From Pseudomonadota bacterium (GTDB taxonomy: Bacteria > Pseudomonadota > Alphaproteobacteria > Acetobacterales > Acetobacteraceae): DNA of 59,847 nucleotides. The stretch spans positions 85,288 to 145,134 of the forward strand of contig JAJXWD010000002.1 in NCBI GenBank assembly GCA_021781835.1, in the 5' to 3' direction. Position numbers and translations under genes: made by a program. This document shows, piece after piece, positions 1 through 59,847 of this stretch. Each line of letters starts with the position of its first letter. The first letter of the stretch is position 1. The notes under the pieces are model-generated. The model had not been told where the DNA came from, did not search any database, and saw only the letters and a list, made by a program, of their open reading frames with translations.

Positions 1-132
1 CTATATGATAGCCACCCTCACGAAAAGTTTAACCGATATGCAACAACAAAGTCCACGTATCGGGGAAAACAGCGCTTATCCGCGGCTGCCGGGCAGGCAG
101 ACGGGAAAGCGTAAAAATTACCGCCGCCCCGC

Positions 133-160
133 TTGCATGGCGAGCCGGGTTTGGTTATAC
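133..160 (+). promoter_or_regulatory. Likely promoter of the tRNA-Asn gene
   Basis: A TTGCAT -35-like hexamer (133-138) and a TTATAC -10-like hexamer (155-160) are separated by 16 bases and end 14 bases before the mature tRNA. This is a good fit to a housekeeping sigma-70 promoter. No gene is visible in the first 130 bases. Confidence 0.55.
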
Positions 161-174
161 GCCCTTCCCACTGG

Positions 175-250
175 TCCCGAATAGCTCAGTTGGTAGAGCA
201 AGCGACTGTTAATCGCTCGGTCGTAGGTTCGAGTCCTACTTCGGGAGCCA
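175..250 (+). tRNA. tRNA-Asn (anticodon GTT)
   Basis: A full cloverleaf can be drawn. The 7-bp acceptor stem pairs TCCCGAA (175-181) with TTCGGGA (240-246). The D loop contains AGCTCAGTTGGTAGAGC, the anticodon loop reads CTGTTAA giving anticodon GTT, and the T arm has GGTTCGAGTCC. The discriminator is G247 and the CCA end is encoded (248-250). The gene stops 3 bases short of the end of the convergent glycosyltransferase gene. Confidence 0.97.
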
Positions 251-253
251 GTT

Positions 254-1345
254 TCAGAAAAATTTACCATCGGATAAAGCTGGTGTCAGCTTTTTGGCAA
301 ATTTATTCCATTCCGTTTCCGCACATAATTGCCCTGCCCCGGCCCTGCCGCTGGCCAGGTTCTCAAGCAAGGCCCGCAGGCCAAGGCTGATGTCTTCGGC
401 CGTCGGCTGGCACAGCAGGGCCGCCGAGGCTTGGGCCAGCTGCTCGGGCAAGCCGCCGACCTTGGTGGCCAGCACAGGCCGCCCCGCCGCCAGGGCCAGG
501 GCCGCGACGCCGGATTGGCTGGCCTCGCGGTAGGGCAGCACCAGGGCGTCGGCCCAGTCCAGCAAGGCGGGGATTTCGGCCTCTTTAAACCAGCGTGCCT
601 CCACCCGCACATGGGGCATGGCGCGCAGGCGCGAGAGCGCCACCGAATCCGGCCCCTCGCCGCAGACACGCAGCTCAAAAGCCGGTGCCGGGCCGAGCCT
701 GGCCAAGGCTTCAGCCAGCAGATCCAGCCCCTTATAGGGCAGCAGGCGGCCAAAATTGAGCAGGCGCAACGGCCCGCTCGTGCGGGGGCGGGCGGGAGAT
801 GGGCTGTGCAGCCGAATCGGCGGGTGCCAAAGGGTGACAAGCTTCTGCCCGTGCCGGCCAACCCCTTGGGCGCGCAACCCCGCCTCCACATGCCCAGACA
901 GACAGACGATGAAGGCCGCTTGGCGCAACAGGCGTTTCTGGCCAAGGGCCAGAAAGCTCAAGCCTTCACCGGGATGGGCGACCGCATCGTGAACCACAAC
1001 GCCATAGGGAATATGCAGGGACGTCAGGCCTGCCCGCATCCGGCCATCGAGCAAAGCCGGCATCGCGCACAGCGCCACATCGGGCCGCAGGGCGCGTAGC
1101 TGGTCCGTTGGCGGAGGCTTGCCCAACAGCCCCGCCAGGCGTTGCCATGCATAGCCCGGCAGGCTGGTATAGGTGGGTTCGCGCCAGGCGCAGGGCGGCG
1201 CGTCCTCGGCGGCCAGCAGCTCGGCCTGGGCGGCCAGCGAGAGGGTAACGCGCGTATCGGGCAGAGCGGCCATCGCCTGGGTGAGGTTGGCGGTGAATAA
1301 CGGCCCTGCCCCGCGCCGCCCCCAATGCCAGATCAGCACATGCAT
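254..1345 (-). CDS. Glycosyltransferase, GT-B fold (family 4-like)
   Basis: This 363-residue protein probably transfers a sugar from a nucleotide-sugar donor to a surface polysaccharide or glycolipid. The C-terminal half shows the usual family-1/4 pattern: LRLLNFGRLLPYKGLDLL, then ELRVCGEGPDS, then a donor-binding stretch with REASQSGVAALALA and VGGLPEQL. The ATG at 1345 lies inside the end of the upstream glycosyltransferase, a 13-base overlap that indicates translational coupling. Donor and acceptor cannot be read from the sequence. The neighbouring sulfotransferase suggests that the glycan may be sulfated, which is inference. Confidence 0.85.
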   Translation of the reverse strand: MHVLIWHWGRRGAGPLFTANLTQAMAALPDTRVTLSLAAQAELLAAEDAPPCAWREPTYTSLPGYAWQRLAGLLGKPPPTDQLRALRPDVALCAMPALLDGRMRAGLTSLHIPYGVVVHDAVAHPGEGLSFLALGQKRLLRQAAFIVCLSGHVEAGLRAQGVGRHGQKLVTLWHPPIRLHSPSPARPRTSGPLRLLNFGRLLPYKGLDLLAEALARLGPAPAFELRVCGEGPDSVALSRLRAMPHVRVEARWFKEAEIPALLDWADALVLPYREASQSGVAALALAAGRPVLATKVGGLPEQLAQASAALLCQPTAEDISLGLRALLENLASGRAGAGQLCAETEWNKFAKKLTPALSDGKFF

Positions 1346-2553
1346 GGCACCCCCATGCCCTCCAGGGCCGCGCGCAACGGCGCATCCCCCAGGCGCGCGC
1401 GGGCCAGCGCCTGCCCTGCCCTGCCCTGGGCCGCCCGTGCCTCGGGGGTATCGGCCAGCGCGCGCAGCAGCGCGGCGGCATGTTCGGTGTCGGGCTCCGC
1501 CCAGCGCGCGCCGGGCACGGCGTAGGTGCCGCGCTCATCTTGCGCGGGCACCAGCCGGTACTCGACCAGCCCGGCGGCATCTGGCGCCATATACTCCATA
1601 TTGCCCGACCACCCGGTAGCCACCACGGCGCGCCCGAGCAGCATGGCCGTGGCCGGAACCAGCCCGAACCCCTCGGCACGGTGCAGGGACAGCACCACAT
1701 CCGCGCAGGCCAGCAGCCCGCGCAACTGCTCATCGCTGAGCGTTGCCGTGATGAGGCGGATATTGGCCTGCCCAGCCACGGCATGGCGGATGGTGGCGAG
1801 GTCGTGCGCATAGGCTTCGGGATGGGCGAGCTTGAGCACCAGCAGGTGGTCGCGGCTGGCGCCAAAGGCCGCCTTGAAGGCCGCTATGGCGGCCAGGGGG
1901 TTTTTGCGCGCGAAGGAGGAGGCGAGGTTGAAGCAGACGGTGACGATGAAACATTGTTCGGGCAGGCCAAAGGCGGCGCGCGTGCCCAAGATTTGCAGAG
2001 GCATGGCCGCCAAGGGCAAGGGCACCACGCGCACCCGGCCCGGCTTGAGCGGCGCGAAGGCGGTGGCGCAAAATGCCGAGGGCGCCCAGATTTCATGGAC
2101 AAACCGGGCACCGGCCCGCCAGGCCGGCGGTGCCACCGGCAATTCCCAGGCCCAGTAGCCAACCACCGGCCGCGTGCGCAGGGCCCCCCGCTCCAGGCGG
2201 GCAATGGCCGCCGGCAGAAACGGCGCATTGACCACCGCCAGCAGCGCGGCACCAGGCGGCAAGGTGGTGATGGGCATGGCGGTGAGACCCGGCAGGCCGA
2301 GCGCCTGAGACGAGACGCCGACGCCCAACCCGCCAATGGCCCCGTGCAGGATGCGCGCACTTTCGCCCAGGCCATTGGCGGCCTCGATCTCGCCCGCCAC
2401 CACGACCGCCCCGGCGCATGGTGGGGGGCGCGGGTCGGGCTTTGGGGCGAGCAGCGCGGCGCACCGGCTCAGGGCCCAGCGCCTTGGCCCCTTGGGTAGA
2501 CAGCGCCACAGCCTGGACGTCCAACCTCCGATGGTGGTTTGACGGGTGTTCAT
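1333..2553 (-). CDS. Glycosyltransferase family 1/4 protein
   Basis: This 406-residue GT-B type enzyme carries SLHRAEGFGLVPATAM and ATGWSGNMEYM in the C-terminal domain, the typical E-x7-E type donor site. The frame stays open to a TTG at 2583, but the ATG at 2553 (MNTRQTTIG) is the more natural start. The gene is coupled to the next glycosyltransferase by a short overlap. Its N-terminal half (residues about 50-200) resembles acceptor-binding GT-B domains but gives no substrate clue. It likely acts in the cytoplasm on a lipid-linked or capsular glycan. Confidence 0.85.
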   Translation of the reverse strand: MNTRQTTIGGWTSRLWRCLPKGPRRWALSRCAALLAPKPDPRPPPCAGAVVVAGEIEAANGLGESARILHGAIGGLGVGVSSQALGLPGLTAMPITTLPPGAALLAVVNAPFLPAAIARLERGALRTRPVVGYWAWELPVAPPAWRAGARFVHEIWAPSAFCATAFAPLKPGRVRVVPLPLAAMPLQILGTRAAFGLPEQCFIVTVCFNLASSFARKNPLAAIAAFKAAFGASRDHLLVLKLAHPEAYAHDLATIRHAVAGQANIRLITATLSDEQLRGLLACADVVLSLHRAEGFGLVPATAMLLGRAVVATGWSGNMEYMAPDAAGLVEYRLVPAQDERGTYAVPGARWAEPDTEHAAALLRALADTPEARAAQGRAGQALARARLGDAPLRAALEGMGVPCMC

Positions 2554-2614
2554 TAACACCAGATTAAACCAAAGGATGATCAACAGGTCAATAATTCAAC
2601 CTGTAGGTGTTATT

Positions 2615-3817
2615 TCAGGCGGCGCAGAATGTTTTTATGTAGGGGGCGAATTGCGCCTTCAGCTCCTGGCGGTTCAGCGCGAAGCTTTCCAGCCGGTAGG
2701 GGGCGTGGGCGCCGTAGCCACCTTGGGGGCGGGCGCCAATCCGGCGGGCCATGGCGGCGTGGGCGGTGTTTTCCAGCGGCAGGTTGAAATGGCCGTAGAG
2801 GCGGGCAATCGCCTCCAGGGGGGCGTGGGTGAGGTCTTTATAGTGAATGTGGAATTTACGCGCGGGCGGGATGTCGCCGCGCTGGTCGAACGCGAGCAGC
2901 AGATTGGCGCCATAAATCCAGCGCTCGGCCACCTGGGCGCCGATCTCGGCCTGGTCGATCCGGGTCAGGAAGGGGCGGCGGAGCACTTCGGTGAGGTGCG
3001 CGACCGAGGCGATGACGGCCAGCGGATCGCGGTGGACGAACACGAAACGCGCATCCGGGTAGATGCGCAAAATCGCCTCGAGGGTGAAGGTATGGTCAGG
3101 GCATTTGAGCACCCAGCGCCCCGGTCGGCCATTTTGCAGATATTGCAAGAACCGCTTGTGAAACCGGAAGGCGTCTTCGTGCCCGTGAGCCTCGAGCCAG
3201 GCGAAATAGCTGGGCACGCGGTGGGTCGAATCAAAGCGCAGGCTTTGACACCCGTGGGCGGTGCTTTCGGAACATTCCTGCGGGCTGTCGGCGGTGATGG
3301 GGTGCATCTGCGCGAAGCCGGGCGACAGGGCCTCGAACAGGCGCAATTGCCGGTCCACCTGGCGGGCGCGCGGGTCTTGCTTGGGGTCGAAGCCTGGCGG
3401 GCGCGGGGCGGGGTAGATGGTCTGCCAGTTGCGCGGCACCAGGTTGGCGGGGTCTTCGGCCAGCAGCGTATGCAGAAACGTGGTGCCCGAGCGGGGCAGG
3501 CCCAGGATGAAAATGGGCGCCTCGACGGGGGCGGCGGCGAGCGCCGGGGTTTTGGCGTGGGCGGCATCGATTTGGGCCGCATTGCGCAACAGGCGCAGCG
3601 CATCCCAGCGCAGCGCCATGTGGCCGAAAAAGGACAGCGGCGATTCGCGCTGGATCGACGCCATGAGCTGCTCCAGCCCTTCGCGGCTGGCGGGCGCCAA
3701 AACCGCCCGGGCGGCGCTGGCCAGATCCTCGGGGCGCAGAGAGGGCATCAGGCCATCGGGCACCACCTGCCCCGCCGCCCGGATGGCGCCGGTCAGCGCT
3801 GGCGTGAACCAGGCCAT
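2615..3817 (-). CDS. Sulfotransferase family protein
   Basis: This 400-residue protein has the two PAPS-binding signatures of the sulfotransferase superfamily: LGLPRSGTTFLHTLLAEDP (5'-phosphosulfate loop, around residue 105) and RFVFVHRDPLAVIASVAHL (3'-phosphate region, around residue 260). It should transfer sulfate from PAPS to a hydroxyl group, but the acceptor is unknown. It is separated by one base from the glyoxalase gene upstream and by about 60 bases from the first glycosyltransferase downstream, all on the same strand. Participation in decorating a surface glycan is inferred from this context. Confidence 0.85.
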   Translation of the reverse strand: MAWFTPALTGAIRAAGQVVPDGLMPSLRPEDLASAARAVLAPASREGLEQLMASIQRESPLSFFGHMALRWDALRLLRNAAQIDAAHAKTPALAAAPVEAPIFILGLPRSGTTFLHTLLAEDPANLVPRNWQTIYPAPRPPGFDPKQDPRARQVDRQLRLFEALSPGFAQMHPITADSPQECSESTAHGCQSLRFDSTHRVPSYFAWLEAHGHEDAFRFHKRFLQYLQNGRPGRWVLKCPDHTFTLEAILRIYPDARFVFVHRDPLAVIASVAHLTEVLRRPFLTRIDQAEIGAQVAERWIYGANLLLAFDQRGDIPPARKFHIHYKDLTHAPLEAIARLYGHFNLPLENTAHAAMARRIGARPQGGYGAHAPYRLESFALNRQELKAQFAPYIKTFCAA

Positions 3818-3818
3818 G

Positions 3819-4220
3819 TCAGGCCTGGGCCGCGCGCTCGATCAGTTCGATTTTGTAGCCGTCCGGGTCTTCGATGAAGGCGATCACCGTGGTGCCGAAC
3901 TTAACGGGGCCGGGCTCGCGGGTGATTTTGGCGCCCGCGGCGCGCAGGGCCGTGCAGGTGGCGTGAATATCGGGCACGCCCAGCGCCAGATGGCCGAACG
4001 CGCTGCCCTGCTCATATTGCCCGACACCCCAATTATAGGTGAGCTCCAGCACCGTGTGGCTGGCCTCATCGCCATAGCCGAGAAAGGCCAGGGTGTATTT
4101 GCCTTCCGGCACCTCAACCCGCCGCAGCTCGCGCATGCCCAGCAGCTCTGTATAGAACCCAACGCTGCGCTCCAGATCACCAACACGCAACATGGTATGC
4201 AGGTAGGAAAACAGGGTCAT
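3819..4220 (-). CDS. gloA: Lactoylglutathione lyase (glyoxalase I)
   Basis: The enzyme isomerises the methylglyoxal-glutathione hemithioacetal to S-lactoylglutathione in the cytoplasm. At 133 residues it matches the short bacterial metalloenzyme. The four metal ligands are visible: H8 (YLHTMLRV), E59 (VLELTYN), H77 (FGHLALGV) and E125 (IELIE), spaced as in the E. coli enzyme. Its start overlaps the lpxI stop by four bases (ATGA), so it is translated with the lipid A operon. The lpxB gene, which often follows lpxI, is not here. Confidence 0.95.
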
Positions 4221-5068
4221 GGGCTGCGCTCTCCATTTTCAGAATTGGACACGACATCGACCCCCACCAGGAACAGCCCGGCGGCGTTGGCCGCGTCGAT
4301 CATTTGTATACGGTTAGCCAAAATTGTGGCGCCGGCCTCATAAGCAATGCCCCGGAGCCCTGCGCTGGCCGCATGGGTGATGGTTGCTGCCCCAATAGTT
4401 GGCATGTCGGCGCGTTTTTCCTGGCCCGGCTTGGCGATTTTCACCAGCACCCCGGCGGGGCCCGGCCGGTGCACGGCCGGTATGCGGCTGAGCATGGCGT
4501 CGGTTCCCTCCACCGCCTCGACCGCCAGCACAATGCCTTGCTGCACCACGCAAGCCTGGCCGATATCGGCCGCGCCGATCAGCTTCAGCGCCGCGATGCC
4601 GCGCTCGATGTCGGCGCGCGCCGCCTCATCGGGGGGGTAGGTGGTGAGCACGCCGGCGGGGGCCAGCATGTCGGTGAGGATTTCATGGGCGCCAAGAACG
4701 GCGAAGCCCTCCTCGTTCATGATCCGCACAATGGCGGAGAGCAGCCCGTCATCGCCCGAAAACGCCGCCTTGCCGACCCGCGCCAGCAGCCTGGTGCCCT
4801 CTAAATCGGGGCGCAATGAGAGGATGGAGGGGCGCTTGACCGGCCCGATCATCACCAGATCGCGGCAGGCTTCATCGCGCAATGCCTGGTGAATGGCGCC
4901 GAGCGCGCCGAGGCGGAAAAATTTATGCGCGAAGGGGCGCAGCACGTCGGGCGCCGCGAAGCCTTCGAGCCCGACGATGAACACATCCCGCCCCGCCGCC
5001 ACGGCGGCCTGCGCCACCTGGCCGGGAAGCGGCCCACCACCGGCGATGATGCCGAGTTTCCGGCTCAT
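4217..5068 (-). CDS. lpxI: UDP-2,3-diacylglucosamine pyrophosphatase LpxI
   Basis: LpxI hydrolyses UDP-2,3-diacylglucosamine to lipid X in lipid A synthesis. It is the alphaproteobacterial replacement for LpxH. The 283-residue product begins with [18 protein letters not shown], shows [17 protein letters not shown] in the first third, and ends with the catalytic-domain stretch [16 protein letters not shown], all typical of the family. It lies 9 bases after lpxA and overlaps gloA by four bases, within the lpxD-fabZ-lpxA-lpxI transcription unit. Confidence 0.95.
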
Positions 5069-5077
5069 CGGGCGCTC

Positions 5078-5899
5078 TTACTCGTCCCCGGCGCCGCCGG
5101 CGACGTTGGTGAGAATGCCATGACGCGACGGCATGGCGATGAAGTCCAGAATTTCCTGAACATAAGCCTCATCGGCATATTGCCCGCGTGTGGCCTCGAC
5201 ACGCTCAGCAAACACGCCGGGGCCCGTGAACAGAAATTTGAACGCCGCATTGACGCGCGCCAGCCGGGATTTTTCCAGCCCGCGGCGGCGGAGGCCAATG
5301 ATGTTGAGCCCCAGCAGCTCGGCGCGCGGGCCGAACACGCGGGCATAGGGAATAACGTCACGCGTGACGCCGGTGAGCCCCGAGACCATGGCCCCCTGCC
5401 CCACGCGCACGAATTGCAGCAGCGCCGCGTTGCCGCCGATCACCGCCCGGTCACCAACCTCGACATGCCCGCCCAGCGCGACATTGTTGGAGATGATGAC
5501 GCCATCGCCCAATGTGCAATCATGGGCGACATGCACGGTCGCCATGAGCAGGCAATCCGCCCCCACCTTGGTGATGCCCGTGCCCGTGACCGTGCCGCGA
5601 TGGATCGAGGCATGTTCGCGGATCTGGGTGCGCGCGCCAATAACCGTTTCGGTCGGCTCGCCCTTATACTTTAAATCCTGCGGCTCGAAGCCCACGGTGC
5701 AGAAGGGAAACAGCTTTGCCGCCGCGCCGATGCGGGTGCGCCCATCGACGGCGACATGAGAAACCAGCTCCACCCCGTCCTCGAGCACGACCTCGGGCCC
5801 CACCGTGCAGAACGGCCCGATTTTCACGCCCTGGCCGATTTGCGCGCCCGGCGCCACAATGGCGCTCGGGTGAATGAAGCTTTCAAGTTTGTTCAGCAT
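5078..5899 (-). CDS. lpxA: UDP-N-acetylglucosamine O-acyltransferase LpxA
   Basis: This enzyme performs the first step of lipid A synthesis, 3-O-acylation of UDP-GlcNAc with hydroxyacyl-ACP. The 273-residue product is a left-handed beta helix built of hexapeptide repeats (for example IGQGVKIGPFCTVG). The catalytic histidine is H126 in TVHVAHDCTLG, with H123 also conserved. The frame runs to a TTG at 5962, but the ATG at 5899 (MLNKLESFIHPSAIV) matches the family start. It sits between fabZ and lpxI, the usual order. Confidence 0.96.
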   Translation of the reverse strand: MLNKLESFIHPSAIVAPGAQIGQGVKIGPFCTVGPEVVLEDGVELVSHVAVDGRTRIGAAAKLFPFCTVGFEPQDLKYKGEPTETVIGARTQIREHASIHRGTVTGTGITKVGADCLLMATVHVAHDCTLGDGVIISNNVALGGHVEVGDRAVIGGNAALLQFVRVGQGAMVSGLTGVTRDVIPYARVFGPRAELLGLNIIGLRRRGLEKSRLARVNAAFKFLFTGPGVFAERVEATRGQYADEAYVQEILDFIAMPSRHGILTNVAGGAGDE

Positions 5900-6007
5900 G
5901 TTCTGCCAAGCCTTTCCCTCGCCCGCCCGCTCTACAGGCCGCCCGAGGCGCGGCCAAGTCAATCATTGTTACCGGTTGTTTCCGGCCAAACCCATGATTG
6001 TTAAGCT

Positions 6008-6505
6008 TTAAACGGGCTTCACCTGGTCCATGATCATGGCGGTGATCGACGCCTCGGCGACAATCGCGCCATCGACGCGGCCAACCCCGTCGAAGCGCCA
6101 GACATTACCGCGGCGCTTGGCCTTGGTCACGGTCAAACGGAGCTGATCGCCCGGGGTCACGGGTTTGCGGAATTTGGCGTTCTCGATCGACATGAAATAG
6201 ACGATCGGAATGCCCGCATTCTCGCCAAGGGTGGAGATCACCAGCGCGGCGGCGGTTTGGGCCATGGCCTCGATGATGAGCACGCCAGGCATGACCGGGT
6301 GGCCGGGGAAATGGCCGGGGAAGAACGGCTCGTTCACCGTCACGTTCTTGAGGCCGACCGCTGAATGATCATGGCGCACATCCACCAGCCGGTCGATCAG
6401 CAGGAAGGGATAGCGGTGGGGAATCATGGTCAGGATCTGCTTGGTCTCGATCAGGGCCACATCGATCGGCGGCAGCTCCGCCAGGGTCTCGTCGGTCATC
6501 GTCAT
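6008..6505 (-). CDS. fabZ: 3-hydroxyacyl-ACP dehydratase FabZ
   Basis: FabZ removes water from 3-hydroxyacyl-ACP in fatty acid elongation and competes with LpxA and LpxD for hydroxyacyl-ACP. The 165-residue hot-dog fold protein carries [20 protein letters not shown], giving catalytic H65 and E79 with the canonical spacing of 14. The start overlaps the lpxD stop by four bases. A gap of 108 bases separates it from lpxA. Confidence 0.97.
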
Positions 6506-7557
6506 TCGGTTCCCTGCTTGGGTGTCGTCTTTTTGGCCGTGCCCGCCAGGCGGCGCAGTGTCACCACCTCGCGGAAGAAGGCCTTGGAATTGGTCGCGGG
6601 CGCGCCCATCACGTCCTCGCCGGCGGGCACGTCGTTCATCACCCCGGCCTTGGCGCCGATACGGGCCTTGGGGCCGATGGTGAGGTGGCCGGTCAGCCCC
6701 GCCTGGGCGGCAATGATGGCCCCCGCCCCGATCTTGGTGGAGCCCGAAATACCGGCCTGGGCAATGACCACGACCCCCGCGCCCAGCTGCACATTATGCG
6801 CGATCTGGACGAGGTTATCGATATGCACATAAGGGCCGATCACGGTGTCGGTGGCCGAGCCGCGGTCGATGGTGGTGTTGGCGCCGATCTCGGCGCCATC
6901 CCCGATCAGCACGCGGCCAAGCTGGGGCACGGGCGTGAAGCCGGCTTTGGAGATGGCGAAGCCAAACCCGTCCTGGCCGATGCAGGCGCCGGGATAGACC
7001 GTGACCTGCTTGCCCAGCACGGCATGAGAGATGACCGCGCGGGCATGGATGCGGCAATCCGCGCCAATCATCACCCCTTCACCAATCACCGCCAGGGCGC
7101 CGATGATGGCGCCGGCGCCGATCTCGGCCCGGGCGCCGATCACCGCGCCGGGTCCGATTTCAGCCTCGGGGTGGATGATGGCGGCCGGGTGGACGACGGC
7201 GCTGGGATGAATGCCGGCCAGCGGCTCCGGGTAGGGGAAAAACAGCGCCGACACCTTGGCCCAGCCGACATAAGGCTCGGGCGTGCACAGCGCCACCGTG
7301 CCCGCCGGCACCTTGTCGGCGAAGTCGGGATGCAAGATCACCGCCCCCGCCTTGGTTTCGGCGAGCAGCCCGGCATAGCGGCGATTATCGAGGAAGGACA
7401 CATCCTCCGGCCCGGCATTTTGCAGGGGCGCCACGCCACGGATCAGCGTGCCGCCTTGCGTGACCTCGGTCCCCAGCAGCGCCGCGATGGCCGCCAGCGT
7501 ATGTGGCCCCGAACACACAAAAAAACGCGGATCGCCGGGTTTTGCCCCCTCACTCAT
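6502..7557 (-). CDS. lpxD: UDP-3-O-acylglucosamine N-acyltransferase LpxD
   Basis: LpxD adds the N-linked hydroxyacyl chain in the third step of lipid A synthesis. The 351-residue product has an N-terminal uridine-binding domain (residues about 1-105) followed by a long hexapeptide-repeat beta helix ([20 protein letters not shown] and onwards). The catalytic histidine is H254 in [12 protein letters not shown]. The C-terminal 30 residues form the usual helical tail. It lies two bases after ompH and overlaps fabZ. Confidence 0.96.
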
Positions 7558-7559
7558 GG

Positions 7560-8342
7560 TTACTGGCCGCCATCCTGCTCGGGCGAGGAGGGGTTGGCTT
7601 CCATGTCCGGCGTCACCACGCTCGGCGGCACATCCACCTTGGGCAGCAGCTTGTTCAGCTCGGCGGCCGCTTCATCGGTGATGTCGAAGGCCGAGACATT
7701 GAGCGCCACCTGCTCGCGGTGCAGCACCAGGTTCATGCCATGGGCCTGGGCCTCCTGGCGCACAATCGCGATCAGCTCGGCCTCGATCTTGCCCAGGGCT
7801 TCCTGGCCGGATCTCTGGATGGCTTCATTGCGGAGCTGGAACTTGGTCTGCGTGGTGGCGACCTCCTGCTGGAGCGCCTGCTCCTTGGCATCGAGGGCGG
7901 CGTTGGAGATCTTGCCCTGCTCGGCGATGATCGCCTGCTGCTCGGCCTGGATCTTGGTGCGCGCGGCTTGAGCATCCTTGCCGAGCGCGGCCTGGCGCTG
8001 CTCGATGATCGCCTGCACGCCCTGGGCGGCCGTGCTCTGGCGCATGACATCGGGCACCGAGATCACGCCGATCACGGCCGTGGGGGGCGCGGCCTCGGGC
8101 GCCAGGGCGGGCAGGTTCGGCACGGGCGGCATCTGGGGCTGGCCGCTGGCGGCCTGCTGGGCTTGCGCGGCGGGGGCCGGCTGGGCATGCGCGGCGGGGG
8201 CGCTCTGCTGGGCGCTGGGCGGAATGAAATAGCCCGAGGACTGGGCCATGGCGGCCGGCGCGGCGCCTAAGGTGAACACGGAAGCCAACAGCGCGTAACG
8301 GGAGAAAACAGACACTGAAGTGACCCTTTTTAGAGAAAACAT
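7560..8342 (-). CDS. OmpH/Skp family periplasmic chaperone
   Basis: Skp-type chaperones hold unfolded outer-membrane proteins in the periplasm before BamA inserts them. The ATG at 8342 overlaps the bamA stop (TAATG). It gives a clear signal peptide with cleavage after AAPAAMA (residues about 1-33), whereas the longer open frame upstream has none. After a proline, alanine and glutamine-rich linker (about 40-90) comes a long coiled coil (about 115-215) with [20 protein letters not shown]. At 260 residues it is longer than E. coli Skp, mainly because of the linker and the C-terminal tail. Confidence 0.9.
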
Positions 8343-10744
8343 TAGAACTGGGTGCCGAACGAAATGCGGAACTGCTGCGGCTGGTCGCCGCGATATTTGA
8401 CGACCGGATAGGCCAGCGACAGGTTGATGAGGCCAAACGGCGTGTTCCACGACACACCGGCACCCGCGCCGACACGCGGCATGCTGTTATCCACCACCGG
8501 CCCGGCCTGGGTGCTGTTGATCGTCCGCGCGCCCCACAGCGAGCCGACATCGACAAAGGCAAAGCCGGTCATGCCCAGATCCGGCGAGATGGGCAGCGGG
8601 AAGTGCATTTCGGTGCTCTGCGTCCACATATAGCGGCCGCCGATCTGCCCGCCGGAATATTTCAGGCTGCCATTGCTATAGACCGGCTCGACATAAGGCC
8701 CGATGCCGCCATCGGCGAAGCCGCGCAGATTGTCGCCGCCCACGAAGAAGCGGTCCTCGACCTTGTCCTTATACCCGCCGATATCGATCAGATCTCCCGC
8801 CGTGGCCGAGAGTTTGAGCACCCAGCCCTTGTTGCCAAAGACCTTCTCGAGCGGGATGTAGTAGGAAATGTCGGGGCTGAGGCGCACATAGCGCGCGCTG
8901 CCGCCAAGGCCGGCGAAATCGGTCGTCAGGTCGAGCAGCAGGCCCGAAGTCGGGTTCTGGTCGTTGTCGAGATAATCGAACGACAAGGACTGGCTGAGCT
9001 GCGACAGGGTCGAGACGCCGTATTCGGTCTGGATATAGGCGTTGGTGGCCGTGCCGGTGGGGATGTTGTAGATGTTGCGGCGGCTGAACGTGTAGGTGAA
9101 GGTCTGCTGCACGTTGTCGTTAAAGCGGTAACCCAGGCGCAAATCGCCGCCGATGGTGCTTTCGGAGTACGAATAAGCCTGCGAGCTGCCGGTGTAGGAG
9201 TTGGTGACCGTGCGGAACAGATCGAACCCGGCGATGAGGTTGCGGTCGAGGAAATACGGATCGGTGATGCCGAGATTAACCTGCGTGCCGCGCTGAGCGA
9301 GCATGGCGTTGATCGACCAGTTGGTGCCGGTGCCGATGAAATTATTCTGGCTCAGCCCCGTATTGACCAGCGCGCCCATGGAGGTGGAGTAGCCGCCGCC
9401 CAGCGAGAACTGGCCGGTGGCCTGCTCGTTGACGGCGGTGTTGAGCACCACTTGCTGGGGCGTCGAGCCCGGGCTGGTGGTGATCTTCTCATCTTTGAAG
9501 AAACCAAGGTTTTTCAGGTTCTTGGTCGAATCGTCGATCTTGCTCTGGTTATAGGCATCGCCCTCGGCAACGGTCAGCTGCCGGCGGATGACCTTGTCCT
9601 CGGTGCGGGTGTTGCCGGTGATGTCGATGCGCTGGATATAGACCTGCGGGCCGTTGATGACGTTGAGGGTGATGGTCAGCGTCTTGGTGGCGGGGTCGGT
9701 CTCGACATCGGGGTTGACCGTGGCGAAGGCGTAGCCCAGGTCGAGCGCGCGCTTGTTGAGCGCCTCGATGCCCGATTCCAGCGCATCGCCATCGAACCAG
9801 TCGCCCGCCGAGAGCGGCACCAGACCGCGCAGCTCGGACTCGCTGAGCGTGGGGATGCCGGACTTGATCGTGACGGACTTCACGCGATAGCGCGGGCCCT
9901 CGTTGATGTCATAGGTCAGGTAAAAGGATTTATGGTCCGGGCTCAGCGAGGCATTGGCCGAGACGATCTGAAAATCGGCATAGCCTTTGTGCAGATAGAA
10001 TTTGTGCAGCAGGTACTCGTCATAGTCGACGCGCTCGGCGCTGTACTCATCGGCGGACGAGAGGAAGCGCCACCAGGTATTCTCGCGCGAGGAGATGATA
10101 TCATCGAGCGTGCCGGCACTGAAATGGTTGTTGCCAATAAACTCGATGCGGCTGATCTTGGCGGCCACGCCCTCGTTGCAGTTGAACACCACATTCACCC
10201 GGTTATCGGGCAGTTTGATGACATTCACCTCGACGGTGGCGTTGTAATAGCCTTTTTTGGCATAGGCCGCGAGCAGCGCCTGGCGGTCGGCCTCGGCGGC
10301 TTCGGGGGTGAACACGGAGCGCGCCTTCAGGGCGATGGCCGCCTTGGCGTCCTTGTCCTCAAGCTCCTTGTTGCCGGCGAACAGCACGTCGTTCACGGTC
10401 GGGTTCTCGACCACCGCGACATTCAGGCTGTTGCCCTGGCGGGTGATTTTCACATCCGAGAACAGGCCGGTGCCGAACAGGGTCTTCACCGATTCGTCAA
10501 TTTTTTGCTGGTCGAACGGCTGCCCCACCTGCGCGACCATGTAGGCCTGGATGGTGCTGGCATCGATGCGGTGATTGCCACTGACCGAAATGGCCGAGAT
10601 GACACCGCCCGCCGGAACGGCGGCCGGGGCGGATTGCGCCCAGGCACGGGCCTGGGGACCAGGAGCGGCCAGCATCGCCGGCAACAGACAGACGGACGCC
10701 AGAAGGACGGAGCGCGGCTTAAGCAATCGAAATCTCCCAAACAT
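8342..10744 (-). CDS. bamA: Outer membrane protein assembly factor BamA
   Basis: BamA is the Omp85 core of the beta-barrel assembly machine. The 800-residue product has a signal peptide ending near ARAWAQS, five POTRA domains (residues about 45-415) and a 16-strand barrel. The conserved loop-6 motif appears as GGDNLRGFADGG, and the chain ends in the terminal aromatic FRISFGTQF. The ATG at 10744 is preferred over an upstream in-frame start because it places the signal peptide at the N-terminus. It heads the bamA-ompH-lpxD-fabZ-lpxA group. The 154 bases before it contain an inverted repeat TTGGCAC/GTGCCAA (10783-10789 and 10810-10816). Confidence 0.96.
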   Translation of the reverse strand: MFGRFRLLKPRSVLLASVCLLPAMLAAPGPQARAWAQSAPAAVPAGGVISAISVSGNHRIDASTIQAYMVAQVGQPFDQQKIDESVKTLFGTGLFSDVKITRQGNSLNVAVVENPTVNDVLFAGNKELEDKDAKAAIALKARSVFTPEAAEADRQALLAAYAKKGYYNATVEVNVIKLPDNRVNVVFNCNEGVAAKISRIEFIGNNHFSAGTLDDIISSRENTWWRFLSSADEYSAERVDYDEYLLHKFYLHKGYADFQIVSANASLSPDHKSFYLTYDINEGPRYRVKSVTIKSGIPTLSESELRGLVPLSAGDWFDGDALESGIEALNKRALDLGYAFATVNPDVETDPATKTLTITLNVINGPQVYIQRIDITGNTRTEDKVIRRQLTVAEGDAYNQSKIDDSTKNLKNLGFFKDEKITTSPGSTPQQVVLNTAVNEQATGQFSLGGGYSTSMGALVNTGLSQNNFIGTGTNWSINAMLAQRGTQVNLGITDPYFLDRNLIAGFDLFRTVTNSYTGSSQAYSYSESTIGGDLRLGYRFNDNVQQTFTYTFSRRNIYNIPTGTATNAYIQTEYGVSTLSQLSQSLSFDYLDNDQNPTSGLLLDLTTDFAGLGGSARYVRLSPDISYYIPLEKVFGNKGWVLKLSATAGDLIDIGGYKDKVEDRFFVGGDNLRGFADGGIGPYVEPVYSNGSLKYSGGQIGGRYMWTQSTEMHFPLPISPDLGMTGFAFVDVGSLWGARTINSTQAGPVVDNSMPRVGAGAGVSWNTPFGLINLSLAYPVVKYRGDQPQQFRISFGTQF

Positions 10745-10898
10745 AGAGATCCCGGAACCCGGAATCATCTGTCTTGCGGCGTTTGGCACGCGGGGCGCTT
10801 AGCGGCAAGGTGCCAACCCCCCGATCGCCGAATTCGTGCGGACGAATTTGGCGCGAATCGGGCCGGTGGCGCCAGCCGGGCGCGCGGCCGCGGCGGTC

Positions 10899-11984
10899 TT
10901 ACAATAAATGCGTCAACCACGCGACCGCCCCCAGGCGGTTGAGGTCGTTGAAGGTGGTCATGAGCATGAGCGACACGATGACCAGCAGCCCGACGCGGAG
11001 TCCCGCCTCGCGGGTGTTGGCCGAAAGCGGGCGGCGCAGCACGGCCTCGAAGGCGTAAAACAGCAGATGCCCGCCATCGAGCACCGGAATGGGGATGAGA
11101 TTGACCAGACCGAGATTGATCGAGAGCACCGCGATCAGCCCGATGATGGAGGCCAGCCCCATGGCGGCCGCCTGCCCGGTGACCTGGGCGATGCCCAGCG
11201 GCCCGGCAAGGTCTGAAAGTCCCTGATGGCGCACGAGCAGGGTCAAAATCCCCTGCCCCCAGCCGCCAATCTGGCGCCCCGTCTCGCGCAGGGCCGCCAC
11301 CATGGCGGGGCCGGGCGCATAATGGCGGAACGCCGAGGCCTGACCGACCACGCCCAGACGGCCGATCTTGTCCGTGCCCTCGGCGACATCGCCCAGCTGC
11401 ACGGGCAAGGTAAGGGTGGCCGCGCCGCGCCGAACGGTGAAATCGAGCACCCGGTCGGGGTTGGCGGCAACCATGTCCTGCAGGGCCTGGAAATCGACGA
11501 TCGGGGCATCGCCGATCTTCACCACCCGGTCTCCGGCCTGCAAATGCGCGGCGGCGGCGGGTGAGTTGGGCAGGATCTGCGACAGCACCGGCTGGGTGAC
11601 CATCTGCCCAACGGTCATGAACAGGCCCGCGAACAGCACCACGGCAAGCGCCAGATTGGCCAGCGGCCCGGCCGCCACGATCAGGGCCTTGGCGCCCAGC
11701 GGGGCGGCGCTGAAGGAGCCGGGCGCGGCGGGGGCGGCGTTGGGCGCGTCATCCTCCCCCCAGCCCTGCATCTTCACATAGCCCCCCAAAGGCAGGGCCG
11801 AAACTTGCCAGACCGTGCCCGATTTGGCCTTGCGCGCGAACAGCGCCGGGCCAAAGCCGATCGAGAACACCTCGACCGTGACACCGCACGCCCGGGCCGC
11901 CACATAATGCCCAAGCTCATGGACATAGATCAGCACCGCGATATCGACGATGAAGGACAGGATGGTGCGCAGCGTATCCCACAT
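10899..11984 (-). CDS. rseP: Site-2 intramembrane metalloprotease RseP
   Basis: RseP cuts membrane-spanning substrates such as anti-sigma factors after a first cleavage. The 361-residue product has the zinc motif H22-E23-L-G-H26 in the first transmembrane helix and one recognisable PDZ domain (residues about 125-200). The third zinc-ligand helix carries IPIPVLDGGHLLFYAFE near residue 310. The order dxr-rseP-bamA is the conserved envelope arrangement. Only 3 bases separate it from dxr. Confidence 0.95.
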   Translation of the reverse strand: MWDTLRTILSFIVDIAVLIYVHELGHYVAARACGVTVEVFSIGFGPALFARKAKSGTVWQVSALPLGGYVKMQGWGEDDAPNAAPAAPGSFSAAPLGAKALIVAAGPLANLALAVVLFAGLFMTVGQMVTQPVLSQILPNSPAAAAHLQAGDRVVKIGDAPIVDFQALQDMVAANPDRVLDFTVRRGAATLTLPVQLGDVAEGTDKIGRLGVVGQASAFRHYAPGPAMVAALRETGRQIGGWGQGILTLLVRHQGLSDLAGPLGIAQVTGQAAAMGLASIIGLIAVLSINLGLVNLIPIPVLDGGHLLFYAFEAVLRRPLSANTREAGLRVGLLVIVSLMLMTTFNDLNRLGAVAWLTHLL

Positions 11985-11987
11985 GGC

Positions 11988-13151
11988 TCAGGCGGCCCTG
12001 GCGCTGGCGAGCTGGGCGGCGGACTCGCGCGCCGCCAGATCGAGCGCCAGCACGGCGGCCAGATCATCGACCGCCGGAGCGCCGTGGCGCTGCATCACCG
12101 ACTCGACGATGGCCGCGATGTCGAGAAAGCCGATCCGCCGCTCCAGAAACGCCGCCACCGCCACCTCATTGGCCGCGTTCAGCACCGTGGGCGCGCCCTG
12201 GCCGGCGATCAAGGCCTCGCGCGCCAGGCGCAGGGCGGGAAAGCGCACCTCGTCGGGGGCGGCGAATTCGAGCTTGGCGACCTCGACCAGATCGAGCTTG
12301 GGGGCCTGGGTGGCCAGGCGCCCGGGCCAGGCCAGCGCATGAGCGATGGGAATGCGCATGTCTGGCGAGCCAAGCTGGGCGAGCACCGAGCCGTCAGAAT
12401 AGCACACCATGCCGTGAATGACCGATTGCGGGTGCACGAGCACGTCGATTTTGGCGGAGGGCAGGTCGAACAGGCGGGCGGCCTCGATGACCTCCAGCCC
12501 CTTGTTGAACATGGTTGCCGAATCGATGGAGATCTTGGCGCCCATCGACCATACCGGGTGCTTGAGCGCGGCCTCGCGGGTGATGCCGCGCATCTCCTCG
12601 AGCGTATAATTCCGAAACGGCCCGCCCGAGGCGGTGAGCACGATTTTCTCCACCGCCCGGCCATTGCCGTCGGCCATGGCCTGCATGATGGCGTTATGCT
12701 CGGAATCAACCGGCAGCAGCGTGGCCCCGGCCGCTTTCACGGCGCGCAAAAACACATCGCCCGCCGAGACCAGCGCCTCCTTGTTGGCAAACGCGATGGT
12801 GCCGCCATGCCGCACCGCCGCCAAACTGGGCTCCAGCCCGGCGACGCCGGTGATGGCCGCCATGGTCCAGTCGGCCGGCAAGGCCGACGCCGCGATGACC
12901 GCCTCGCGCCCGCCGGCCGTTTCCAGCCCCTCGCCCGCCAAGGCGGCGCGCAGCTCGGGCAGCCGCGCTTCATCGGCAATGACGGTGATTTGCGGGCGAA
13001 AGCGCCTGGCCTGCTCGGCCAGCAGCGCCACGTTGCGCCCGCCAATGAGCGCGACCAGCGTGTAGTCTCCGGGGTTTTCTGCCACAATATCAAGCGTTTG
13101 CGTACCAACGCTACCAGTTGATCCGAGAATGCTCACGCGTTTTACCGCCAT
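11988..13151 (-). CDS. dxr: 1-deoxy-D-xylulose 5-phosphate reductoisomerase
   Basis: Dxr converts DXP to 2-C-methyl-D-erythritol 4-phosphate, the committed step of the MEP isoprenoid pathway. The 387-residue product has the NADPH loop GSTGSVGTQTLDIV (residues 10-23). Metal and substrate motifs are LLPVDSEHNAI (around 195) and TASGGPFRNY (around 222), and it ends with the usual helical C-terminal domain. Its start overlaps the cdsA stop by 10 bases, so it is coupled to the uppS-cdsA pair. Confidence 0.97.
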   Translation of the reverse strand: MAVKRVSILGSTGSVGTQTLDIVAENPGDYTLVALIGGRNVALLAEQARRFRPQITVIADEARLPELRAALAGEGLETAGGREAVIAASALPADWTMAAITGVAGLEPSLAAVRHGGTIAFANKEALVSAGDVFLRAVKAAGATLLPVDSEHNAIMQAMADGNGRAVEKIVLTASGGPFRNYTLEEMRGITREAALKHPVWSMGAKISIDSATMFNKGLEVIEAARLFDLPSAKIDVLVHPQSVIHGMVCYSDGSVLAQLGSPDMRIPIAHALAWPGRLATQAPKLDLVEVAKLEFAAPDEVRFPALRLAREALIAGQGAPTVLNAANEVAVAAFLERRIGFLDIAAIVESVMQRHGAPAVDDLAAVLALDLAARESAAQLASARAA

Positions 13152-13927
13152 AGGGGCACGCCTTTCGCTGCCAAATAAGCCAGCAGCACCGCCATGGGCG
13201 CCGCAGTCAAAAATCCATCCAGCCGGTCAAACAGGCCGCCATGGCCGGGGATGGTCCGGCCGGAATCCTTCACGCCCAGTTTGCGCTTAACGGCGCTTTC
13301 CATCAAATCTCCCGCTTGGGCGAGGGTGCTCAGCACCACACCCCACACCAGCGCGCCCAGGCTGAATTGCCCGGTCATGCCCGCCAGCATGCCACCGGTC
13401 AGCGCCGCGCTCAACAGCCCGCCCGCCGCGCCGCTCCAGGTTTTGCCGGGCGAAATGGCGGGAGCCAGCTTGGGCCCCCCCATGAGCCGGCCGGTGAGAT
13501 AGGCGCCGATATCGGTGCCCCAGATGACAAACACCAGATAGGCGGTGTCGAGCAGCCCGACATCGGGGCGCAGGCGCAGCCAGAGAAGCGAAATGCCGCC
13601 AAGCCCGGCATAGGGCACGCCAAGCCCGGTAAACCGCCCCAGCCGCCACCAGGCCAAGCCCGTGGCCAGGGCAATGGCGGCCATGCCGGCCAAAAACCCG
13701 AATTTCGCGGCGAGCGCCCAGATCAGCCCCAGCACCACCGCCAAGCCCCAAGGCTGGGGCAGTTTCGAGAGCGTGCCCCATTCATGGCCCAGGCCGATCA
13801 TGGCGATCGCCAGCAGCCCATCCCACGCCCAGCCGCCATGGCCGAGGCAAAACAAGGCCAGCGGCCCCAGCACCAGCGCCGAGGCGGTACGCACATAAAT
13901 ATCCGACCAGCGGTTGGGGGCTGGCAT
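13142..13927 (-). CDS. cdsA: Phosphatidate cytidylyltransferase CdsA
   Basis: CdsA makes CDP-diacylglycerol from phosphatidic acid and CTP at the inner membrane. The 261-residue product has about seven to eight hydrophobic segments and the C-terminal signature KDSGRTIPGHGGLFDRLDG. The open frame starts earlier, but the ATG at 13927 (MPAPNRWSDIYVRTASALVL) follows uppS by one base and matches the family start. It is part of uppS-cdsA-dxr. Confidence 0.95.
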   Translation of the reverse strand: MPAPNRWSDIYVRTASALVLGPLALFCLGHGGWAWDGLLAIAMIGLGHEWGTLSKLPQPWGLAVVLGLIWALAAKFGFLAGMAAIALATGLAWWRLGRFTGLGVPYAGLGGISLLWLRLRPDVGLLDTAYLVFVIWGTDIGAYLTGRLMGGPKLAPAISPGKTWSGAAGGLLSAALTGGMLAGMTGQFSLGALVWGVVLSTLAQAGDLMESAVKRKLGVKDSGRTIPGHGGLFDRLDGFLTAAPMAVLLAYLAAKGVPLWR

Positions 13928-13928
13928 G

Positions 13929-14663
13929 TCAGACCGGCCGGGCGCCAAAGCGCCGTTCTCTGGTGGCGTAATTCTCGAGCGCGGCGGCGAACTCGGCGGC
14001 CCCGAAATCGGGCCACAGGCCGGGGGTGAAGAGTATCTCGGCATAGGCGATCTGCCAGAGCAGGAAATTCGACACGCGCTGCTCGCCGGATGTGCGGATG
14101 AGCAGGTCCGGGTCGGGCAGGTCAGCGGTTGAAAGAAACCCGCTAAAGCTTTGTTCTGTAATCTCTTGCGGCGAAACGCCCGCCAGCATGGCCCGCTTCA
14201 CGGCGGTCACGATTTCGGCCCGCCCGCCATAGGAAATGGCCATCACCAGGGTCAGTTTGGTGTTGCTGGCGGTTTTGCGCTCGGCGGCGTCGAGTTCCTC
14301 GGCCAGGGCCGGGCCAAAGCGTTCCCGCTCGCCGATCACCCGCAGCCTCACGCCCTTCTCATGCAACTCGGCCAGCTCGTTGCGCAAATAATGCTTCATG
14401 AGAAAGGTGAGGTCGGCCACCTCATCGGCGGGGCGCTGCCAGTTTTCGGACGAAAAGGCGAACAAGGTGAGATAAGGCACCCCATGATCGATCGCCGCCT
14501 GAATGGTGCGTCGTACGGCCTTGGCGCCCTCGCGGTGCCCGGCCACGCGCGGCAGGCCGCGCGCTTTCGCCCAGCGGCCATTGCCATCCATGATGATGGC
14601 CACATGCCGGGGCACGTCAAATGCAACGTGCCGGGGCACGCCAGGTGAGACCGGCTCAGACAT
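13929..14663 (-). CDS. uppS: Undecaprenyl diphosphate synthase
   Basis: UppS is the cis-prenyltransferase that makes the C55 carrier lipid for wall and surface glycans. The 244-residue product has IIMDGNGRWA with catalytic D26, the FSSENWQRP region, and the late signature DLLIRTSGEQRVSNFLLWQ. The start overlaps the frr stop by one base. The N-terminus contains a small duplication (RHVAFDVP then RHVAII) before the core, absent from the fold itself. Confidence 0.96.
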   Translation of the reverse strand: MSEPVSPGVPRHVAFDVPRHVAIIMDGNGRWAKARGLPRVAGHREGAKAVRRTIQAAIDHGVPYLTLFAFSSENWQRPADEVADLTFLMKHYLRNELAELHEKGVRLRVIGERERFGPALAEELDAAERKTASNTKLTLVMAISYGGRAEIVTAVKRAMLAGVSPQEITEQSFSGFLSTADLPDPDLLIRTSGEQRVSNFLLWQIAYAEILFTPGLWPDFGAAEFAAALENYATRERRFGARPV

Positions 14664-15229
14664 CAGACCTGACGGATGTCCTTTTCCTTCTCGGCAAACG
14701 CCTCATCGACACGCTTGATATAGCCGTCCGTGAGCTTCTGCACCTCATCGGCCCAGTGGCGCTCGTCATCTTCCGAGATTTCGGACTTCTTGAGCAGCCC
14801 CTTGATCTGCTCCATACCGTCGCGGCGCACGCCACGAACCGCGATGCGCGCGCCCTCGGCGTATTTATTGGCGGCTTTCACCAGCTCGATGCGGCGCTCC
14901 TCGGTCAGCACCGGCAGGGGCACGCGCACCGTCTGGCCATCGGGCTGGGGGTTCAGCCCCAGGCCGCAATCGCGGATGGCGGCGACCACCGAATTGATCA
15001 TCGAACGGTCCCACACCTGCACGGTGATCATGCGGGCTTCGGGCACGGCAATGGTCGCCACCTGGTTGATGGGCATGACCTGGCCATAGGCCTCGACCTT
15101 CACCGGCTCGAGCAGTGCCGGACTGGCGCGCCCGGTGCGCAGGCCGCCAAATTCGCGCTTCAGCGCGTCGAGCGCGCCATCCATGCGGCGGGTCAGATCC
15201 TGTTTGATCGTCGATAAATCGGCGGGCAT
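14663..15229 (-). CDS. frr: Ribosome recycling factor
   Basis: RRF splits post-termination ribosomes with EF-G. The 188-residue length and the motifs [32 protein letters not shown] and [20 protein letters not shown] are diagnostic. The gene lies 9 bases after pyrH and one base overlaps uppS, as in most alphaproteobacteria. Confidence 0.98.
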
Positions 15230-15238
15230 GGCGGTTTC

Positions 15239-15967
15239 CTAGTTCTGCGGTTCGGTGATGCGGGTAAACAGCCCCTCGCCGCGCATGACAGCGGCAAAGG
15301 CACCGGGGGCGTGGATGTTGAACACGACGATGGGCAGCTTGTTTTCGCGCGAGAGCGAGATGGCCGAGGCATCCATGACATTGAGGTCACGGGCCAGCAC
15401 GTCGAGATAGGTCAGTTCCTCGTAACGCTCGGCGGTGCTCACCTTGCGCGGGTCGGCGGAATAAACGCCATCGACCTGCGTGCCCTTGAGCATGGCGTCG
15501 CAATTCATCTCGGCGGCGCGCAGCGCGGCGGCGGTATCGGTGGTGAAGAACGGGTTGCCGGTGCCGGCGGCGAAAATCACCACCCTGCCCTTTTCCATGT
15601 GGCGCATGGCACGGCGGCGAATATAGGGCTCGCACACCGAGGACATGGGAATGGCGGTTTGCACGCGGGTCGGCACCTCGAGCTTCTCGAGCGCGCTTTG
15701 CATGGCCAACGCGTTCATGACGGTGGCGAGCATGCCCATATAGTCGGCCTGGGCGCGGTCCATGCCGGCGGCGGCACCGGCGACACCACGGAAGATGTTG
15801 CCCCCGCCAATGACGAGGCTCACCTCGGCGCCCATGGCCACCACGGCGCGCACATCCGAGGCAATGGCGGAGACCATGTCAGTATCAAGCCCGTAATCGC
15901 GCTTGCCCATCAGGGCCTCGCCCGAAATCTTCAGCAGCACGCGCTTATAAAGCAGAGAGCCGGTCAT
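15239..15967 (-). CDS. pyrH: UMP kinase
   Basis: PyrH phosphorylates UMP to UDP. The 242-residue product is of the amino-acid-kinase fold, beginning [15 protein letters not shown], with [13 protein letters not shown] and [19 protein letters not shown], and late substrate residues in [20 protein letters not shown]. It follows tsf after a 79-base gap that contains a strong hairpin, so part of its expression may be attenuated relative to rpsB-tsf. Confidence 0.98.
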
Positions 15968-15991
15968 GGAATCGTCCTTTCTCTACAACAA

Positions 15992-16021
15992 GGGCGGTGC
16001 CAGACCAACCCGGCACCGCCC
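15992..16021 (-). terminator. Hairpin between tsf and pyrH, possible attenuator
   Basis: A perfect 10-bp stem, GGGCGGTGCC (15992-16001) with GGCACCGCCC (16012-16021), encloses a 10-base loop. On the transcribed strand it is followed by TTGTTGT, a weak U-rich tail. It would act as a partial terminator or a 3' end for rpsB-tsf mRNA. Confidence 0.55.
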
Positions 16022-16046
16022 CCTGCTAGCTCATCAAGCGAGTCGG

Positions 16047-16952
16047 TTAAACCCCGGCGGCGGCGGCCACCTCGGCGGCGAAGTCGGTGACTTCCTTCTC
16101 GATGCCCTCGCCCAGCGTGAAGCGCACGAAGCGGGTCAGCTCGACGCCGGCCTTCTTGGCCACGTCCTTCACCTTGCTCTCGCCGTCATGCACCCAGGTC
16201 TGCTCGAGCAGCACCACATCCTCGTAGTACTTCTTCACGCGGCCTTCGACCATCTTTTCGATGATGGCTTCGGGCTTGCCCGAGGCGCGGGCCTGCTCGG
16301 AGAGCACGTTCTTCTCGCGCTCAAGGGCGGCGGGGTCAACCTCGGCGACCGAAAGCGCGTCCGGGCGGGTAGCGGCGACATGCATGCCGATCTGGCGGCC
16401 AAGCTGGGCGGTGGCTTCATCGGCCTTGCCGGCCAGGCCCACGATCACGCCGATCTTGCCCAGGCCCGGCTTGAGCGCCGAGTGGACATAGGCGGCGGCG
16501 GTGCCGCCGGGCACGTTGATGACGGCCACGCGGCGCACCGAGATGTTTTCGCCGATGGTGGCGATCATGTTCACGGCCTCCTCGGCGACCGTGCGGCCGG
16601 TGCCGGGATAGGCGGCGGCCTTCAGGGCCTCGACATCATCGGAGCCCTCGAGCGCCACCTTGGCGACGGTCTCGACGAAATTCTGGAAAGCCTCGTTGCG
16701 GGCCACGAAATCGGTCTCGGCATTGATCTCGACGACCGCGGCCTTGCCCTCGGCCAGCGCCACACCAACCAGCCCCTCGGCGGCCACGCGGCCGGACTTC
16801 TTGGCGGCGGCGGCGAGGCCCTTCTTGCGCAGCCAGTCGATGGCGGCTTCCTTGTCACCGTTGGCCTCGGTCAGCGCCTTTTTGCAGTCCATCATGCCGG
16901 CGCCGGTCGTTTCGCGCAGTTCCTTCACCAGCGCGGCGGTAATTTCAGCCAT
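16047..16952 (-). CDS. tsf: Translation elongation factor Ts
   Basis: EF-Ts is the GDP-exchange factor for EF-Tu. The 301-residue product starts [19 protein letters not shown] and contains [14 protein letters not shown] and [13 protein letters not shown], the signature regions. The ATG at 16952 is chosen because an AGGAG ribosome site lies just before it; the longer open frame adds non-conserved residues. It follows rpsB after about 96 bases. Confidence 0.98.
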
Positions 16953-17020
16953 GTCTCTGCTCCTGTTAATTGTTGCGCGCGGCACCGGAAGGCACCGCGC
17001 GTCTCCATTTGTTCAACGGT

Positions 17021-17042
17021 TCCGCCCGGGGGGCCGGGCGGA
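17021..17042 (-). terminator. Hairpin just after the rpsB stop codon
   Basis: A 9-bp perfect stem, TCCGCCCGG (17021-17029) with CCGGGCGGA (17034-17042), has a four-base loop and lies 6 bases after the rpsB stop. No U-run follows, so it is more likely an mRNA stability or attenuation element between rpsB and tsf than a full terminator. Confidence 0.4.
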
Positions 17043-17048
17043 GGTAAA

Positions 17049-17813
17049 TCAGGCCTGCGCCTCGGTCTCGGCGGCGTCCAGGATCGGGGCCTCGGCGGCG
17101 CCGAGGTCGATGCCCGACGAGCCCAGCTCGGCCGAAATGCCATCGAGCACGGAGGCGGCGAACAGGTCGAGATAGAGGGTGATGGCGCGGATGGCGTCAT
17201 CATTGCCGGGCACGGGGAAGGTCACGCCGGCGGGGTCGGAGTTGCTGTCGAGGATGGCGATGACCGGGATGCCCAGCTTGTTGGCTTCCTCAACCGCCAG
17301 CTTCTCCTTGTTGGTGTCGATCACCACCAGAATGTCGGGCAGGCCGCCCATGTCCTTGATGCCGCCCAGCGCGCGCTCCAGCTTCTCGCGGTCACGCGTG
17401 AAGTTGAGGATTTCCTTCTTGGAATAGCCGTGCGTCTCGCCGCCCAGCATCTCGTCCATCTGGCGCAGGCGCTTGATCGAGCCGGTGATGGTCTTCCAGT
17501 TGGTGAGCATGCCGCCCAGCCAGCGATGGTTGACATAATACTGCCCGCAACGCTGCGCGGCTTCGGCCACATAGTCGGCGGCGGCGCGCTTGGTGCCCAC
17601 GAAGAGCACGCGGCCACCGGCGGCGGTCACGTCGCGCACGGCTTTGAGCGAACGCTCGAGCAGGGGCACGGTCTGCTGCAGGTCGATGATGTGGACCTGG
17701 TTGCGCACGCCGAACAGGTAGGGTGCCATGCGCGGGTTCCAGCGGCGGGTGTTGTGGCCAAAATGGGCGCCGGCCTCGAGCAGCTGGCGCAGAGAAACGT
17801 CGGGGAGTGCCAT
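17049..17813 (-). CDS. rpsB: 30S ribosomal protein S2
   Basis: S2 binds the head-body junction of the small subunit. The 254-residue product begins [20 protein letters not shown] and shows [20 protein letters not shown] and [10 protein letters not shown], which are conserved in the family. The ATG at 17813 is chosen over an upstream TTG. The C-terminus carries an acidic, alanine-rich tail. The 183-base leader holds two identical hairpins and a candidate promoter. Confidence 0.98.
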
Positions 17814-17920
17814 GGGCAATCTCTTTCCTTATCTAATCCGGTTCTATCCTCCGCGGGGGAAGCACCAAATGGCACCGGACCTTACAGGCTTACGCCCGGA
17901 CAGGCCCCCGCGTGTGAATT

Positions 17921-17965
17921 TGCCCGCACCATGCGGGCATGTAACTCTGCCCGCACCATGCGGGC
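17921..17965 (-). repeat. Two identical hairpins in the rpsB leader
   Basis: TGCCCGCACCATGCGGGC occurs twice, at 17921-17938 and 17948-17965, spaced 9 bases apart. Each copy folds into a stem of seven to eight base pairs with a three-base loop. Both lie between the candidate rpsB promoter and the rpsB start, so they would be the first structures of the leader RNA. A role as an S2 autoregulatory site or as a terminator of the upstream ATPase gene is inference. Confidence 0.7.
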
Positions 17966-17971
17966 GGGCGC

Positions 17972-18000
17972 CCTATGGCAAATTTTCACGCCGGTTTCAA
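17972..18000 (-). promoter_or_regulatory. Candidate rpsB promoter
   Basis: On the minus strand TTGAAA (18000-17995) and CATAGG (17977-17972) are separated by 17 bases. The -35 overlaps the stop codon of the upstream ATPase gene. The start point would fall at about 17965, right at the first twin hairpin. Confidence 0.35.
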
Positions 18001-19493
18001 GCGGCTTGCGTCTCGTCGGCATTGGGATCGCCCGGCGCGGTGGCCCAGGCCAGCTCGACCAGCGTGATGATCCGCCGCCCCAACCCATCGGTTTGACAGA
18101 CAATCAGCCCCTGCTCCTCGATGAACGAGACCACCCGGCGCGCCCGCCCGGCCGAGCGCGTGCCATAAGCGCGGGCGATGGCGGCATCGGACGGGCACGG
18201 CGTTCCCGCCCGTGCCGCACCCGCGATCATCATGAAAATACCCTGCATATCCTCGGGCAGCAGGGTGGCGCGGGCCAAAACATCGCGCCAGGCCTCGTCT
18301 TCGGCGATTTCGGCGCTGATGCCAGCCCGCGCCCGGGTGAGCATGCGCTTGAAATTATTGAGATCAGGTGCCGCGCTGCCCAGCCCCTCGATGCGGCAGC
18401 GCACGAGAAAATCCTGAAACAACACGCCAATGGGGCGAAATCCGGCTTCGGGGTCGGCCAGCAGGGCGGTGAGAATCCGCTCGATCTTGGCGCGCCGCTC
18501 GGCCTGCTCCTCGGGCGTTGGGGGCAAGGGCAATTCGGGCTCCACTGGCTCGAGCGCCGGGCGCGCCTTCATCAGCTGTTCGAGCAGGTCTGGCGCGGGC
18601 GGGGGCGGCGCGCGGCGGATGGGGCGCAGGGCCTCGGGCGGGGGCGCGGCCAAAATGACCGCGGCGGCATCCTCGGGCGGGGCTTCTGGCAGCGGGGTGA
18701 GACGGGGCGTCGCGTTGCGCGGGCTGGTCGCGGTCGGGCCGATTCGCAGGCCGAGCGGGCGGCGCGACAAAGCCGGGCCGAGCGCCATGAACTGGCCGCG
18801 CTCGAGGTCGCGGAAGGCCTCGGCTTGGCGGCGCTCCATGCCGAGCAAATCGGCGGCGCGGGCCATGTCGATGTCGAGAAAGGTGCGGCCCATGAGGAAA
18901 TTTGAGGCCTCGGCCGCGACATTCTTGGCCAGCTTGGCCAGGCGCTGGGTGGCGATGATGCCAGCTAAGCCGCGCTTGCGCCCCCGGCACATCAGGTTGG
19001 TCATGGCGCCGAGCGAGAGCTTGCGCGCGTCGTCAGAGACCTCGCCCGCGATGGCGGGGGCGAAAAGCTGGGCCTCATCGACCACCACCAGCATCGGGTA
19101 CCAATGTTCGCGCCCGACCTCGAACAGCCCGCCCAGAAACGCCGCCGCCCGGCGGAGCTGGTTTTCGGAATCCAGCCCCTCGAGGTTCAGCACCGCCGAG
19201 ACGCGGTGGCTGCGCGCGCGCTCCCCGGCGAGTTGCAGCGCCTGCTCGGAATGGGCCTCGGCATCGATGACCAGATGGCCGAATTTATCGGCAAGGGTGA
19301 CGAAATCCCCCTCGGGGTCGATGATCGCCTGTTGCACCCAGGCCGCGCTTTGCTCCAGCAGCCGGCGCAGCAAATGCGATTTGCCAGACCCCGAATTGCC
19401 CTGCACGAGCAGGCGGGTGGCCAGCAGCTCCTCCAGATCGAGCGTCGCCGCGCCGCCGCCATTTACCTGCCCAAGTTCAATCGCAACCGTCAT
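17997..19493 (-). CDS. HerA/DUF87-type ATP-binding protein
   Basis: This 498-residue P-loop ATPase has Walker A GNSGSGKSHLL (residues about 33-43), then a family stretch IIDPEGDFVTLADKFGHLVI. Walker B is MLVVVDEAQLFAP and a sensor region reads CRGRKRGLAGIIATQRLAKL. This layout is that of HerA/FtsK-like ATPases. The C-terminal part (about 270-498) is proline-rich and then winged-helix-like. HerA proteins pair with NurA nuclease in archaea, but no nuclease neighbour is present. The role may be DNA translocation or repair; the substrate is unknown. Confidence 0.8.
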   Translation of the reverse strand: MTVAIELGQVNGGGAATLDLEELLATRLLVQGNSGSGKSHLLRRLLEQSAAWVQQAIIDPEGDFVTLADKFGHLVIDAEAHSEQALQLAGERARSHRVSAVLNLEGLDSENQLRRAAAFLGGLFEVGREHWYPMLVVVDEAQLFAPAIAGEVSDDARKLSLGAMTNLMCRGRKRGLAGIIATQRLAKLAKNVAAEASNFLMGRTFLDIDMARAADLLGMERRQAEAFRDLERGQFMALGPALSRRPLGLRIGPTATSPRNATPRLTPLPEAPPEDAAAVILAAPPPEALRPIRRAPPPPAPDLLEQLMKARPALEPVEPELPLPPTPEEQAERRAKIERILTALLADPEAGFRPIGVLFQDFLVRCRIEGLGSAAPDLNNFKRMLTRARAGISAEIAEDEAWRDVLARATLLPEDMQGIFMMIAGAARAGTPCPSDAAIARAYGTRSAGRARRVVSFIEEQGLIVCQTDGLGRRIITLVELAWATAPGDPNADETQAA

Positions 19494-19565
19494 TTTCCGC
19501 CTTCACACGCCCTTCCGCGAGGCCGGCTGCTTACCAACCGGGCCGCCCGGCGTCGAGCCGCAAAG

Positions 19566-20096
19566 TCACGCCCGGTCTTTCAGGCGGTTTCTGAACATGT
19601 TTCGCAGCTTGGCGATTTTGGGGGCGATCACCACCTGGCAATAGCCCGACCAGGGATTGCGGGCGAAGTAATCCTCATGCTCCTTCTCGGCCGGATAGAA
19701 AGCCTCGAGCGGCGCGAGCTGGGTGACGATCTTGCCCCAGACCGGGGTGAAATCGGCGATGGCGGCCTCGGCCGCGGCCCTTTGCGCGGGCGAGGCGTGG
19801 AAAATCACCGAGCGGTATTGCGTGCCGACATCGGCCCCCTGACGGTTGAGCTGGGTGGGGTCGTGAATGGTGAAAAACACTTTCAGCAGGTCGGAATAAG
19901 AGATCACGGTGGGGTCGAATGTCACCTCCACCACTTCGGCATGCCCCGTCTCGCCGGTGCAGACCTGCTTGTAGGTGGGGGTGGGCACATGCCCCCCCGC
20001 ATAGCCCGAGCGCACGAGCGCCACGCCCTTCAGCTCATCATAGGCCGCCTCCAAGCACCAGAAGCAGCCGCCGCCCAAAATCGCGGTTTCAGTCAT
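19566..20096 (-). CDS. msrA: Peptide methionine sulfoxide reductase MsrA
   Basis: MsrA reduces methionine-S-sulfoxide in proteins. The 176-residue product has the catalytic motif GGGCFWCLEA with C11 as the attacking cysteine and C14 close by. The substrate stretch SGYAGGHVPTPTYKQVCTG and FFTIHDPTQLNRQGADVGTQ follow. Its start overlaps the EVE gene stop by eight bases. Confidence 0.97.
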   Translation of the reverse strand: MTETAILGGGCFWCLEAAYDELKGVALVRSGYAGGHVPTPTYKQVCTGETGHAEVVEVTFDPTVISYSDLLKVFFTIHDPTQLNRQGADVGTQYRSVIFHASPAQRAAAEAAIADFTPVWGKIVTQLAPLEAFYPAEKEHEDYFARNPWSGYCQVVIAPKIAKLRNMFRNRLKDRA

Positions 20097-20505
20097 TCAA
20101 CCCTCCCATTTCGCAAATCACCGCCCATTCGGCGGGGGTTACGGGCGAGACCGAGAGGCGCGACTGGCGCACCAGCGCCAGCTCGGTCAGCCGGGGCTCG
20201 GCCTTGATCGCCGCCAGCGTGACCGGCCTTGGCATCGGCTTCACGGCCCGCACATCCACGCACACCCATGGCCCGCCCTCGGCGCTGGGGTCTGGGTAGG
20301 CTTCGCGCACCACCGCGCAGATGCCGACAATCTCCTTGCCGACATTGGAGTGGTAGAAAAAACACGCATCGCCCAGCTTCATGCTGGCCAGGTTTTTCTT
20401 GGCCAGATGGTTGCGCACCCCCGTCCAGGGCTCGACGCCACGGGCCACCTGCTCGGCCCAGGAAAACGCGTCGGGTTCGGATTTGATCAGCCAATATTGT
20501 GTCAT
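20089..20505 (-). CDS. EVE domain-containing protein
   Basis: This 138-residue protein is a single EVE domain (PUA-like fold, THYN1 family), beginning YWLIKSEPDAFSWAEQVARG and containing WTGVRNHLAKKNLASMKLGD and FFYHSN. EVE domains recognise modified bases in DNA or RNA; in many proteobacteria they sit near housekeeping genes as here. It overlaps msrA by eight bases, so the two are co-translated. The exact ligand cannot be told. Confidence 0.92.
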   Translation of the reverse strand: MTQYWLIKSEPDAFSWAEQVARGVEPWTGVRNHLAKKNLASMKLGDACFFYHSNVGKEIVGICAVVREAYPDPSAEGGPWVCVDVRAVKPMPRPVTLAAIKAEPRLTELALVRQSRLSVSPVTPAEWAVICEMGGLND

Positions 20506-20529
20506 GACGACACATTAGAGCCGGATGAT

Positions 20530-20562
20530 ATAAGATGGAATTGCCGCGCGATGGCATCTTAT
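20530..20562. promoter_or_regulatory. Inverted repeat in the EVE-DUF1674 divergent gap
   Basis: ATAAGATG (20530-20537) and CATCTTAT (20555-20562) form an 8-bp inverted repeat with 17 bases between. It sits just upstream of the EVE gene start in the region from which two divergent genes are expressed, so it could be an operator. No hexamer pair was convincing. Confidence 0.3.
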
Positions 20563-20658
20563 GCCTGAAGAGCCCTGGCGCGCCCGGGGCCGGGGCAATG
20601 CATGGCAGGGCCGAGCGGCGCGGCTTCCCAACCACGCGCATTGGCGCCACAAAGACGC

Positions 20659-20817
20659 ATGACCGACGAACCCCCCGACCAGACCAAGCCCGCCGCGGAA
20701 CAAACCCCGCCCAAGCCCCAGCCGCCCAAGCTGCCGCCCGAGATCGGCGGCCCCAAGGGCCCCGAACCCACCCGCTATGGCGATTGGGAGCGCAACGGCC
20801 GCTGTACGGATTTTTAG
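20659..20817 (+). CDS. DUF1674 protein, SdhAF4-like assembly factor
   Basis: The 52-residue product ends with [20 protein letters not shown] followed by NGRCTDF, the family signature of DUF1674 (SDHAF4/Sdh8). Family members help flavinylation and assembly of succinate dehydrogenase. The N-terminus is proline and lysine-rich and probably disordered. The ATG at 20659 is used; the open frame upstream has no conserved residues. The 143 bases that follow show no gene. Confidence 0.85.
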
Positions 20818-20960
20818 GGCGGGACGCCCTGAAGCGCCCCCCGCCCTACTCTTGTTTTAGCGATCAATTTTCATTGGTTTAGCTTGAGCCTGCCGACTCA
20901 AAGCCCCCCAATATCGATCCAACCTGAGACAGGCGCCGCGCGGCCCCTGTTTCGTACCGC

Positions 20961-22502
20961 TCAGGGTTTGGTATCGGGATATGTGCTTTCCCAGCCGCCG
21001 CCCAGCGCCTGGTAGAGCGTGACCAGATCCGTGCCCAGCCGCGCCCGCGACTGCGCCTGGTTCACCTGCGCGCCCAGCAGCCCCTGCTGGGCGGTGAGCA
21101 CGGTGAGATAATCGGTCAGCCCTTGCTTGTACTGGTCCTCGGCCAGGCCCAGCGCGGTTTGCGCCTGGGTCACGTCATCGTTCAGCGCGTCCAGCGTGGC
21201 GTGTTCCTGCTCATAATTGGTCAGCGCCACATCCACCTGCGTAAAGGCGGTGAGCACGGTCTTGGCGTAACCGATGGCGGCTTCGCGCTGCTGGGCCTCG
21301 CGCAGCTCCAGCTGTCCGCGCAGCAAGCCGCCCTCGAACAGCGGCAGCGTCACCTCGGGGCCCATGGCGTAGGTGAGCGCGCTCCACTCGTTCAGGTTCT
21401 TGAACTGCAAGGCCTGCAGCGAGGCCGAGGCGCCGAGCGTGAAATCCGGGAAAAACTGCGCCTTGGCAACACCGATTTCGGCGGTGGCGGCGTGCAGATT
21501 GTCGATCGCCTCGCGCACGTCGGGGCGGCGGGTGAGCAGGTCTGAGGGCAGGCCAACCGGCACGGTGGGCGGGGTTACCGGCACGGGGGCGGCGGTGGTC
21601 AGCGCTGGCGGCAGGCCATCGGGCGTCTGGCCCAGCAGCAGGCCGATCTGGGCAACCAGGGCATCGCGCTGGGCGATCAAGCTTGGGAGTTGCGCCTGAA
21701 TGGCAGCGGCCTGGGCCTTGGCGTTGGCAACATCGAGCGCGGTCGTCAGCCCGGCGGCCTGGCGCTCCTGGGTCAGCTGCACGAGCTGGTTGGCGCTATC
21801 CAGATTTTGCTGGGTGATGGCGAGCACCGCCTCGACCCCGCGCAGCTGGATGTAATTGGTGGCGACCCCGGCCTCGACATTAAGCAGCGCGGCGCGCTCG
21901 GCCTCGACCGAGCCACGGGCATTGGCCACCGCCGCCTCGACCGCGCGGCGGTTCTTGCCCCAGAGATCGATGTCATATTGCGCCTGCAGGCCGTATTGGT
22001 AGAGATCGAGCGCGCCGGACGAGATCTGTATCGCCCCGCCGCCCGAGGCGCCCGAGCCGCCATTTGCCGTGCCGCCCGCATTGGTGGAGGCGCCCAACGC
22101 CGAACCGAACAGCGCGAACGGGCCTTTTTGGCTCGGCAGTTCACGCGTGTAGGAGCCGGCCGCGCCGACCGTGGGGTAGAGCGTGGCCCCTTCCATCTCG
22201 GCCTGGGCCTCGGCTTCGCGCACGCGCTGGGTGGCGATCTCCAGATCGAGATTTTGCGCGACGGCCTGGGCTTCGAGCTTGCTCAGCTCCGGATCCTGGA
22301 AGCTGCTCCACCAGGTTGGGTCGACCGCATCGCCCGAAACATAGGGCCGGGCGCTGCCGGGCGCCTGAGCGGTGAAGGCGCCGGGCACGGCCGTGTGGGG
22401 CCGCACAAAGTCAGGCCCCATGGTGCAGCCGGAAAGCACCAGGGCAGCGGAAGCCAGCAACGGAAGACGGATATAAACGGCAGACACGGGGCGAAACTCC
22501 AT
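20961..22502 (-). CDS. NodT-family outer membrane efflux lipoprotein
   Basis: This is the outer-membrane channel of a tripartite pump. The 513-residue product has a lipoprotein signal with lipobox LSGC (mature Cys about residue 27) followed by GPDFVRP, typical of NodT/OprM proteins. Two repeats of the OEP helical-barrel domain follow. Its ATG overlaps the stop of the MFS gene (TAATG), so it is the third gene of the HlyD-MFS-OMF operon. The longer open frame upstream lacks the signal peptide. Confidence 0.93.
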   Translation of the reverse strand: MEFRPVSAVYIRLPLLASAALVLSGCTMGPDFVRPHTAVPGAFTAQAPGSARPYVSGDAVDPTWWSSFQDPELSKLEAQAVAQNLDLEIATQRVREAEAQAEMEGATLYPTVGAAGSYTRELPSQKGPFALFGSALGASTNAGGTANGGSGASGGGAIQISSGALDLYQYGLQAQYDIDLWGKNRRAVEAAVANARGSVEAERAALLNVEAGVATNYIQLRGVEAVLAITQQNLDSANQLVQLTQERQAAGLTTALDVANAKAQAAAIQAQLPSLIAQRDALVAQIGLLLGQTPDGLPPALTTAAPVPVTPPTVPVGLPSDLLTRRPDVREAIDNLHAATAEIGVAKAQFFPDFTLGASASLQALQFKNLNEWSALTYAMGPEVTLPLFEGGLLRGQLELREAQQREAAIGYAKTVLTAFTQVDVALTNYEQEHATLDALNDDVTQAQTALGLAEDQYKQGLTDYLTVLTAQQGLLGAQVNQAQSRARLGTDLVTLYQALGGGWESTYPDTKP

Positions 22503-24016
22503 TATTCCGCCCGCTGGGGCGGCGATCGCAGAAACAATACCACAGGCCACACAAGCACAGCCATGAGCCCGATGACGTGAAATACGTCAAGATAGCTGGC
22601 GAAGCTTGCCTGGCGTTGCAAGAGCGGGGCGATCTGCGCCGCGCTCAAACCATGCAGATTGGCATAAGGGGTGATGGCTTCGGCCAGCCGCTCATGGTGA
22701 AATTGCGTGCGCCAGGCGAGCAGCGTGGTGACAAACGAAACCCCCACCGAACTGCCGATATTGCGCACCTGGTTGAACAAGGCCGCGGCCTCGCCGGACA
22801 GCTCTGGCGGCACGCCGACATAGGAAAGCGCCGAAATGGGGATGAAAATGAACGGCATGGCGATGACCTGGACGATGCGCGCCCAGGAGAGATCCGCGAA
22901 GCTCATGAGCGGCGAGAAATGCGCATCCATCAGCAAGGCCACGCCCATCTGAATGAGCGCGCCCGCCATGAGCAGGCGCGGCGAGACGAACCGCCCCGTG
23001 ATGATGCCCGCCACCGGCATGAGCGAAATGGTGGCCATGCCGCCCAAGGCCAGCGCCTCGCCCGATATGGTGGCGGTGTAGCCCAGCAGCGTCTGGGCCA
23101 TTTGGGGCAAAAGCTGGGTGGAGGCCAGAAACACGAACCCCACCACGAACATGACCAGGCAGCAAACGGCGAAATTGGTGATTTTGAACAGGCGGAAATT
23201 CATCACCGGCTGGGGGTGATGCCATTCCCACACCACCAGCAGGCTCAAGGATATGGCGCAAACCGCCGCCAGCGCGCAGATAAAGGGCGAGGAAAACCCG
23301 TCATCGAGCTCGAATTTATCGAGAAAGATTTGCAGCGTGCCAAACCCGAGCGCGACCAGGGACAGGCCGAGATAGTCAAGCCGCAGCCCGCCCTTGAGCA
23401 GCGCGGCGCGCTCGCGCACCAGCAAGGCGGGCTCGGCCACGAAAATGGCGATGAGGGTGAAGGCGACCAGCCCGATCGGCAGGTTGATGAGAAAAATCCA
23501 GTGCCAGGAAAACGTGTCGGTCAGCCAGCCGCCGATCACCGGCCCGGTGGCGGGGGCGACGATGATGGTGAAGCCGAACAGGGCAAACACCTGGGCGCGT
23601 TTTTCCTGCGGAAAACTGTCGGCCAGCATGGATTGCGCGGCCGGGGCCAGCCCACCGCCGCCCAAACCCTGCATCACCCGCGCGACGATGAGCATGTCGA
23701 GCGAGGTGGACATGGCGCACAGCACCGAGCTGGCGGTGAACAGCACCACGCTGATGAGGTAGAAGCGCTTGCGGCCCAGCACGCGCGCCAGCCAGCCAGA
23801 AATGGGCAGGATAATGGAATTGCTGACCAGATAGGAGGTGAGCACCCAGGTGCTCTCGATCTGGCCGGCGCCGAGCGAACCGGCGATATGGGTGAGCGAG
23901 ACATTGGCGATGGTCGAATCGAGCACCTCCATGAACGGGGCGAGCGAGATCATCACCGCCACCATCCACGGGTTGAACCCGCCCGCCGGCGAGCGCGGCA
24001 GCGCGCTCTGGCTCAC
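22502..24016 (-). CDS. DHA2-family MFS efflux pump (EmrB-like)
   Basis: This 504-residue proton-driven drug exporter has about 14 transmembrane segments. Motif C-like and family stretches are visible: LDSTIANVSLTHIAGSLGAG near residue 34, NSIILPISGWLARVLGRKRF in the loop 2-3 region, and RVMQGLGGGGLAPAAQSML. It sits between the periplasmic adaptor and the outer-membrane channel with overlaps at both ends, indicating a complete EmrAB-TolC type system. The substrate is not known; lipophilic toxins are typical of the family. Confidence 0.93.
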   Translation of the reverse strand: MSQSALPRSPAGGFNPWMVAVMISLAPFMEVLDSTIANVSLTHIAGSLGAGQIESTWVLTSYLVSNSIILPISGWLARVLGRKRFYLISVVLFTASSVLCAMSTSLDMLIVARVMQGLGGGGLAPAAQSMLADSFPQEKRAQVFALFGFTIIVAPATGPVIGGWLTDTFSWHWIFLINLPIGLVAFTLIAIFVAEPALLVRERAALLKGGLRLDYLGLSLVALGFGTLQIFLDKFELDDGFSSPFICALAAVCAISLSLLVVWEWHHPQPVMNFRLFKITNFAVCCLVMFVVGFVFLASTQLLPQMAQTLLGYTATISGEALALGGMATISLMPVAGIITGRFVSPRLLMAGALIQMGVALLMDAHFSPLMSFADLSWARIVQVIAMPFIFIPISALSYVGVPPELSGEAAALFNQVRNIGSSVGVSFVTTLLAWRTQFHHERLAEAITPYANLHGLSAAQIAPLLQRQASFASYLDVFHVIGLMAVLVWPVVLFLRSPPQRAE

Positions 24017-24966
24017 GGGGCGATCCTGACCTCGGGCACCGCCGACATGCCCGGCGCCAGCAGATACTGGCCGATCTTGTCGTCATCGAACACGATCTTC
24101 ACCGGCACGCGCTGCACGATTTTTATGTAATTGCCGGTGGCGTTCTGGGCGGGCAGCAGCGAAAACACCGCGCCGGTGCCGTATTGCACGCTATCCACAT
24201 GGGCCTTGAAGGTAACGCCGGGATAGGCATCCACGGTCACGCTGGCCTTGGCGCCGGGTTTGATGCCGGCGAGCTGGGTCTCTTTGTAATTGGCCGTCAC
24301 CCATACATGGTCGCCCACCAGCGCCATCATCGCGCTGCCCGGCGCCACCACATTGCCGAGCTGCACGGTTTTCATCGCCACATGGCCATCGATGGGCGCG
24401 GTGATGACAGTGTAGGACAAGGCCAGCTTGGCGCTTTCCTCTTGCGCCTTGGCGACGGTAAGCGCGGCGGCGGCGGCCTGCATGTCGGCCTCGGCGGCGG
24501 CGAGCTTGGCCTGCTGGGCATGGATGGCGGCGGTGGCGGCATCCACCTGCAAGCGGGTGGTGGCGCGCGGGTTGACGGTGGTGAAGCGCTTATAATCCTG
24601 CCCGGCCTGGGTCAGGGTGGCGGCGGTCTCCTCGGCCACGGCCTCGGACTGGGCCTGCTGGGCCAAAGCCTGGGCCACGGCGGCCTGGGCGTGGAGCAGC
24701 GCCACCTGCTCGTCGCGGTCATCGAGCCTCACCAGCACCTGGCCGGCGATGACATGCTGGTTGTCGGCCACCTCCACCGCCACCACCCGCCCGGCGATCT
24801 GGGGGGCGATGGTGCAGATCGTGCCGTCTATGGCGGCGTCATCGGTGGTGGCGTAACCGCGGTTCAGCCACCAATAGATGAAAAACGCCAAGCCGATGAG
24901 CGCCAGCACGGCAAACAACATGATGAACGGGCGCGCCGGGCGCGGCGCGGGACTGGCTGGCGGCAA
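24013..24966 (-). CDS. HlyD/EmrA-like periplasmic adaptor protein
   Basis: This adaptor couples the inner-membrane transporter to the outer-membrane channel. It has one N-terminal transmembrane helix (FIMLFAVLALIGLAFFIYWW), the barrel-sandwich half YATTDDAAIDGTICTIAPQI, a coiled-coil hairpin (about 85-170) and the beta-barrel domain with AFVLP-like GDHVWVTANYKETQLAGIKP. The start is uncertain. The TTG at 24966 has AGGGAG placed 6 bases upstream and leaves a 15-residue cytoplasmic tail. An ATG at 24921 and a TTG at 25080 are alternatives. It overlaps the MFS gene by four bases. Confidence 0.88.
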   Translation of the reverse strand: MPPASPAPRPARPFIMLFAVLALIGLAFFIYWWLNRGYATTDDAAIDGTICTIAPQIAGRVVAVEVADNQHVIAGQVLVRLDDRDEQVALLHAQAAVAQALAQQAQSEAVAEETAATLTQAGQDYKRFTTVNPRATTRLQVDAATAAIHAQQAKLAAAEADMQAAAAALTVAKAQEESAKLALSYTVITAPIDGHVAMKTVQLGNVVAPGSAMMALVGDHVWVTANYKETQLAGIKPGAKASVTVDAYPGVTFKAHVDSVQYGTGAVFSLLPAQNATGNYIKIVQRVPVKIVFDDDKIGQYLLAPGMSAVPEVRIAP

Positions 24967-25448
24967 ATCATGTCTCCCTGACGGCCGGCGCACGGATGGG
25001 CTGGTTGCATGGCCCAGCGCGGCCTCGGCCAGTATTAGAGGCCGACATGCCGCGCCAGCGCAAGAGCGCCCGGTGAGCAAGACGTTTCAAATATGTGCCG
25101 GTTGCGTGATTTTGGCGCGGTCCCGCCACCAAAAATTATGGCTTTTGGGCGTAAACCCCCTCGCCCGTCCGGCCAATCGCCGGTTGCGCGGCGGGTTTGG
25201 CCCGTGGCTGGATAAATATAACAAGCCCTTGGCCGGTGGTTTTTACGGCGGGCGGCAACGCGCGCGCGTGGTTTTGGCACGCGAGGCGCTAAACCATTAC
25301 AATCAATTGCTTACAATAAAATTTTATGTGCGGCCCACGGCCGGGGCACCGCATATTGTTCAAAATCAAGATTAATTTTCTCTTGCATCCGATTCGTTTT
25401 TGGTCAGTATTCCCGCCAAGGTTGTGTCGCTCAATAACAGGAACTCCC
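24967..25448. other. Non-coding divergent region between pump operon and unknown gene
   Basis: No conserved reading frame is visible here. The region must hold the promoters of the leftward efflux operon and of the rightward 216-residue gene. AT-rich patches occur at about 25301-25330 and 25365-25385. No repressor gene for the pump lies next to it. Confidence 0.5.
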
Positions 25449-26099
25449 ATGGCCACTCCGACGACCCTTGACGCCCTCGTCAGGCAGAAACTGCGCACCT
25501 GGCCCCAGCACCCGCCCGGACTGGCCGACCATGACATGGGAGCCAGCGGCGCCTGGCTGCGCGCGCGCCCCAACGCCACCACCGATGCCGACCCGCCCTA
25601 CCTGAAAATTCCCGGCACCAACCGCCTGCGCACCATCCCCGATGGGCTGTGGCTCAATTTCGGCGGCACCGCGCATGATCCGTTTGTCGATGTGTTCGCC
25701 ATCGAGGCCTGCGGCTCCTTCTCCAACCTGCTCGACAAACGCTCCCGCTTCGCCCCCTCCATGCATTCGCTGCTCGCCGTCTGCCCGCTGGAGTGGCTGA
25801 TGCAGCCGGTCTCGGCCGCCAACCCCATGCCGCGCTGGCGCTATACCGGCCTGCTGCGCCAGGCGCCGCTCATGCCGCTCATGCTGCCGGTGCGCGATTT
25901 GCGGGTGATGTATGCGCTGCGCCCGCGCCAATATGCCGGGTTCGTGTCAACCCAAATTCCCCACGCGCATGAGTTCTTCGCCCCCATCGAGGCGCTGATC
26001 GGCCCGGAGGGCTGGCAACACCCAACATTGCGCGCCTTTATCGCGCGCACCAGCCCGCGCGCCAATTTCTGGGATTTCGGCAACCTCTCGGCGGCCTGA
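25449..26099 (+). CDS. Hypothetical protein
   Basis: The 216-residue product starts MATPTTLDALVRQKLRTWPQ after an AGGAA ribosome site. I do not recognise the family. It has no signal peptide or membrane helix. It contains FLNFGG-like core segments (LWLNFGGTAHDPFVDVFAIE), a proline-rich middle and a C-terminus NFWDFGNLSAA. Codon usage matches the chromosome and the frame is intact, so it is likely a real gene. It lies about 105 bases before the GntR regulator on the same strand, but the promoter region between them argues for separate transcription. Confidence 0.7.
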   Translation: MATPTTLDALVRQKLRTWPQHPPGLADHDMGASGAWLRARPNATTDADPPYLKIPGTNRLRTIPDGLWLNFGGTAHDPFVDVFAIEACGSFSNLLDKRSRFAPSMHSLLAVCPLEWLMQPVSAANPMPRWRYTGLLRQAPLMPLMLPVRDLRVMYALRPRQYAGFVSTQIPHAHEFFAPIEALIGPEGWQHPTLRAFIARTSPRANFWDFGNLSAA

Positions 26100-26129
26100 T
26101 CCCGCCGCCCACCTGAGGCGGACGGGTTT

Positions 26130-26141
26130 ATTGTTGACAAT
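26130..26141. promoter_or_regulatory. Upstream operator-like palindrome of the GntR gene
   Basis: ATTGTTGACAAT is a palindrome (ATTGT-TG-ACAAT) 64 bases before the regulator start. Its core TTGTTGACAA has the same form as a second site that touches the start codon. TTGACA at 26149-26154 nearby could be a -35 element. FadR-family GntR proteins commonly bind short TTGT/ACAA palindromes. Confidence 0.55.
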
Positions 26142-26192
26142 ATACGGTTTGACAGTTAGGAAAACGGCGATTTGTCGTAGTTTCCACCCATT

Positions 26193-26204
26193 ATTGTCGA
26201 CAAC
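26193..26204. promoter_or_regulatory. Downstream operator-like palindrome at the GntR start
   Basis: ATTGTCGACAAC (core TTGTCGACAA) ends exactly one base before the ATG of the GntR gene. With the copy at 26130-26141 it makes a pair of TTGTNGACAA boxes 63 bases apart. The position predicts autorepression, relieved by a tricarboxylic-acid pathway intermediate; the ligand is inference. Confidence 0.55.
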
Positions 26205-26903
26205 ATGCAAAAAACCCATGTGAGCCTGGCCAGTCTGAGCGCCGAGAGTGAAACGCTCTCGGACCATGTCATGCGCCAAATCCAGTCCGCCATCGTCAAA
26301 GGCGAGATTCAGCCCGGCAGCAAGATTTCCGAGCCCGAGCTGGCGCGGGCCTACGGCATCAGCCGCGGGCCGCTGCGCGAGGCGCTGCACCGCCTCGAGG
26401 GCCAGAAGCTGATTGTGCGCGTGCCCCATGTGGGCGCGCGGGTGGCCTCGCTTTCGCGCGCCGAGCTGGCCGAGCTGTACCAGATCCGCGAATCGCTCGA
26501 GGGGCTGGCCTGCCGCCTGGCCGCCGAGCGGATGACGCCCGAGCAGGTGGAAGCGCTGCGCGAGGTGCTGCGCGAACATGAGCGCGACCAGGCCTTCAAG
26601 GAAGGGCGCGGCTATTACCAGCAGGAAGGCGATTTCGACTTCCATTACCGGATCGTGCAAGGCAGCGGCAACGGCCTGCTCATCCGGCTGCTCTGCGATG
26701 AACTCTACCAGCTCGCGCGCATGTACCGCATCCAATATTCGGCCACGCCCAACCGCCCGGCTCAGGCCTTCGCCGAGCATCACCGCATACTGGACGCCAT
26801 TTCCGACGGCGACGGCGAGCTGGCCGAACTGCTCATGCGCCGCCACATCCGCACCTCCCGCCTCAACATCGAACGCCAAATAAAGCAGGAACCCAGCACA
26901 TGA
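26205..26903 (+). CDS. GntR/FadR-family regulator with FCD domain
   Basis: The 232-residue product has an N-terminal winged helix (residues about 18-85) with ISEPELARAYGISRGPLREA as the recognition helix region. A C-terminal all-helical FCD ligand domain (about 95-220) carries metal or ligand residues in DFDFHYRIVQGSGN and AEHHRIL. It overlaps acnD by four bases (ATGA), so it is the first gene of a regulator-acnD-prpF operon, and it is very likely their local regulator. GntR regulators occupy the same place in many 2-methylcitrate loci. Confidence 0.92.
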   Translation: MQKTHVSLASLSAESETLSDHVMRQIQSAIVKGEIQPGSKISEPELARAYGISRGPLREALHRLEGQKLIVRVPHVGARVASLSRAELAELYQIRESLEGLACRLAAERMTPEQVEALREVLREHERDQAFKEGRGYYQQEGDFDFHYRIVQGSGNGLLIRLLCDELYQLARMYRIQYSATPNRPAQAFAEHHRILDAISDGDGELAELLMRRHIRTSRLNIERQIKQEPST

Positions 26904-29497
26904 ACACCGAAAACCGCAAACCGCTGCCCGGCACCGGGCTGGATTATTTCGACGCCCGCGCCGCCGTCGAGGCCATTGCGCCGGGCGCCTATGCCACCCT
27001 GCCCTACACCTCGCGCGTGCTGGCCGAGAATTTGGTGCGCCGCTGCGACCCCGCCACGCTCACCGCCTCGCTCAAGCAGCTCATCGAGCGCAAGCGCGAC
27101 CTTGATTTCCCCTGGTATCCCGCCCGCGTGGTCTGCCACGATATTCTGGGCCAGACCGCGCTGGTCGATCTCGCCGGGCTGCGCGATGCCATCGCCGACA
27201 AGGGCGGCGACCCGGCCAAGGTGAACCCGGTGGTGCCCGTGCAGCTCATCGTCGATCACTCGCTGGCGGTTGAATATGGCGGGTTCGACAAGGAGGCCTT
27301 CGCCAAGAACCGCGCCGTCGAGGACCGCCGCAACGAGGACCGCTTCCACTTCATCAACTGGACCAAGGACGCGTTCGACAACATGGATGTGGTGCCGGCC
27401 GGCAACGGCATCATGCACCAGATCAATCTCGAGCGCATGTCGCCGGTCATTTTCACCAAGGATGGCGTCGCCTTCCCCGATACGCTGGTGGGCACTGACA
27501 GCCATACCCCGCATGTCGATGCGCTGGGCGTGATCGCCATTGGCGTCGGCGGGCTGGAGGCCGAAAACGTCATGCTCGGCCGCGCCTCCTGGATGCGCCT
27601 GCCCGACATCATCGGCGTGGAACTCACCGGCAAGCGCCAGCCCGGCATCACCGCCACCGACATCGTGCTGACCCTGACCGAGTTTCTCCGCAAGGAGAAG
27701 GTGGTTGGCGCCTATCTGGAATTCTATGGCGAGGGCGCGCGCAGCCTGACGCTGGGCGACCGCGCCACCATCTCCAACATGGCCCCCGAATATGGCGCCA
27801 CCGCCGCCATGTTCTCGATCGATGAGCAGACGATTGAATATCTGCGCCTCACCGGCCGCACGGCGGAGCAGCTCAAGCTGGTCGAGACCTATGCCCGCGC
27901 CAATGGGCTGTGGGCCGATGCGCTGGCCAATGCCCAGTATGAGCGCGTGCTGAAGTTCGATCTCTCGAGCGTGGTGCGCACGCTGGCCGGCCCCTCAAAC
28001 CCGCATCGCCGCCTGCCCGTCTCGGCGCTGCATGAGCGCGGCATCGCCGCTCCCTGGACCGAAACCCCCGGCCAGATGCCCGACGGCGCTGTCATCATCG
28101 CCGCCATCACCAGCTGCACCAACACCTCGAACCCCCGCAACGTGATTGCCGCCGGGCTTTTGGCGCGCAACGCCAACAAGCTTGGCCTCACGCGCAAGCC
28201 ATGGGTGAAAACCTCGCTCGCGCCCGGCTCCAAGGCGGTGGCGCTCTATCTCGATGAAGCCGGGCTGACCAAGGACCTCGAAGCCCTGGGCTTTGGCATC
28301 GTCGCCTTTGCCTGCACCACCTGCAACGGCATGTCGGGCGCGCTGGACCCGCAAATCCAACAGGAAATCATCGACCGCGACCTCTACGCAACCGCCGTTC
28401 TGTCGGGCAACCGCAATTTCGATGGCCGCATCCACCCTTATGCCAAACAGGCCTTCCTGGCCTCGCCGCCGCTGGTGGTGGCCTATGCCATCGCTGGCAC
28501 CATCCGGTTCGATATCGAGCAGGATGTGCTGGGCACCACCGCCGAGGGCCAGGAAATCCGCCTCAAGGACATCTGGCCGTCCGATGAGGAGATCGATGCC
28601 GCGGTCGCCGCTTCGGTCAAGCCCGAGCAGTTCACCAAGGTTTATGAGCCGATGTTTGGCAATCGCGGCGCGCGCAAACAAGTCAGCCCGCTTTATGACT
28701 GGCGGAGCATGAGCACCTACATCCGCCGCCCGCCTTACTGGGAAGGCGCGCTGGCCGGTGAGCGCACGCTGACCGGGCTGCGCCCGCTGGCCGTGCTGGG
28801 TGACAATATCACCACCGACCATCTCTCCCCCTCCAACGCCATTCTGGGTGACAGCGCGGCCGGTGAATATCTGGCCAAGATGGGCCTGCCGGAGGAGGAT
28901 TATAACTCCTACGCCACCCACCGCGGCGACCATCTCACCGCCCAGCGCGCCACCTTCGCCAACCCCACGCTGCTCAACGAAATGGTGCGCAACGAGGATG
29001 GCTCGGTGAAGAAGGGCTCGCTCGCGCGCGTGGAGCCGGAAGGCAAGGTGATGCGCATGTGGGAGGCGATCGAGACCTACATGACCCGCCGCCAGCCGCT
29101 CATCATCGTGGCCGGCGCCGATTACGGCCAGGGTTCATCGCGCGATTGGGCGGCCAAGGGCGTGCGCCTGGCGGGGGTCGAGGCCATCGTGGCCGAGGGC
29201 TTCGAGCGCATCCACCGCACCAACCTCATTGGCATGGGCGTGCTGCCGCTGGAGTTCAAGCCCGGCACCACCCGCCTGACGCTGGGGCTTGACGGCACGG
29301 AGACCTATGACGTGAAGGGCAGCCGTACCCCGCGCGCCGACCTCACGCTGGTGGTGCACCGGCGCGATGGCAGCAGCTTCGAGGTGCCGGTCACCTGCCG
29401 TCTCGACACCGCCGAGGAGGTTTCGATTTACGAAGCCGGCGGCGTGCTGCAACGCTTCGCGCAAGATTTCCTCGAAGCCGCCCAGGCAGCCGAATAA
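26900..29497 (+). CDS. acnD: Fe/S-dependent 2-methylisocitrate dehydratase AcnD
   Basis: AcnD dehydrates 2-methylcitrate to a trans isomer of 2-methylaconitate in propionate catabolism and can also act as an aconitase. The 865-residue length fits AcnD. Cluster ligands are the cysteines in ITSCTNTSNPRNV (about residue 410) and ACTTCNGMSGA (about 475). The swivel domain motifs GADYGQGSSRDWAAKGVRLA and FERIHRTNLIGMGVLPLEF occur near the end. The immediately following prpF separates it from the housekeeping AcnA family. No prpB, prpC or prpE is within the window. Confidence 0.93.
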   Translation: MNTENRKPLPGTGLDYFDARAAVEAIAPGAYATLPYTSRVLAENLVRRCDPATLTASLKQLIERKRDLDFPWYPARVVCHDILGQTALVDLAGLRDAIADKGGDPAKVNPVVPVQLIVDHSLAVEYGGFDKEAFAKNRAVEDRRNEDRFHFINWTKDAFDNMDVVPAGNGIMHQINLERMSPVIFTKDGVAFPDTLVGTDSHTPHVDALGVIAIGVGGLEAENVMLGRASWMRLPDIIGVELTGKRQPGITATDIVLTLTEFLRKEKVVGAYLEFYGEGARSLTLGDRATISNMAPEYGATAAMFSIDEQTIEYLRLTGRTAEQLKLVETYARANGLWADALANAQYERVLKFDLSSVVRTLAGPSNPHRRLPVSALHERGIAAPWTETPGQMPDGAVIIAAITSCTNTSNPRNVIAAGLLARNANKLGLTRKPWVKTSLAPGSKAVALYLDEAGLTKDLEALGFGIVAFACTTCNGMSGALDPQIQQEIIDRDLYATAVLSGNRNFDGRIHPYAKQAFLASPPLVVAYAIAGTIRFDIEQDVLGTTAEGQEIRLKDIWPSDEEIDAAVAASVKPEQFTKVYEPMFGNRGARKQVSPLYDWRSMSTYIRRPPYWEGALAGERTLTGLRPLAVLGDNITTDHLSPSNAILGDSAAGEYLAKMGLPEEDYNSYATHRGDHLTAQRATFANPTLLNEMVRNEDGSVKKGSLARVEPEGKVMRMWEAIETYMTRRQPLIIVAGADYGQGSSRDWAAKGVRLAGVEAIVAEGFERIHRTNLIGMGVLPLEFKPGTTRLTLGLDGTETYDVKGSRTPRADLTLVVHRRDGSSFEVPVTCRLDTAEEVSIYEAGGVLQRFAQDFLEAAQAAE

Positions 29498-29509
29498 GGA
29501 GGCGCGCAC

Positions 29510-30691
29510 ATGGTTTTCGCTCCCCAAATTAAGGTTCCCGCCACCTATATGCGTGGCGGCACCTCCAAGGGCGTTTTCTTCGCGCTCACCGACCTGCCGG
29601 CCGCCTGCCAAGTGCCCGGCCCCGCGCGCGATGCCCTGCTCATGCGCGTGATCGGCTCGCCCGACCCCTACGGCAAACAGATCGACGGCATGGGCGGCGC
29701 CACGTCGAGCACGTCGAAGACCGTCATCCTGGCCAAATCCGCAAAGCCCGACCACGACGTGGATTATTTGTTCGGGCAGGTCTCCATCGACAAGGCGTTT
29801 GTCGATTGGTCGGGCAATTGCGGCAATCTCTCTGCGGCGGTCGGGCCGTTCGCGGTCAGCCACGGGCTTATCGACCCCGCGCGCGTGCCCGAGAACGGCG
29901 TGGCCGTGGTGCGCATCTGGCAGGCCAATATCGGCAAGACCATCATCGCCCATGTGCCCATGACCAACGGGCAGGTGCAGGAGACGGGGGATTTCGAGCT
30001 GGATGGCGTGACCTTCCCCGCCGCCGAGGTGGTGGTCGAGTTCATGGATCCGGCCGAGGAAGGCGATGGCGGGGCGCTGTTCCCCACCGGCAACCTCATC
30101 GATGATTTGGAGGTGCCCGGTGTGGGCACGTTCAAGGCCACGATGATCAATTCCGGCATCCCGACCATTTTCCTCAATGCCGAGGCGCTGGGCTACACCG
30201 GCACCGAGCTGCAAGACGACATCAACAGCGATGCCGTGGCCTTAAAAAAATTCGAGACCATCCGCGCATATGGCGCGCTGAGGATGGGGCTGATCAAGTC
30301 GCTCGAAGAGGCGGCCTCGCGCCAGCACACGCCAAAAATCGCCTTCGTCGCGCCGCCCAAGGGCTACAAGGCGTCGAGCGGCAAGGAGATCAAACCGTCC
30401 GACATCGACGTGCTGGTGCGCGCGCTCTCCATGGGCAAGCTGCACCACGCCATGATGGGCACGGCCTCGGTGGCGATTGCCACGGCGGCCGCCATTACCG
30501 GCACGCTGGTCAATCTGGCGGCCGGCGGCGTTGAGCGCGAGGCGGTGGTGTTCGGCCACCCCTCGGGCACGCTGCGCGTGGGCTCGAAAGCCACGTTCGA
30601 AAATGGCGTCTGGGTGGTGAGCAAGGCCATCATGAGCCGTTCGGCCCGCGTGCTGATGAGCGGCTTCGTGCATGTGCCGTTTGAGAGGTGA
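29510..30691 (+). CDS. prpF: 2-methylaconitate isomerase PrpF
   Basis: PrpF isomerises trans-2-methylaconitate made by AcnD to the cis form that AcnB uses. The 393-residue product starts after an AGGAGG ribosome site. It has the family motifs PATYMRGGTSKGVFF at the N-terminus, GSPDPYGKQIDGMGGATSST, WSGNCGNLSAAVGPFA and ATAAAITGTLVNLAAGGV. It is a diaminopimelate-epimerase fold enzyme. The gene is 12 bases behind acnD, completing the operon. Confidence 0.96.
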   Translation: MVFAPQIKVPATYMRGGTSKGVFFALTDLPAACQVPGPARDALLMRVIGSPDPYGKQIDGMGGATSSTSKTVILAKSAKPDHDVDYLFGQVSIDKAFVDWSGNCGNLSAAVGPFAVSHGLIDPARVPENGVAVVRIWQANIGKTIIAHVPMTNGQVQETGDFELDGVTFPAAEVVVEFMDPAEEGDGGALFPTGNLIDDLEVPGVGTFKATMINSGIPTIFLNAEALGYTGTELQDDINSDAVALKKFETIRAYGALRMGLIKSLEEAASRQHTPKIAFVAPPKGYKASSGKEIKPSDIDVLVRALSMGKLHHAMMGTASVAIATAAAITGTLVNLAAGGVEREAVVFGHPSGTLRVGSKATFENGVWVVSKAIMSRSARVLMSGFVHVPFER

Positions 30692-30703
30692 GTAAACGCG
30701 AAA

Positions 30704-30729
30704 CAGGCCAGCGCTCACGTGCTGGCCTG
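30704..30729 (+). terminator. Hairpin after prpF
   Basis: CAGGCCAGC (30704-30712) and GCTGGCCTG (30721-30729) form a 9-bp perfect stem with an 8-base loop, 12 bases after the prpF stop. There is only a short GGTTTCTC behind it, so the U-run is weak, but the position fits the end of the operon. Confidence 0.5.
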
Positions 30730-31018
30730 GGAGGTTTCTCGGCCCGATCAGTTAAAAATATTTTTAAAATTCAATAAATTATGGCGGAAGGGGTGGCCAT
30801 CACATACGGGCGATTACGATATTGAGTCTGTTGTGTTTTTTAGACCGCCGCGCGGCGGGATACCCGGAAATATACCCGGCTTTTAAACTGATACTCTGGC
30901 TCTGTTCGGAGGGGCGTCATCCCGCAGCACAATATGGAATCCGCGACCATGTGTCAGTCTAGCGCGTGGCGCCCAGCCGTAAGGCTGGGCGGGGTGTCAT
31001 CTGTGTGGGCCTCGGTGG
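30730..31018. other. Host-prophage junction region without genes
   Basis: No gene is visible. The segment begins with a perfect AT palindrome TTAAAAATATTTTTAA (30752-30767), unusual in this GC-rich sequence. It continues with a 14-bp GC palindrome CCGCCGCGCGGCGG (30845-30858), two ATACCCGG direct repeats (about 30860-30880), and a 9-bp GTAA-loop hairpin CGCCCAGCC/GGCTGGGCG (30970-30991). It lies between the end of the host operon and the last phage gene, so the left attachment site should be here. The second att copy lies outside the window. Confidence 0.5.
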
Positions 31019-31279
31019 TCACGGGCTGGCCTGCTTGGGCACATAGACCGGCTGCCTGGTGTCCGGCACAAGCTTCACGTCCTGGCTGTTGCCCGCGCCG
31101 TCCGTGGGCAGCCACCCATTGCTCGGGTCGGCCACCACCGTATTAAGGAACGTCCCCGCCGGTTGCGTGGTGCCGTCCGAGGCCACGCACGGGGCGGTGC
31201 ATTCGATGGCGTAGTTGGCGGGCGCCGCGTGGGCGACGAAGGGGAACAGCGCGAGGGCCGCGATGATAAGTGCGCGCAT
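31019..31279 (-). CDS. Small secreted phage-encoded protein
   Basis: The 86-residue product starts at the ATG at 31279, directly behind a strong AGGAGG site. It has a signal peptide (RALIIAALALFPFVAHA) with cleavage before APANYAIE. The mature part is short and polar with two cysteines (ECTAPC) that may form a disulfide. I do not recognise the family. It is the last gene of the phage late region, after two other signal-peptide proteins, which suggests lysogenic conversion or a host-surface role (inference). Confidence 0.7.
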   Translation of the reverse strand: MRALIIAALALFPFVAHAAPANYAIECTAPCVASDGTTQPAGTFLNTVVADPSNGWLPTDGAGNSQDVKLVPDTRQPVYVPKQASP

Positions 31280-31289
31280 TTTTACCTCC

Positions 31290-32225
31290 TCAGTCATGGC
31301 ATTGCACCAAGAGGGCGCCATTGCCGCCAGCGCCGCCAGTGCCGCCGCCGCCAGTGCCAGAGCCACCACCACCGCCGCCTCCACCAGGGAAACCCCCCGT
31401 GCCACCATTGCCACCCACGCCAGAGGCATTGCCGCCCCCAGAGCCGCCCCCCGCGCCGTCGTCCTTCGCTGGCCACGAGGCGTCCGAGACGCCATTGCCG
31501 CCATTGCCAGCAACGGCGCCAGCCCCGCCATTGCCCGGCGTTGAGTACCCGAAAAACACGTAACCAGAACTGGCGCCCGCTTGCGCGACACCCGCGTTAA
31601 GGCCACCCCCGCCAGCGCCACCGCCGGGAGCGTCGGATGTGTTCTGCGTTCCGTAAGCCGTGCCCGTGGCAGTAGAGCCGCCCCCGCCAACGGCGCCCAT
31701 GGAGGCAGTGTAGGCCGCGCCACCACCGCCCGCGATGAGGGGGTTGCCGCCCCCTTGCCCACCGGAAACAGTCGCCCCCGCAGCTCCTTGGGCCGGCGCG
31801 TAGGGCGCGCCATTCGCGCCGTAATATGTAGAGCCAAACACGATGTACGTTGCGCCGCCGCCGTTCCCGGCGCCGGTGGCCGTTGCGCCTCCTGCGCCTA
31901 TGGTCACGCTGTAGCTAAGCGTGGTCAGTAGTGATGTTGGTATCCATGGACTGGCATAGTCGTTGGCACCCCCACCACCACCGCCACCAGAGCCGGAAGC
32001 GCCGCTGGCGATTGTGGTGCCAGCAGCTCCAGAGCTTCCGCCGCCGACTGCTTTGACCTCGAAATCAACACACGTCGCCGGGAGCGTACCTGTTCCCGAA
32101 ACGGTAAAAACCTTGGCGTACCCCGGCGCGGGCGTCGGCCCCAAAGCCCCGGTCGGCCCCAGCGCCTGCGCCGACGCCCCGAGAGGCGCGAGCAACAGCG
32201 CGATTGCGAGAATAAATTTCCGCAT
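31290..32225 (-). CDS. Glycine-rich secreted protein
   Basis: The 311-residue product starts at ATG 32225, overlapping the previous stop (TAATG), with signal peptide RKFILAIALLLAPLGASAQA. After a segment TLPATCVDFEVKAVGGGSSG the protein is dominated by glycine clusters, ending GGAGGNGALLVQCHD. This layout is that of the glycine-rich domain found in phage fibre tips and adhesins, where polyglycine strands form a sandwich. The signal peptide is unusual for a virion protein and suggests export by the lysogen. The frame on the other strand is low-complexity and is not a gene. Confidence 0.7.
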   Translation of the reverse strand: MRKFILAIALLLAPLGASAQALGPTGALGPTPAPGYAKVFTVSGTGTLPATCVDFEVKAVGGGSSGAAGTTIASGASGSGGGGGGGANDYASPWIPTSLLTTLSYSVTIGAGGATATGAGNGGGATYIVFGSTYYGANGAPYAPAQGAAGATVSGGQGGGNPLIAGGGGAAYTASMGAVGGGGSTATGTAYGTQNTSDAPGGGAGGGGLNAGVAQAGASSGYVFFGYSTPGNGGAGAVAGNGGNGVSDASWPAKDDGAGGGSGGGNASGVGGNGGTGGFPGGGGGGGGSGTGGGGTGGAGGNGALLVQCHD

Positions 32226-32560
32226 TACCAGCTTGCTCCCTGATACGTGACCGAAGCCGTGGTGCTCATCACCCATACCTGCTGTTGGTCGATACAATTA
32301 AACGCCTGCTCCGGTTGCAGCGTGAACTCCGCCGCTGTCGGCGTGGTGCTGCCTGTGGCGATATTCACCGGCGCCGATCCGGTGATCTGGATGGTGCACC
32401 CCCGCCGGCTTAAAAGGGGTGGCGACGCCAAGGCCAGTGTCCATGTGCCGGGCGTGACGCTTGTCGTCCCAGAGATTGGTGCCGAATTGGGGCTGAGAAG
32501 CGATTGCGCGCCTGCCGCATAAGGCAGAAAAAGCGCAGCGATGAAGACGACTCTTTTCAT
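32225..32560 (-). CDS. Secreted phage protein of unknown function
   Basis: The 111-residue product has a signal peptide (KRVVFIAALFLPYAAGAQS) and a beta-rich mature part (TWTLALASPPLLSRRGCTIQ, then VWVMSTTASVTYQGASW) with two cysteines. I do not recognise a family. It begins 18 bases after the endolysin stop, so it is co-transcribed with the lysis genes, and it overlaps the glycine-rich gene. It may be a companion to the glycine-rich protein. Confidence 0.65.
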   Translation of the reverse strand: MKRVVFIAALFLPYAAGAQSLLSPNSAPISGTTSVTPGTWTLALASPPLLSRRGCTIQITGSAPVNIATGSTTPTAAEFTLQPEQAFNCIDQQQVWVMSTTASVTYQGASW

Positions 32561-32578
32561 TGAGCTACTTCCTTTCGG

Positions 32579-33097
32579 TTATCCTAAAATTGCGGCGTGC
32601 AGATTCAACACCCGCCGCGCCCAGCCCAGCCCATAGCGCTCCCAAACAGCGAGGCTGCCGAGGAATTGCAGCCGGGCGGCGAGCGCATCGACGGCAAGCG
32701 GGACTGGATCGGCAGCTTGAATGGCGGCCATCGTGACCGGCCCGAGCTGACCGTCAGGCGCAACGCCAGCGGCGCTCTGTAGCCACTGGATCGCCCGACC
32801 GGCCCCCGAGTTCACAGCCGCGTCAAACGTCGCGCGCGCGACGGGCAGCGGCAATTCATCGCCGCGTATCTTCGGCCAGTAATCCGCCTGGTAAATCGCC
32901 TCGGCCTGCCCGAGCGTGAGGTTGGCAATGTCGAGTGCGGGATACGCGGCGGCACTGATGCCGAATTTGGTGCCGCGAAGCTCGCCCGCGCCCACCACGC
33001 CGCTGGTCCAATTGCCGGAGTCTGCTGGGTCAGCGGTGAAGCCGCCCTCGGCCCCCACAGTCCATAGGAAACAAGTCGTGAAATTGTCGGTGGCCAT
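32579..33097 (-). CDS. Phage endolysin, glycoside hydrolase family 108
   Basis: This 172-residue enzyme cuts peptidoglycan glycan strands to release virions. The N-terminal catalytic motif TVGAEGGFTADPADSGNWT carries the active glutamate (E17). It is followed by GELRGTKFGISAAAYPALD. The C-terminal part (about 90-172) is the peptidoglycan-binding PG_binding_3-type segment with AVNSGAGRAIQWLQSAAGV. There is no signal peptide, so it needs the holin encoded just upstream. Confidence 0.92.
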   Translation of the reverse strand: MATDNFTTCFLWTVGAEGGFTADPADSGNWTSGVVGAGELRGTKFGISAAAYPALDIANLTLGQAEAIYQADYWPKIRGDELPLPVARATFDAAVNSGAGRAIQWLQSAAGVAPDGQLGPVTMAAIQAADPVPLAVDALAARLQFLGSLAVWERYGLGWARRVLNLHAAILG

Positions 33098-33102
33098 CGC
33101 GT

Positions 33103-33525
33103 TTACTTTGCCCCCTTAGCAGCCACGCCTTGAACTTTTTCAATCGTGCGCATTGCCCCCATGCCGAGAAGGCTGAAAGTGAGCGTGGAAAGACCCGCAC
33201 TATCAATACTCGGCAGCGGCGGCAGACTGGGATGCACAAGCGCCAGTCCCCACGTCAGAAACGGGCTGGCGATGTACTCGTAAGCCAGCGCCGCACCGCA
33301 AACCCACCCGATGAAGGGGCGCCAGCCCGCGACAAAAACATCCGCATTCGCAGCTTCCGCCTTGTCCACATCAAGCTGGCCCTGCGCCATCTGCAACTGC
33401 GCGGATAGCAACGCCGCCTGTGCCTGAGCTTGTGCCTCGGCCTTCTGGGCAGGATCGGGGATAAAATCCAAAACCTTGTTCACAATGGGCGCGATAGCGC
33501 TCCCGAGGTCGATCAACCCAGGCAT
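33103..33525 (-). CDS. Holin of the 3TM superfamily
   Basis: The 140-residue product has an amphipathic N-terminal stretch with PDPAQKAEAQAQAQAALL, typical of 3TM holins, then FVAGWRPFIGWVCGAALAYE and two more hydrophobic segments. It should form the membrane lesion that lets the endolysin through. It ends 5 bases before the endolysin start, forming the core lysis pair. Confidence 0.85.
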   Translation of the reverse strand: MPGLIDLGSAIAPIVNKVLDFIPDPAQKAEAQAQAQAALLSAQLQMAQGQLDVDKAEAANADVFVAGWRPFIGWVCGAALAYEYIASPFLTWGLALVHPSLPPLPSIDSAGLSTLTFSLLGMGAMRTIEKVQGVAAKGAK

Positions 33526-33543
33526 GGCGCGTCTCCTTACAGG

Positions 33544-33780
33544 TTAAAGATGTTTGTGGAACCAAGCCTCGATGCGAGCGAAAAACGTCTCCGGCACTTG
33601 TTCAATGGCCGCGAGATCGGCACGCATGGCGGTGAGCTCATGGCCCAGCGCGGCCTCGGCCTTGGCAATCGCCGCCTCGATCGTGGCTTTCACCTCGGCC
33701 AGCACGCTTTCCTTGGTCGGCATGGCGGAGGGCGTAACGGCGGTGACGCCGGCGGCGCCGGTAACGGTCGTTTCAGACAT
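33544..33780 (-). CDS. Small hypothetical phage protein
   Basis: The 78-residue product starts at ATG 33780 (MSETTVTGAAG), placed behind a GGAGA-like site. It is a soluble helical protein with SVLAEVKATIEAAIAKAEAA, suggesting a coiled coil, and ends FFARIEAWFHKHL. It lies between membrane proteins and the holin, so a role in lysis timing is possible. No family is recognised. Confidence 0.6.
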   Translation of the reverse strand: MSETTVTGAAGVTAVTPSAMPTKESVLAEVKATIEAAIAKAEAALGHELTAMRADLAAIEQVPETFFARIEAWFHKHL

Positions 33781-33840
33781 AACAAATCTCCTGGGGCGGG
33801 TGTTGCAGCCATGCCTCGCCCCTGGCGGCACGGCCGATTG

Positions 33841-34149
33841 TTACGCGGAATCCGCGGTCAAAATCTGATGTATCTCGCGGTGCATTTCGTGGAGTTCTTC
33901 GAGCAGTGCGCGGCTTTCGTCGTGCTTGCGTTGCTGAATGTCCTGCCCGACCATAATCACGGACAAAAGGACGAGCTGCAAAAAGGTCTGCGCGGTCCAG
34001 GCGATGAGCGTGGCAACGCCGCCGTGAATGGCAGCCGGGAGGCTGACGAGTGCCAGTCCCGTGAAGACTGCCGCGCATTCCATCGTGCCGACAAGCTGGC
34101 AGATGGTGAGCGCCAGCCATTCTTTGCCGCGGCGGTATGCGTCAGCCAT
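33841..34149 (-). CDS. Small phage membrane protein
   Basis: The 102-residue product (start ATG 34149, overlapping the upstream gene by eight bases) has two to three hydrophobic segments (LALTICQLVGTMECAAVFTG and TLIAWTAQTFLQLVLLSVIM) and a charged C-terminal helix (DIQQRKHDESRALLEELHEM). The layout resembles small phage holin-associated or low-affinity potassium-channel-like proteins, but no family can be named. It belongs to the lysis region. Confidence 0.6.
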   Translation of the reverse strand: MADAYRRGKEWLALTICQLVGTMECAAVFTGLALVSLPAAIHGGVATLIAWTAQTFLQLVLLSVIMVGQDIQQRKHDESRALLEELHEMHREIHQILTADSA

Positions 34150-34369
34150 GAGCGCCCCGACCGCCGGCGATGCCGGCAAGATAATAGAGGAGCCCAGCAA
34201 TAGCGGTGATGATGCCGAAAAAATACGCCACCCACTTCGCCATGCGCCTGGCCGCGCTCATGTTCTCCAGAAACTCCATCAGCAGCGCGAGCAATTCCGG
34301 CCGCACCACCAGGGGGCGCAGGACAGCAAGCTCTGCCGCTGACAGTTCAGATTCCGCCTCGTTGCCCAT
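34142..34369 (-). CDS. Small phage protein with one membrane helix
   Basis: The 75-residue product has a helical soluble N-terminus (NEAESELSAAELAVLRPLVV) and one C-terminal transmembrane segment (VAYFFGIITAIAGLLYYLAG). It may be an anchor or antiholin-like protein of the lysis cassette. Function not recognised. Confidence 0.55.
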   Translation of the reverse strand: MGNEAESELSAAELAVLRPLVVRPELLALLMEFLENMSAARRMAKWVAYFFGIITAIAGLLYYLAGIAGGRGAHG

Positions 34370-34381
34370 CTTGCCGGCACC

Positions 34382-34465
34382 TCAGTTGCGAGGTGAGTCT
34401 ATGAAACCGCAGCGGTGGAGCGCCACGCCTGGCGCGGCGGCGAGATTGGTCTGGGTGGAGCTCAT
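34382..34465 (-). CDS. Possible 27-residue leader-size ORF
   Basis: A short frame starts with ATG at 34465 after AAAGGG and reads MSSTQTNLAAAPGVALHRCG, ending at the TGA at 34382. It lies in the 160-base gap between two membrane-protein genes. It has little support beyond the ribosome site and may be spurious. Confidence 0.2.
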   Translation of the reverse strand: MSSTQTNLAAAPGVALHRCGFIDSPRN

Positions 34466-34528
34466 GGGTGATGCCCTTTCTGGCGACGAAAATTGAGCGA
34501 CACCAATTCTATCGGCGGAAGGGCGCGG

Positions 34529-34891
34529 CTAAAGCAATCCCGCTGCGCGGGCTAGACAAATCGCCCCCCAGGCTACTACCGCACCGAGCCCGGGCGGAAT
34601 TACGATGAGGCAGATCGTGGCGCGAAAATAATCCAGGCCGCTCATAGGCGCGCCTATTAGCTGCTTGTGGCAATGGTCCCACTGGATCAGGATCGAGAAG
34701 ATCGCGCAGGCAATTGCCGCCAGCACCACGCCATGGCGCCGCGCCATCGCGGCCCATAGGCTGATGGTCTCGCCGCGCGGCGCACCAAGGATCGCGGCCT
34801 CGGTTTCGTCGAGCTGGATGCCGTCAGCCTTGACCACGGACCAGATGTTTGCCCAATAGCCCCTACCCGAAAAATCACCCCACAAGCTCAT
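34529..34891 (-). CDS. Small phage membrane protein
   Basis: The 120-residue product has two hydrophobic helices (VVLAAIACAIFSILIQW, and ATICLIVIPPGLGAVVAWGA). It overlaps the DUF4376 gene by four bases (ATGA). It may belong to the lysis cassette or be a superinfection-exclusion protein. The family is not recognised. Confidence 0.55.
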   Translation of the reverse strand: MSLWGDFSGRGYWANIWSVVKADGIQLDETEAAILGAPRGETISLWAAMARRHGVVLAAIACAIFSILIQWDHCHKQLIGAPMSGLDYFRATICLIVIPPGLGAVVAWGAICLARAAGLL

Positions 34892-35433
34892 GGGATCGTC
34901 GCCGTGGTGGCGGGGAGCGTGCTGGCAAGCCCGAGGGCCACATCGTCCAGGGCCAAAACATAATCGGCAATTGCCACGGCCAGGCTTTTGAACTGCGCCT
35001 CGGTAAACGTGTGCGGCGCGCCGGTCGCATCAACCCATTGAATGGTGGTCGCGTTGTTTGGGAAAGCCCCGTTGACTTGCAGGTAAACCGACACGCGATT
35101 GAGCCGGGCCTGCGCCGCTTCGTTGCAGGCATATGTCGCGCTGAGCGCGGGCGTGCCGCTGCTGGTGATAGCGAGCCCCGCGTTGAGCGCGGCCTGCGCC
35201 TGCTGCGCGAGCGTGGGGGCGGCCGCCGAAAGGGATATTTCGGTAAAAACGCCATTCACCATGCCCCAAACTCCCACAAAACGCGCACCCTCATCCGTGG
35301 CCGTTAATTGATAGAGAGCCAAAGTTGGACCTGTGGCGGGAAGCGCTTTAAAATTCGGCGTTTCTGTGTCGAAATACCCCTCCACCATTTGCGGTGAGGC
35401 GACGGAAGGATTGTATTGCGCATAGACAGTCAT
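34888..35433 (-). CDS. DUF4376-type tail-fibre accessory protein
   Basis: The 181-residue product begins MTVYAQYNPSVASPQMVEGY. Its C-terminal half (SATYACNEAAQARLNRVSVY through HTFTEAQFKSLAVAIADYVL) matches the DUF4376 pattern found in tail-fibre assembly and fibre-associated phage proteins. It starts one base after the fibre gene and is probably a chaperone or a fibre tip component. The open frame has an earlier start at 35457 that lies inside the fibre gene. Confidence 0.7.
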   Translation of the reverse strand: MTVYAQYNPSVASPQMVEGYFDTETPNFKALPATGPTLALYQLTATDEGARFVGVWGMVNGVFTEISLSAAAPTLAQQAQAALNAGLAITSSGTPALSATYACNEAAQARLNRVSVYLQVNGAFPNNATTIQWVDATGAPHTFTEAQFKSLAVAIADYVLALDDVALGLASTLPATTATIP

Positions 35434-35434
35434 T

Positions 35435-36670
35435 TCAGTAGCCCTCCGCTTCCACATAGAACGCGACCAAAGTGCCGCCTAACGTAGTATTGTGCACAAC
35501 CAACTCAACTGAGTTAAGGGTCGGCAACGACACCAAATCAACTATCCCAACATTCGCTGTTCCGGTCTGCCCAGTAGCAATCGACAAGTTAAAGCAGCGC
35601 ATGCCCGTAACACCCACTCCAAACGCCGTTGGAAACGTCCACGTTACATTTGTGGAGTCTACCAACTGGATCACCGCCCAATTCACCAAGCGACCGTCTG
35701 GAAGCGTGCGCGTGCCGCTGCATGATACAGTTCCCGCCGCCGCCGTAGCTGCGGGCAAAACCCACGCCGTAGAGCCAGTTTTCTTAAACTGCCCCAGCGC
35801 CACTGCATGATTGCTGGCTATCGCGTTGGCAACGATCTCCTGGCCGATGGTGCGGGCGCGCCAGCCATTGCCATCCCACACAGCCTCGAACGCAGCCCCA
35901 TATGCATCAGCCAGCACCACGCTATAAATTTCCGAGCCGTCCGGCATCCAGAAGGCGGGCTGCCCCGACGATACGGCACTGGCCACCGTTACCGGCGCCG
36001 CGCCCGAGCCTAGCACCGTCACCCTCTGCCCAGGGACTTTCCCCGCCCCCAGCGTAACCGTAATGGCAGAGCCATTGGCGCACGACACGACAGTCTCGTA
36101 AGCGGTGGGGGAAACCGTCGCGCTCGCGGTGATGTTTGTGCGCGACACATCGAAGTCAAACAGCTTCGTATTAACCGCCTGGAACGCCACGCCGTTATAA
36201 ACCGCAAGGACCGACTGCCCCGCGACAATCTCGCCGCCCGTGAAAGCCGCGCCCGCAACATTCAGGAGCGATTTCACGCCAAGCCCCGCATAATTAAGCG
36301 TGCAGGCGCCAGCATTCGGCCCGGCATTGGCGAAAAACGCCACGCGCATCCCATTGGTCAGCGTGGCGGGCGCGTTCGTTGCCGCCACTACATAGGCGCC
36401 GGCCGTGCCACTGTCCGTCCCAAAGGTCAGCGCGCCGCTCTGCAACGCCTGCAGAAGCTGGCCATCGTTTGATTTATTCTGAGCGATTCCAGCGGCGGCC
36501 AGGATTGCCGAAAATTCGTCCTGGAGCATATTCATCCAGTCTGGATCCACGATGGTGGCCGGCGTGGAAGTTGCCGGATTGCCGCCGGTGAAATATCCCC
36601 CGACATTGGGCCCCGTGGCGCCGCGCGTCGGCTTGGTGGTGGTCGCGGTCGAATTGTCGATCTGGTACAT
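35435..36670 (-). CDS. Phage tail fibre protein
   Basis: The 411-residue product starts with the baseplate-attachment type N-terminus (YQIDNSTATTTKPTRG, then DPDWMNMLQDEFSAILAAAG). It has a beta-rich middle and a C-terminal domain like phage gp53/collar-type fibre tips (TLPDGRLVNWAVIQLVDSTN, then EVVVHN-like VELVVHNTTLGGTLVAFYVE). It should decide host binding. It lies directly after the gp48-like baseplate gene. Confidence 0.85.
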   Translation of the reverse strand: MYQIDNSTATTTKPTRGATGPNVGGYFTGGNPATSTPATIVDPDWMNMLQDEFSAILAAAGIAQNKSNDGQLLQALQSGALTFGTDSGTAGAYVVAATNAPATLTNGMRVAFFANAGPNAGACTLNYAGLGVKSLLNVAGAAFTGGEIVAGQSVLAVYNGVAFQAVNTKLFDFDVSRTNITASATVSPTAYETVVSCANGSAITVTLGAGKVPGQRVTVLGSGAAPVTVASAVSSGQPAFWMPDGSEIYSVVLADAYGAAFEAVWDGNGWRARTIGQEIVANAIASNHAVALGQFKKTGSTAWVLPAATAAAGTVSCSGTRTLPDGRLVNWAVIQLVDSTNVTWTFPTAFGVGVTGMRCFNLSIATGQTGTANVGIVDLVSLPTLNSVELVVHNTTLGGTLVAFYVEAEGY

Positions 36671-36676
36671 CTTACC

Positions 36677-37273
36677 TCACGAATAGCTGAAAATGAGCGT
36701 GGTATGGGCGGGCGCCACGCGCTGGAGCTCGAACTGGAGGATATTCGTGCCCCAGCTCGCGAGCGGTTCGCCCACGGCATCGCCGACTGCGAAATATGAG
36801 AGTGTCACCTGAGGCGCGTTGATCTGCCACGCGCTCGCCCAAGCCACGTCATAAAGCGGCTGGCCAACCGCATCGCGCCCGACGCGAAATGGCGCAAACC
36901 GGGTGATGGTGATGGCGTAGCCCAGGGTGGCGGCATATCGGATATAAAACCCCATCGACATATTGCCGCCGCGCGCCGTGAGCCGGGCTACCACCTGCGC
37001 CTGGCGCTGCGAGATCAGATCCCCCTCACCGATCACCGGATCAGGAAGGCCTAGAGTCGATTCCCATTCGGGCAGCAGATTAACCGCCGTCGAGGGGAAC
37101 GCATCGACCAACAGCGCGTTCGCCGCTGCGGTGCTTCGCTCATAGGTCGGCGCAAGCGCATCAAGCGCCGCGGTCTGGACCGCATCTTCGTCTCGCGGCC
37201 ACACGGCGCCGCGCGGCATGAGCGCCTGCGTGGCGGTGCGGAAGTTCTGCGCCGTGAGCGCCAGTGCCATCAT
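36677..37273 (-). CDS. Mu gp48-like baseplate protein (YmfQ/DUF2313)
   Basis: This 198-residue tail-tip protein starts with the family stretch NFRTATQALMPRGAVWPRDE and contains LLPEWESTLGLPDP, matching YmfQ/gp48. Such proteins connect baseplate J to the fibres. It overlaps the gp47/J gene by four bases (ATGA). Confidence 0.88.
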   Translation of the reverse strand: MMALALTAQNFRTATQALMPRGAVWPRDEDAVQTAALDALAPTYERSTAAANALLVDAFPSTAVNLLPEWESTLGLPDPVIGEGDLISQRQAQVVARLTARGGNMSMGFYIRYAATLGYAITITRFAPFRVGRDAVGQPLYDVAWASAWQINAPQVTLSYFAVGDAVGEPLASWGTNILQFELQRVAPAHTTLIFSYS

Positions 37274-38421
37274 GTCGCGAACGTCGTCGTGCCGAGCACG
37301 AACAACTCCCCTGGCGCCGGCGTGAGCGGCCCGCTGGGACCGGTGACCGCGAAGCCTGATAGGCCGACCGAATTGATGGCGGCATACCAGGCGCTTGGGT
37401 CAAGTGCGGGCCATTGCGCACCCGTCGCGGGATCCACAGATCCACCCACCTGGGCGGACTGCAAGAACATGTCCGTGAGCGCCGCCTCTATCGCCGCTTG
37501 ATTGGCGGCCGTGTTACCGGTGCCCAAATTGGCGACGGTGAAATTGACCGGCGTTTTGACCGGGGCGCAGGAATATACCAGCGCATCTACCGGCTGGGTC
37601 GCATAGATCGCGTTGGCCACTGTCAGCTGATCGCCGGTCGCGGACGCGTCGCGCGTTTCATTTGCCGCCACGCCATTGGCGCCCTGAGGAAAGCCGCCAA
37701 AGGCCGCTTCGGTGGTATCGAACATCGTGTAGACCACCACCGTACCGGGCCCCTGCCCTTGCGGCGTCACCCATGCGCGCGTCACGCCCCCAACGGCCAA
37801 GGCCCACTCGATATAGTCGCTCCGGTCGCCTCCTTGGGGCGGCGCAGCATATTGTTCAAGCACCCGCGTGCGGTAGTGATCAGGGCTTTCCTGATCCGCC
37901 CCGCCGGTAAATCCGAGCGCAGCCACCACGCCGGATGTGGTGATGCCCGCAATGGGTGTGGAAAGCTTGATCACCGTCCCGGCGTCCGCATTGCCGGCGC
38001 TCCCGGCCACTACCGCCGTCATGGGCACATTAACGGAGGTCGCGCCGGCAGCGATGGAGACTGCGGCCGTGGAAAGATATGCCGTGCCATTGGACAGCGC
38101 GAATTGAGTGCCGCCCGGGATCGGTGTGCCGGCCAGGCCCGACATGGTCGCGTATCCGCTCGCAAAGGTGGCATCCTCTTGCGGGACGCCGATCAGATTA
38201 CCCCACCCGGTCAGATATTCGTCAGCCGCCGACCAGGGGACGGCCTGCTCGGAGATCCAGTCCAGATAGCCGTAATGCAGATATGCCAAGCCAGCCTGCA
38301 CCCACGACAGCACGCGCATGACCGAAAAGCGCAGGAAGCCGTCGGCGCCGAGTGGGGACGTGTTGACGTCCTGCATGGCCTGGTTGCGCAGTTGCGTCAG
38401 TGTGGGCCGGGCAAACGGCAT
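37270..38421 (-). CDS. Baseplate J (gp47) family protein
   Basis: The 383-residue baseplate wedge protein begins MPFARPTLTQLRNQAMQDVN and contains GTPIPGGTQFALSNGTAYLS and YRTRVLEQYAAPPQGGDRSD, the family core. It is preceded by copy E of the two-hairpin ribosome-site element, which places GGAG six bases before the ATG. In contractile phages J forms the baseplate ring with gp46 and gp48. Confidence 0.92.
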   Translation of the reverse strand: MPFARPTLTQLRNQAMQDVNTSPLGADGFLRFSVMRVLSWVQAGLAYLHYGYLDWISEQAVPWSAADEYLTGWGNLIGVPQEDATFASGYATMSGLAGTPIPGGTQFALSNGTAYLSTAAVSIAAGATSVNVPMTAVVAGSAGNADAGTVIKLSTPIAGITTSGVVAALGFTGGADQESPDHYRTRVLEQYAAPPQGGDRSDYIEWALAVGGVTRAWVTPQGQGPGTVVVYTMFDTTEAAFGGFPQGANGVAANETRDASATGDQLTVANAIYATQPVDALVYSCAPVKTPVNFTVANLGTGNTAANQAAIEAALTDMFLQSAQVGGSVDPATGAQWPALDPSAWYAAINSVGLSGFAVTGPSGPLTPAPGELFVLGTTTFAT

Positions 38422-38424
38422 TGG

Positions 38425-38463
38425 CGCTCCATCTCAGGGACGCGGCGCCATCGCGGCGCTGCA
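38425..38463 (-). repeat. Two-hairpin ribosome-site element, copy E (before baseplate J)
   Basis: The most diverged copy of a five-copy family. On the mRNA strand a stem GCGCC/GGCGC with a 5-base loop is followed by GTCCCTGAGATGGAGCG, which carries the conserved GATGGAG and the GGAG ribosome site. It fills the whole gap between the gp46 stop and the J start. Confidence 0.7.
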
Positions 38464-38919
38464 TCAGGTTAAAACGCCGCTCCAGGCCCACTGATATTGG
38501 AAATTCGCCAAGGTCCCGTCGGGTTTGGTGACGGTCACGGCAATCCCCAGGCGGCCCGGAGCGGGATAGGACGTCTGCACGTCCACTTGCTTGGCTACAC
38601 CGTCGCTTACAAGGGGAGCAAGCGCCTCCTGACAAATGTCCCGGGCATCGCGCAGCAGCTGGGTGACGTCAGAGATCGACCGGCGCGCGAGCGTCCATAG
38701 ACGCGACCCGATGGGCAGAGCCTCGTAAGTATCGGCCCACCAGCCACGGTGATCTGTGGTTCCGTCCGGGGGGGCGGTATCAGCCGGCAAAACCCGATCG
38801 GTGAACAGGCAGATGAGCACCGAGGTCTCAAGGTCGCCGCCGGTGGCTACCTGCCCGCTCTCGACGGTCCAGTCGCCACGAAAATTGATCGGATCCCACG
38901 TAATAGTAATATCTGGCAT
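38464..38919 (-). CDS. Mu gp46-like baseplate protein
   Basis: The 151-residue product has the gp46 family pattern: DLETSVLICLFTDRVLPAD, then DHRGWWADTYEALPIGSRLW and LTPLVSDGVAKQ-like ALAPLVSDGVAKQVDVQ. It is a small wedge component of the baseplate. It overlaps the spike gene by one base. Confidence 0.9.
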   Translation of the reverse strand: MPDITITWDPINFRGDWTVESGQVATGGDLETSVLICLFTDRVLPADTAPPDGTTDHRGWWADTYEALPIGSRLWTLARRSISDVTQLLRDARDICQEALAPLVSDGVAKQVDVQTSYPAPGRLGIAVTVTKPDGTLANFQYQWAWSGVLT

Positions 38920-39431
38920 TATCCTGTTGGTGTCCCTGTTGTGCCGCCTTGAGGATCCGCATGAATATGCTGACTCACCGAATGTGTGCTTTCAGCATAG
39001 ACTTCGCCGGTAGCTGTAAGTTTTCCGTTTAGCACCACATCCCCATTTATGGTGATCGGAGAGCCGTTCCCGTTGATCATAATCCCCGATGAGGCAAGCA
39101 CGATCGAGCGTCCCTGATTGTCGAAGATCGCCGTCTCACCGGGCTGGAGCGTCAGACGATACCGGCGGTCGTTGGACGCGACCGCGACGCCCTTAGTTTT
39201 GTCACCGTCCAAGAATGCCACGGCATAATCGCAGCCGGGCAGCGTGGCGCTGGCAAATCCGTAGAGTTGCATCGATGGGACACCATCTCGGATCTCGGGG
39301 CCGCCATTGGCTGTGCCGGGAAATTTGACCTGCACGCTGGCCGTCGGGCCTTCCTGGCTGGAGGTGGTCGCGCGCCCGACGCTGAACACCGATTTCAGCC
39401 GGTTCGAAAGCGCGCGCAGCTGCTCCCACAT
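38919..39431 (-). CDS. Baseplate spike protein V (Mu gp45 family)
   Basis: This 170-residue protein is the membrane-piercing spike. It has the OB-fold N-terminus with TASVQVKFPGTANGGPEIRD and VPSMQLYGFASATLPGCDYA. A repeat-rich beta-helix stalk (SIVLASSGIMINGNGSPITI) leads to a tip with HIHADPQGG, the HxH iron-binding motif known from gpV-type spikes. Confidence 0.9.
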   Translation of the reverse strand: MWEQLRALSNRLKSVFSVGRATTSSQEGPTASVQVKFPGTANGGPEIRDGVPSMQLYGFASATLPGCDYAVAFLDGDKTKGVAVASNDRRYRLTLQPGETAIFDNQGRSIVLASSGIMINGNGSPITINGDVVLNGKLTATGEVYAESTHSVSQHIHADPQGGTTGTPTG

Positions 39432-40597
39432 TATTGCGCCCCCCCGACCGGGTTTTGGGCCTGGTAAACGTCGGAGGCATACGGCTGGAGGATAATCGGC
39501 TCGGGAAAATATGCCTGGGGGGGCATCAGCACCACATCGGCATGGGTGCCCGCTTCATCGCGCCGATAAGTGACCTCACCGATCAACCAGTTGGCATCCG
39601 TCAACTTCAAGGAGGGCAGATTGATCGGGGCCAGGGTGTTCTTGGTCCAGAGCGTGCCCGCGCTGTCAAACCACCCGTCGCAGGTCACGCGCACGGCCTG
39701 GCTACGGCCAATGCGCCGCGCGACCTCCCAGGCGCAGCGCTGCTTGGCTACGGAGTATTCGCTGCCCCCCTGTTCGGAGACAAAAATCATCGGCCGATAA
39801 CGAGGCACGCCGGGGTCGACGGACAAGGCGCCCTGCACCAAGTCCGCGCTCACGGCGCCGGCATCAGCAGGATCGCCCGGCTCCGTGTAAAGGGTGGCTG
39901 TGGTGAGCAGCACTGCCTCGACGGTTGAGAACCGATCATCCATCGAATAGGTGGTCTGCGCCTGCTCGACATTCACGCCCTGCGAAAATCCGCTGGCCAT
40001 CTCCAGCGATCCCGCCCGGGTGAGGATAAGATCACCAGCGTGGTCATCGTAGGCGAGGAGGGCAGCATAGCGCGCCACGCGTTCGATGATCTCGAACGCA
40101 GTCTCGGTGAGGATCACGTCGAATTGCGGCACCAGCGTGCTGCCGATGTCGCCGATCGCATAGACGTTGATACCGAAAGGCGCGGCGAGCTTCTGCGCCA
40201 ATGATAAAGGTGTGCTGTTGTTAAGCTGGAATGTCGAGAATTCCGCCGAGCAATCCACGAGATCTGCGCATTTCGACCGGCCGATTACCGTCAGGGTGTG
40301 ATTATTGCCGGAGATCATATATTTGACCCGGTCGACGTACCCGCTCAGCACCGTCTGGGTGCCGATCAGGATGATGCACTCCATCCCCGGCTCGATTTTG
40401 GCGACGCCAGCCGATTCGGGATAGCTGTCCGTGCCCTCGAGCTCAAAATCCGCCGGGCAGCGCTCAATGCCGGTGGTGATGCGCACGCGGCTCCAGCCGG
40501 TATAGCCCGACCAGTCAGCGGTCGGCTCGCCGCCAGGCCGCACGGCAATCGTGACGGTGCTGTCGGGGGTGACGGGCTGTAGAGTGGAGCCGCTCAT
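39431..40597 (-). CDS. Tail hub protein (Mu gp44/gpP, P2 gpD-like)
   Basis: This 388-residue protein forms the hub that holds the spike. Family features are the N-terminal TADWSGYTGWSRVRITTGIE, GYVDRVKYMISGNNHTLTVI, GRSKCADLVDCSA and WEVARRIGRSQAVRVTCDGW. It overlaps both neighbours by one to four bases. Confidence 0.9.
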   Translation of the reverse strand: MSGSTLQPVTPDSTVTIAVRPGGEPTADWSGYTGWSRVRITTGIERCPADFELEGTDSYPESAGVAKIEPGMECIILIGTQTVLSGYVDRVKYMISGNNHTLTVIGRSKCADLVDCSAEFSTFQLNNSTPLSLAQKLAAPFGINVYAIGDIGSTLVPQFDVILTETAFEIIERVARYAALLAYDDHAGDLILTRAGSLEMASGFSQGVNVEQAQTTYSMDDRFSTVEAVLLTTATLYTEPGDPADAGAVSADLVQGALSVDPGVPRYRPMIFVSEQGGSEYSVAKQRCAWEVARRIGRSQAVRVTCDGWFDSAGTLWTKNTLAPINLPSLKLTDANWLIGEVTYRRDEAGTHADVVLMPPQAYFPEPIILQPYASDVYQAQNPVGGAQ

Positions 40598-42039
40598 GCC
40601 GAAAGGGCCTCAAAGCTGGTGGGCATAAAAGCCGGGTGCGCAGGGTTTGCGCGGGCTATGAGCTGATCTGAGCGCGTGGCGTCCTGATAGAGGAGATATG
40701 CGACCGCCAGCGCCGGCAGGGGCGCCCCCGTGGTCACGGTCTCGATCGAGGGCAACGCGGCGCCACGCACGATCAGGTCTGTGGCGACCGCCGCGCGCAA
40801 AGCTCGGAAAGCCGAATAGGTGCCATCTTGGCCCGCATCGGCAGCGACGGTAATCTCGGCATCGAAGAGCGGGATGACGGCATCCAACAGCGCCATGGCT
40901 TCCGTCGACGAGGTCGGCGTGTACGCCTCACACGCGCCCGCCAGCGCCGCGAGCGCGCTCCGGCGCAGCAGCTGGGCCGTCGCATCCTGGGCATTGGCCC
41001 CGGCCTGCCCGAGCGTCGAGGTGGCGGCCGGAATGGTGGGGGAAAACGCCTGCAGCGCCGTCAACATGCGCACCTGGTCGGCGGGGCTTTGGGCGATGGC
41101 CGCGACGGCATCGAGCAGTGTCTGAGCCTCTCCGGCGAAGCTGCTGGCCGTGGCCACCGTCATGCTCTCACCGGCGGCAGAAAGCCCGGAGGCGGCCGCT
41201 AAAACGGCCGTCCGCGCCGTGATTTGTGCGGCGAGCAGGGAGGAGACCGTGGCCGTATTAGGCGCCGGCGCCGCCGGGCTGCCCACGCCAAAATACCGCC
41301 CGAACCCCCCCACCAGCCCGGTGATGGAATTATAGGCCGCCGAGGCATCACCGATCACGCTGCTCACGACGCCCTCAAACTCGGTGACCGTGGAGGTCAC
41401 TTTCGCGAGGGCCGATTCACCATAGGCCAGCGGTCCAGCGATGTATGTTTGGAAATCCGCCTCCACCGCCGACACGGCGCTGGTGATGGCGCTGAGGATG
41501 CCCTTCTTGGTCTGAGCCACAGCCGTCGGCATGATGCTGCCCGCCGTCTCCAGCGCCGTGAACTGCAGCTCTACCACCCGCCCGCGCTCGGCGCGCTCGA
41601 CCATGGCGAAATCGACGATCGAGACTTTTTTCGAGCCCAGTGAGGGATGGACCAAAATCCCCGGCCCGGCCGTCTCTACCGCGGCCTTAAGCTTGTCGCG
41701 CTGGCTGTAAACATCATCGCCCACGATGAAGCCGGAAAAGCTGTAGGCGCGCGTTCCGAGGCCGATATCTTCGACCCAGATTTCATCTCGGTAGGGGTAG
41801 ATATGTGGCGCAGTGCGGCGTCCGGTTTTATGGGTCGCCTGTGTCACCGCGAACGGCACGCCACGAAAGCTCGCCGCCTGCAACGACGCCGCCCAGATGC
41901 CGAGTCCCTGCTTGGCCCCGTAGCCGCCCGTGGCGAGAGATTCGATGCTCGATGCAGCATTTCCGAGAGACGATGCAGCGCCGGAAAGAGCGGAAACCGT
42001 GCTGCCGACGGCCCCCACTGCATTCAGGAGGCCGCTCAT
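40594..42039 (-). CDS. DNA circularisation N-terminal domain protein (Mu gp43-like)
   Basis: The 481-residue product has the DNA_circ_N domain (residues about 50-140: LQAASFRGVPFAVTQATHKT, APHIYPYRDEIWVEDIGLGT, then GDDVYSQRDKLKAAVETAGP). In Mu this protein sits in the tail end and its name comes from genome circularisation in early work. The rest is an alanine-rich helical region. It overlaps the tape measure gene by four bases. Confidence 0.88.
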   Translation of the reverse strand: MSGLLNAVGAVGSTVSALSGAASSLGNAASSIESLATGGYGAKQGLGIWAASLQAASFRGVPFAVTQATHKTGRRTAPHIYPYRDEIWVEDIGLGTRAYSFSGFIVGDDVYSQRDKLKAAVETAGPGILVHPSLGSKKVSIVDFAMVERAERGRVVELQFTALETAGSIMPTAVAQTKKGILSAITSAVSAVEADFQTYIAGPLAYGESALAKVTSTVTEFEGVVSSVIGDASAAYNSITGLVGGFGRYFGVGSPAAPAPNTATVSSLLAAQITARTAVLAAASGLSAAGESMTVATASSFAGEAQTLLDAVAAIAQSPADQVRMLTALQAFSPTIPAATSTLGQAGANAQDATAQLLRRSALAALAGACEAYTPTSSTEAMALLDAVIPLFDAEITVAADAGQDGTYSAFRALRAAVATDLIVRGAALPSIETVTTGAPLPALAVAYLLYQDATRSDQLIARANPAHPAFMPTSFEALSA

Positions 42040-43853
42040 ATCCCACCCCCGGCCATGGCCCGGCTGATCTTCACGGCCCCCTGAGAGACGGATGGCGAGC
42101 TGGCACTGACCACCACCGATGAGCCGGGCGGCGCGTTGTTGTGGTTCACATCCACGGTGATCTGCACGGCCTGGGCGGCGGCGTTGCTGGCAATCGTCGG
42201 ATCGAGCGTGGCGCCCGTCTCTTCCTGGGCCATGGCCGACAGCACCTTGCGAAGGTTGCTCGCGTTGGTGAGGTCGAGCGGAGCGTCGGCGCCAATCCCG
42301 GTCATGCCGGTCACGGCCTTAAGATAGGCTGGATCGTCATTGCCATCGCTTGCCGGCGCCCAGCCCCATTTGGGATCGGTGATCAGCGCGCGCAGGGTGT
42401 GCAGACCGTGCACGGTGTTATCACGCACAAGCTGCTGGGCGCCGGCGGTGGCGCCGGCCTGCATGGTGGCATATTTACCGAATGGCCCGTCTGCTCCCAC
42501 GGTCCCCGCCATGCCGGCGGTTTTGAGGTTCAGAGGGTTATTGTCGCGCAGGCCGCGCGCGGTGCCGAACGCGGGCGGCGCATTTGGGCCCGTGATGCCG
42601 TACCGGCCGTACCGGCCGAGCGTGCCCTGATTTACCGGGTCGGGGTCCGGCGTATTCATCATGTAGAGCATGCCACCCGCCACAAGGCCCCCGCCGAGCA
42701 TTGTCGCGGCGCCTGCCGCCGTTCCTACCAAACCGGCCGCCCCGGCGCCGGTCGAAATGCCGGTCGCCGCCATGAGCGACACCACCCGCACGAGCGCCGC
42801 CGTGACGGTCAGGATCGGTGCCATCATTGAGGCGAGCCACGCCGCCCCCATGAAAATGGCCAGATCCCGGGCGGCCTTCTGCCAGCCGCCGAATTCGTGC
42901 ACGGCACTTTGCACTTCCGGCGCGACCTTCTCCACCCATCCCACCAGACTTTTGACCGCCCCCACAATGCCGGTGGCGATCCAGGCGCGGTTGCGGGCGA
43001 TCCAATTCGCCATGTTGGTGAGCAGCGGGCCGAGATAGGGCGCGAGCTTCTCAGCGACGGAATAGCCGAGCCCCTCCACGGCCAGCGTCAGGCTGGTCTG
43101 GGCGATGCGGAGATTGTTCGCCGCCGTGACGCCTGCGGCGTTCACCACGCCATATTTTTTGGCCTCGGCCTCATATTCGGCCATCCCCTTCGATCCCAGG
43201 CGCAGGAACGGCAGCATATCTTCCGCCGCGCCCCCGAAAAGAGCAGTGGCTACCGCGGCCTGGCCGAAGGGATTCTGAATCGCGGCAATTTTATCTGCCA
43301 ATTGCGGCATCGCCGCATTTAAATTGTGCGACATTTTAACGATGTCGCTCATTTTGAAGCCAAGGTACTGAAATGTTGCAACAGTTTGCGGCGATCTTCC
43401 GCCGATGGCATTCCATAAGTTTTGGCCCAGCGTCTGCATGCCCTGGGCCATCGCGGCGCCGGACGTGCCAGCCAGACGGGCGGAATTTTGCCATGTCTGG
43501 AGCGCCGAGGCAGACATGCCGATGCGCTGGCCGGTAAAGCTGAGTTGCGATCCGAAGCCGGCGAATTTGGTAGTGAGCGCCACAAGCCCGGCAATCGATG
43601 CCGCGCTAGTGATAGCGCTCAAAGGCTCCACGATACGCGCCACGTTGTGGAAGACCTTGCCGGAGGCAGCGCCAAGATTGCGAAATCCTTCAGACATGCG
43701 CGTGAGGCCCGATGCATCCGATAAGCGCTTGAACGACTTCTGCACGCGCTCAACGGGCGCGGCCATTGCGGCAATCCGTTTGTTGATCGCCTCGAGGTGC
43801 TCGCTGACCTGGTCAACGGCAGTGATCGTAAGGCTGAGTTTACCGCCGGCCAT
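42036..43853 (-). CDS. Tail tape measure protein with lytic P5-like domain
   Basis: The 605-residue product has the classic long hydrophobic-helical region of tape measures (about 60-400) with several transmembrane-like segments. Near the C-terminus (about 433-550) lies a domain starting RGLRDNNPLNLK, with GPFGKYATMQAGATAGAQ, ITDPKWGWAPASDGNDDPAY and YLKAVTGMTGIG. This is the phage muramidase-like domain of the P5/RNNNPGN type, for local wall lysis during injection. The ATG at 43853 (MAGGKLSLTITAVDQ) is the start; the frame upstream lies inside the chaperone gene. It is short for a contractile tail, indicating a short tail tube. Confidence 0.88.
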   Translation of the reverse strand: MAGGKLSLTITAVDQVSEHLEAINKRIAAMAAPVERVQKSFKRLSDASGLTRMSEGFRNLGAASGKVFHNVARIVEPLSAITSAASIAGLVALTTKFAGFGSQLSFTGQRIGMSASALQTWQNSARLAGTSGAAMAQGMQTLGQNLWNAIGGRSPQTVATFQYLGFKMSDIVKMSHNLNAAMPQLADKIAAIQNPFGQAAVATALFGGAAEDMLPFLRLGSKGMAEYEAEAKKYGVVNAAGVTAANNLRIAQTSLTLAVEGLGYSVAEKLAPYLGPLLTNMANWIARNRAWIATGIVGAVKSLVGWVEKVAPEVQSAVHEFGGWQKAARDLAIFMGAAWLASMMAPILTVTAALVRVVSLMAATGISTGAGAAGLVGTAAGAATMLGGGLVAGGMLYMMNTPDPDPVNQGTLGRYGRYGITGPNAPPAFGTARGLRDNNPLNLKTAGMAGTVGADGPFGKYATMQAGATAGAQQLVRDNTVHGLHTLRALITDPKWGWAPASDGNDDPAYLKAVTGMTGIGADAPLDLTNASNLRKVLSAMAQEETGATLDPTIASNAAAQAVQITVDVNHNNAPPGSSVVVSASSPSVSQGAVKISRAMAGGGI

Positions 43854-44025
43854 TATTACCTGCCTTTGCCAAGGCCGCCGCATGGTCGGCCCATTCGTAC
43901 AATTCTTCGACCGTCAGATCCTCGACCTCACTTTTCGACCACCCGAAAAAGCGCGCCACCGAGGCCATCAGGCGTCTAAAGTCGCCTCCTCTTTCAGAGG
44001 CTTCGGCATAAAACCCAGCAGCCAT
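43840..44025 (-). CDS. GpE-like tail chaperone extension, read by frameshift or coupling
   Basis: This 61-codon frame overlaps the 100-residue chaperone in the -1 frame. Its C-terminal 42 residues (ASVARFFGWSKSEVEDLTVE, then ELYEWADHAA) match the GpE family of P2. Two routes exist. A slip at GGGTTTT (44016-44010) would fuse 87 residues of the upstream protein to 56 residues of this one, giving 143. Alternatively the ATG at 43968 overlaps the upstream stop (TGATG) and gives the 42-residue GpE alone. Confidence 0.85.
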   Translation of the reverse strand: MAAGFYAEASERGGDFRRLMASVARFFGWSKSEVEDLTVEELYEWADHAAALAKAGNNGRR

Positions 44026-44270
44026 TCGGCGGCCTCGGCGGCGATATCGATATCGATCTGCTCGACCGCCGGAATCGGCATGCCGGTCACGATCGACACC
44101 AGCGCGATCTGCATGGCCGTGGCGCTGTCCGCGGTGCCCTTGAAATGGGTCTGCGCCCGCTTGAGCTCGCCGATCTTCGGGACGCGGAGATCCAGCGTGT
44201 AATAATCCTTGCCCGCCAGGGAGATCACGGCGGGCAGCTCAACAGTGCGCGTGCGCTCACGGATCGTCAT
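43968..44270 (-). CDS. Tail assembly chaperone (Mu gp41-like)
   Basis: The 100-residue product coats the tape measure before tube assembly. It begins TIRERTRTVELPAVISLAGK and continues DYYTLDLRVPKIGELKRAQT, the pattern of Mu gp41-type chaperones. It overlaps the tube gene by four bases and contains the slippery site at residues G86-F87. Confidence 0.88.
   Translation of the reverse strand: MTIRERTRTVELPAVISLAGKDYYTLDLRVPKIGELKRAQTHFKGTADSATAMQIALVSIVTGMPIPAVEQIDIDIAAEAAEWLLGFMPKPLKEEATLDA
44010..44016 (-). promoter_or_regulatory. -1 frameshift slippery heptamer GGGTTTT
   Basis: On the mRNA strand the sequence G GGT TTT lies in the zero frame of the upstream chaperone as X XXY YYZ. After a one-base back slip the next codon is TAT and the frame continues into the GpE-like extension without a stop. 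The heptamer type and its place before the upstream stop match the tail-chaperone frameshift sites of lambda and P2. Confidence 0.75.
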
Positions 44271-44641
44271 GCCGTGAGCTCCTCAACGGAGACGCCCTCG
44301 AATTTGACGCTGAACGTCGCCTCCTGGGTCTTCACCGCCTCCACCTCGGTGCACCACATGCCGTCGCCGTAGACGCGCTTGCCATTGGCGAGCGTGAGCA
44401 CCAAAGAAGAACTCGTCATGGCGTTGAAGCTGGCGACGGTGAGAGACCCGGCGTCGCGGATGGTGGCCGAGATATAGCCGGTCACCGGCATCTCGGAGTA
44501 CCCTTGCACGCCACTCTGCCCGGTCAGCGATTCCCGCTTTACGCTGTTCGCAAAATATTCGGCGTCTGAGACGACATCGTAATTCGAGCCGTCGATGCTG
44601 AGGTAGGCAATGCCTGCCCGCCTGTTTTGTGTGCCACTCAT
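44267..44641 (-). CDS. Phage tail tube protein (Mu gpM family)
   Basis: The 124-residue protein forms the inner tail tube. The family pattern is visible: RAGIAYLSIDGSNYDVVSDA, KRESLTGQSGVQGYSEMPVT, GYISATIRDAGSLTVASF and ATFSVKFEGVSVEEL. Copy D of the ribosome-site element lies in the gap before its ATG, with GGAG placed 8 bases upstream. Confidence 0.93.
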   Translation of the reverse strand: MSGTQNRRAGIAYLSIDGSNYDVVSDAEYFANSVKRESLTGQSGVQGYSEMPVTGYISATIRDAGSLTVASFNAMTSSSLVLTLANGKRVYGDGMWCTEVEAVKTQEATFSVKFEGVSVEELTA

Positions 44642-44648
44642 CTTGTCA

Positions 44649-44688
44649 CTCCATCAAAGGGATGGCCGGCGCCTCACGGCGCTGGCTG
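44649..44688 (-). repeat. Two-hairpin ribosome-site element, copy D (before tube gene)
   Basis: On the mRNA strand a stem GCGCC/GGCGC with loop GTGA is followed by CCATC-CCTTT-GATGG, then AG completing the GGAG ribosome site before the ATG at 44641. The loop of the second hairpin is larger than in copies A-C while both arms are kept. Confidence 0.8.
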
Positions 44689-44695
44689 GCGTGGT

Positions 44696-46219
44696 TTAGG
44701 GTTTGGTGAACTGCACCAGCATGGCGATCTGGCGCAGCTGGTTGGCGACCTGGATGGGCAGCAAGAGCTTCACGAGGCCGTTGCCCGCATTCTGCGCCTG
44801 GGCCTGCTGGGCGAATTGCTGGGCGTTCTGGGCCAGGCCCGCCGTGCAATAGGTCTTGTAGCGCCCCACCACCGACGCCAGGACCGTCTGCGCGGTGACC
44901 ATGGCCGAGCCGTAGGGCACCGGCGTGCCGTCGGCCACCAGGATCACGCGCGGATAGTTGGTGGCCAAGAAGCTGCGCAGGTCACGGAGCAGATACTGAA
45001 GGGTGTAGAGCGTCTCGGTGTCGAGATACGAGTCATCCGCCGCCCCCGCTGCGTTTTTCTGGTAGGTGGTGCACATGCGCTCGATCTGCACAGTGCCACT
45101 ATCCGTCACCAGGAAGGTGGCGACCCCATCATAGAGCAGCGTATTGCGCTCGGAGCGCGTGAAGCGGCTGGCCAGCGGGGGTGCATAGACGGTGGAGAGC
45201 GCGAGATATTGCAGCGGCACGGCCGGATTGGCGCGGATCGAGACCATGCAGGTGGCCGCTACATCAGCAGCCCACACATAATCGGGGCTCGGGCTGTCAT
45301 AAAAGCCCATGATCTGGGTGTGCTGGTCATTCAGAGCGTTGCCAAAGGTCGCGAGTGTGCCAAGCGCGCCGCGCGAGGCGCCCCAAGCCCCACCGAAAAG
45401 CTCCTGCATCCATGACCAGCGCCCGGTGGCGTCGTTGAGGAAGGCCGTCAGGGCCGCCAGGGTGGTGGTATCCGTGAAGCCGGTGATGATCGCGTCGAAC
45501 GTCTGATCGCCCGAGAGATTGGCCAAGGCCGTGGTGATCACGGGATTGAGCGTGCCGCCGGCCAAAAGGGCGCCATTACCGTCCGCCGTGCCGCTGATCG
45601 TCAGCCCAACCCCGGCGGGCAGCAGCTCGCCCGCGGCGGCGCCGAGATAATTGACCCGCACATCAATGGCGTTGCCGACCAGGCCGGCATGCACGGCGGT
45701 GAGCGTCACCACACCGGTAGTGCCGCTGGCGGCCGCCGTCACCGGCATCGTCGGAATCGCATTGATGGCCGCCGCAATGGCTGCGCCGATCTGCACCACG
45801 GTCATCCCGGCGGTGATCGCCACCGTCACGCGCGGATTGATCGCGCTCGCGCCGATGTAAAAAAAGATCGTCCCGGCCGCCGTCGCGGGCCCGGTGGGCG
45901 TGATCGTGGCGCTGGCTTTGGTGTCGGTGGGGTCGGACACGCCCACGCACCAGACCTCGCCGAAGGTGTCGGCATTCCGATAGGCCTGGAGCATCTGCGC
46001 CAGCTGCGAATTGATGCCGTACTTTGTCTGCGCGTCGCCAAGGCCACCCGAAAGCGTTGCCACGTTGGGCGCGGCCGTCCCGGCTGTGGTCATCTGCCCG
46101 ATGATCAGAGCGCGCAAATTCTGCTGGCCGGTATTGGCCTTGCTTGCGTTCAGTTCGGTGAAAAAGCCCGGCGTGCGGTTGCTGCTGGGGTAATACTGGA
46201 AATTGATGCTGCCGCTCAT
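44696..46219 (-). CDS. Contractile tail sheath protein (Mu gpL family)
   Basis: The 507-residue sheath subunit starts with INFQYYPSSNRTPGFFTEL, then NLRALIIGQMTTAGTAAPN, both typical of Mu-type sheaths. An inserted domain (about 110-245) resembles bacterial Ig-like folds. The C-terminal part reads RMCTTYQKNAAGAADDSYLD, TETLYTLQYLLRDLRSFLAT. Copy C of the ribosome-site element precedes the ATG. Confidence 0.94.
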   Translation of the reverse strand: MSGSINFQYYPSSNRTPGFFTELNASKANTGQQNLRALIIGQMTTAGTAAPNVATLSGGLGDAQTKYGINSQLAQMLQAYRNADTFGEVWCVGVSDPTDTKASATITPTGPATAAGTIFFYIGASAINPRVTVAITAGMTVVQIGAAIAAAINAIPTMPVTAAASGTTGVVTLTAVHAGLVGNAIDVRVNYLGAAAGELLPAGVGLTISGTADGNGALLAGGTLNPVITTALANLSGDQTFDAIITGFTDTTTLAALTAFLNDATGRWSWMQELFGGAWGASRGALGTLATFGNALNDQHTQIMGFYDSPSPDYVWAADVAATCMVSIRANPAVPLQYLALSTVYAPPLASRFTRSERNTLLYDGVATFLVTDSGTVQIERMCTTYQKNAAGAADDSYLDTETLYTLQYLLRDLRSFLATNYPRVILVADGTPVPYGSAMVTAQTVLASVVGRYKTYCTAGLAQNAQQFAQQAQAQNAGNGLVKLLLPIQVANQLRQIAMLVQFTKP

Positions 46220-46225
46220 GGCGTC

Positions 46226-46261
46226 TCTCCATCGATGGGACCGGGCGCCTCACGGCGCTCG
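46226..46261 (-). repeat. Two-hairpin ribosome-site element, copy C (before sheath gene)
   Basis: On the mRNA strand the stem GCGCC/GGCGC with loop GTGA is followed by GGTCCCATCGATGGAGAG, with the GGAGAG ribosome site 5 bases before the ATG at 46219. The stem differs from copies A and B at a base pair (C-G in place of T-A), which keeps the pairing. Confidence 0.82.
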
Positions 46262-46269
46262 AGAAAAAA

Positions 46270-46470
46270 TCAGTCGGCAGAAGCGCCGGTGACCAGATTG
46301 TCCGGAGCCAGCGCCGTTTTTGCGCCGGCCGCATCCGCCGCGATCACGTCTCCGTCTCGCACCCGGCGCAGCCAGAAAGCGTCATCGGGCACGTCTGCGC
46401 CCTCGGCGGGGAGCGGCTGATTGGTGGCAGGGTACCGGACCAGACGGTCGGGGGCGGGCTTGACAAACAT
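46270..46470 (-). CDS. DUF2635 protein (Mu gp38-like)
   Basis: The 66-residue product begins MFVKPAPDRLVRYPATNQPL, then VPDDAFWLRRVRDGDVI, the full pattern of DUF2635, a small protein found just before the sheath gene in Mu-like tails. Its function is unknown. It is 9 bases behind the gp37-like gene. Confidence 0.88.
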   Translation of the reverse strand: MFVKPAPDRLVRYPATNQPLPAEGADVPDDAFWLRRVRDGDVIAADAAGAKTALAPDNLVTGASAD

Positions 46471-46479
46471 GGGGCCTCC

Positions 46480-47043
46480 TCAGGGCTGGACCGACGGGAC
46501 GCCGCCGGTCTGGGCATTCACGCCCGCGTAAATCGTCGGAGCGCCCGACGGCTGAGACACCTCCATCCCGAAATTCGCGACGGGAGTGCCAAGCGCGGCA
46601 AGCGGGCCGAATTCTTCGTAATATTCGCACTCCAGCTTGAGCAACGCTTCCGAAATTGGCGTGTTGCCGCTCGACGATGAGCGCACTTCCGTTTCGATGG
46701 CGGGAAACTGCTGGACCATTTGCTGAACGGGCGAGCCGGCGCTGATAATGGCTTGCTCGATCTGGTAGAGCAGAGTGGCCATGGTGGTGGCCGCCGTAGC
46801 GCTATCCACTGCCGAGACGCGCACAACGATCAGGATGCCCGACACCGTCGTGAATTGTGGCAGCCCCCGCACAAGGCTTTCTTTCCGGTCATACGGGCAC
46901 TTGACCAGGATGGCCGGCAGCTGAGGCTCCGTCAGGGGCCAATCGCGGTCTGCGTACACGCTGCCGCCTGCGGACGTGGCCGCCGCCAGGAGGGTGGAGA
47001 CCACCGCGTCAGCGATCTGCTGTCGATAAAGAGAGCCGCTCAT
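46480..47043 (-). CDS. Putative tail terminator (gpU/gp37-like)
   Basis: The 187-residue product starts YRQQIADAVVSTLLAAATSA and has LPAILVKCPYDRKESLVRGL, a pattern of tail-completion proteins that cap the tube. The position between the head-tail joining protein and DUF2635-sheath fits the Mu gp37 slot. The assignment to a named family is moderate. Confidence 0.65.
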   Translation of the reverse strand: MSGSLYRQQIADAVVSTLLAAATSAGGSVYADRDWPLTEPQLPAILVKCPYDRKESLVRGLPQFTTVSGILIVVRVSAVDSATAATTMATLLYQIEQAIISAGSPVQQMVQQFPAIETEVRSSSSGNTPISEALLKLECEYYEEFGPLAALGTPVANFGMEVSQPSGAPTIYAGVNAQTGGVPSVQP

Positions 47044-47378
47044 TTTGCGTTCAACAACAGCTTGGCCCAGCCGTGCCCATCAGGCCGCACCTCCATCACG
47101 CTATAAGCTGCGCCCGTGGCCAGCGTCAGCGTGTCGCCTTGCAGCGGCGCAGCTAAAAATTGTGAGAGCTGTACGCCCAGCACCGGGCGCGAGCTGGTGA
47201 TATTGGCGGGGCTCCCGAGCTGCTCGAGGCTGCCCCCTATGGGGTCGAGCGAGAGATATTCGCTGTCAAAAACCCCAGTGATTGCCTCGACTGTTCCCGC
47301 CTGGTGGGTATAGGTGACGCTCTGGCCGAACGTAGCGGCCAGAGGTCCAATCACCAGACCGTCCCAGTCGACGGTCAT
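47040..47378 (-). CDS. Head-tail joining protein (gpFII-like)
   Basis: The 112-residue beta-rich product contains FDSEYLSLDPIGGSLEQLGS and TSSRPVLGVQLSQFLAAPLQ, GDTLTLATGAAYSVMEVRPD, the pattern of the lambda FII/ATP-binding-sugar-transporter-like joining family. It overlaps both neighbours (ATGA and TGATG), linking head and tail modules. Confidence 0.75.
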   Translation of the reverse strand: MTVDWDGLVIGPLAATFGQSVTYTHQAGTVEAITGVFDSEYLSLDPIGGSLEQLGSPANITSSRPVLGVQLSQFLAAPLQGDTLTLATGAAYSVMEVRPDGHGWAKLLLNAK

Positions 47379-47617
47379 CAGGCGCGCACTTCGGTGCCGC
47401 CCACGCGGCGCACTTCAGGCTGCGCACTCGCATCTGCCGGCTCGAGCGCGCCGAGTTCGCGCAGGCGCGCGACCTCGTCCTCGGGCAGCTCCACGATTTC
47501 CCCGGCCTGCGCGACCTTGGAGACATTCTTGGAGATGGCGCCTTCCTTGGTTTTCTCGACCAAGCGGGTCTGAATGCTGCGCCCGCGCGCCACGCGGGCC
47601 TTAACCAGGGCCGCCAT
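47378..47617 (-). CDS. Small phage protein at the capsid-joiner boundary
   Basis: The 79-residue basic then acidic product (ARVARGRSIQTRLVEKTKEG, AQAGEIVELPEDEVARLREL) occupies the place of lambda gpFI. No family is certain. It overlaps the capsid stop and the joiner start, so it is translated with both. Confidence 0.6.
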   Translation of the reverse strand: MAALVKARVARGRSIQTRLVEKTKEGAISKNVSKVAQAGEIVELPEDEVARLRELGALEPADASAQPEVRRVGGTEVRA

Positions 47618-48693
47618 CAGGCGACGGTCCCGGCGCAGACGGTGGCGGCCAAGCAGGCATTTACCCGGCTCGGGATCACCAGCGGCGCGCTCTGCATCAT
47701 CAGGAAGCGCTGGGCGGGGTCATTCTCCACCCAGGTCTTCGGCGCGTAGGGGAGCGCCGCGTAGTTGAAAGCGGGGTCCAGGATCTGGGCGAAGGCGCGA
47801 GTGCCCATCATATCCGGGCCCGACATGATGACTGTGCCGTCCGCGATCATGCGCTTCTCGACGTTGTTCTCGTCGACGTACCAGTCGTTGTAGAGCCAGA
47901 GATCGTACTGGCCCCAGCGACCTTTATAGACCGCGCCGCGGGCGATCTGCGAGCCGGGGTTTACGCTGTTCCCATAATCGCCCAGCTTGGGATAATAAAC
48001 CGCCCCCTGCACGCCTTCGGCGCCGAGGAATTTCTGCCAGGGCGTCGGGGTGAACACGATATCCGTGACCGTGGCGCCCGACGATTTGAGGATCTGGGTC
48101 TGCCACGCCTCAATGTCCGCCACCGGCACCGGGTCGCGGCCGTCGGAATTGAAGTTGGCCGCCACGCCCCACTGGGCAAGCCCCGAGAGGGCCACAGTCA
48201 GCGAAGAGTCGCGGCCGTAGTCGATCAGGGTGGCAGGATAGCCCTCGCCCGACACGGTGATGGTACCGGTCAGCAGCGCCTGTGCCGCCATCCACTCGAG
48301 GCGCCGGTTGAGCATGTCGATCTGGTCCGTCATCTCGAATTCGATGTTGGCCATCTCGCGCTCGGCGCCGGTCATATCGCCGCCGATGCGCTCACCGATC
48401 ATGCGCCGCACCGGCTTGCGGAGGTCGGGCGCGCGCTTGTCCTTGATGTAGGGCGGCTTGAATTCATTGGTCTGGTAGCGGCGCTGCTCGACGAGCTTAC
48501 CCTCCATCAGCGGGCTGACAAACGGGCTCATACGGCGCTTGCCGATATCGATATCGATGGAGACGAATTCGGAATCCGCCACCACGATGTTCGGGAAGAA
48601 CTTGTCCAGCAGGAACGTCTGGGCAAGCTTCAGGTTGGGAACCACCTGAATCAGGGTGTTGGTGTCGTAGAGAAAGCTCGCATTGCCAGCCAT
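47617..48693 (-). CDS. Major capsid protein E (lambda gpE family)
   Basis: The 358-residue coat subunit has the gpE-type pattern: NASFLYDTNTLIQVVPNLK, FLLDKFFPNIVVADSEFVSI, GKRRMSPFVSPLMEGKLVEQ and a late PKTWVENDPAQRFLMMQSAP. The ATG at 48693 is chosen because GGAG from the hairpin element lies 9 bases before it. An ATG at 48708 is part of the hairpin itself and would add five residues. Confidence 0.95.
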   Translation of the reverse strand: MAGNASFLYDTNTLIQVVPNLKLAQTFLLDKFFPNIVVADSEFVSIDIDIGKRRMSPFVSPLMEGKLVEQRRYQTNEFKPPYIKDKRAPDLRKPVRRMIGERIGGDMTGAEREMANIEFEMTDQIDMLNRRLEWMAAQALLTGTITVSGEGYPATLIDYGRDSSLTVALSGLAQWGVAANFNSDGRDPVPVADIEAWQTQILKSSGATVTDIVFTPTPWQKFLGAEGVQGAVYYPKLGDYGNSVNPGSQIARGAVYKGRWGQYDLWLYNDWYVDENNVEKRMIADGTVIMSGPDMMGTRAFAQILDPAFNYAALPYAPKTWVENDPAQRFLMMQSAPLVIPSRVNACLAATVCAGTVA

Positions 48694-48699
48694 AAGCTG

Positions 48700-48740
48700 A
48701 GGCTCCATCGATGGGACCCGGCGTCATCACGACGCTGGTC
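48700..48740 (-). repeat. Two-hairpin ribosome-site element, copy B (before capsid gene)
   Basis: A 41-bp unit identical over its whole length to copy A. On the mRNA strand: stem GCGTC/GACGC with a 5-base loop, then GGGTCCCATCGATGGAGCCT, which holds the palindrome CCATCGATGG and the GGAG ribosome site of the capsid gene. Confidence 0.9.
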
Positions 48741-48772
48741 AAAACGCCTTGCCCAAGGGCGCAAAGGGCGAA

Positions 48773-48792
48773 CGCGGCGCCGAAGCGCCGCG
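48773..48792 (-). other. UUCG-loop hairpin between decoration and capsid genes
   Basis: On the mRNA strand CGCGGCGC-TTCG-GCGCCGCG forms an 8-bp perfect stem with a C(UUCG)G tetraloop, an extra-stable form. It lies 3 bases after the decoration stop codon. No U-run follows, so it likely stabilises or processes the mRNA in front of the capsid gene. Confidence 0.65.
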
Positions 48793-48795
48793 CGA

Positions 48796-49497
48796 TTAGA
48801 TAACGGCCGGGGTCGCCGTGCCGGGATCGGCGGCAGTGACGGCGCCTTTCAGAAACAGCCCATTCGGGATCGCGGTCGCGATCAATTCCGGGGTCCAGCT
48901 GCTGTCATAGCTGACGGCATTGATGTTGAACTCGCCCATGAAATAGGCCCCGGCGGGGACATTGCCGGCGCTCGGGTCGGCATAATCGGCGAGAATGGCA
49001 ACAGGGTTTTGACTGCCATCGGAGGCAGTTTTGACCGAGAGCTTGAGCGTGCCGATGGCGTTGACCACCTGCACGTCAAAGCTGTCGGCCGCCGAAAAAG
49101 CAGTCCCGCCGGCGGTGATGGTGAACCCGAGGCCTTCCTGGGAATAGGCGGTGCCTGTGGTCGCATCCGCAAGGACCGTTCCCTCGGGGTCGGTGACCGA
49201 CCAATCGGTCGCGGACTTGGCGGTGAGCGTGTACGTGCCGACCAACACGGCGGTGCCGAGGGTGATCGAGCCGATGGTGCCATTGCCCACATTGGTCGCG
49301 CCGATGGTCACGATATCAGAATAGGACGAGGCACGGCCAAGCACGGAACCGCGCGGGAGCGCCACTGACCCGGACAGGATGATCGGCTGAGAGACAACCT
49401 TTAGGTTGCCCGCGATCAGCTGATCGGGATTATAGATTTCCGAATAGACGGCGGGCTGCTGGGGATTATCGCCAACGGTGCTGGTGATGAGGGTCAT
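48796..49497 (-). CDS. Head decoration protein (lambda gpD family) with extra domain
   Basis: The 233-residue product begins TLITSTVGDNPQQPAVYSEI, then GSVALPRGSVLGR, and ends with NINAVSYDSSWTPELIATAI, the gpD core. Lambda gpD has about 110 residues. Here an extra beta-rich domain (about 60-145: GTAVLVGTYTLTAKSATDWS, FTITAGGTAFSAADSFDVQV) is inserted, as in larger decoration proteins, and may be displayed on the capsid surface. Confidence 0.85.
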   Translation of the reverse strand: MTLITSTVGDNPQQPAVYSEIYNPDQLIAGNLKVVSQPIILSGSVALPRGSVLGRASSYSDIVTIGATNVGNGTIGSITLGTAVLVGTYTLTAKSATDWSVTDPEGTVLADATTGTAYSQEGLGFTITAGGTAFSAADSFDVQVVNAIGTLKLSVKTASDGSQNPVAILADYADPSAGNVPAGAYFMGEFNINAVSYDSSWTPELIATAIPNGLFLKGAVTAADPGTATPAVI

Positions 49498-49509
49498 GCG
49501 TCAGGTCCT

Positions 49510-50079
49510 TCAGATTTCGCCGCGGCGCTTACGGCCGGCCGCGACAATCGCGGCGGCAGTGGCGGCATGGGGGTCGACGGAAGTCGCGGCCGGAGCGCCC
49601 GGGCCGGGATTGGTGGGGGCCTCTCGGCTCATGCGCGCGGCCAGGGCCTGGCGCCGCTGCGGGGCGGCCGCGCCGGCTTTAAGGAGGCGAATGGCGGCGC
49701 TCCTGGAAAGGCCCTGGTTGAACGCCAGCTCAGCGGCAAGGGCGGGATTGGCCGCGGCTTCCGGCGTCGCAAAGATGGCGGCGCAGCGCGCACGCTCGCG
49801 CAGACGGGCGCCGCGCACCGGCGACGCCTTGGCCATCTCGCCATCATCACTCTCGTCGTCGCCTTCCTCATCACCGTCGGCTTCGGCACGCTTACGCGCC
49901 TCTTCCTTTTCCTTCTCGTCGTCGTCGAGGGCCTTCATGCGCGCCTCATACTCGTCGTCGGTCTCGCCCTCTTTGCGCTCGCGCTCGTCGGGCTCATCCC
50001 CTTCGGCTTTCGCGGCGGACGCGCCCAACCCGATGAGATGGGCGAAAGTTTTTTTGAACCCGGCAGATTTACCAGCCAC
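49510..50079 (-). CDS. Putative capsid scaffold protein
   Basis: The 189-residue product starts with GTG at 50079 behind AGGAG. It is highly charged (EGETDDEYEARMKALDDDEK, EEARKRAEADGDEEGDDESD) with an alanine-rich C-terminus, typical of scaffolds. It lies between the S49 protease and gpD, the Nu3 position of lambda. No enzyme motif is present. Confidence 0.7.
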   Translation of the reverse strand: MAGKSAGFKKTFAHLIGLGASAAKAEGDEPDERERKEGETDDEYEARMKALDDDEKEKEEARKRAEADGDEEGDDESDDGEMAKASPVRGARLRERARCAAIFATPEAAANPALAAELAFNQGLSRSAAIRLLKAGAAAPQRRQALAARMSREAPTNPGPGAPAATSVDPHAATAAAIVAAGRKRRGEI

Positions 50080-50096
50080 GATAGAAAGCTCCTGTT

Positions 50097-50882
50097 TTAG
50101 CCCAGCGTTTTAAGCAGGGCGGAAAAAGCCGCGTCGGGCGCGGCAACCTCGTCGCACAAGCCGGCGGCGACCGCTCCGGCCCCCATGAATGTGCCGGCCT
50201 GCATGTCCCGTATCGCTTGCGCGTCGAGGCCGCGATTGCGCGCGACCGTCGCTACGAACAATTCCCCCATCTCATCCACGTCAGCCCTGAAGCAAGCGAG
50301 TGCATCCTCAGAAAGCGGCTTCTCAGATGCACCGTCCGTTTTACGATCACCGTATTGGATGAACGTGACTTTCACCCCCGCCTTGTCGAGCGCCTGGCTG
50401 ATATCGACGTGCCCGGCGACTACGCCGATGCTGCCAGCACCTCCGGTGCGCGGGATGAGAATCCGATCTGCCGCGCTGGCCAAAGCGTAGGTGGCCGAAT
50501 AGGCGCTTTCGCTGAGGATCGCCCAGATCGGCTTTTTCCCGCGCGCAGCGAAGATGTGGTCGACAAGGTCGAAACACCCTTCGACCGTCCCGCCCGGGCC
50601 GTTTACGTCCAGCGCAATGGCCCGCACATCATCGGCCTCGAGCGCCGCGTCGAAGCCCTGCCGGATCCAGCTGTATTCCGTTCCGTCGGCCCACCAGGGA
50701 AGGTCATTGGCGAGCACCCCGCGCACCGGCAAGATGGCCACGCCTTTATGCAGCCCATATTGCGGCTGTGGCCGGACATAGTCGTCATAATCCGACCAGG
50801 CCGTGATGGTGGCCGCCAGGCGCTCGATTTCCAGTCGATGCATGGCAAGCGGGCGCGTGAAAAAGCGGGGGTCGATCTTCAT
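50097..50882 (-). CDS. S49-family prohead protease (lambda gpC-like)
   Basis: The 261-residue serine protease matures the prohead. The core shows RAIALDVNGPGGTVEGCFDL, the nucleophile in SESAYSATYALASAADRI, and the lysine region FIQYGDRKTDGASEKPLS. It overlaps the portal gene by four bases (ATGA) and lies before the scaffold, which it probably cuts. Confidence 0.92.
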   Translation of the reverse strand: MKIDPRFFTRPLAMHRLEIERLAATITAWSDYDDYVRPQPQYGLHKGVAILPVRGVLANDLPWWADGTEYSWIRQGFDAALEADDVRAIALDVNGPGGTVEGCFDLVDHIFAARGKKPIWAILSESAYSATYALASAADRILIPRTGGAGSIGVVAGHVDISQALDKAGVKVTFIQYGDRKTDGASEKPLSEDALACFRADVDEMGELFVATVARNRGLDAQAIRDMQAGTFMGAGAVAAGLCDEVAAPDAAFSALLKTLG

Positions 50883-52591
50883 TCGCCGGCTCCTGGCGGC
50901 TTGGGGGTAATGGGCTTGTCGCCCGCATCGCGGCCCGCTTGGCCGCCATTGTCGACGCTGGCCATGGCCGCCACGATGGGAAGAGGCGGCAAACCGACCT
51001 GCTCGAATTTCCGCCGCTCGAGCGCCAGCTGGTCGACGATCTCTTCCCAGTCCTCGCCGGTGTTTTCGCCCACCTCCATTTCGAGAGACGAAAGCCCGGC
51101 ATTCATGCCGATGATCGCGCCCTGGCGCTCGGCCACCGGATCGACCCAGCCGCGCCCCGGCCGCAGCCAGCGGCAGCGCGCATAGGCCGTGCGGAACTCC
51201 TCGAACGATGGCGCGCCGGCGGGCAGCGGAATATCCTCAATGTCCATGACCTCCTCGAGGAAGGCCGCGCGCACCGGCATGGCAAAGCCGCTCTCGAACC
51301 CCGCCGCGCGCCGATTGAACGTCTTCAGCACCTCATTGGTCGCGCCGCGGAAAGACGAGTAATTCGTGCGGCTGAAATCGCCCGAAAGCTGCTCGTAGGT
51401 CACGCCCAGGCCTGAGGCGATGTGGCGCAGCACTGCCACCGAAAACGGCTCGTAATTCGCCGCCGGGCGGCTGGCATTGACCGTGCCGATTTCCTCGCCC
51501 GGGGCCAGCGTCGTGACCCGCGCGCCGCCGATATCCAGCCGCTTGCCGGTCCAGAATTCATTGCGCATGTCCTGGTAAGGCCCGAGGCTTCCCGGCATGG
51601 GGCCGGGATTGACCGCCTCTTCGATCATGGCGGGATCGAACGGGCTTTTCATATAGGCGGCGAACACGGCATTGATGATTGCCGCCTCGAGCTCGACGGA
51701 ATCGTATTTGGTCAGCATTTTCATCCGCTGCATGACCGACGTCAGGATGCCGACCGCCCCGTGGTGCTGAGACGCACGGTGGTGGTCGTAATCGTGCACC
51801 ACCACCGGGCGCCCCCAGGTGGTCTGACGGGGCAGATAATCCCATTGCTGGGCCTTGGCCGCCGAGAACCAATCGCCCACATGGGCCCGACGGATCCAGT
51901 ACCCCTTCGGCGCGCCATACTGATCGACCTCAACGCCGCCGCGCATCGAGTTGGCGTCGAATTGCAGCTGAGGATTGCTAAGGCGGTCGGGGTCGATCAG
52001 CTGCAGCGCCGTCGCATAGCGGGCGCGTCCAGGGCCGACCACATCGTCGCGCCAGGCCATCACGCCGAGCGCGTCTCCGTCGATGAGCTTGTGCCGCATG
52101 GCCACCCAGAAAAGCTGGGGAAGCGTCAGGCAGTGCATGGCGTCGCAGTAATGGCCGACTTTATCATCTGCCCAGCTGCGCCAGCATGCATCCACGACGC
52201 GGCCGAATTCGTCGGCCCATACGGCATCGAAGCCTTTGATGCCGGTATAATAGGCCAGCGCCCGGTAATCGGGCTTTGAGATCGCGCGGTAATCCGCCCC
52301 GATGACATTGTCGAGCACGCGCGTGATGCCGCCGCGCGCCCAGCCGTCATTGCGCTCAAGGTCGCGGGCGCGCGAGACAATGCGGTCGCGCCAAAATTGA
52401 CTCGTTTCGCCATCAGGAGACCAGAGGAAAGGATACCACCCCTCCATCTGCTCCGAGTAATTGTCCGCCGCGTCGAAAGGCGTGTTCATGGTGCCGTTGA
52501 GCGCCATGGGCGTGGGCCCTTGGCGGCCGCCTCCAACCGGCGTTTTTGGGCGGGGGAGGGGAATGCCGTCGGCGCCGAGGATCTCTACCAT
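50879..52591 (-). CDS. Portal protein (lambda gpB family)
   Basis: The 570-residue portal has the gpB-type pattern: NDGWARGGITRVLDNVIGAD near residue 70, WRSWADDKVGHYCDAMHCLT, then DYDHHRASQHHGAVGILTSV, and LSGDFSRTNYSSFRGATNEV, a strongly conserved portal stretch. The ATG at 52591 overlaps the gpW stop (TGATG). A GTG at 52630 is possible but would overlap gpW by 40 bases. Confidence 0.93.
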   Translation of the reverse strand: MVEILGADGIPLPRPKTPVGGGRQGPTPMALNGTMNTPFDAADNYSEQMEGWYPFLWSPDGETSQFWRDRIVSRARDLERNDGWARGGITRVLDNVIGADYRAISKPDYRALAYYTGIKGFDAVWADEFGRVVDACWRSWADDKVGHYCDAMHCLTLPQLFWVAMRHKLIDGDALGVMAWRDDVVGPGRARYATALQLIDPDRLSNPQLQFDANSMRGGVEVDQYGAPKGYWIRRAHVGDWFSAAKAQQWDYLPRQTTWGRPVVVHDYDHHRASQHHGAVGILTSVMQRMKMLTKYDSVELEAAIINAVFAAYMKSPFDPAMIEEAVNPGPMPGSLGPYQDMRNEFWTGKRLDIGGARVTTLAPGEEIGTVNASRPAANYEPFSVAVLRHIASGLGVTYEQLSGDFSRTNYSSFRGATNEVLKTFNRRAAGFESGFAMPVRAAFLEEVMDIEDIPLPAGAPSFEEFRTAYARCRWLRPGRGWVDPVAERQGAIIGMNAGLSSLEMEVGENTGEDWEEIVDQLALERRKFEQVGLPPLPIVAAMASVDNGGQAGRDAGDKPITPKPPGAGE

Positions 52592-52872
52592 CAGCGGAAC
52601 CGGAAATTCAGCGGGCGCCGGGGATGGCACACAATGCCAAGCTGCGCCTGCAGCTGTTTGATGAGCATCACAAGGCCCGACGCGCTTGCGGGCGAATAGG
52701 TGACCGATTTTGTGCCGTCCCCCTGGGTATAGGAGAGCGTGACCGCCTTGGCGCCTGTCTGTAGCTCGATCAACGCCGTCTGGGCATTCGCCAGGGCAGT
52801 CTGGAGCTGAGCCGTGGTCATGCCCGCGAAAACAGACGTCGACGGATTATAACTGCGGCCCGCGCCGGACAT
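52591..52872 (-). CDS. Head-tail connector protein (gpW-like)
   Basis: The 93-residue product carries MTTAQLQTALANAQTALIEL and the beta hairpin VTLSYTQGDGTKSVTYSPAS, the layout of lambda gpW. The ATG at 52872 (MSGAGRSYNP) has GGAG six bases upstream, inside copy A of the two-hairpin element. It sits between TerL and portal, the W position. Confidence 0.85.
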   Translation of the reverse strand: MSGAGRSYNPSTSVFAGMTTAQLQTALANAQTALIELQTGAKAVTLSYTQGDGTKSVTYSPASASGLVMLIKQLQAQLGIVCHPRRPLNFRFR

Positions 52873-52875
52873 GGT

Positions 52876-52916
52876 AGGCTCCATCGATGGGACCCGGCGT
52901 CATCACGACGCTGGTC
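52876..52916 (-). repeat. Two-hairpin ribosome-site element, copy A (before gpW gene)
   Basis: This 41-bp copy is identical to copy B, more than 4 kb away. It fills the gap between the TerL stop at 52921 and the gpW start. It consists of the stem GCGTC/GACGC and the palindrome CCATCGATGG followed by AG, giving the ribosome site. Confidence 0.9.
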
Positions 52917-52920
52917 GAAG

Positions 52921-54933
52921 TCACGCTCCCGCAAGGCGTCCGGCCAGGCCGAACTTCTTGCGCGCTCCCTCGGGTGGCGGCGCGGTCGCTCTCACGACGC
53001 GGCGACCCGGCGGGTGCTCCCCCTTGTCTGGGGTTGAAGCTGGCGCTGGAGCAAGCTCTGGCGTCTGGGCGGCGGCGCCGGTAAATGGCGCCGCCACGCT
53101 TTCCACCCACCGGTTGAGCTGCAACCCGAAATGCTGGAGCCCGCACAGAGCAGCGTAGGCATAGACGCGGCAGTCGAGCGCCTCGTTGGCCCGACCGGGC
53201 AACTGCTCCCAGACCCTAAATTTCCGGCCGCCCACGCTCTTCAGCGTCGAGCGCTCAGCGAGCAGCTGGGCGAAGTAATTCACGTCACGGTCGGCCGGGA
53301 AGTGACAGTAGCCCGGCTTTGCCTCATGCACGTTTTCCGGCGGCTTGATGAGCAGCCGCGTGCGCACCACGTCCTTGGCCGCATTCACGCCCACAATGAC
53401 GGGGCGAAAGGTGGATTTATGGCGGGCAGATGGGCGCTTTGTCGGCCAGACGGGTGAGCGCTGGCCATTGCGCGCGCTCTCGCCCTTGATGGCCCAGATC
53501 TTCCGGCCGAGCCGGGCCTTGGCAAAATCGTACACGCGCTGGGTATGGTGGCCTCCAGAGTCGATACAACCCGCCTGGGCGGCGAATGGCCTGCCATCCG
53601 CGCGGTAATAGATGCGCTTGGTGGCCGAATCCACGCGCTCCCAGAATTCCTCGGTGTCCGGGTCTCCCTCGATCACCACATGATCGAGGCTCCAACTCTC
53701 CTCGTTTTTGCCCCAGCCAACGAATTCGAGCTCCACACGATCATCCTGCGTGTCGCCACCGAACGTGATCACGGCCACGCCGCTTGGCACCTCGGCGCCA
53801 TAGACCTCCGTGCGCGCGGCGAGCGCGTGCTCGTCCATGGTCTGCATGCCGCGGTCCTCGAAGGGCTCGCCCAGCACCAGGTTGACGAAGGTCTGGCGCC
53901 CGAGCGGGTCGTTGTAGACCTCAAGCCACTCGGCCACGAGCTTGCCCCAGCTGGCGTTTGGGTGCGGTGAATATCCCGCCCAGATATGGAAGCTGGCTTT
54001 GCCCCGGAAGGGCGCCGTAGCACGCCACTCGCCCTGAGCGACCATGTCGCCCTTCTCAGCCTCGTCGATAATGCAGCCATTATGCCGGCACACGTAATGC
54101 GCCGTTTCTGGCAGGTGGGCGCCATTACCGTCCTGGCGCCATTTTATGCCATAGGGCTTGTCTTTGCCTCCCCATTCCAGCACCTGGCGCTCGCCGCAAT
54201 GCGGGCACGGCACGAAGAAAAAGCGCTGATCGCCGGCCTTGAAGGCCTTCTCGATGCGCGAGACACTTTTGAGGGTGGGCGTCGAGCCCAAAACCGCTTT
54301 CCGGTTCCAGAAAGTCTCGCCGCGCTTGATGGCCAGCTTCACCTGGTCACCCTCATCGCCCGCGCCCTGCACCGGGTAGCCGTCGACCTCGTCCAGCAGG
54401 ATCAAGCGGCAGGTGATACGCCGGAATCCGCCCGGCGCATTGGCGCCGGTATAGGTGATCGAGGCGCCGTTCTTGAACACCTGCTTGCGGATTGTCCGAT
54501 TGCCGTCCTTCGCCTTTTCGTCGCCCGCCAGCGCGGCTAGAACCGGCGTGTCGCGGACCATCGGGGCAATTTCTGTTTTTGAGTAATCCTCCGCGTCTTC
54601 GACGCGCGGTTGCACCACCAGGATGGGGCTGGGGTCCTGGTGGATGAAATAGCCGACCGCATGATCAAGGATCTTGGTAAAGCCGACGCGGGCTGATTTC
54701 ATCACGTCGACCTCCTCGACGGTCGGATCCGTGATCGCGTCCATGATGCCCGGCTGGTAGGCATAGGCGTGGAAGCGGCCGGTCTGGGCGCTGGTCTCGC
54801 GGGAAAGCACCGCGTAGCGCTGCGCCCATTCGCTCAAAGAAAGCTTCGGGGGCGGCGCGAGATTATCAGCGACGGCGCGCCTGAGTGAGGTGTGGAGAGC
54901 AGCCAGGCCCGCCGGGTAGCTAGTCGCCGGCAT
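52921..54933 (-). CDS. Terminase large subunit (lambda gpA family)
   Basis: The 670-residue packaging motor and endonuclease has the adenine region RYAVLSRETSAQTGRFHAYA, the Walker A-like MKSARVGFTKILDHAVGYFI and Walker B RLILLDEVDGYPV. A zinc-binding stretch FVPCPHCGERQVLEW and YVCRHNGC is visible, as is the nuclease domain with ITFGGDTQDDRVELEFVGWG. It overlaps the small subunit by 14 bases. Belonging to the gpA family predicts cohesive ends. Confidence 0.95.
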   Translation of the reverse strand: MPATSYPAGLAALHTSLRRAVADNLAPPPKLSLSEWAQRYAVLSRETSAQTGRFHAYAYQPGIMDAITDPTVEEVDVMKSARVGFTKILDHAVGYFIHQDPSPILVVQPRVEDAEDYSKTEIAPMVRDTPVLAALAGDEKAKDGNRTIRKQVFKNGASITYTGANAPGGFRRITCRLILLDEVDGYPVQGAGDEGDQVKLAIKRGETFWNRKAVLGSTPTLKSVSRIEKAFKAGDQRFFFVPCPHCGERQVLEWGGKDKPYGIKWRQDGNGAHLPETAHYVCRHNGCIIDEAEKGDMVAQGEWRATAPFRGKASFHIWAGYSPHPNASWGKLVAEWLEVYNDPLGRQTFVNLVLGEPFEDRGMQTMDEHALAARTEVYGAEVPSGVAVITFGGDTQDDRVELEFVGWGKNEESWSLDHVVIEGDPDTEEFWERVDSATKRIYYRADGRPFAAQAGCIDSGGHHTQRVYDFAKARLGRKIWAIKGESARNGQRSPVWPTKRPSARHKSTFRPVIVGVNAAKDVVRTRLLIKPPENVHEAKPGYCHFPADRDVNYFAQLLAERSTLKSVGGRKFRVWEQLPGRANEALDCRVYAYAALCGLQHFGLQLNRWVESVAAPFTGAAAQTPELAPAPASTPDKGEHPPGRRVVRATAPPPEGARKKFGLAGRLAGA

Positions 54934-55540
54934 CCGGCCCGGGCGGCTCCGCGAGCTGCTGCATCGCGTCGGTCACCAGCTCCTGTAGCGCCTCAGTGAT
55001 TACCTCGAGCAGCTGATCCTGCAGCGCCTGCACCGTCTTGGCGCGGAAAAGATCGGGTGAGCGCTCGGCGGGTATCGCCATCAGGCGGGTGCGCACCCGC
55101 GCAAGGTGCTGGCCCACGATGCCGGCCACATGCTCGACCTCGACCACCTTCCCCGCCTCGCGCTCGAATTGAAGCCTGCGAAGATGGGCGATCCAGCTGT
55201 CACGGGCGAGCTCGGCCTGGGCCTTTGATTTGAACAGCCCCTGGGTCTGGAGCGCCGCCGACGCGGCGGCCTTGAGGTCATCCTCGTCGCTCGGGGCAAC
55301 GCTCTCGGTAACAACCATCAGCGCCGGATCCTGGGCACCAGCGTTACCTTGCGTGTTACCCGTTTTTCCGCCGCGCCGCGCTTCCGCCCGGGGTGAAGAA
55401 AATTTTTCTAGCTCAAGTCTGCTGGCGGCCAAATCAACAAGATCGCCATCCATGACGATCTTGCCTTCGCTTTTCCAAATCGTGACCGTTTTGCGGCTCA
55501 CGCCCATCTCCCGGGCGAACTGCGCTTGCGACACCAGCAT
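54920..55540 (-). CDS. Terminase small subunit (Nu1-like)
   Basis: The 206-residue product has a winged-helix N-terminus (VSQAQFAREMGVSRKTVTIW, KSEGKIVMDGDLVDLAASRL) like lambda Nu1 for cos recognition, and a long helical C-terminus (LQDQLLEVITEALQELVTDA) for gpA contact. Its ATG is followed and preceded by GTTACC repeats that may be its own binding sites. It starts the late packaging operon. Confidence 0.88.
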   Translation of the reverse strand: MLVSQAQFAREMGVSRKTVTIWKSEGKIVMDGDLVDLAASRLELEKFSSPRAEARRGGKTGNTQGNAGAQDPALMVVTESVAPSDEDDLKAAASAALQTQGLFKSKAQAELARDSWIAHLRRLQFEREAGKVVEVEHVAGIVGQHLARVRTRLMAIPAERSPDLFRAKTVQALQDQLLEVITEALQELVTDAMQQLAEPPGPDAGD

Positions 55541-55565
55541 GGCGTTACCTTGTTACCCTGTTACC
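55343..55565. repeat. GTTACC iterons at and inside the small terminase gene
   Basis: GTTACC occurs at 55544, 55552 and 55560, exactly 8 bases apart, just before the small terminase start. Two more copies are at 55343 and 55355 inside that gene, and one inverted copy is at 55307-55312. In lambda the Nu1 binding sites of cosB have the same placement, so these are candidate terminase-binding sites. Confidence 0.6.
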
Positions 55566-55684
55566 CACTAAAATCGGCCTGCACCTAGAGATAAACCGGG
55601 CTCGCGCAACCCCGCGTTTAAGGGGTCCACCCGGAGGGACCCATGACCCGGGTACCCGCTCCGACCCCATGGAGCGAAACACCC
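55566..55684. other. Candidate cos region
   Basis: This gene-free gap upstream of the terminase genes contains an inverted repeat GGGTCC/GGACCC (55623-55628 and 55637-55642), then ACCCGGGT and GGGTACCC palindromes (about 55645-55658). A lambda-type terminase with iterons next to it predicts a cosN nick site here. The nick position cannot be set from sequence alone. Confidence 0.4.
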
Positions 55685-56338
55685 TCATTTCTGCGCCTTC
55701 CTGAGCATTCTTTGGAAGATATTCCCAAACCGAGCGCCAATCACCGCACTTGCGCGCGTCATGAATCCGAAATGCTCATTGACTTGCTGCGGTTGTGCAA
55801 AGCGTATCAGCAGCCGCACTTGACCGGCATCGTGATGCCAAGCTGTTCCACGCTTTGGCCGCCCACGCTTTGCCTCACCAGCGCGATTGACATTAACACG
55901 CTGCCACACACCAGACACGCCATTGATCGTGCCCACATAGATATCCGGCCGCTGTTTCAGCCGCTCGAGCGTGCCATTGGGCAGCTGTCCATATTGATCG
56001 AGCTTAATATCCACCGGCTCGGCCACCATCTTGCCGGGCGCGAAATGCTCGCCGCCTGTCTCGTAGGGCTCCAGATACCGCGCCGCCTCGGGCCGGGCGT
56101 ACACCGTCGCCTCTGGCGCGCTGGTGCTGGTCGCCTGATCGACGACAAAAGCTTTGCGCGTAAACGGGCGCGGATTCTTGAACACCTCGGCGGTCGCAGC
56201 GCGCTCGGCCTGCATCACCTCAAACGCCAGCGCGTTCACGGTCGCCTTGGTCGCCTGCGGCACAATCTCGCGCCGCTGCCGGTCCAGCATCATCCGAACG
56301 CCACGCACATCGGCGGAAATGTTGATTTTCAAGGCCAT
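55685..56338 (-). CDS. Minor tail protein Z-like (tail completion)
   Basis: The 217-residue product shows the gpZ-like pattern: IVPQATKATVNALAFEVMQA, FKNPRPFTRKAFVVDQATS, ARYLEPYETGGEHFAPGKMV, and a late end FGFMTRASAVIGARFGNIFQ. Such proteins complete the tail and help DNA exit. In lambda Z lies among the head-tail joiners, while here it sits upstream of the terminase genes, next to the candidate cos. The frame is intact. Confidence 0.7.
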   Translation of the reverse strand: MALKINISADVRGVRMMLDRQRREIVPQATKATVNALAFEVMQAERAATAEVFKNPRPFTRKAFVVDQATSTSAPEATVYARPEAARYLEPYETGGEHFAPGKMVAEPVDIKLDQYGQLPNGTLERLKQRPDIYVGTINGVSGVWQRVNVNRAGEAKRGRPKRGTAWHHDAGQVRLLIRFAQPQQVNEHFGFMTRASAVIGARFGNIFQRMLRKAQK

Positions 56339-56377
56339 ATACCAGACCTACGCGCGGCGGCGCGTGTGGAGCAACGC

Positions 56378-56875
56378 TCACCGCCCCACCGAATAAACCA
56401 CATCCTCAATCTCTCCGGCCAGCTTCTCCTTGCACAGCTTGCACGTCCGCACATGGGGCGCCGACCAATGCTCTTTGCGGCACATCGGGCAGCGATAAAG
56501 CCGCTTGGGCCGCACATCGTCGATATCATCATCAAGCCGCCCCTTGTGCTGCGCCACGCCCAATCGCCCGCGCGCTTCGCGCACCTGGTAGGGGTGGATT
56601 TGCAGCTTATCGGCAATCGCCCGGGCCGAGAGCCCTTGCCGGTGCAGCTCATTCACCTGATCATCCATCCGCTTGGCCCGGGCCAGCCAGGCATTCGCTG
56701 GCTCAATGCGCGCCAGCCACTCAATGAACAGATCAGCCTGCCCGCGTACAATCCCTTCCCGCGCGATAATCCGGCGCACGTCGCGGCGCCGCGCGCCAAG
56801 CTTTGCCGAAATGGCGGCGACATCCGCCCCCGCATGCACCAACCCGCGTACATCCGAGACCGATATCACCCCCAT
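56378..56875 (-). CDS. HTH and zinc-ribbon protein, possible late regulator
   Basis: The 165-residue product has a first HTH-like part (residues about 10-45: ADVAAISAKLGARRRDVRRI), a second HTH (about 75-105: LHRQGLSARAIADKLQIHPY), and a C-terminal four-cysteine zinc ribbon YRCPMCRKEHWSAP with RTCKLCKEK. It lies right before the late operon, where antiterminators or late activators are found. The role as a late-gene regulator is inference from layout; it is not close enough to lambda Q for a name. Confidence 0.65.
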   Translation of the reverse strand: MGVISVSDVRGLVHAGADVAAISAKLGARRRDVRRIIAREGIVRGQADLFIEWLARIEPANAWLARAKRMDDQVNELHRQGLSARAIADKLQIHPYQVREARGRLGVAQHKGRLDDDIDDVRPKRLYRCPMCRKEHWSAPHVRTCKLCKEKLAGEIEDVVYSVGR

Positions 56876-56890
56876 GTCAGGCGCAGGCCC

Positions 56891-58033
56891 TCAGTCCAGC
56901 CCCTCTCCTGCTGCACCTCGTCGCCACGCCGCCCGCAAATCGCGGATCAGCGCCTTGGTCATGTACCGCTTGGCGTCGTTGTTCTTGTGCGCCGCGCTCC
57001 AGCCTTCGCGCCCTTCCGTATGCGCCCGGCGCCGGAAATAATACGCGCCATATGGCCCCAGCGGGCCAGCCGCGCGCCCCTCTTCTTCGTTGGCGCCGCG
57101 CCATTGAGCCCGAAACAAGCTGTCCGCAATCGTCCAAATCTCCGCCCGCCGGGCCGGCGAAAACCCATGCAGCAAAGCCGCATCACCAGCAGCGCGCCGC
57201 TGCGCGCCGCCGTCAATCACCGCCAGACCCAGCCGCTTCCACACCGCCGATTTATCGCGGTAAGCGCCCAAATCTCCGCACTCCGCCACAATAATCGCCA
57301 GCCCCTTCGCGCCAGCACCGCGAATGCCATTCCACCAGCCCCAAACCGGCAGCGTCTTGGCAACCGCCTCCATCCGCGCTTCCACGGCTTTGCGCATCTC
57401 GTCCCAAACCTGCCGAGAATGCGCGCTGGCCGAGATCATCGAAACATCCGCCCAGGCCGGCAAACCGTCCATGTTCCCCGCCTCCACGGCCCGGCGGATT
57501 TTGCCAATCTGCCCCCACAGCTTTTTCCCGGCCTTATCCTCCACGCGTCGGCCGCTTTCATCCCGCACCGCTTCGCCAGTCTCCGAAATCAAAGGCCGGT
57601 ACCCCGCGCATTGCGCCAGATACGCCTCCAAAGACCGGTCAATCCGCGACTGGGTTTTAATGGCAAAGCGTCGCTGCCTTTGCAGCGCCATCAACTCAGC
57701 TACAGAGGCATCAAGCAGGGAGGGCGGGGGCGGGGCGGCCTCTTCGGCACGCGCAGCGTGGCCCTCCGCTGCTTGATTGGGGTCTGGCAAGGCAGGCAGG
57801 AGGGGATCGGCCTGTGCGGCAAGCCCACCATGGCCCACCTTGCCAGATTTTCCCACGCCCCGTTTCCGGGAGCGTGGCGAGGGCGCGTCTAGAATGGCCT
57901 CTTCGACACCGGATTGTTGGCCCTCGATTTCTAAATTTTGACGCCGGGGGCACTCACCCCCGGCAACGGGCACGCCCGGGATGGCCTGTTCGGCGGACGA
58001 CCGTTGGCCCGTTATCTCATTATCGCGCAGCAT
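56891..58033 (-). CDS. Phage protein with IS110-like HhH domain
   Basis: The 380-residue product has a disordered, repeat-bearing N-terminus (1-110) with four copies of a G[QH]xxx-x-E/A-Q/E-A nonapeptide. The middle (110-225) is helical and carries no RuvC-type DEDD nuclease motif. A C-terminal domain (about 228-370) reads LPVWGWWNGIRGAGAKGLAI, then KSAVWKRLGL and AAHKNNDAKRYMTKALIRDL. This part resembles the Transposase_20/HhH domain of IS110 transposases. It overlaps the gene before it by 14 bases. It is probably a DNA-binding phage protein; function unknown. Confidence 0.6.
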   Translation of the reverse strand: MLRDNEITGQRSSAEQAIPGVPVAGGECPRRQNLEIEGQQSGVEEAILDAPSPRSRKRGVGKSGKVGHGGLAAQADPLLPALPDPNQAAEGHAARAEEAAPPPPSLLDASVAELMALQRQRRFAIKTQSRIDRSLEAYLAQCAGYRPLISETGEAVRDESGRRVEDKAGKKLWGQIGKIRRAVEAGNMDGLPAWADVSMISASAHSRQVWDEMRKAVEARMEAVAKTLPVWGWWNGIRGAGAKGLAIIVAECGDLGAYRDKSAVWKRLGLAVIDGGAQRRAAGDAALLHGFSPARRAEIWTIADSLFRAQWRGANEEEGRAAGPLGPYGAYYFRRRAHTEGREGWSAAHKNNDAKRYMTKALIRDLRAAWRRGAAGEGLD

Positions 58034-58501
58034 TCAGGTGCTCCCCGTTCGCCTGGCGGTAAAGTGCCGCGGCTTCCGCCTCGGTCACATAATCACCAAT
58101 CTTGCCACCCTCGGGCACGCCCGAAATCACGCGCTCAACAAACGCCGCATCGCGCCGGCGTTTGGCGACAAAAGTCCGGCACATGGCCGGCGTGGCCTCA
58201 CCCAGCGTCACGTCCCCAATCCGGAACGACGCGAGAATCGCCCCCGCCGCAACCGCCCGCGCGGCCCGCAAGGCATCCACCGCCACCGGCGCGTTGATGG
58301 TCCGAGCAGGCAGCGGCGCAAATTTCCCCGCGTCGTCTCGGCCATGGACGAGGGATTGCAGCGAATGAACGGGACGAGCGGGCGACTGGTTTTTGGCCTG
58401 TTCGGCGCCCCCGGCATGGCCCGCTCGTCCATCCGCCTCGGCGGATTTTTTTCGGGGAGGGCAGGATAATAATGGCCTCGGCGGCACGCACCCCTTGGCC
58501 C
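57737..58501. repeat. Six dispersed 28-nt repeats
   Basis: Copies start at 57737, 57809, 57896, 57983, 58395 and 58474. Every copy is exactly 28 bases from GGCCT to TGGCCC. The first five and last six bases are invariant, as are CG at positions 9-10 and C at 12. On the minus strand each encodes a nonapeptide such as GQRSSAEQA, GQQSGVEEA, GHAARAEEA or GHAGGAEQA. The four left copies are spaced by 72, 87 and 87 bases (multiples of three) in one gene. The two right copies are 79 bases apart, out of frame by one. Confidence 0.8.
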
Positions 58502-58770
58502 TCCCCTTCGCCTGCCTCATCGGCACGCGAATTCAAATATTCTTGCGCTTTCTCAGCGAAACAAGACTTCGTCAATTCCCACAGCGCAGCGTAATCATCC
58601 TTGAGAATTGCCCCCAACGCCGCCACGCGCTGCGCCGGCGGCTGAACCTTCAACACCCGCTGTGCTGCGCGCTCGAGCCGCATGGCGGCAGGCATGATGC
58701 CCGCGTCAAGCATGGCAATCCCAATGGCCCCAAACCCGGCAGTCTCTTCGCGGTGATTTGCAAAACCCAT
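58020..58770 (-). pseudogene. Phage gene split by a one-base frame change at an A7 tract
   Basis: Two overlapping frames cover one apparent gene. The first (from ATG 58770) reads sensibly through MLDAGIMPAAMRLERAAQRV, ALWELTKSCFAEKAQEYLNS and GQGVRAAEAIIILPSPKK, then turns into arginine and glycine-rich nonsense to 58198. The second frame (ending at 58020) becomes sensible after the same point: RAGHAGGAEQAKNQ, RTINAPVAVDALRAARA, IGDYVTEAEAAALYRQANG. The switch lies at a run of seven A on the mRNA strand (58452-58446). Joined, the product is about 249 residues. It is either a real frameshift mutation, a base-calling error in the homopolymer, or a slippage-expressed gene. Confidence 0.6.
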
Positions 58771-58785
58771 GACCTTCCTCCTCGC

Positions 58786-59847
58786 TCACGCCACCAGTTG
58801 GGCGGCTGCTTTGTCCAAAAAATCGCCCATCTCGGCCTGCACCAGGGCAAAGGCTTTCGGGCTGCGGCGCTCAAGCGTCGCCAGGCAATCGGCGCGGCGC
58901 TCATCCGCATCGGCATAGCTCACCGGCGCATTCGGCCAATGCCATCCCCCGGCTGCCGCGCGGCGGAAGGCGTCGAGATGCACCTGATCCATCCCCTCAA
59001 GGCCGCCCGCCTGGGCCGCCACAGCGCGCGGCGGGGGAGCGCCGCACTCAGGCCCAGCGCAATCCGCCTCCTGGAGCCGCCAGGAGCCGCCCTTAAGCCA
59101 ACCGGCAGGCGAGAGCGCCAATCGCCCCCCTGACCGCCTCAGCTCGCGCCTGAGCGCGGCGATGATGCCTTCGGGCGTGGCCCCGAGCCCCAGCGCTTTG
59201 GCGTGGGCCTTGCGGGCATAATCGGGTGCGGTGCGGGCCTCGGGCGGCAACGCGCCCCAAAACGCATCGAATGGATCCTGAGACCTCTCTCTCCCGGGCG
59301 GCGGCTCATCCGCCGTCCCGGCCTCGCGCACCTCGCGCGGAGAGGGTGAACGTAGTGAACCCTCTTCTTCCTTCTTCCCTTCCTCCCTTCCTCCCTTCTG
59401 AAAACACTTTTCCCCACCGGTGGAGAACTGGTTCTCCAGACGTGCGGAAACAGTGGGGAACATATCGGGAACTTCGGGTGCGGGCGGCGGAACGGGCTTG
59501 GCCAGCTCTTCCGGGTCGATGCCCACAAAACCAACAAGCTCAGCCGGCAGAATGCCGCTGTGCGATGGCTTTTTGGGCTTCTGCCATTTCCGGAAATTCC
59601 GGATCGCGCCATACTCGCGCCCATCCACCTCGAACAGGCGCAGAAACTGCAACGCCACCAGCTCGGCGATCAGCGCGTCAATATCGACCTGATCGCACGG
59701 GAAAATGCGCGCCTTGAGGCGGAGTGGGCGCATCTCGACCACGCCATCATCCCACGCCTCGCACCACAGCCCAGGCAAAAGCAGCCGGGCGTAGACAGAG
59801 GCCGTCATGTAGTTCTCGTCCGTGAATAGGCGAGGGTGGATTGAGCG
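58786..59847 (-). CDS. Phage replication-type protein, 5' end outside the window
   Basis: The frame is open to the window edge and upstream codons read RSIHPRLFTDENY before the internal ATG at 59808, so the true start is outside. The N-terminal part (ARLLLPGLWCEAWDDGVVEM, KARIFPCDQVDIDALIAELV, EYGAIRNFRKWQKPKKPS) is the winged-helix domain common in phage replication initiators of the DnaD/O type. A charged linker with a KKEEE run follows, and the C-terminus holds helices ending GDFLDKAAAQLVA. It likely recruits the host helicase to the phage origin (inference). Confidence 0.7.
   Translation of the reverse strand, partial: RSIHPRLFTDENYMTASVYARLLLPGLWCEAWDDGVVEMRPLRLKARIFPCDQVDIDALIAELVALQFLRLFEVDGREYGAIRNFRKWQKPKKPSHSGILPAELVGFVGIDPEELAKPVPPPAPEVPDMFPTVSARLENQFSTGGEKCFQKGGREEGKKEEEGSLRSPSPREVREAGTADEPPPGRERSQDPFDAFWGALPPEARTAPDYARKAHAKALGLGATPEGIIAALRRELRRSGGRLALSPAGWLKGGSWRLQEADCAGPECGAPPPRAVAAQAGGLEGMDQVHLDAFRRAAAGGWHWPNAPVSYADADERRADCLATLERRSPKAFALVQAEMGDFLDKAAAQLVA

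Follow-up and report, generated by a model that had tools for sequence, protein, structure and literature searches.

A candidate family of structured leader RNAs at the ribosome sites of virion genes in tailed phages

Output of late phage genes is generally attributed to promoters, gene order and the ribosome site of each gene. The prophage carried on the 59,847-nucleotide stretch of DNA analyzed here (the window) raises the question of whether it could also depend on a leader repeated before several genes. Five copies of a short element had been predicted in front of five structural genes, and were read as a shared translational control element, a recombination linker, or both. All five copies were recovered where they had been placed, each on the minus strand, which is the mRNA strand, and Pfam assignments confirmed the identities of the genes that they precede:

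52876..52916, minus strand: copy A, leader of the gpW (head-tail connector) gene; outer stem, inner stem GCGTC-GTGAT-GACGC, then TCCC-ATC-GATGGAG
52591..52884, minus strand: gpW-like head-tail connector gene (PF02831, phrog_75)
48700..48740, minus strand: copy B, major capsid leader; the same 41 nt as copy A
47617..48708, minus strand: major capsid gene (PF03864, phrog_29)
46225..46266, minus strand: copy C, tail sheath leader; GCGCC-GTGA-GGCGC, then TCCC-ATC-GATGGAG
44696..46219, minus strand: tail sheath gene (PF04984, phrog_165)
44647..44690, minus strand: copy D, tail tube leader; GCC-A-GCGCC-GTGA-GGCGC-C-GGC, then TCCC-TTT-GATGGAG
44267..44641, minus strand: tail tube gene (PF10618, phrog_185)
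38425..38467, minus strand: copy E, baseplate J leader; GC-A-GCGCC-GCGAT-GGCGC-C-GC, then TCCC-TGA-GATGGAG
37270..38421, minus strand: baseplate J gene (PF04865, phrog_6)

Copies A and B are indeed identical over 41 nt, and both were matched by a 33-nt copy-derived pattern for which 100 shuffles gave 0.00 expected matches. Translation would start at ATG 52872 or the in-frame ATG 52884 for copy A, and at ATG 48693 or the in-frame ATG 48708 for copy B. In the 2.9-Mb host genome, a covariance model (R1) detected the five prophage copies only, at 51.9-56.9 bits (E <=9.3e-12), scores that are partly circular because R1 was trained on these copies among others. By the same search the other late genes of the prophage lack the element, as had been stated; some of them start by overlap, as was also claimed, but several have ribosome sites of their own. 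The original prediction had called for a covariance-model search of related prophages, and R1 found 72 copies in 54 chosen sources, reaching well beyond this one. Simple duplication inside one prophage was rejected on this count.

Comparison of the copies resolved a hairpin, P2, followed by a linear motif. P2 consists of two short stems on either side of a mismatch, mostly A-C, and is closed by a loop of GNGA or GNGA plus one nucleotide. Its inner stem, including the T-A to C-G pair change between copies, is as originally described, while the outer stem, of two to four pairs across the A-C mismatch, had been overlooked. P2 is followed by a short linker, U-CCC, usually three nucleotides, GA-N-GGA(G), and a start codon mostly 7-9 nt past GGA; CCC-N3-GATGGAG is common to all five window copies. 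Across the 72 copies, conservation of the linear motif is close to complete (CC in 72, the third C in 71, U in 66, and GGA in 70), and the P2 loop retains its G in 69 copies, its third-position G in 68, and its A in 64. The ribosome site is usually GATGGAG rather than AAGGAG, the variable base being T in 57 and A in 7 of 70 copies. The ATG embedded in GATGGAG could possibly serve as the start codon in copies A and B and in some relatives; as a general start codon it was rejected, since the base is not T in 13 of the 70 copies and the frame is wrong in copies C, D, and E.

A second hairpin of five pairs (CCATC/GATGG) had been proposed to enclose part of the ribosome site, and this part of the proposal did not stand. 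Only copy D can form the five pairs; in copies A, B, and C the 5-nt arms abut, so that at most three pairs are possible, and in copy E the left arm is absent. RNAalifold retained CC/GG alone, and the U and A flanking CC/GG are nearly invariant in the 72-copy set. In place of this hairpin, the U-CCC and GGA strands may close a small stem, P3, which would hold part of the ribosome site. Covariation cannot test P3, because its sequence is invariant. Patterns describing P2 only gave 121 distinct matches in the loci studied, of which 79 were followed by CCC...GANGGA and an open reading frame (ORF), 35 had no linear motif within the set distance, and seven had the motif but no ORF. Ten of the 79 copies found in this hairpin-first way carry 16-29 nt, mostly an extra stem, between the U-CCC and GGA strands, and this inserted stem averaged 4.8, compared with 3.2 for shuffled sequences (highest shuffle, 4.5). 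That the two strands stay matched across an inserted stem fits their meeting in space. For the five leaders of the window and for two relatives, folding energies were no better than those of shuffled sequences (z +0.48 to -1.97), and the fold predicted for copy E is not P2.

Pairing in P2 was evaluated with three alignments against shuffled and slid controls. In 30 copies picked by hand from a list pre-filtered for hairpins of at least five pairs (leaving out L196, two copies of L197, L221, the duplicate L259, and rows not before a start), 82.5% of cells were paired, compared with 65.9% after shuffling and at most 53.0% in slid versions. In 25 copies outside the training set of R1, the corresponding values were 87.9% and 77.7%, and covariation was 0.290 versus 0.134, a level reached by none of 500 shuffles; one slid version paired 82.4% of cells, yet its covariation was small (0.061). 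In the 72-copy alignment, which holds only sources chosen as positive, 93.4% of cells were paired versus 73.5% in shuffles, and 100 cells had changed on both sides versus 32.5. The first alignment was filtered for hairpins and the other two came from searches with R1, whose score includes pairing, so that the covariation figures are biased towards structure. As far as sequence comparison goes, stem 1 is maintained by paired, two-sided changes in diverged copies, which were partly chosen for pairing. We also examined sites selected by the linear pattern alone, blind to the hairpin, in 120 loci. Of 37 sites preceding an ORF of 100 aa or more, 27 had a GNRA-type loop at the expected place, compared with five of 78 sites without a 40-aa ORF, and full five-pair stems were present at 17 of 37 and six of 78, respectively. 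Relative to swapped arms, gene starts gained no more pairs (4.38 vs 3.12) than gene-less sites did (3.60 vs 2.04), because the register had been picked for the best stem. This check supports the loop and the full stems, not covariation.

These data bear on whether the element acts as DNA, that is, as an operator, a promoter part, or a recombination linker that is palindromic by chance. Selection of the alignments for pairing weakens the argument for RNA, the identity of copies A and B suggests recent copying within the prophage, and a short common sequence before swapped modules fits a linker. On the other hand, substitutions exchange one base pair for another, and these include G-U, which occurs at four of the seven pairs in the 72-copy alignment and is consistent with an RNA-level element; the ribosome site forms part of the element; its strands are matched across inserted stems; and the start codon lies on the same strand at a short, fixed distance. 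We consider a DNA-level element very unlikely, and a recombination linker as the sole explanation is disfavoured because pairing is kept while the sequence drifts.

Placement is consistent in position and orientation, as would be expected of a structured cis-acting leader. In 64 of the 72 copies, an ORF of 40 aa or more begins with an ATG 4-14 nt past GGA, a placement seen at 248 of 1139 random GGAG sites. An additional hairpin, P1, lies upstream of some copies, in the window upstream of copy B only:

48745..48762, minus strand: P1 hairpin GCGCCCTTGGGCAAGGCG (core CTTRGGCAA), then TTTT

P1 precedes 26 of 42 copies at capsid or major tail genes, none of 15 copies at other virion genes (genes of unknown function not being counted among the latter), and four of 15 in a third class. 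In 30 segments for which the 9 nt after P1 were viewed, TTTT was present only in the window and in L014, a viral locus with the same capsid gene. P1 was absent from the minimum-energy fold of all three P1-bearing leaders that were folded. It may provide capsid and major tail genes with a second layer that is separable from the first. Abundant virion proteins downstream, tight spacing to the start codon, and the addition of P1 mainly at capsid and major tail genes would all suit a translation booster that needs no trans-acting factor, in which P2, together with P1, would protect the 5′ side and leave the ribosome site accessible or the mRNA stable, so that stability alone acts. Such a booster is unlikely: the loop identity and the linear U-CCC...GA-N-GGA are conserved beyond the needs of stability, the site is usually GATGGAG rather than AAGGAG, folding energies are ordinary, and connector, portal, baseplate, and small chromosomal genes also carry the leader.

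The genes downstream of the copies encode major capsid, major tail, sheath, tube, connector, and portal proteins of many families in otherwise unrelated phages. The original prediction staked its regulatory reading on related phages, where both paired changes and the copies themselves were to be found. The outcome is mixed: paired changes do occur, but the element is missing from most relatives that share the capsid gene, being present in one of 80 viral loci (L014), none of the 18 tested among 25 fetched loci of named genomes, and one of nine family prophages (G071). The module is therefore gained or lost independently of the gene. In 13 public phage-record regions of the nearest relatives (10 named phages and three uncultured Manatee Spring records) there was no convincing copy, the best hit scoring 15.2 bits, and blastn with a 60-nt composite found no match in 50,697 phage records. 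The pattern CGCC...GATGGAG, applied to 397 family genomes, lacked specificity in G+C-rich DNA, and R1 surveys of many genomes scored only about 15-16 candidates per genome, so that their counts are lower bounds. Three chromosomal copies precede homologous genes for a protein of 47-48 aa. No phage Pfam domain was detected among the scanned neighbours of chromosomal copies (six, four, four, and six proteins at L327, L329, L367, and L368, respectively), and a profile of the small protein found nothing in 172 genomes, none of them shown to be a known carrier.

Several phages carry more than one copy, five in the window prophage and two or three in each of eight other loci, as might be expected if each phage encoded its own RNA-binding protein that binds P2 in all of its leaders. 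RNA-phage coat proteins and antitermination proteins are phage-encoded binders of RNA hairpins, and a five-pair stem capped by a GNRA-like loop is similar to hairpins of the boxB type. However, phages whose morphogenesis genes are unrelated share this loop and motif, as do the chromosomal loci without phage domains among their scanned neighbours, and we judge a phage-encoded regulator unlikely.

On balance, the copies probably constitute a new leader-RNA family, in which each copy is a cis-acting structured leader that controls translation initiation of one cistron through a common factor. P2 would be the recognition site of that factor, which could open P3 or protect the message and in this way bring about joint, late production of virion proteins; the leader probably contributes to the timing or the amount of their synthesis. 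The shared translational control originally proposed is thereby retained as a structured element at virion-gene ribosome sites that extends beyond this phage, as kept pairing, start placement, and unrelated downstream genes indicate, whereas its five-pair second hairpin is not. Since non-homologous genes of unrelated phages carry the leader, as do a few chromosomal small-protein genes, its putative reader, a protein or a ribosome feature, is more likely a host factor than a phage factor. More tentatively, and possible rather than probable, the leaders may form a common late-translation regulon for alphaproteobacterial tailed phages: phages of differing tail types, by gene content, would each have put one host-readable leader in front of capsid and tail genes that are not homologous between them, drawing on a host control to which small chromosomal genes are also subject. 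If so, a single host factor or signal would govern the levels of virion proteins in all these phages. Shared by capsid, tail, sheath, and connector genes without homology to one another, such a leader would amount to a portable part for translational control. It points to a reader, possibly a host factor, opens the ratios and timing of virion proteins in these phages to direct testing, and could help to mark out virion genes whose sequence is not recognisable.

The earlier statement that no described family matches holds for Rfam 15 and the literature searched, in which we found no description of the element. Rfam 15 gave no match to it in window positions 36000-55000 (E up to 5), nor in positive loci, of which 13 were searched at the gathering threshold and 15 with E values up to 1. 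Mu-gpT-DE and Proteo-phage-1 are candidate structured phage RNAs from comparative-genomics surveys and Rfam, predicted near phage genes; the element is like them in being structured near phage genes but matches none in Rfam 15. Nor is it an intrinsic terminator, in which a G+C hairpin is followed by a T run, since U-CCC and the ribosome site follow P2. In the T7 gene 10 leader, too, a major capsid gene is preceded by a hairpin and a ribosome site, but that leader serves one gene, whereas the leader described here serves many gene families; to our knowledge, the T7 leader has neither a set of copies across gene families nor a U-CCC...GANGGA motif. The RNA-phage coat-protein operator, which overlaps a ribosome site, and lambdoid boxB are short stems with small purine loops, each read by one protein at few sites per genome; unlike these, the present element occurs at many non-homologous genes and includes a linear motif outside the hairpin. 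CsrA binds GGA in the hairpin loops of CsrA/RsmA targets; here A-N-GGA is nearly invariant and lies on the 3′ side of the motif, not in the P2 loop. In cluster K mycobacteriophages, the SAS/ESAS system comprises a 13-bp GGGATAGGAGCCC before the starts of non-structural genes, with short repeats directly before starts that include a GGAG ribosome site, an imperfect inverted repeat upstream of about half of them, and a proposed role in translation initiation; 17-bp SAS repeats differ between subclusters, and SAS lie in the half with non-structural genes, in one phage cluster (PMC3203893). As in SAS, the leader here is a short repeated element before starts that includes GGAG. It falls outside SAS/ESAS: it lies mainly before virion genes of unrelated phages and also before chromosomal genes, and it combines a short hairpin of conserved loop with the motif U-CCC-N3-GA-N-GGAG in a different sequence.

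The five copies of the element in the prophage (A to E; A, at 52876-52916, and B, at 48700-48740, are identical over 41 nt) lie where the original prediction had placed them, all on the minus strand, the one that corresponds to late-gene mRNA. Pfam agreed on the genes 3′ of them: gpW, major capsid E, tail sheath, tail tube and baseplate J. The window is part of contig 1 of a 2.9-Mb genome, in which the core CCATCGATGGAG occurs three times, always within the prophage, and in which the covariance model R1 matched five sites, none outside the prophage.

A scan of viral contigs with a pattern joining the end of the stem to the linear motif gave at least 120 loci, among them contigs with a similarly built hairpin ahead of an ATG. 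Thirty copies (five from the window, two each from viral locus L014 and genome G071, 21 from others) were aligned as A1, from which R1 was built. Run over 246 sources (100, 66 and 80), R1 recovered further copies, some on the same contigs though the pattern had missed them. In gene-blind surveys, the positive genomes numbered at least 16 of 394 in the window's family, at least 5 of 385 in its class and at least 1 of 398 in a draw from the phylum, each figure including the window's own genome, and at least 4 of 39 in a second family. Alignment A4 holds 72 copies found at E 1e-4 in 54 sources hand-chosen as positive.

From 5′ to 3′, the element comprises an optional hairpin P1, the main hairpin P2, a short linker, the motif U-CCC followed after usually 3 nt by GA-N-GGA(G), and the start codon, which lies 7-9 nt after GGA in 48 of 64 ORF-bearing copies. 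P2 has an inner stem, usually of five pairs, separated by a mismatch, mostly A-C, from a two- or three-pair outer stem; its loop is GNGA or GNGA plus one nucleotide. All 72 copies in A4 have G-C as their third inner pair, and the fourth is U-A in 38, C-G in 29, A-U in 2, U-G in 2 and other in 1. The outer pair adjoining the mismatch is C-G (42), G-C (25), U-G (2), U-A (1) or other (2).

Pairing in A4, which was itself fitted to the model, was 93.4% versus 73.5% in shuffled controls, and slid versions reached at most 56.4%. In MAFFT alignments, it was 82.5% versus 65.9% for A1 and 87.9% versus 77.7% for A2 (25 copies outside the R1 training set), one slid version of A2 reaching 82.4% with little covariation. 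Since A1 was drawn from a hairpin-filtered list and A2 was found by R1 itself, part of the observed pairing is selected. Copies scoring at least 45 bits would pass even with several broken pairs, and in our judgement selection therefore accounts for little of it. In a hairpin-blind check, linear-pattern sites in the pattern-scan loci were split solely by the presence of a downstream gene. Of 37 sites followed by an ORF of 100 aa or longer, 27 had a GNRA-type loop and 17 had five of five pairs, compared with 5 and 6 of 78 sites without an ORF of 40 aa; by this check, hairpin and loop are tied to gene starts. Arm swapping cut pairing alike before genes (4.38 to 3.12) and without them (3.60 to 2.04), so that the check alone does not show covariation. 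Leader folding energies were no better than those of shuffles, and P2 was absent from the predicted fold of copy E, as was P1 from those of all three P1-bearing leaders folded.

The second hairpin originally proposed, CCATC with GATGG, cannot form in copies A to C, where its arms abut, and its left arm is missing in E. The five-pair form was abandoned; the underlying idea of two strands having to meet fits the data. The RNAalifold consensus retained CC/GG alone. P2-only patterns gave 121 distinct matches in the loci examined, partly overlapping A4, and 79 of them had CCC...GANGGA and an ORF. The gap between the two strands was 2-7 nt in 69 of the 79 and 16-29 nt in 10, of which 8 had a four- to eight-pair stem inside the gap (long-gap mean 4.8, n=10, versus 3.2 shuffled; highest of 500 shuffles 4.5). 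The capsid leader of genome G732 (L328) has a comparable arrangement with an insertion of ~40 nt. We infer a small stem, P3, in which U-CC would pair with GG-A and hold part of the Shine-Dalgarno sequence; it can only be inferred because it is nearly invariant.

P1, a hairpin with the core CTTRGGCAA, is found without the rest of the element and is therefore a separate module. Its arms average 4.37 consecutive pairs in their own sequence versus 3.12 when exchanged between sequences, with none of 1000 swaps as high, and the linear motif lies 30-85 nt downstream in 45 of 86 distinct matches of one exact P1 sequence. By hand tally, P1 is present ahead of 26 of the 42 copies that serve capsid or major-tail genes, 0 of the 15 that serve other virion genes with an assigned function, and 4 of the 15 whose gene is unassigned or has no known function (Fisher test, 2.8e-5 between the first and second groups and 0.03 between the first and third; nominal values, the copies being related). 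P1 also occurs alone a few nucleotides 5′ of an ordinary ribosome site or start, for example in L521, L524 and L538.

Downstream genes were classed by PHROG and Pfam.

Genes preceded by the element
Major head proteins, several families: phrog 10, 617, 29, 212, 264, 283, 334, 1005, 1328
Major tail proteins: phrog 1407, 158, 807, 290 (290 is labelled "minor tail", but the annotation of some named relatives reads tail tube or major tail protein)
Other genes: sheath, tube, gpW, portal, head-tail adaptor, scaffold, tail chaperone, tape-measure-like protein

Some downstream proteins, such as those of L230 and L200, had no PHROG match. Single-linkage clustering (BLASTP 1e-4) sorted those of the 72 copies into 39 groups, of which some share a PHROG and at least four are singletons only because a proper ORF had not been extracted at the site. 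Among the 79 proteins downstream of hairpin-first copies, 54 matched one already classed (capsid 25, major tail 19, sheath 3, head 3, others four) and 25 were unassigned. Tandem leaders precede a single capsid or major tail gene in L352 and L357 (~163 nt apart) and L271 (44 nt apart), the upstream copy having no ATG at the usual distance. In L180, a group I intron (12026-12280; RF00028, 87.6 bits) probably interrupts the capsid gene, since the ORF of the major head protein (11325-12086) ends within it. Pseudomonas phage 8P (L336) has an annotated CsrA-like regulator gene (9910-10122) within its structural gene cluster. Two Rhizobium phages without the element have a different near-repeat, perhaps an analogous shared leader, before the major capsid and major tail genes:

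L314, 14986 and 18875: CACCACA...GGAGAC
L315, 14986 and 18925: CACCACA...GGAGAC

Among 80 viral loci encoding a related capsid protein, R1 found convincing copies only in L014, the closest (capsid identity 78%), before gpW and before the capsid gene. In most of the 65 capsid leaders inspected by eye, the element was absent and a hairpin resembling a terminator accompanied a plain GGAG site. One of nine family prophages inspected (a tenth strong match, G190, was left out) had it, G071, again at gpW and capsid, and R1 found it in none of 18 named-genome loci searched of 25. The element is present in few relatives with the same capsid and is therefore not inherited together with the gene. That relatives with the same genes mostly lack it is half of what the original prediction had named as undoing a regulatory reading, and this absence counts against these genes needing the element. 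In most capsid-E relatives without it (among L015-L081), a T-run terminator-like hairpin was seen by eye directly 5′ of the capsid gene.

The leader also precedes homologous genes for 47-48 aa proteins in genomes G747, G068 and G199:

L319, 1537-1677: 47-48 aa protein gene with leader
L359, 1355-1495, minus strand: 47-48 aa protein gene with leader
L361, 1352-1495, minus strand: 47-48 aa protein gene with leader

This protein is conserved in the three genomes, which belong to two families (alignment A3; 49 and 57% identity to the first sequence), has a motif like FRxWIT.RDGR.(I/L)YAR..GL.AF, and had no match in Pfam or NCBIfam. Proteins scanned nearby included QueG, queuine tRNA-ribosyltransferase and an LppC-like protein in G199, and OmpA and a glycosyltransferase in G068; in G670, a 61-aa ORF lies downstream of the copy and a histidine kinase gene nearby. 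Judged from some neighbours, these loci do not look like prophages and appear chromosomal.

The comparison establishes a conserved hairpin and loop and a conserved linear ribosome-site motif, placed before the starts of many unrelated genes. The leader may act on translation, with P3 partly closing the ribosome site and a common reader recognising P2 in all copies. A phage could encode such a reader; we consider a host-encoded one more likely, because the phages are unrelated and chromosomal copies exist. Rival readings, besides the phage-encoded reader, are a booster that works without any factor and a signal acting at the DNA level; a leader recognised by a host reader is the one we prefer.

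No Rfam 15 family matches the element, and a search of mainly non-subscription literature found no description of it; we accordingly regard it as a new family within a known general kind, cis-acting leader RNA, with unusually wide reach. The nearest described kind is SAS/ESAS of cluster K mycobacteriophages (PMC3203893), which likewise have an embedded ribosome site and an upstream inverted repeat, but which precede non-structural genes and belong to one phage cluster.
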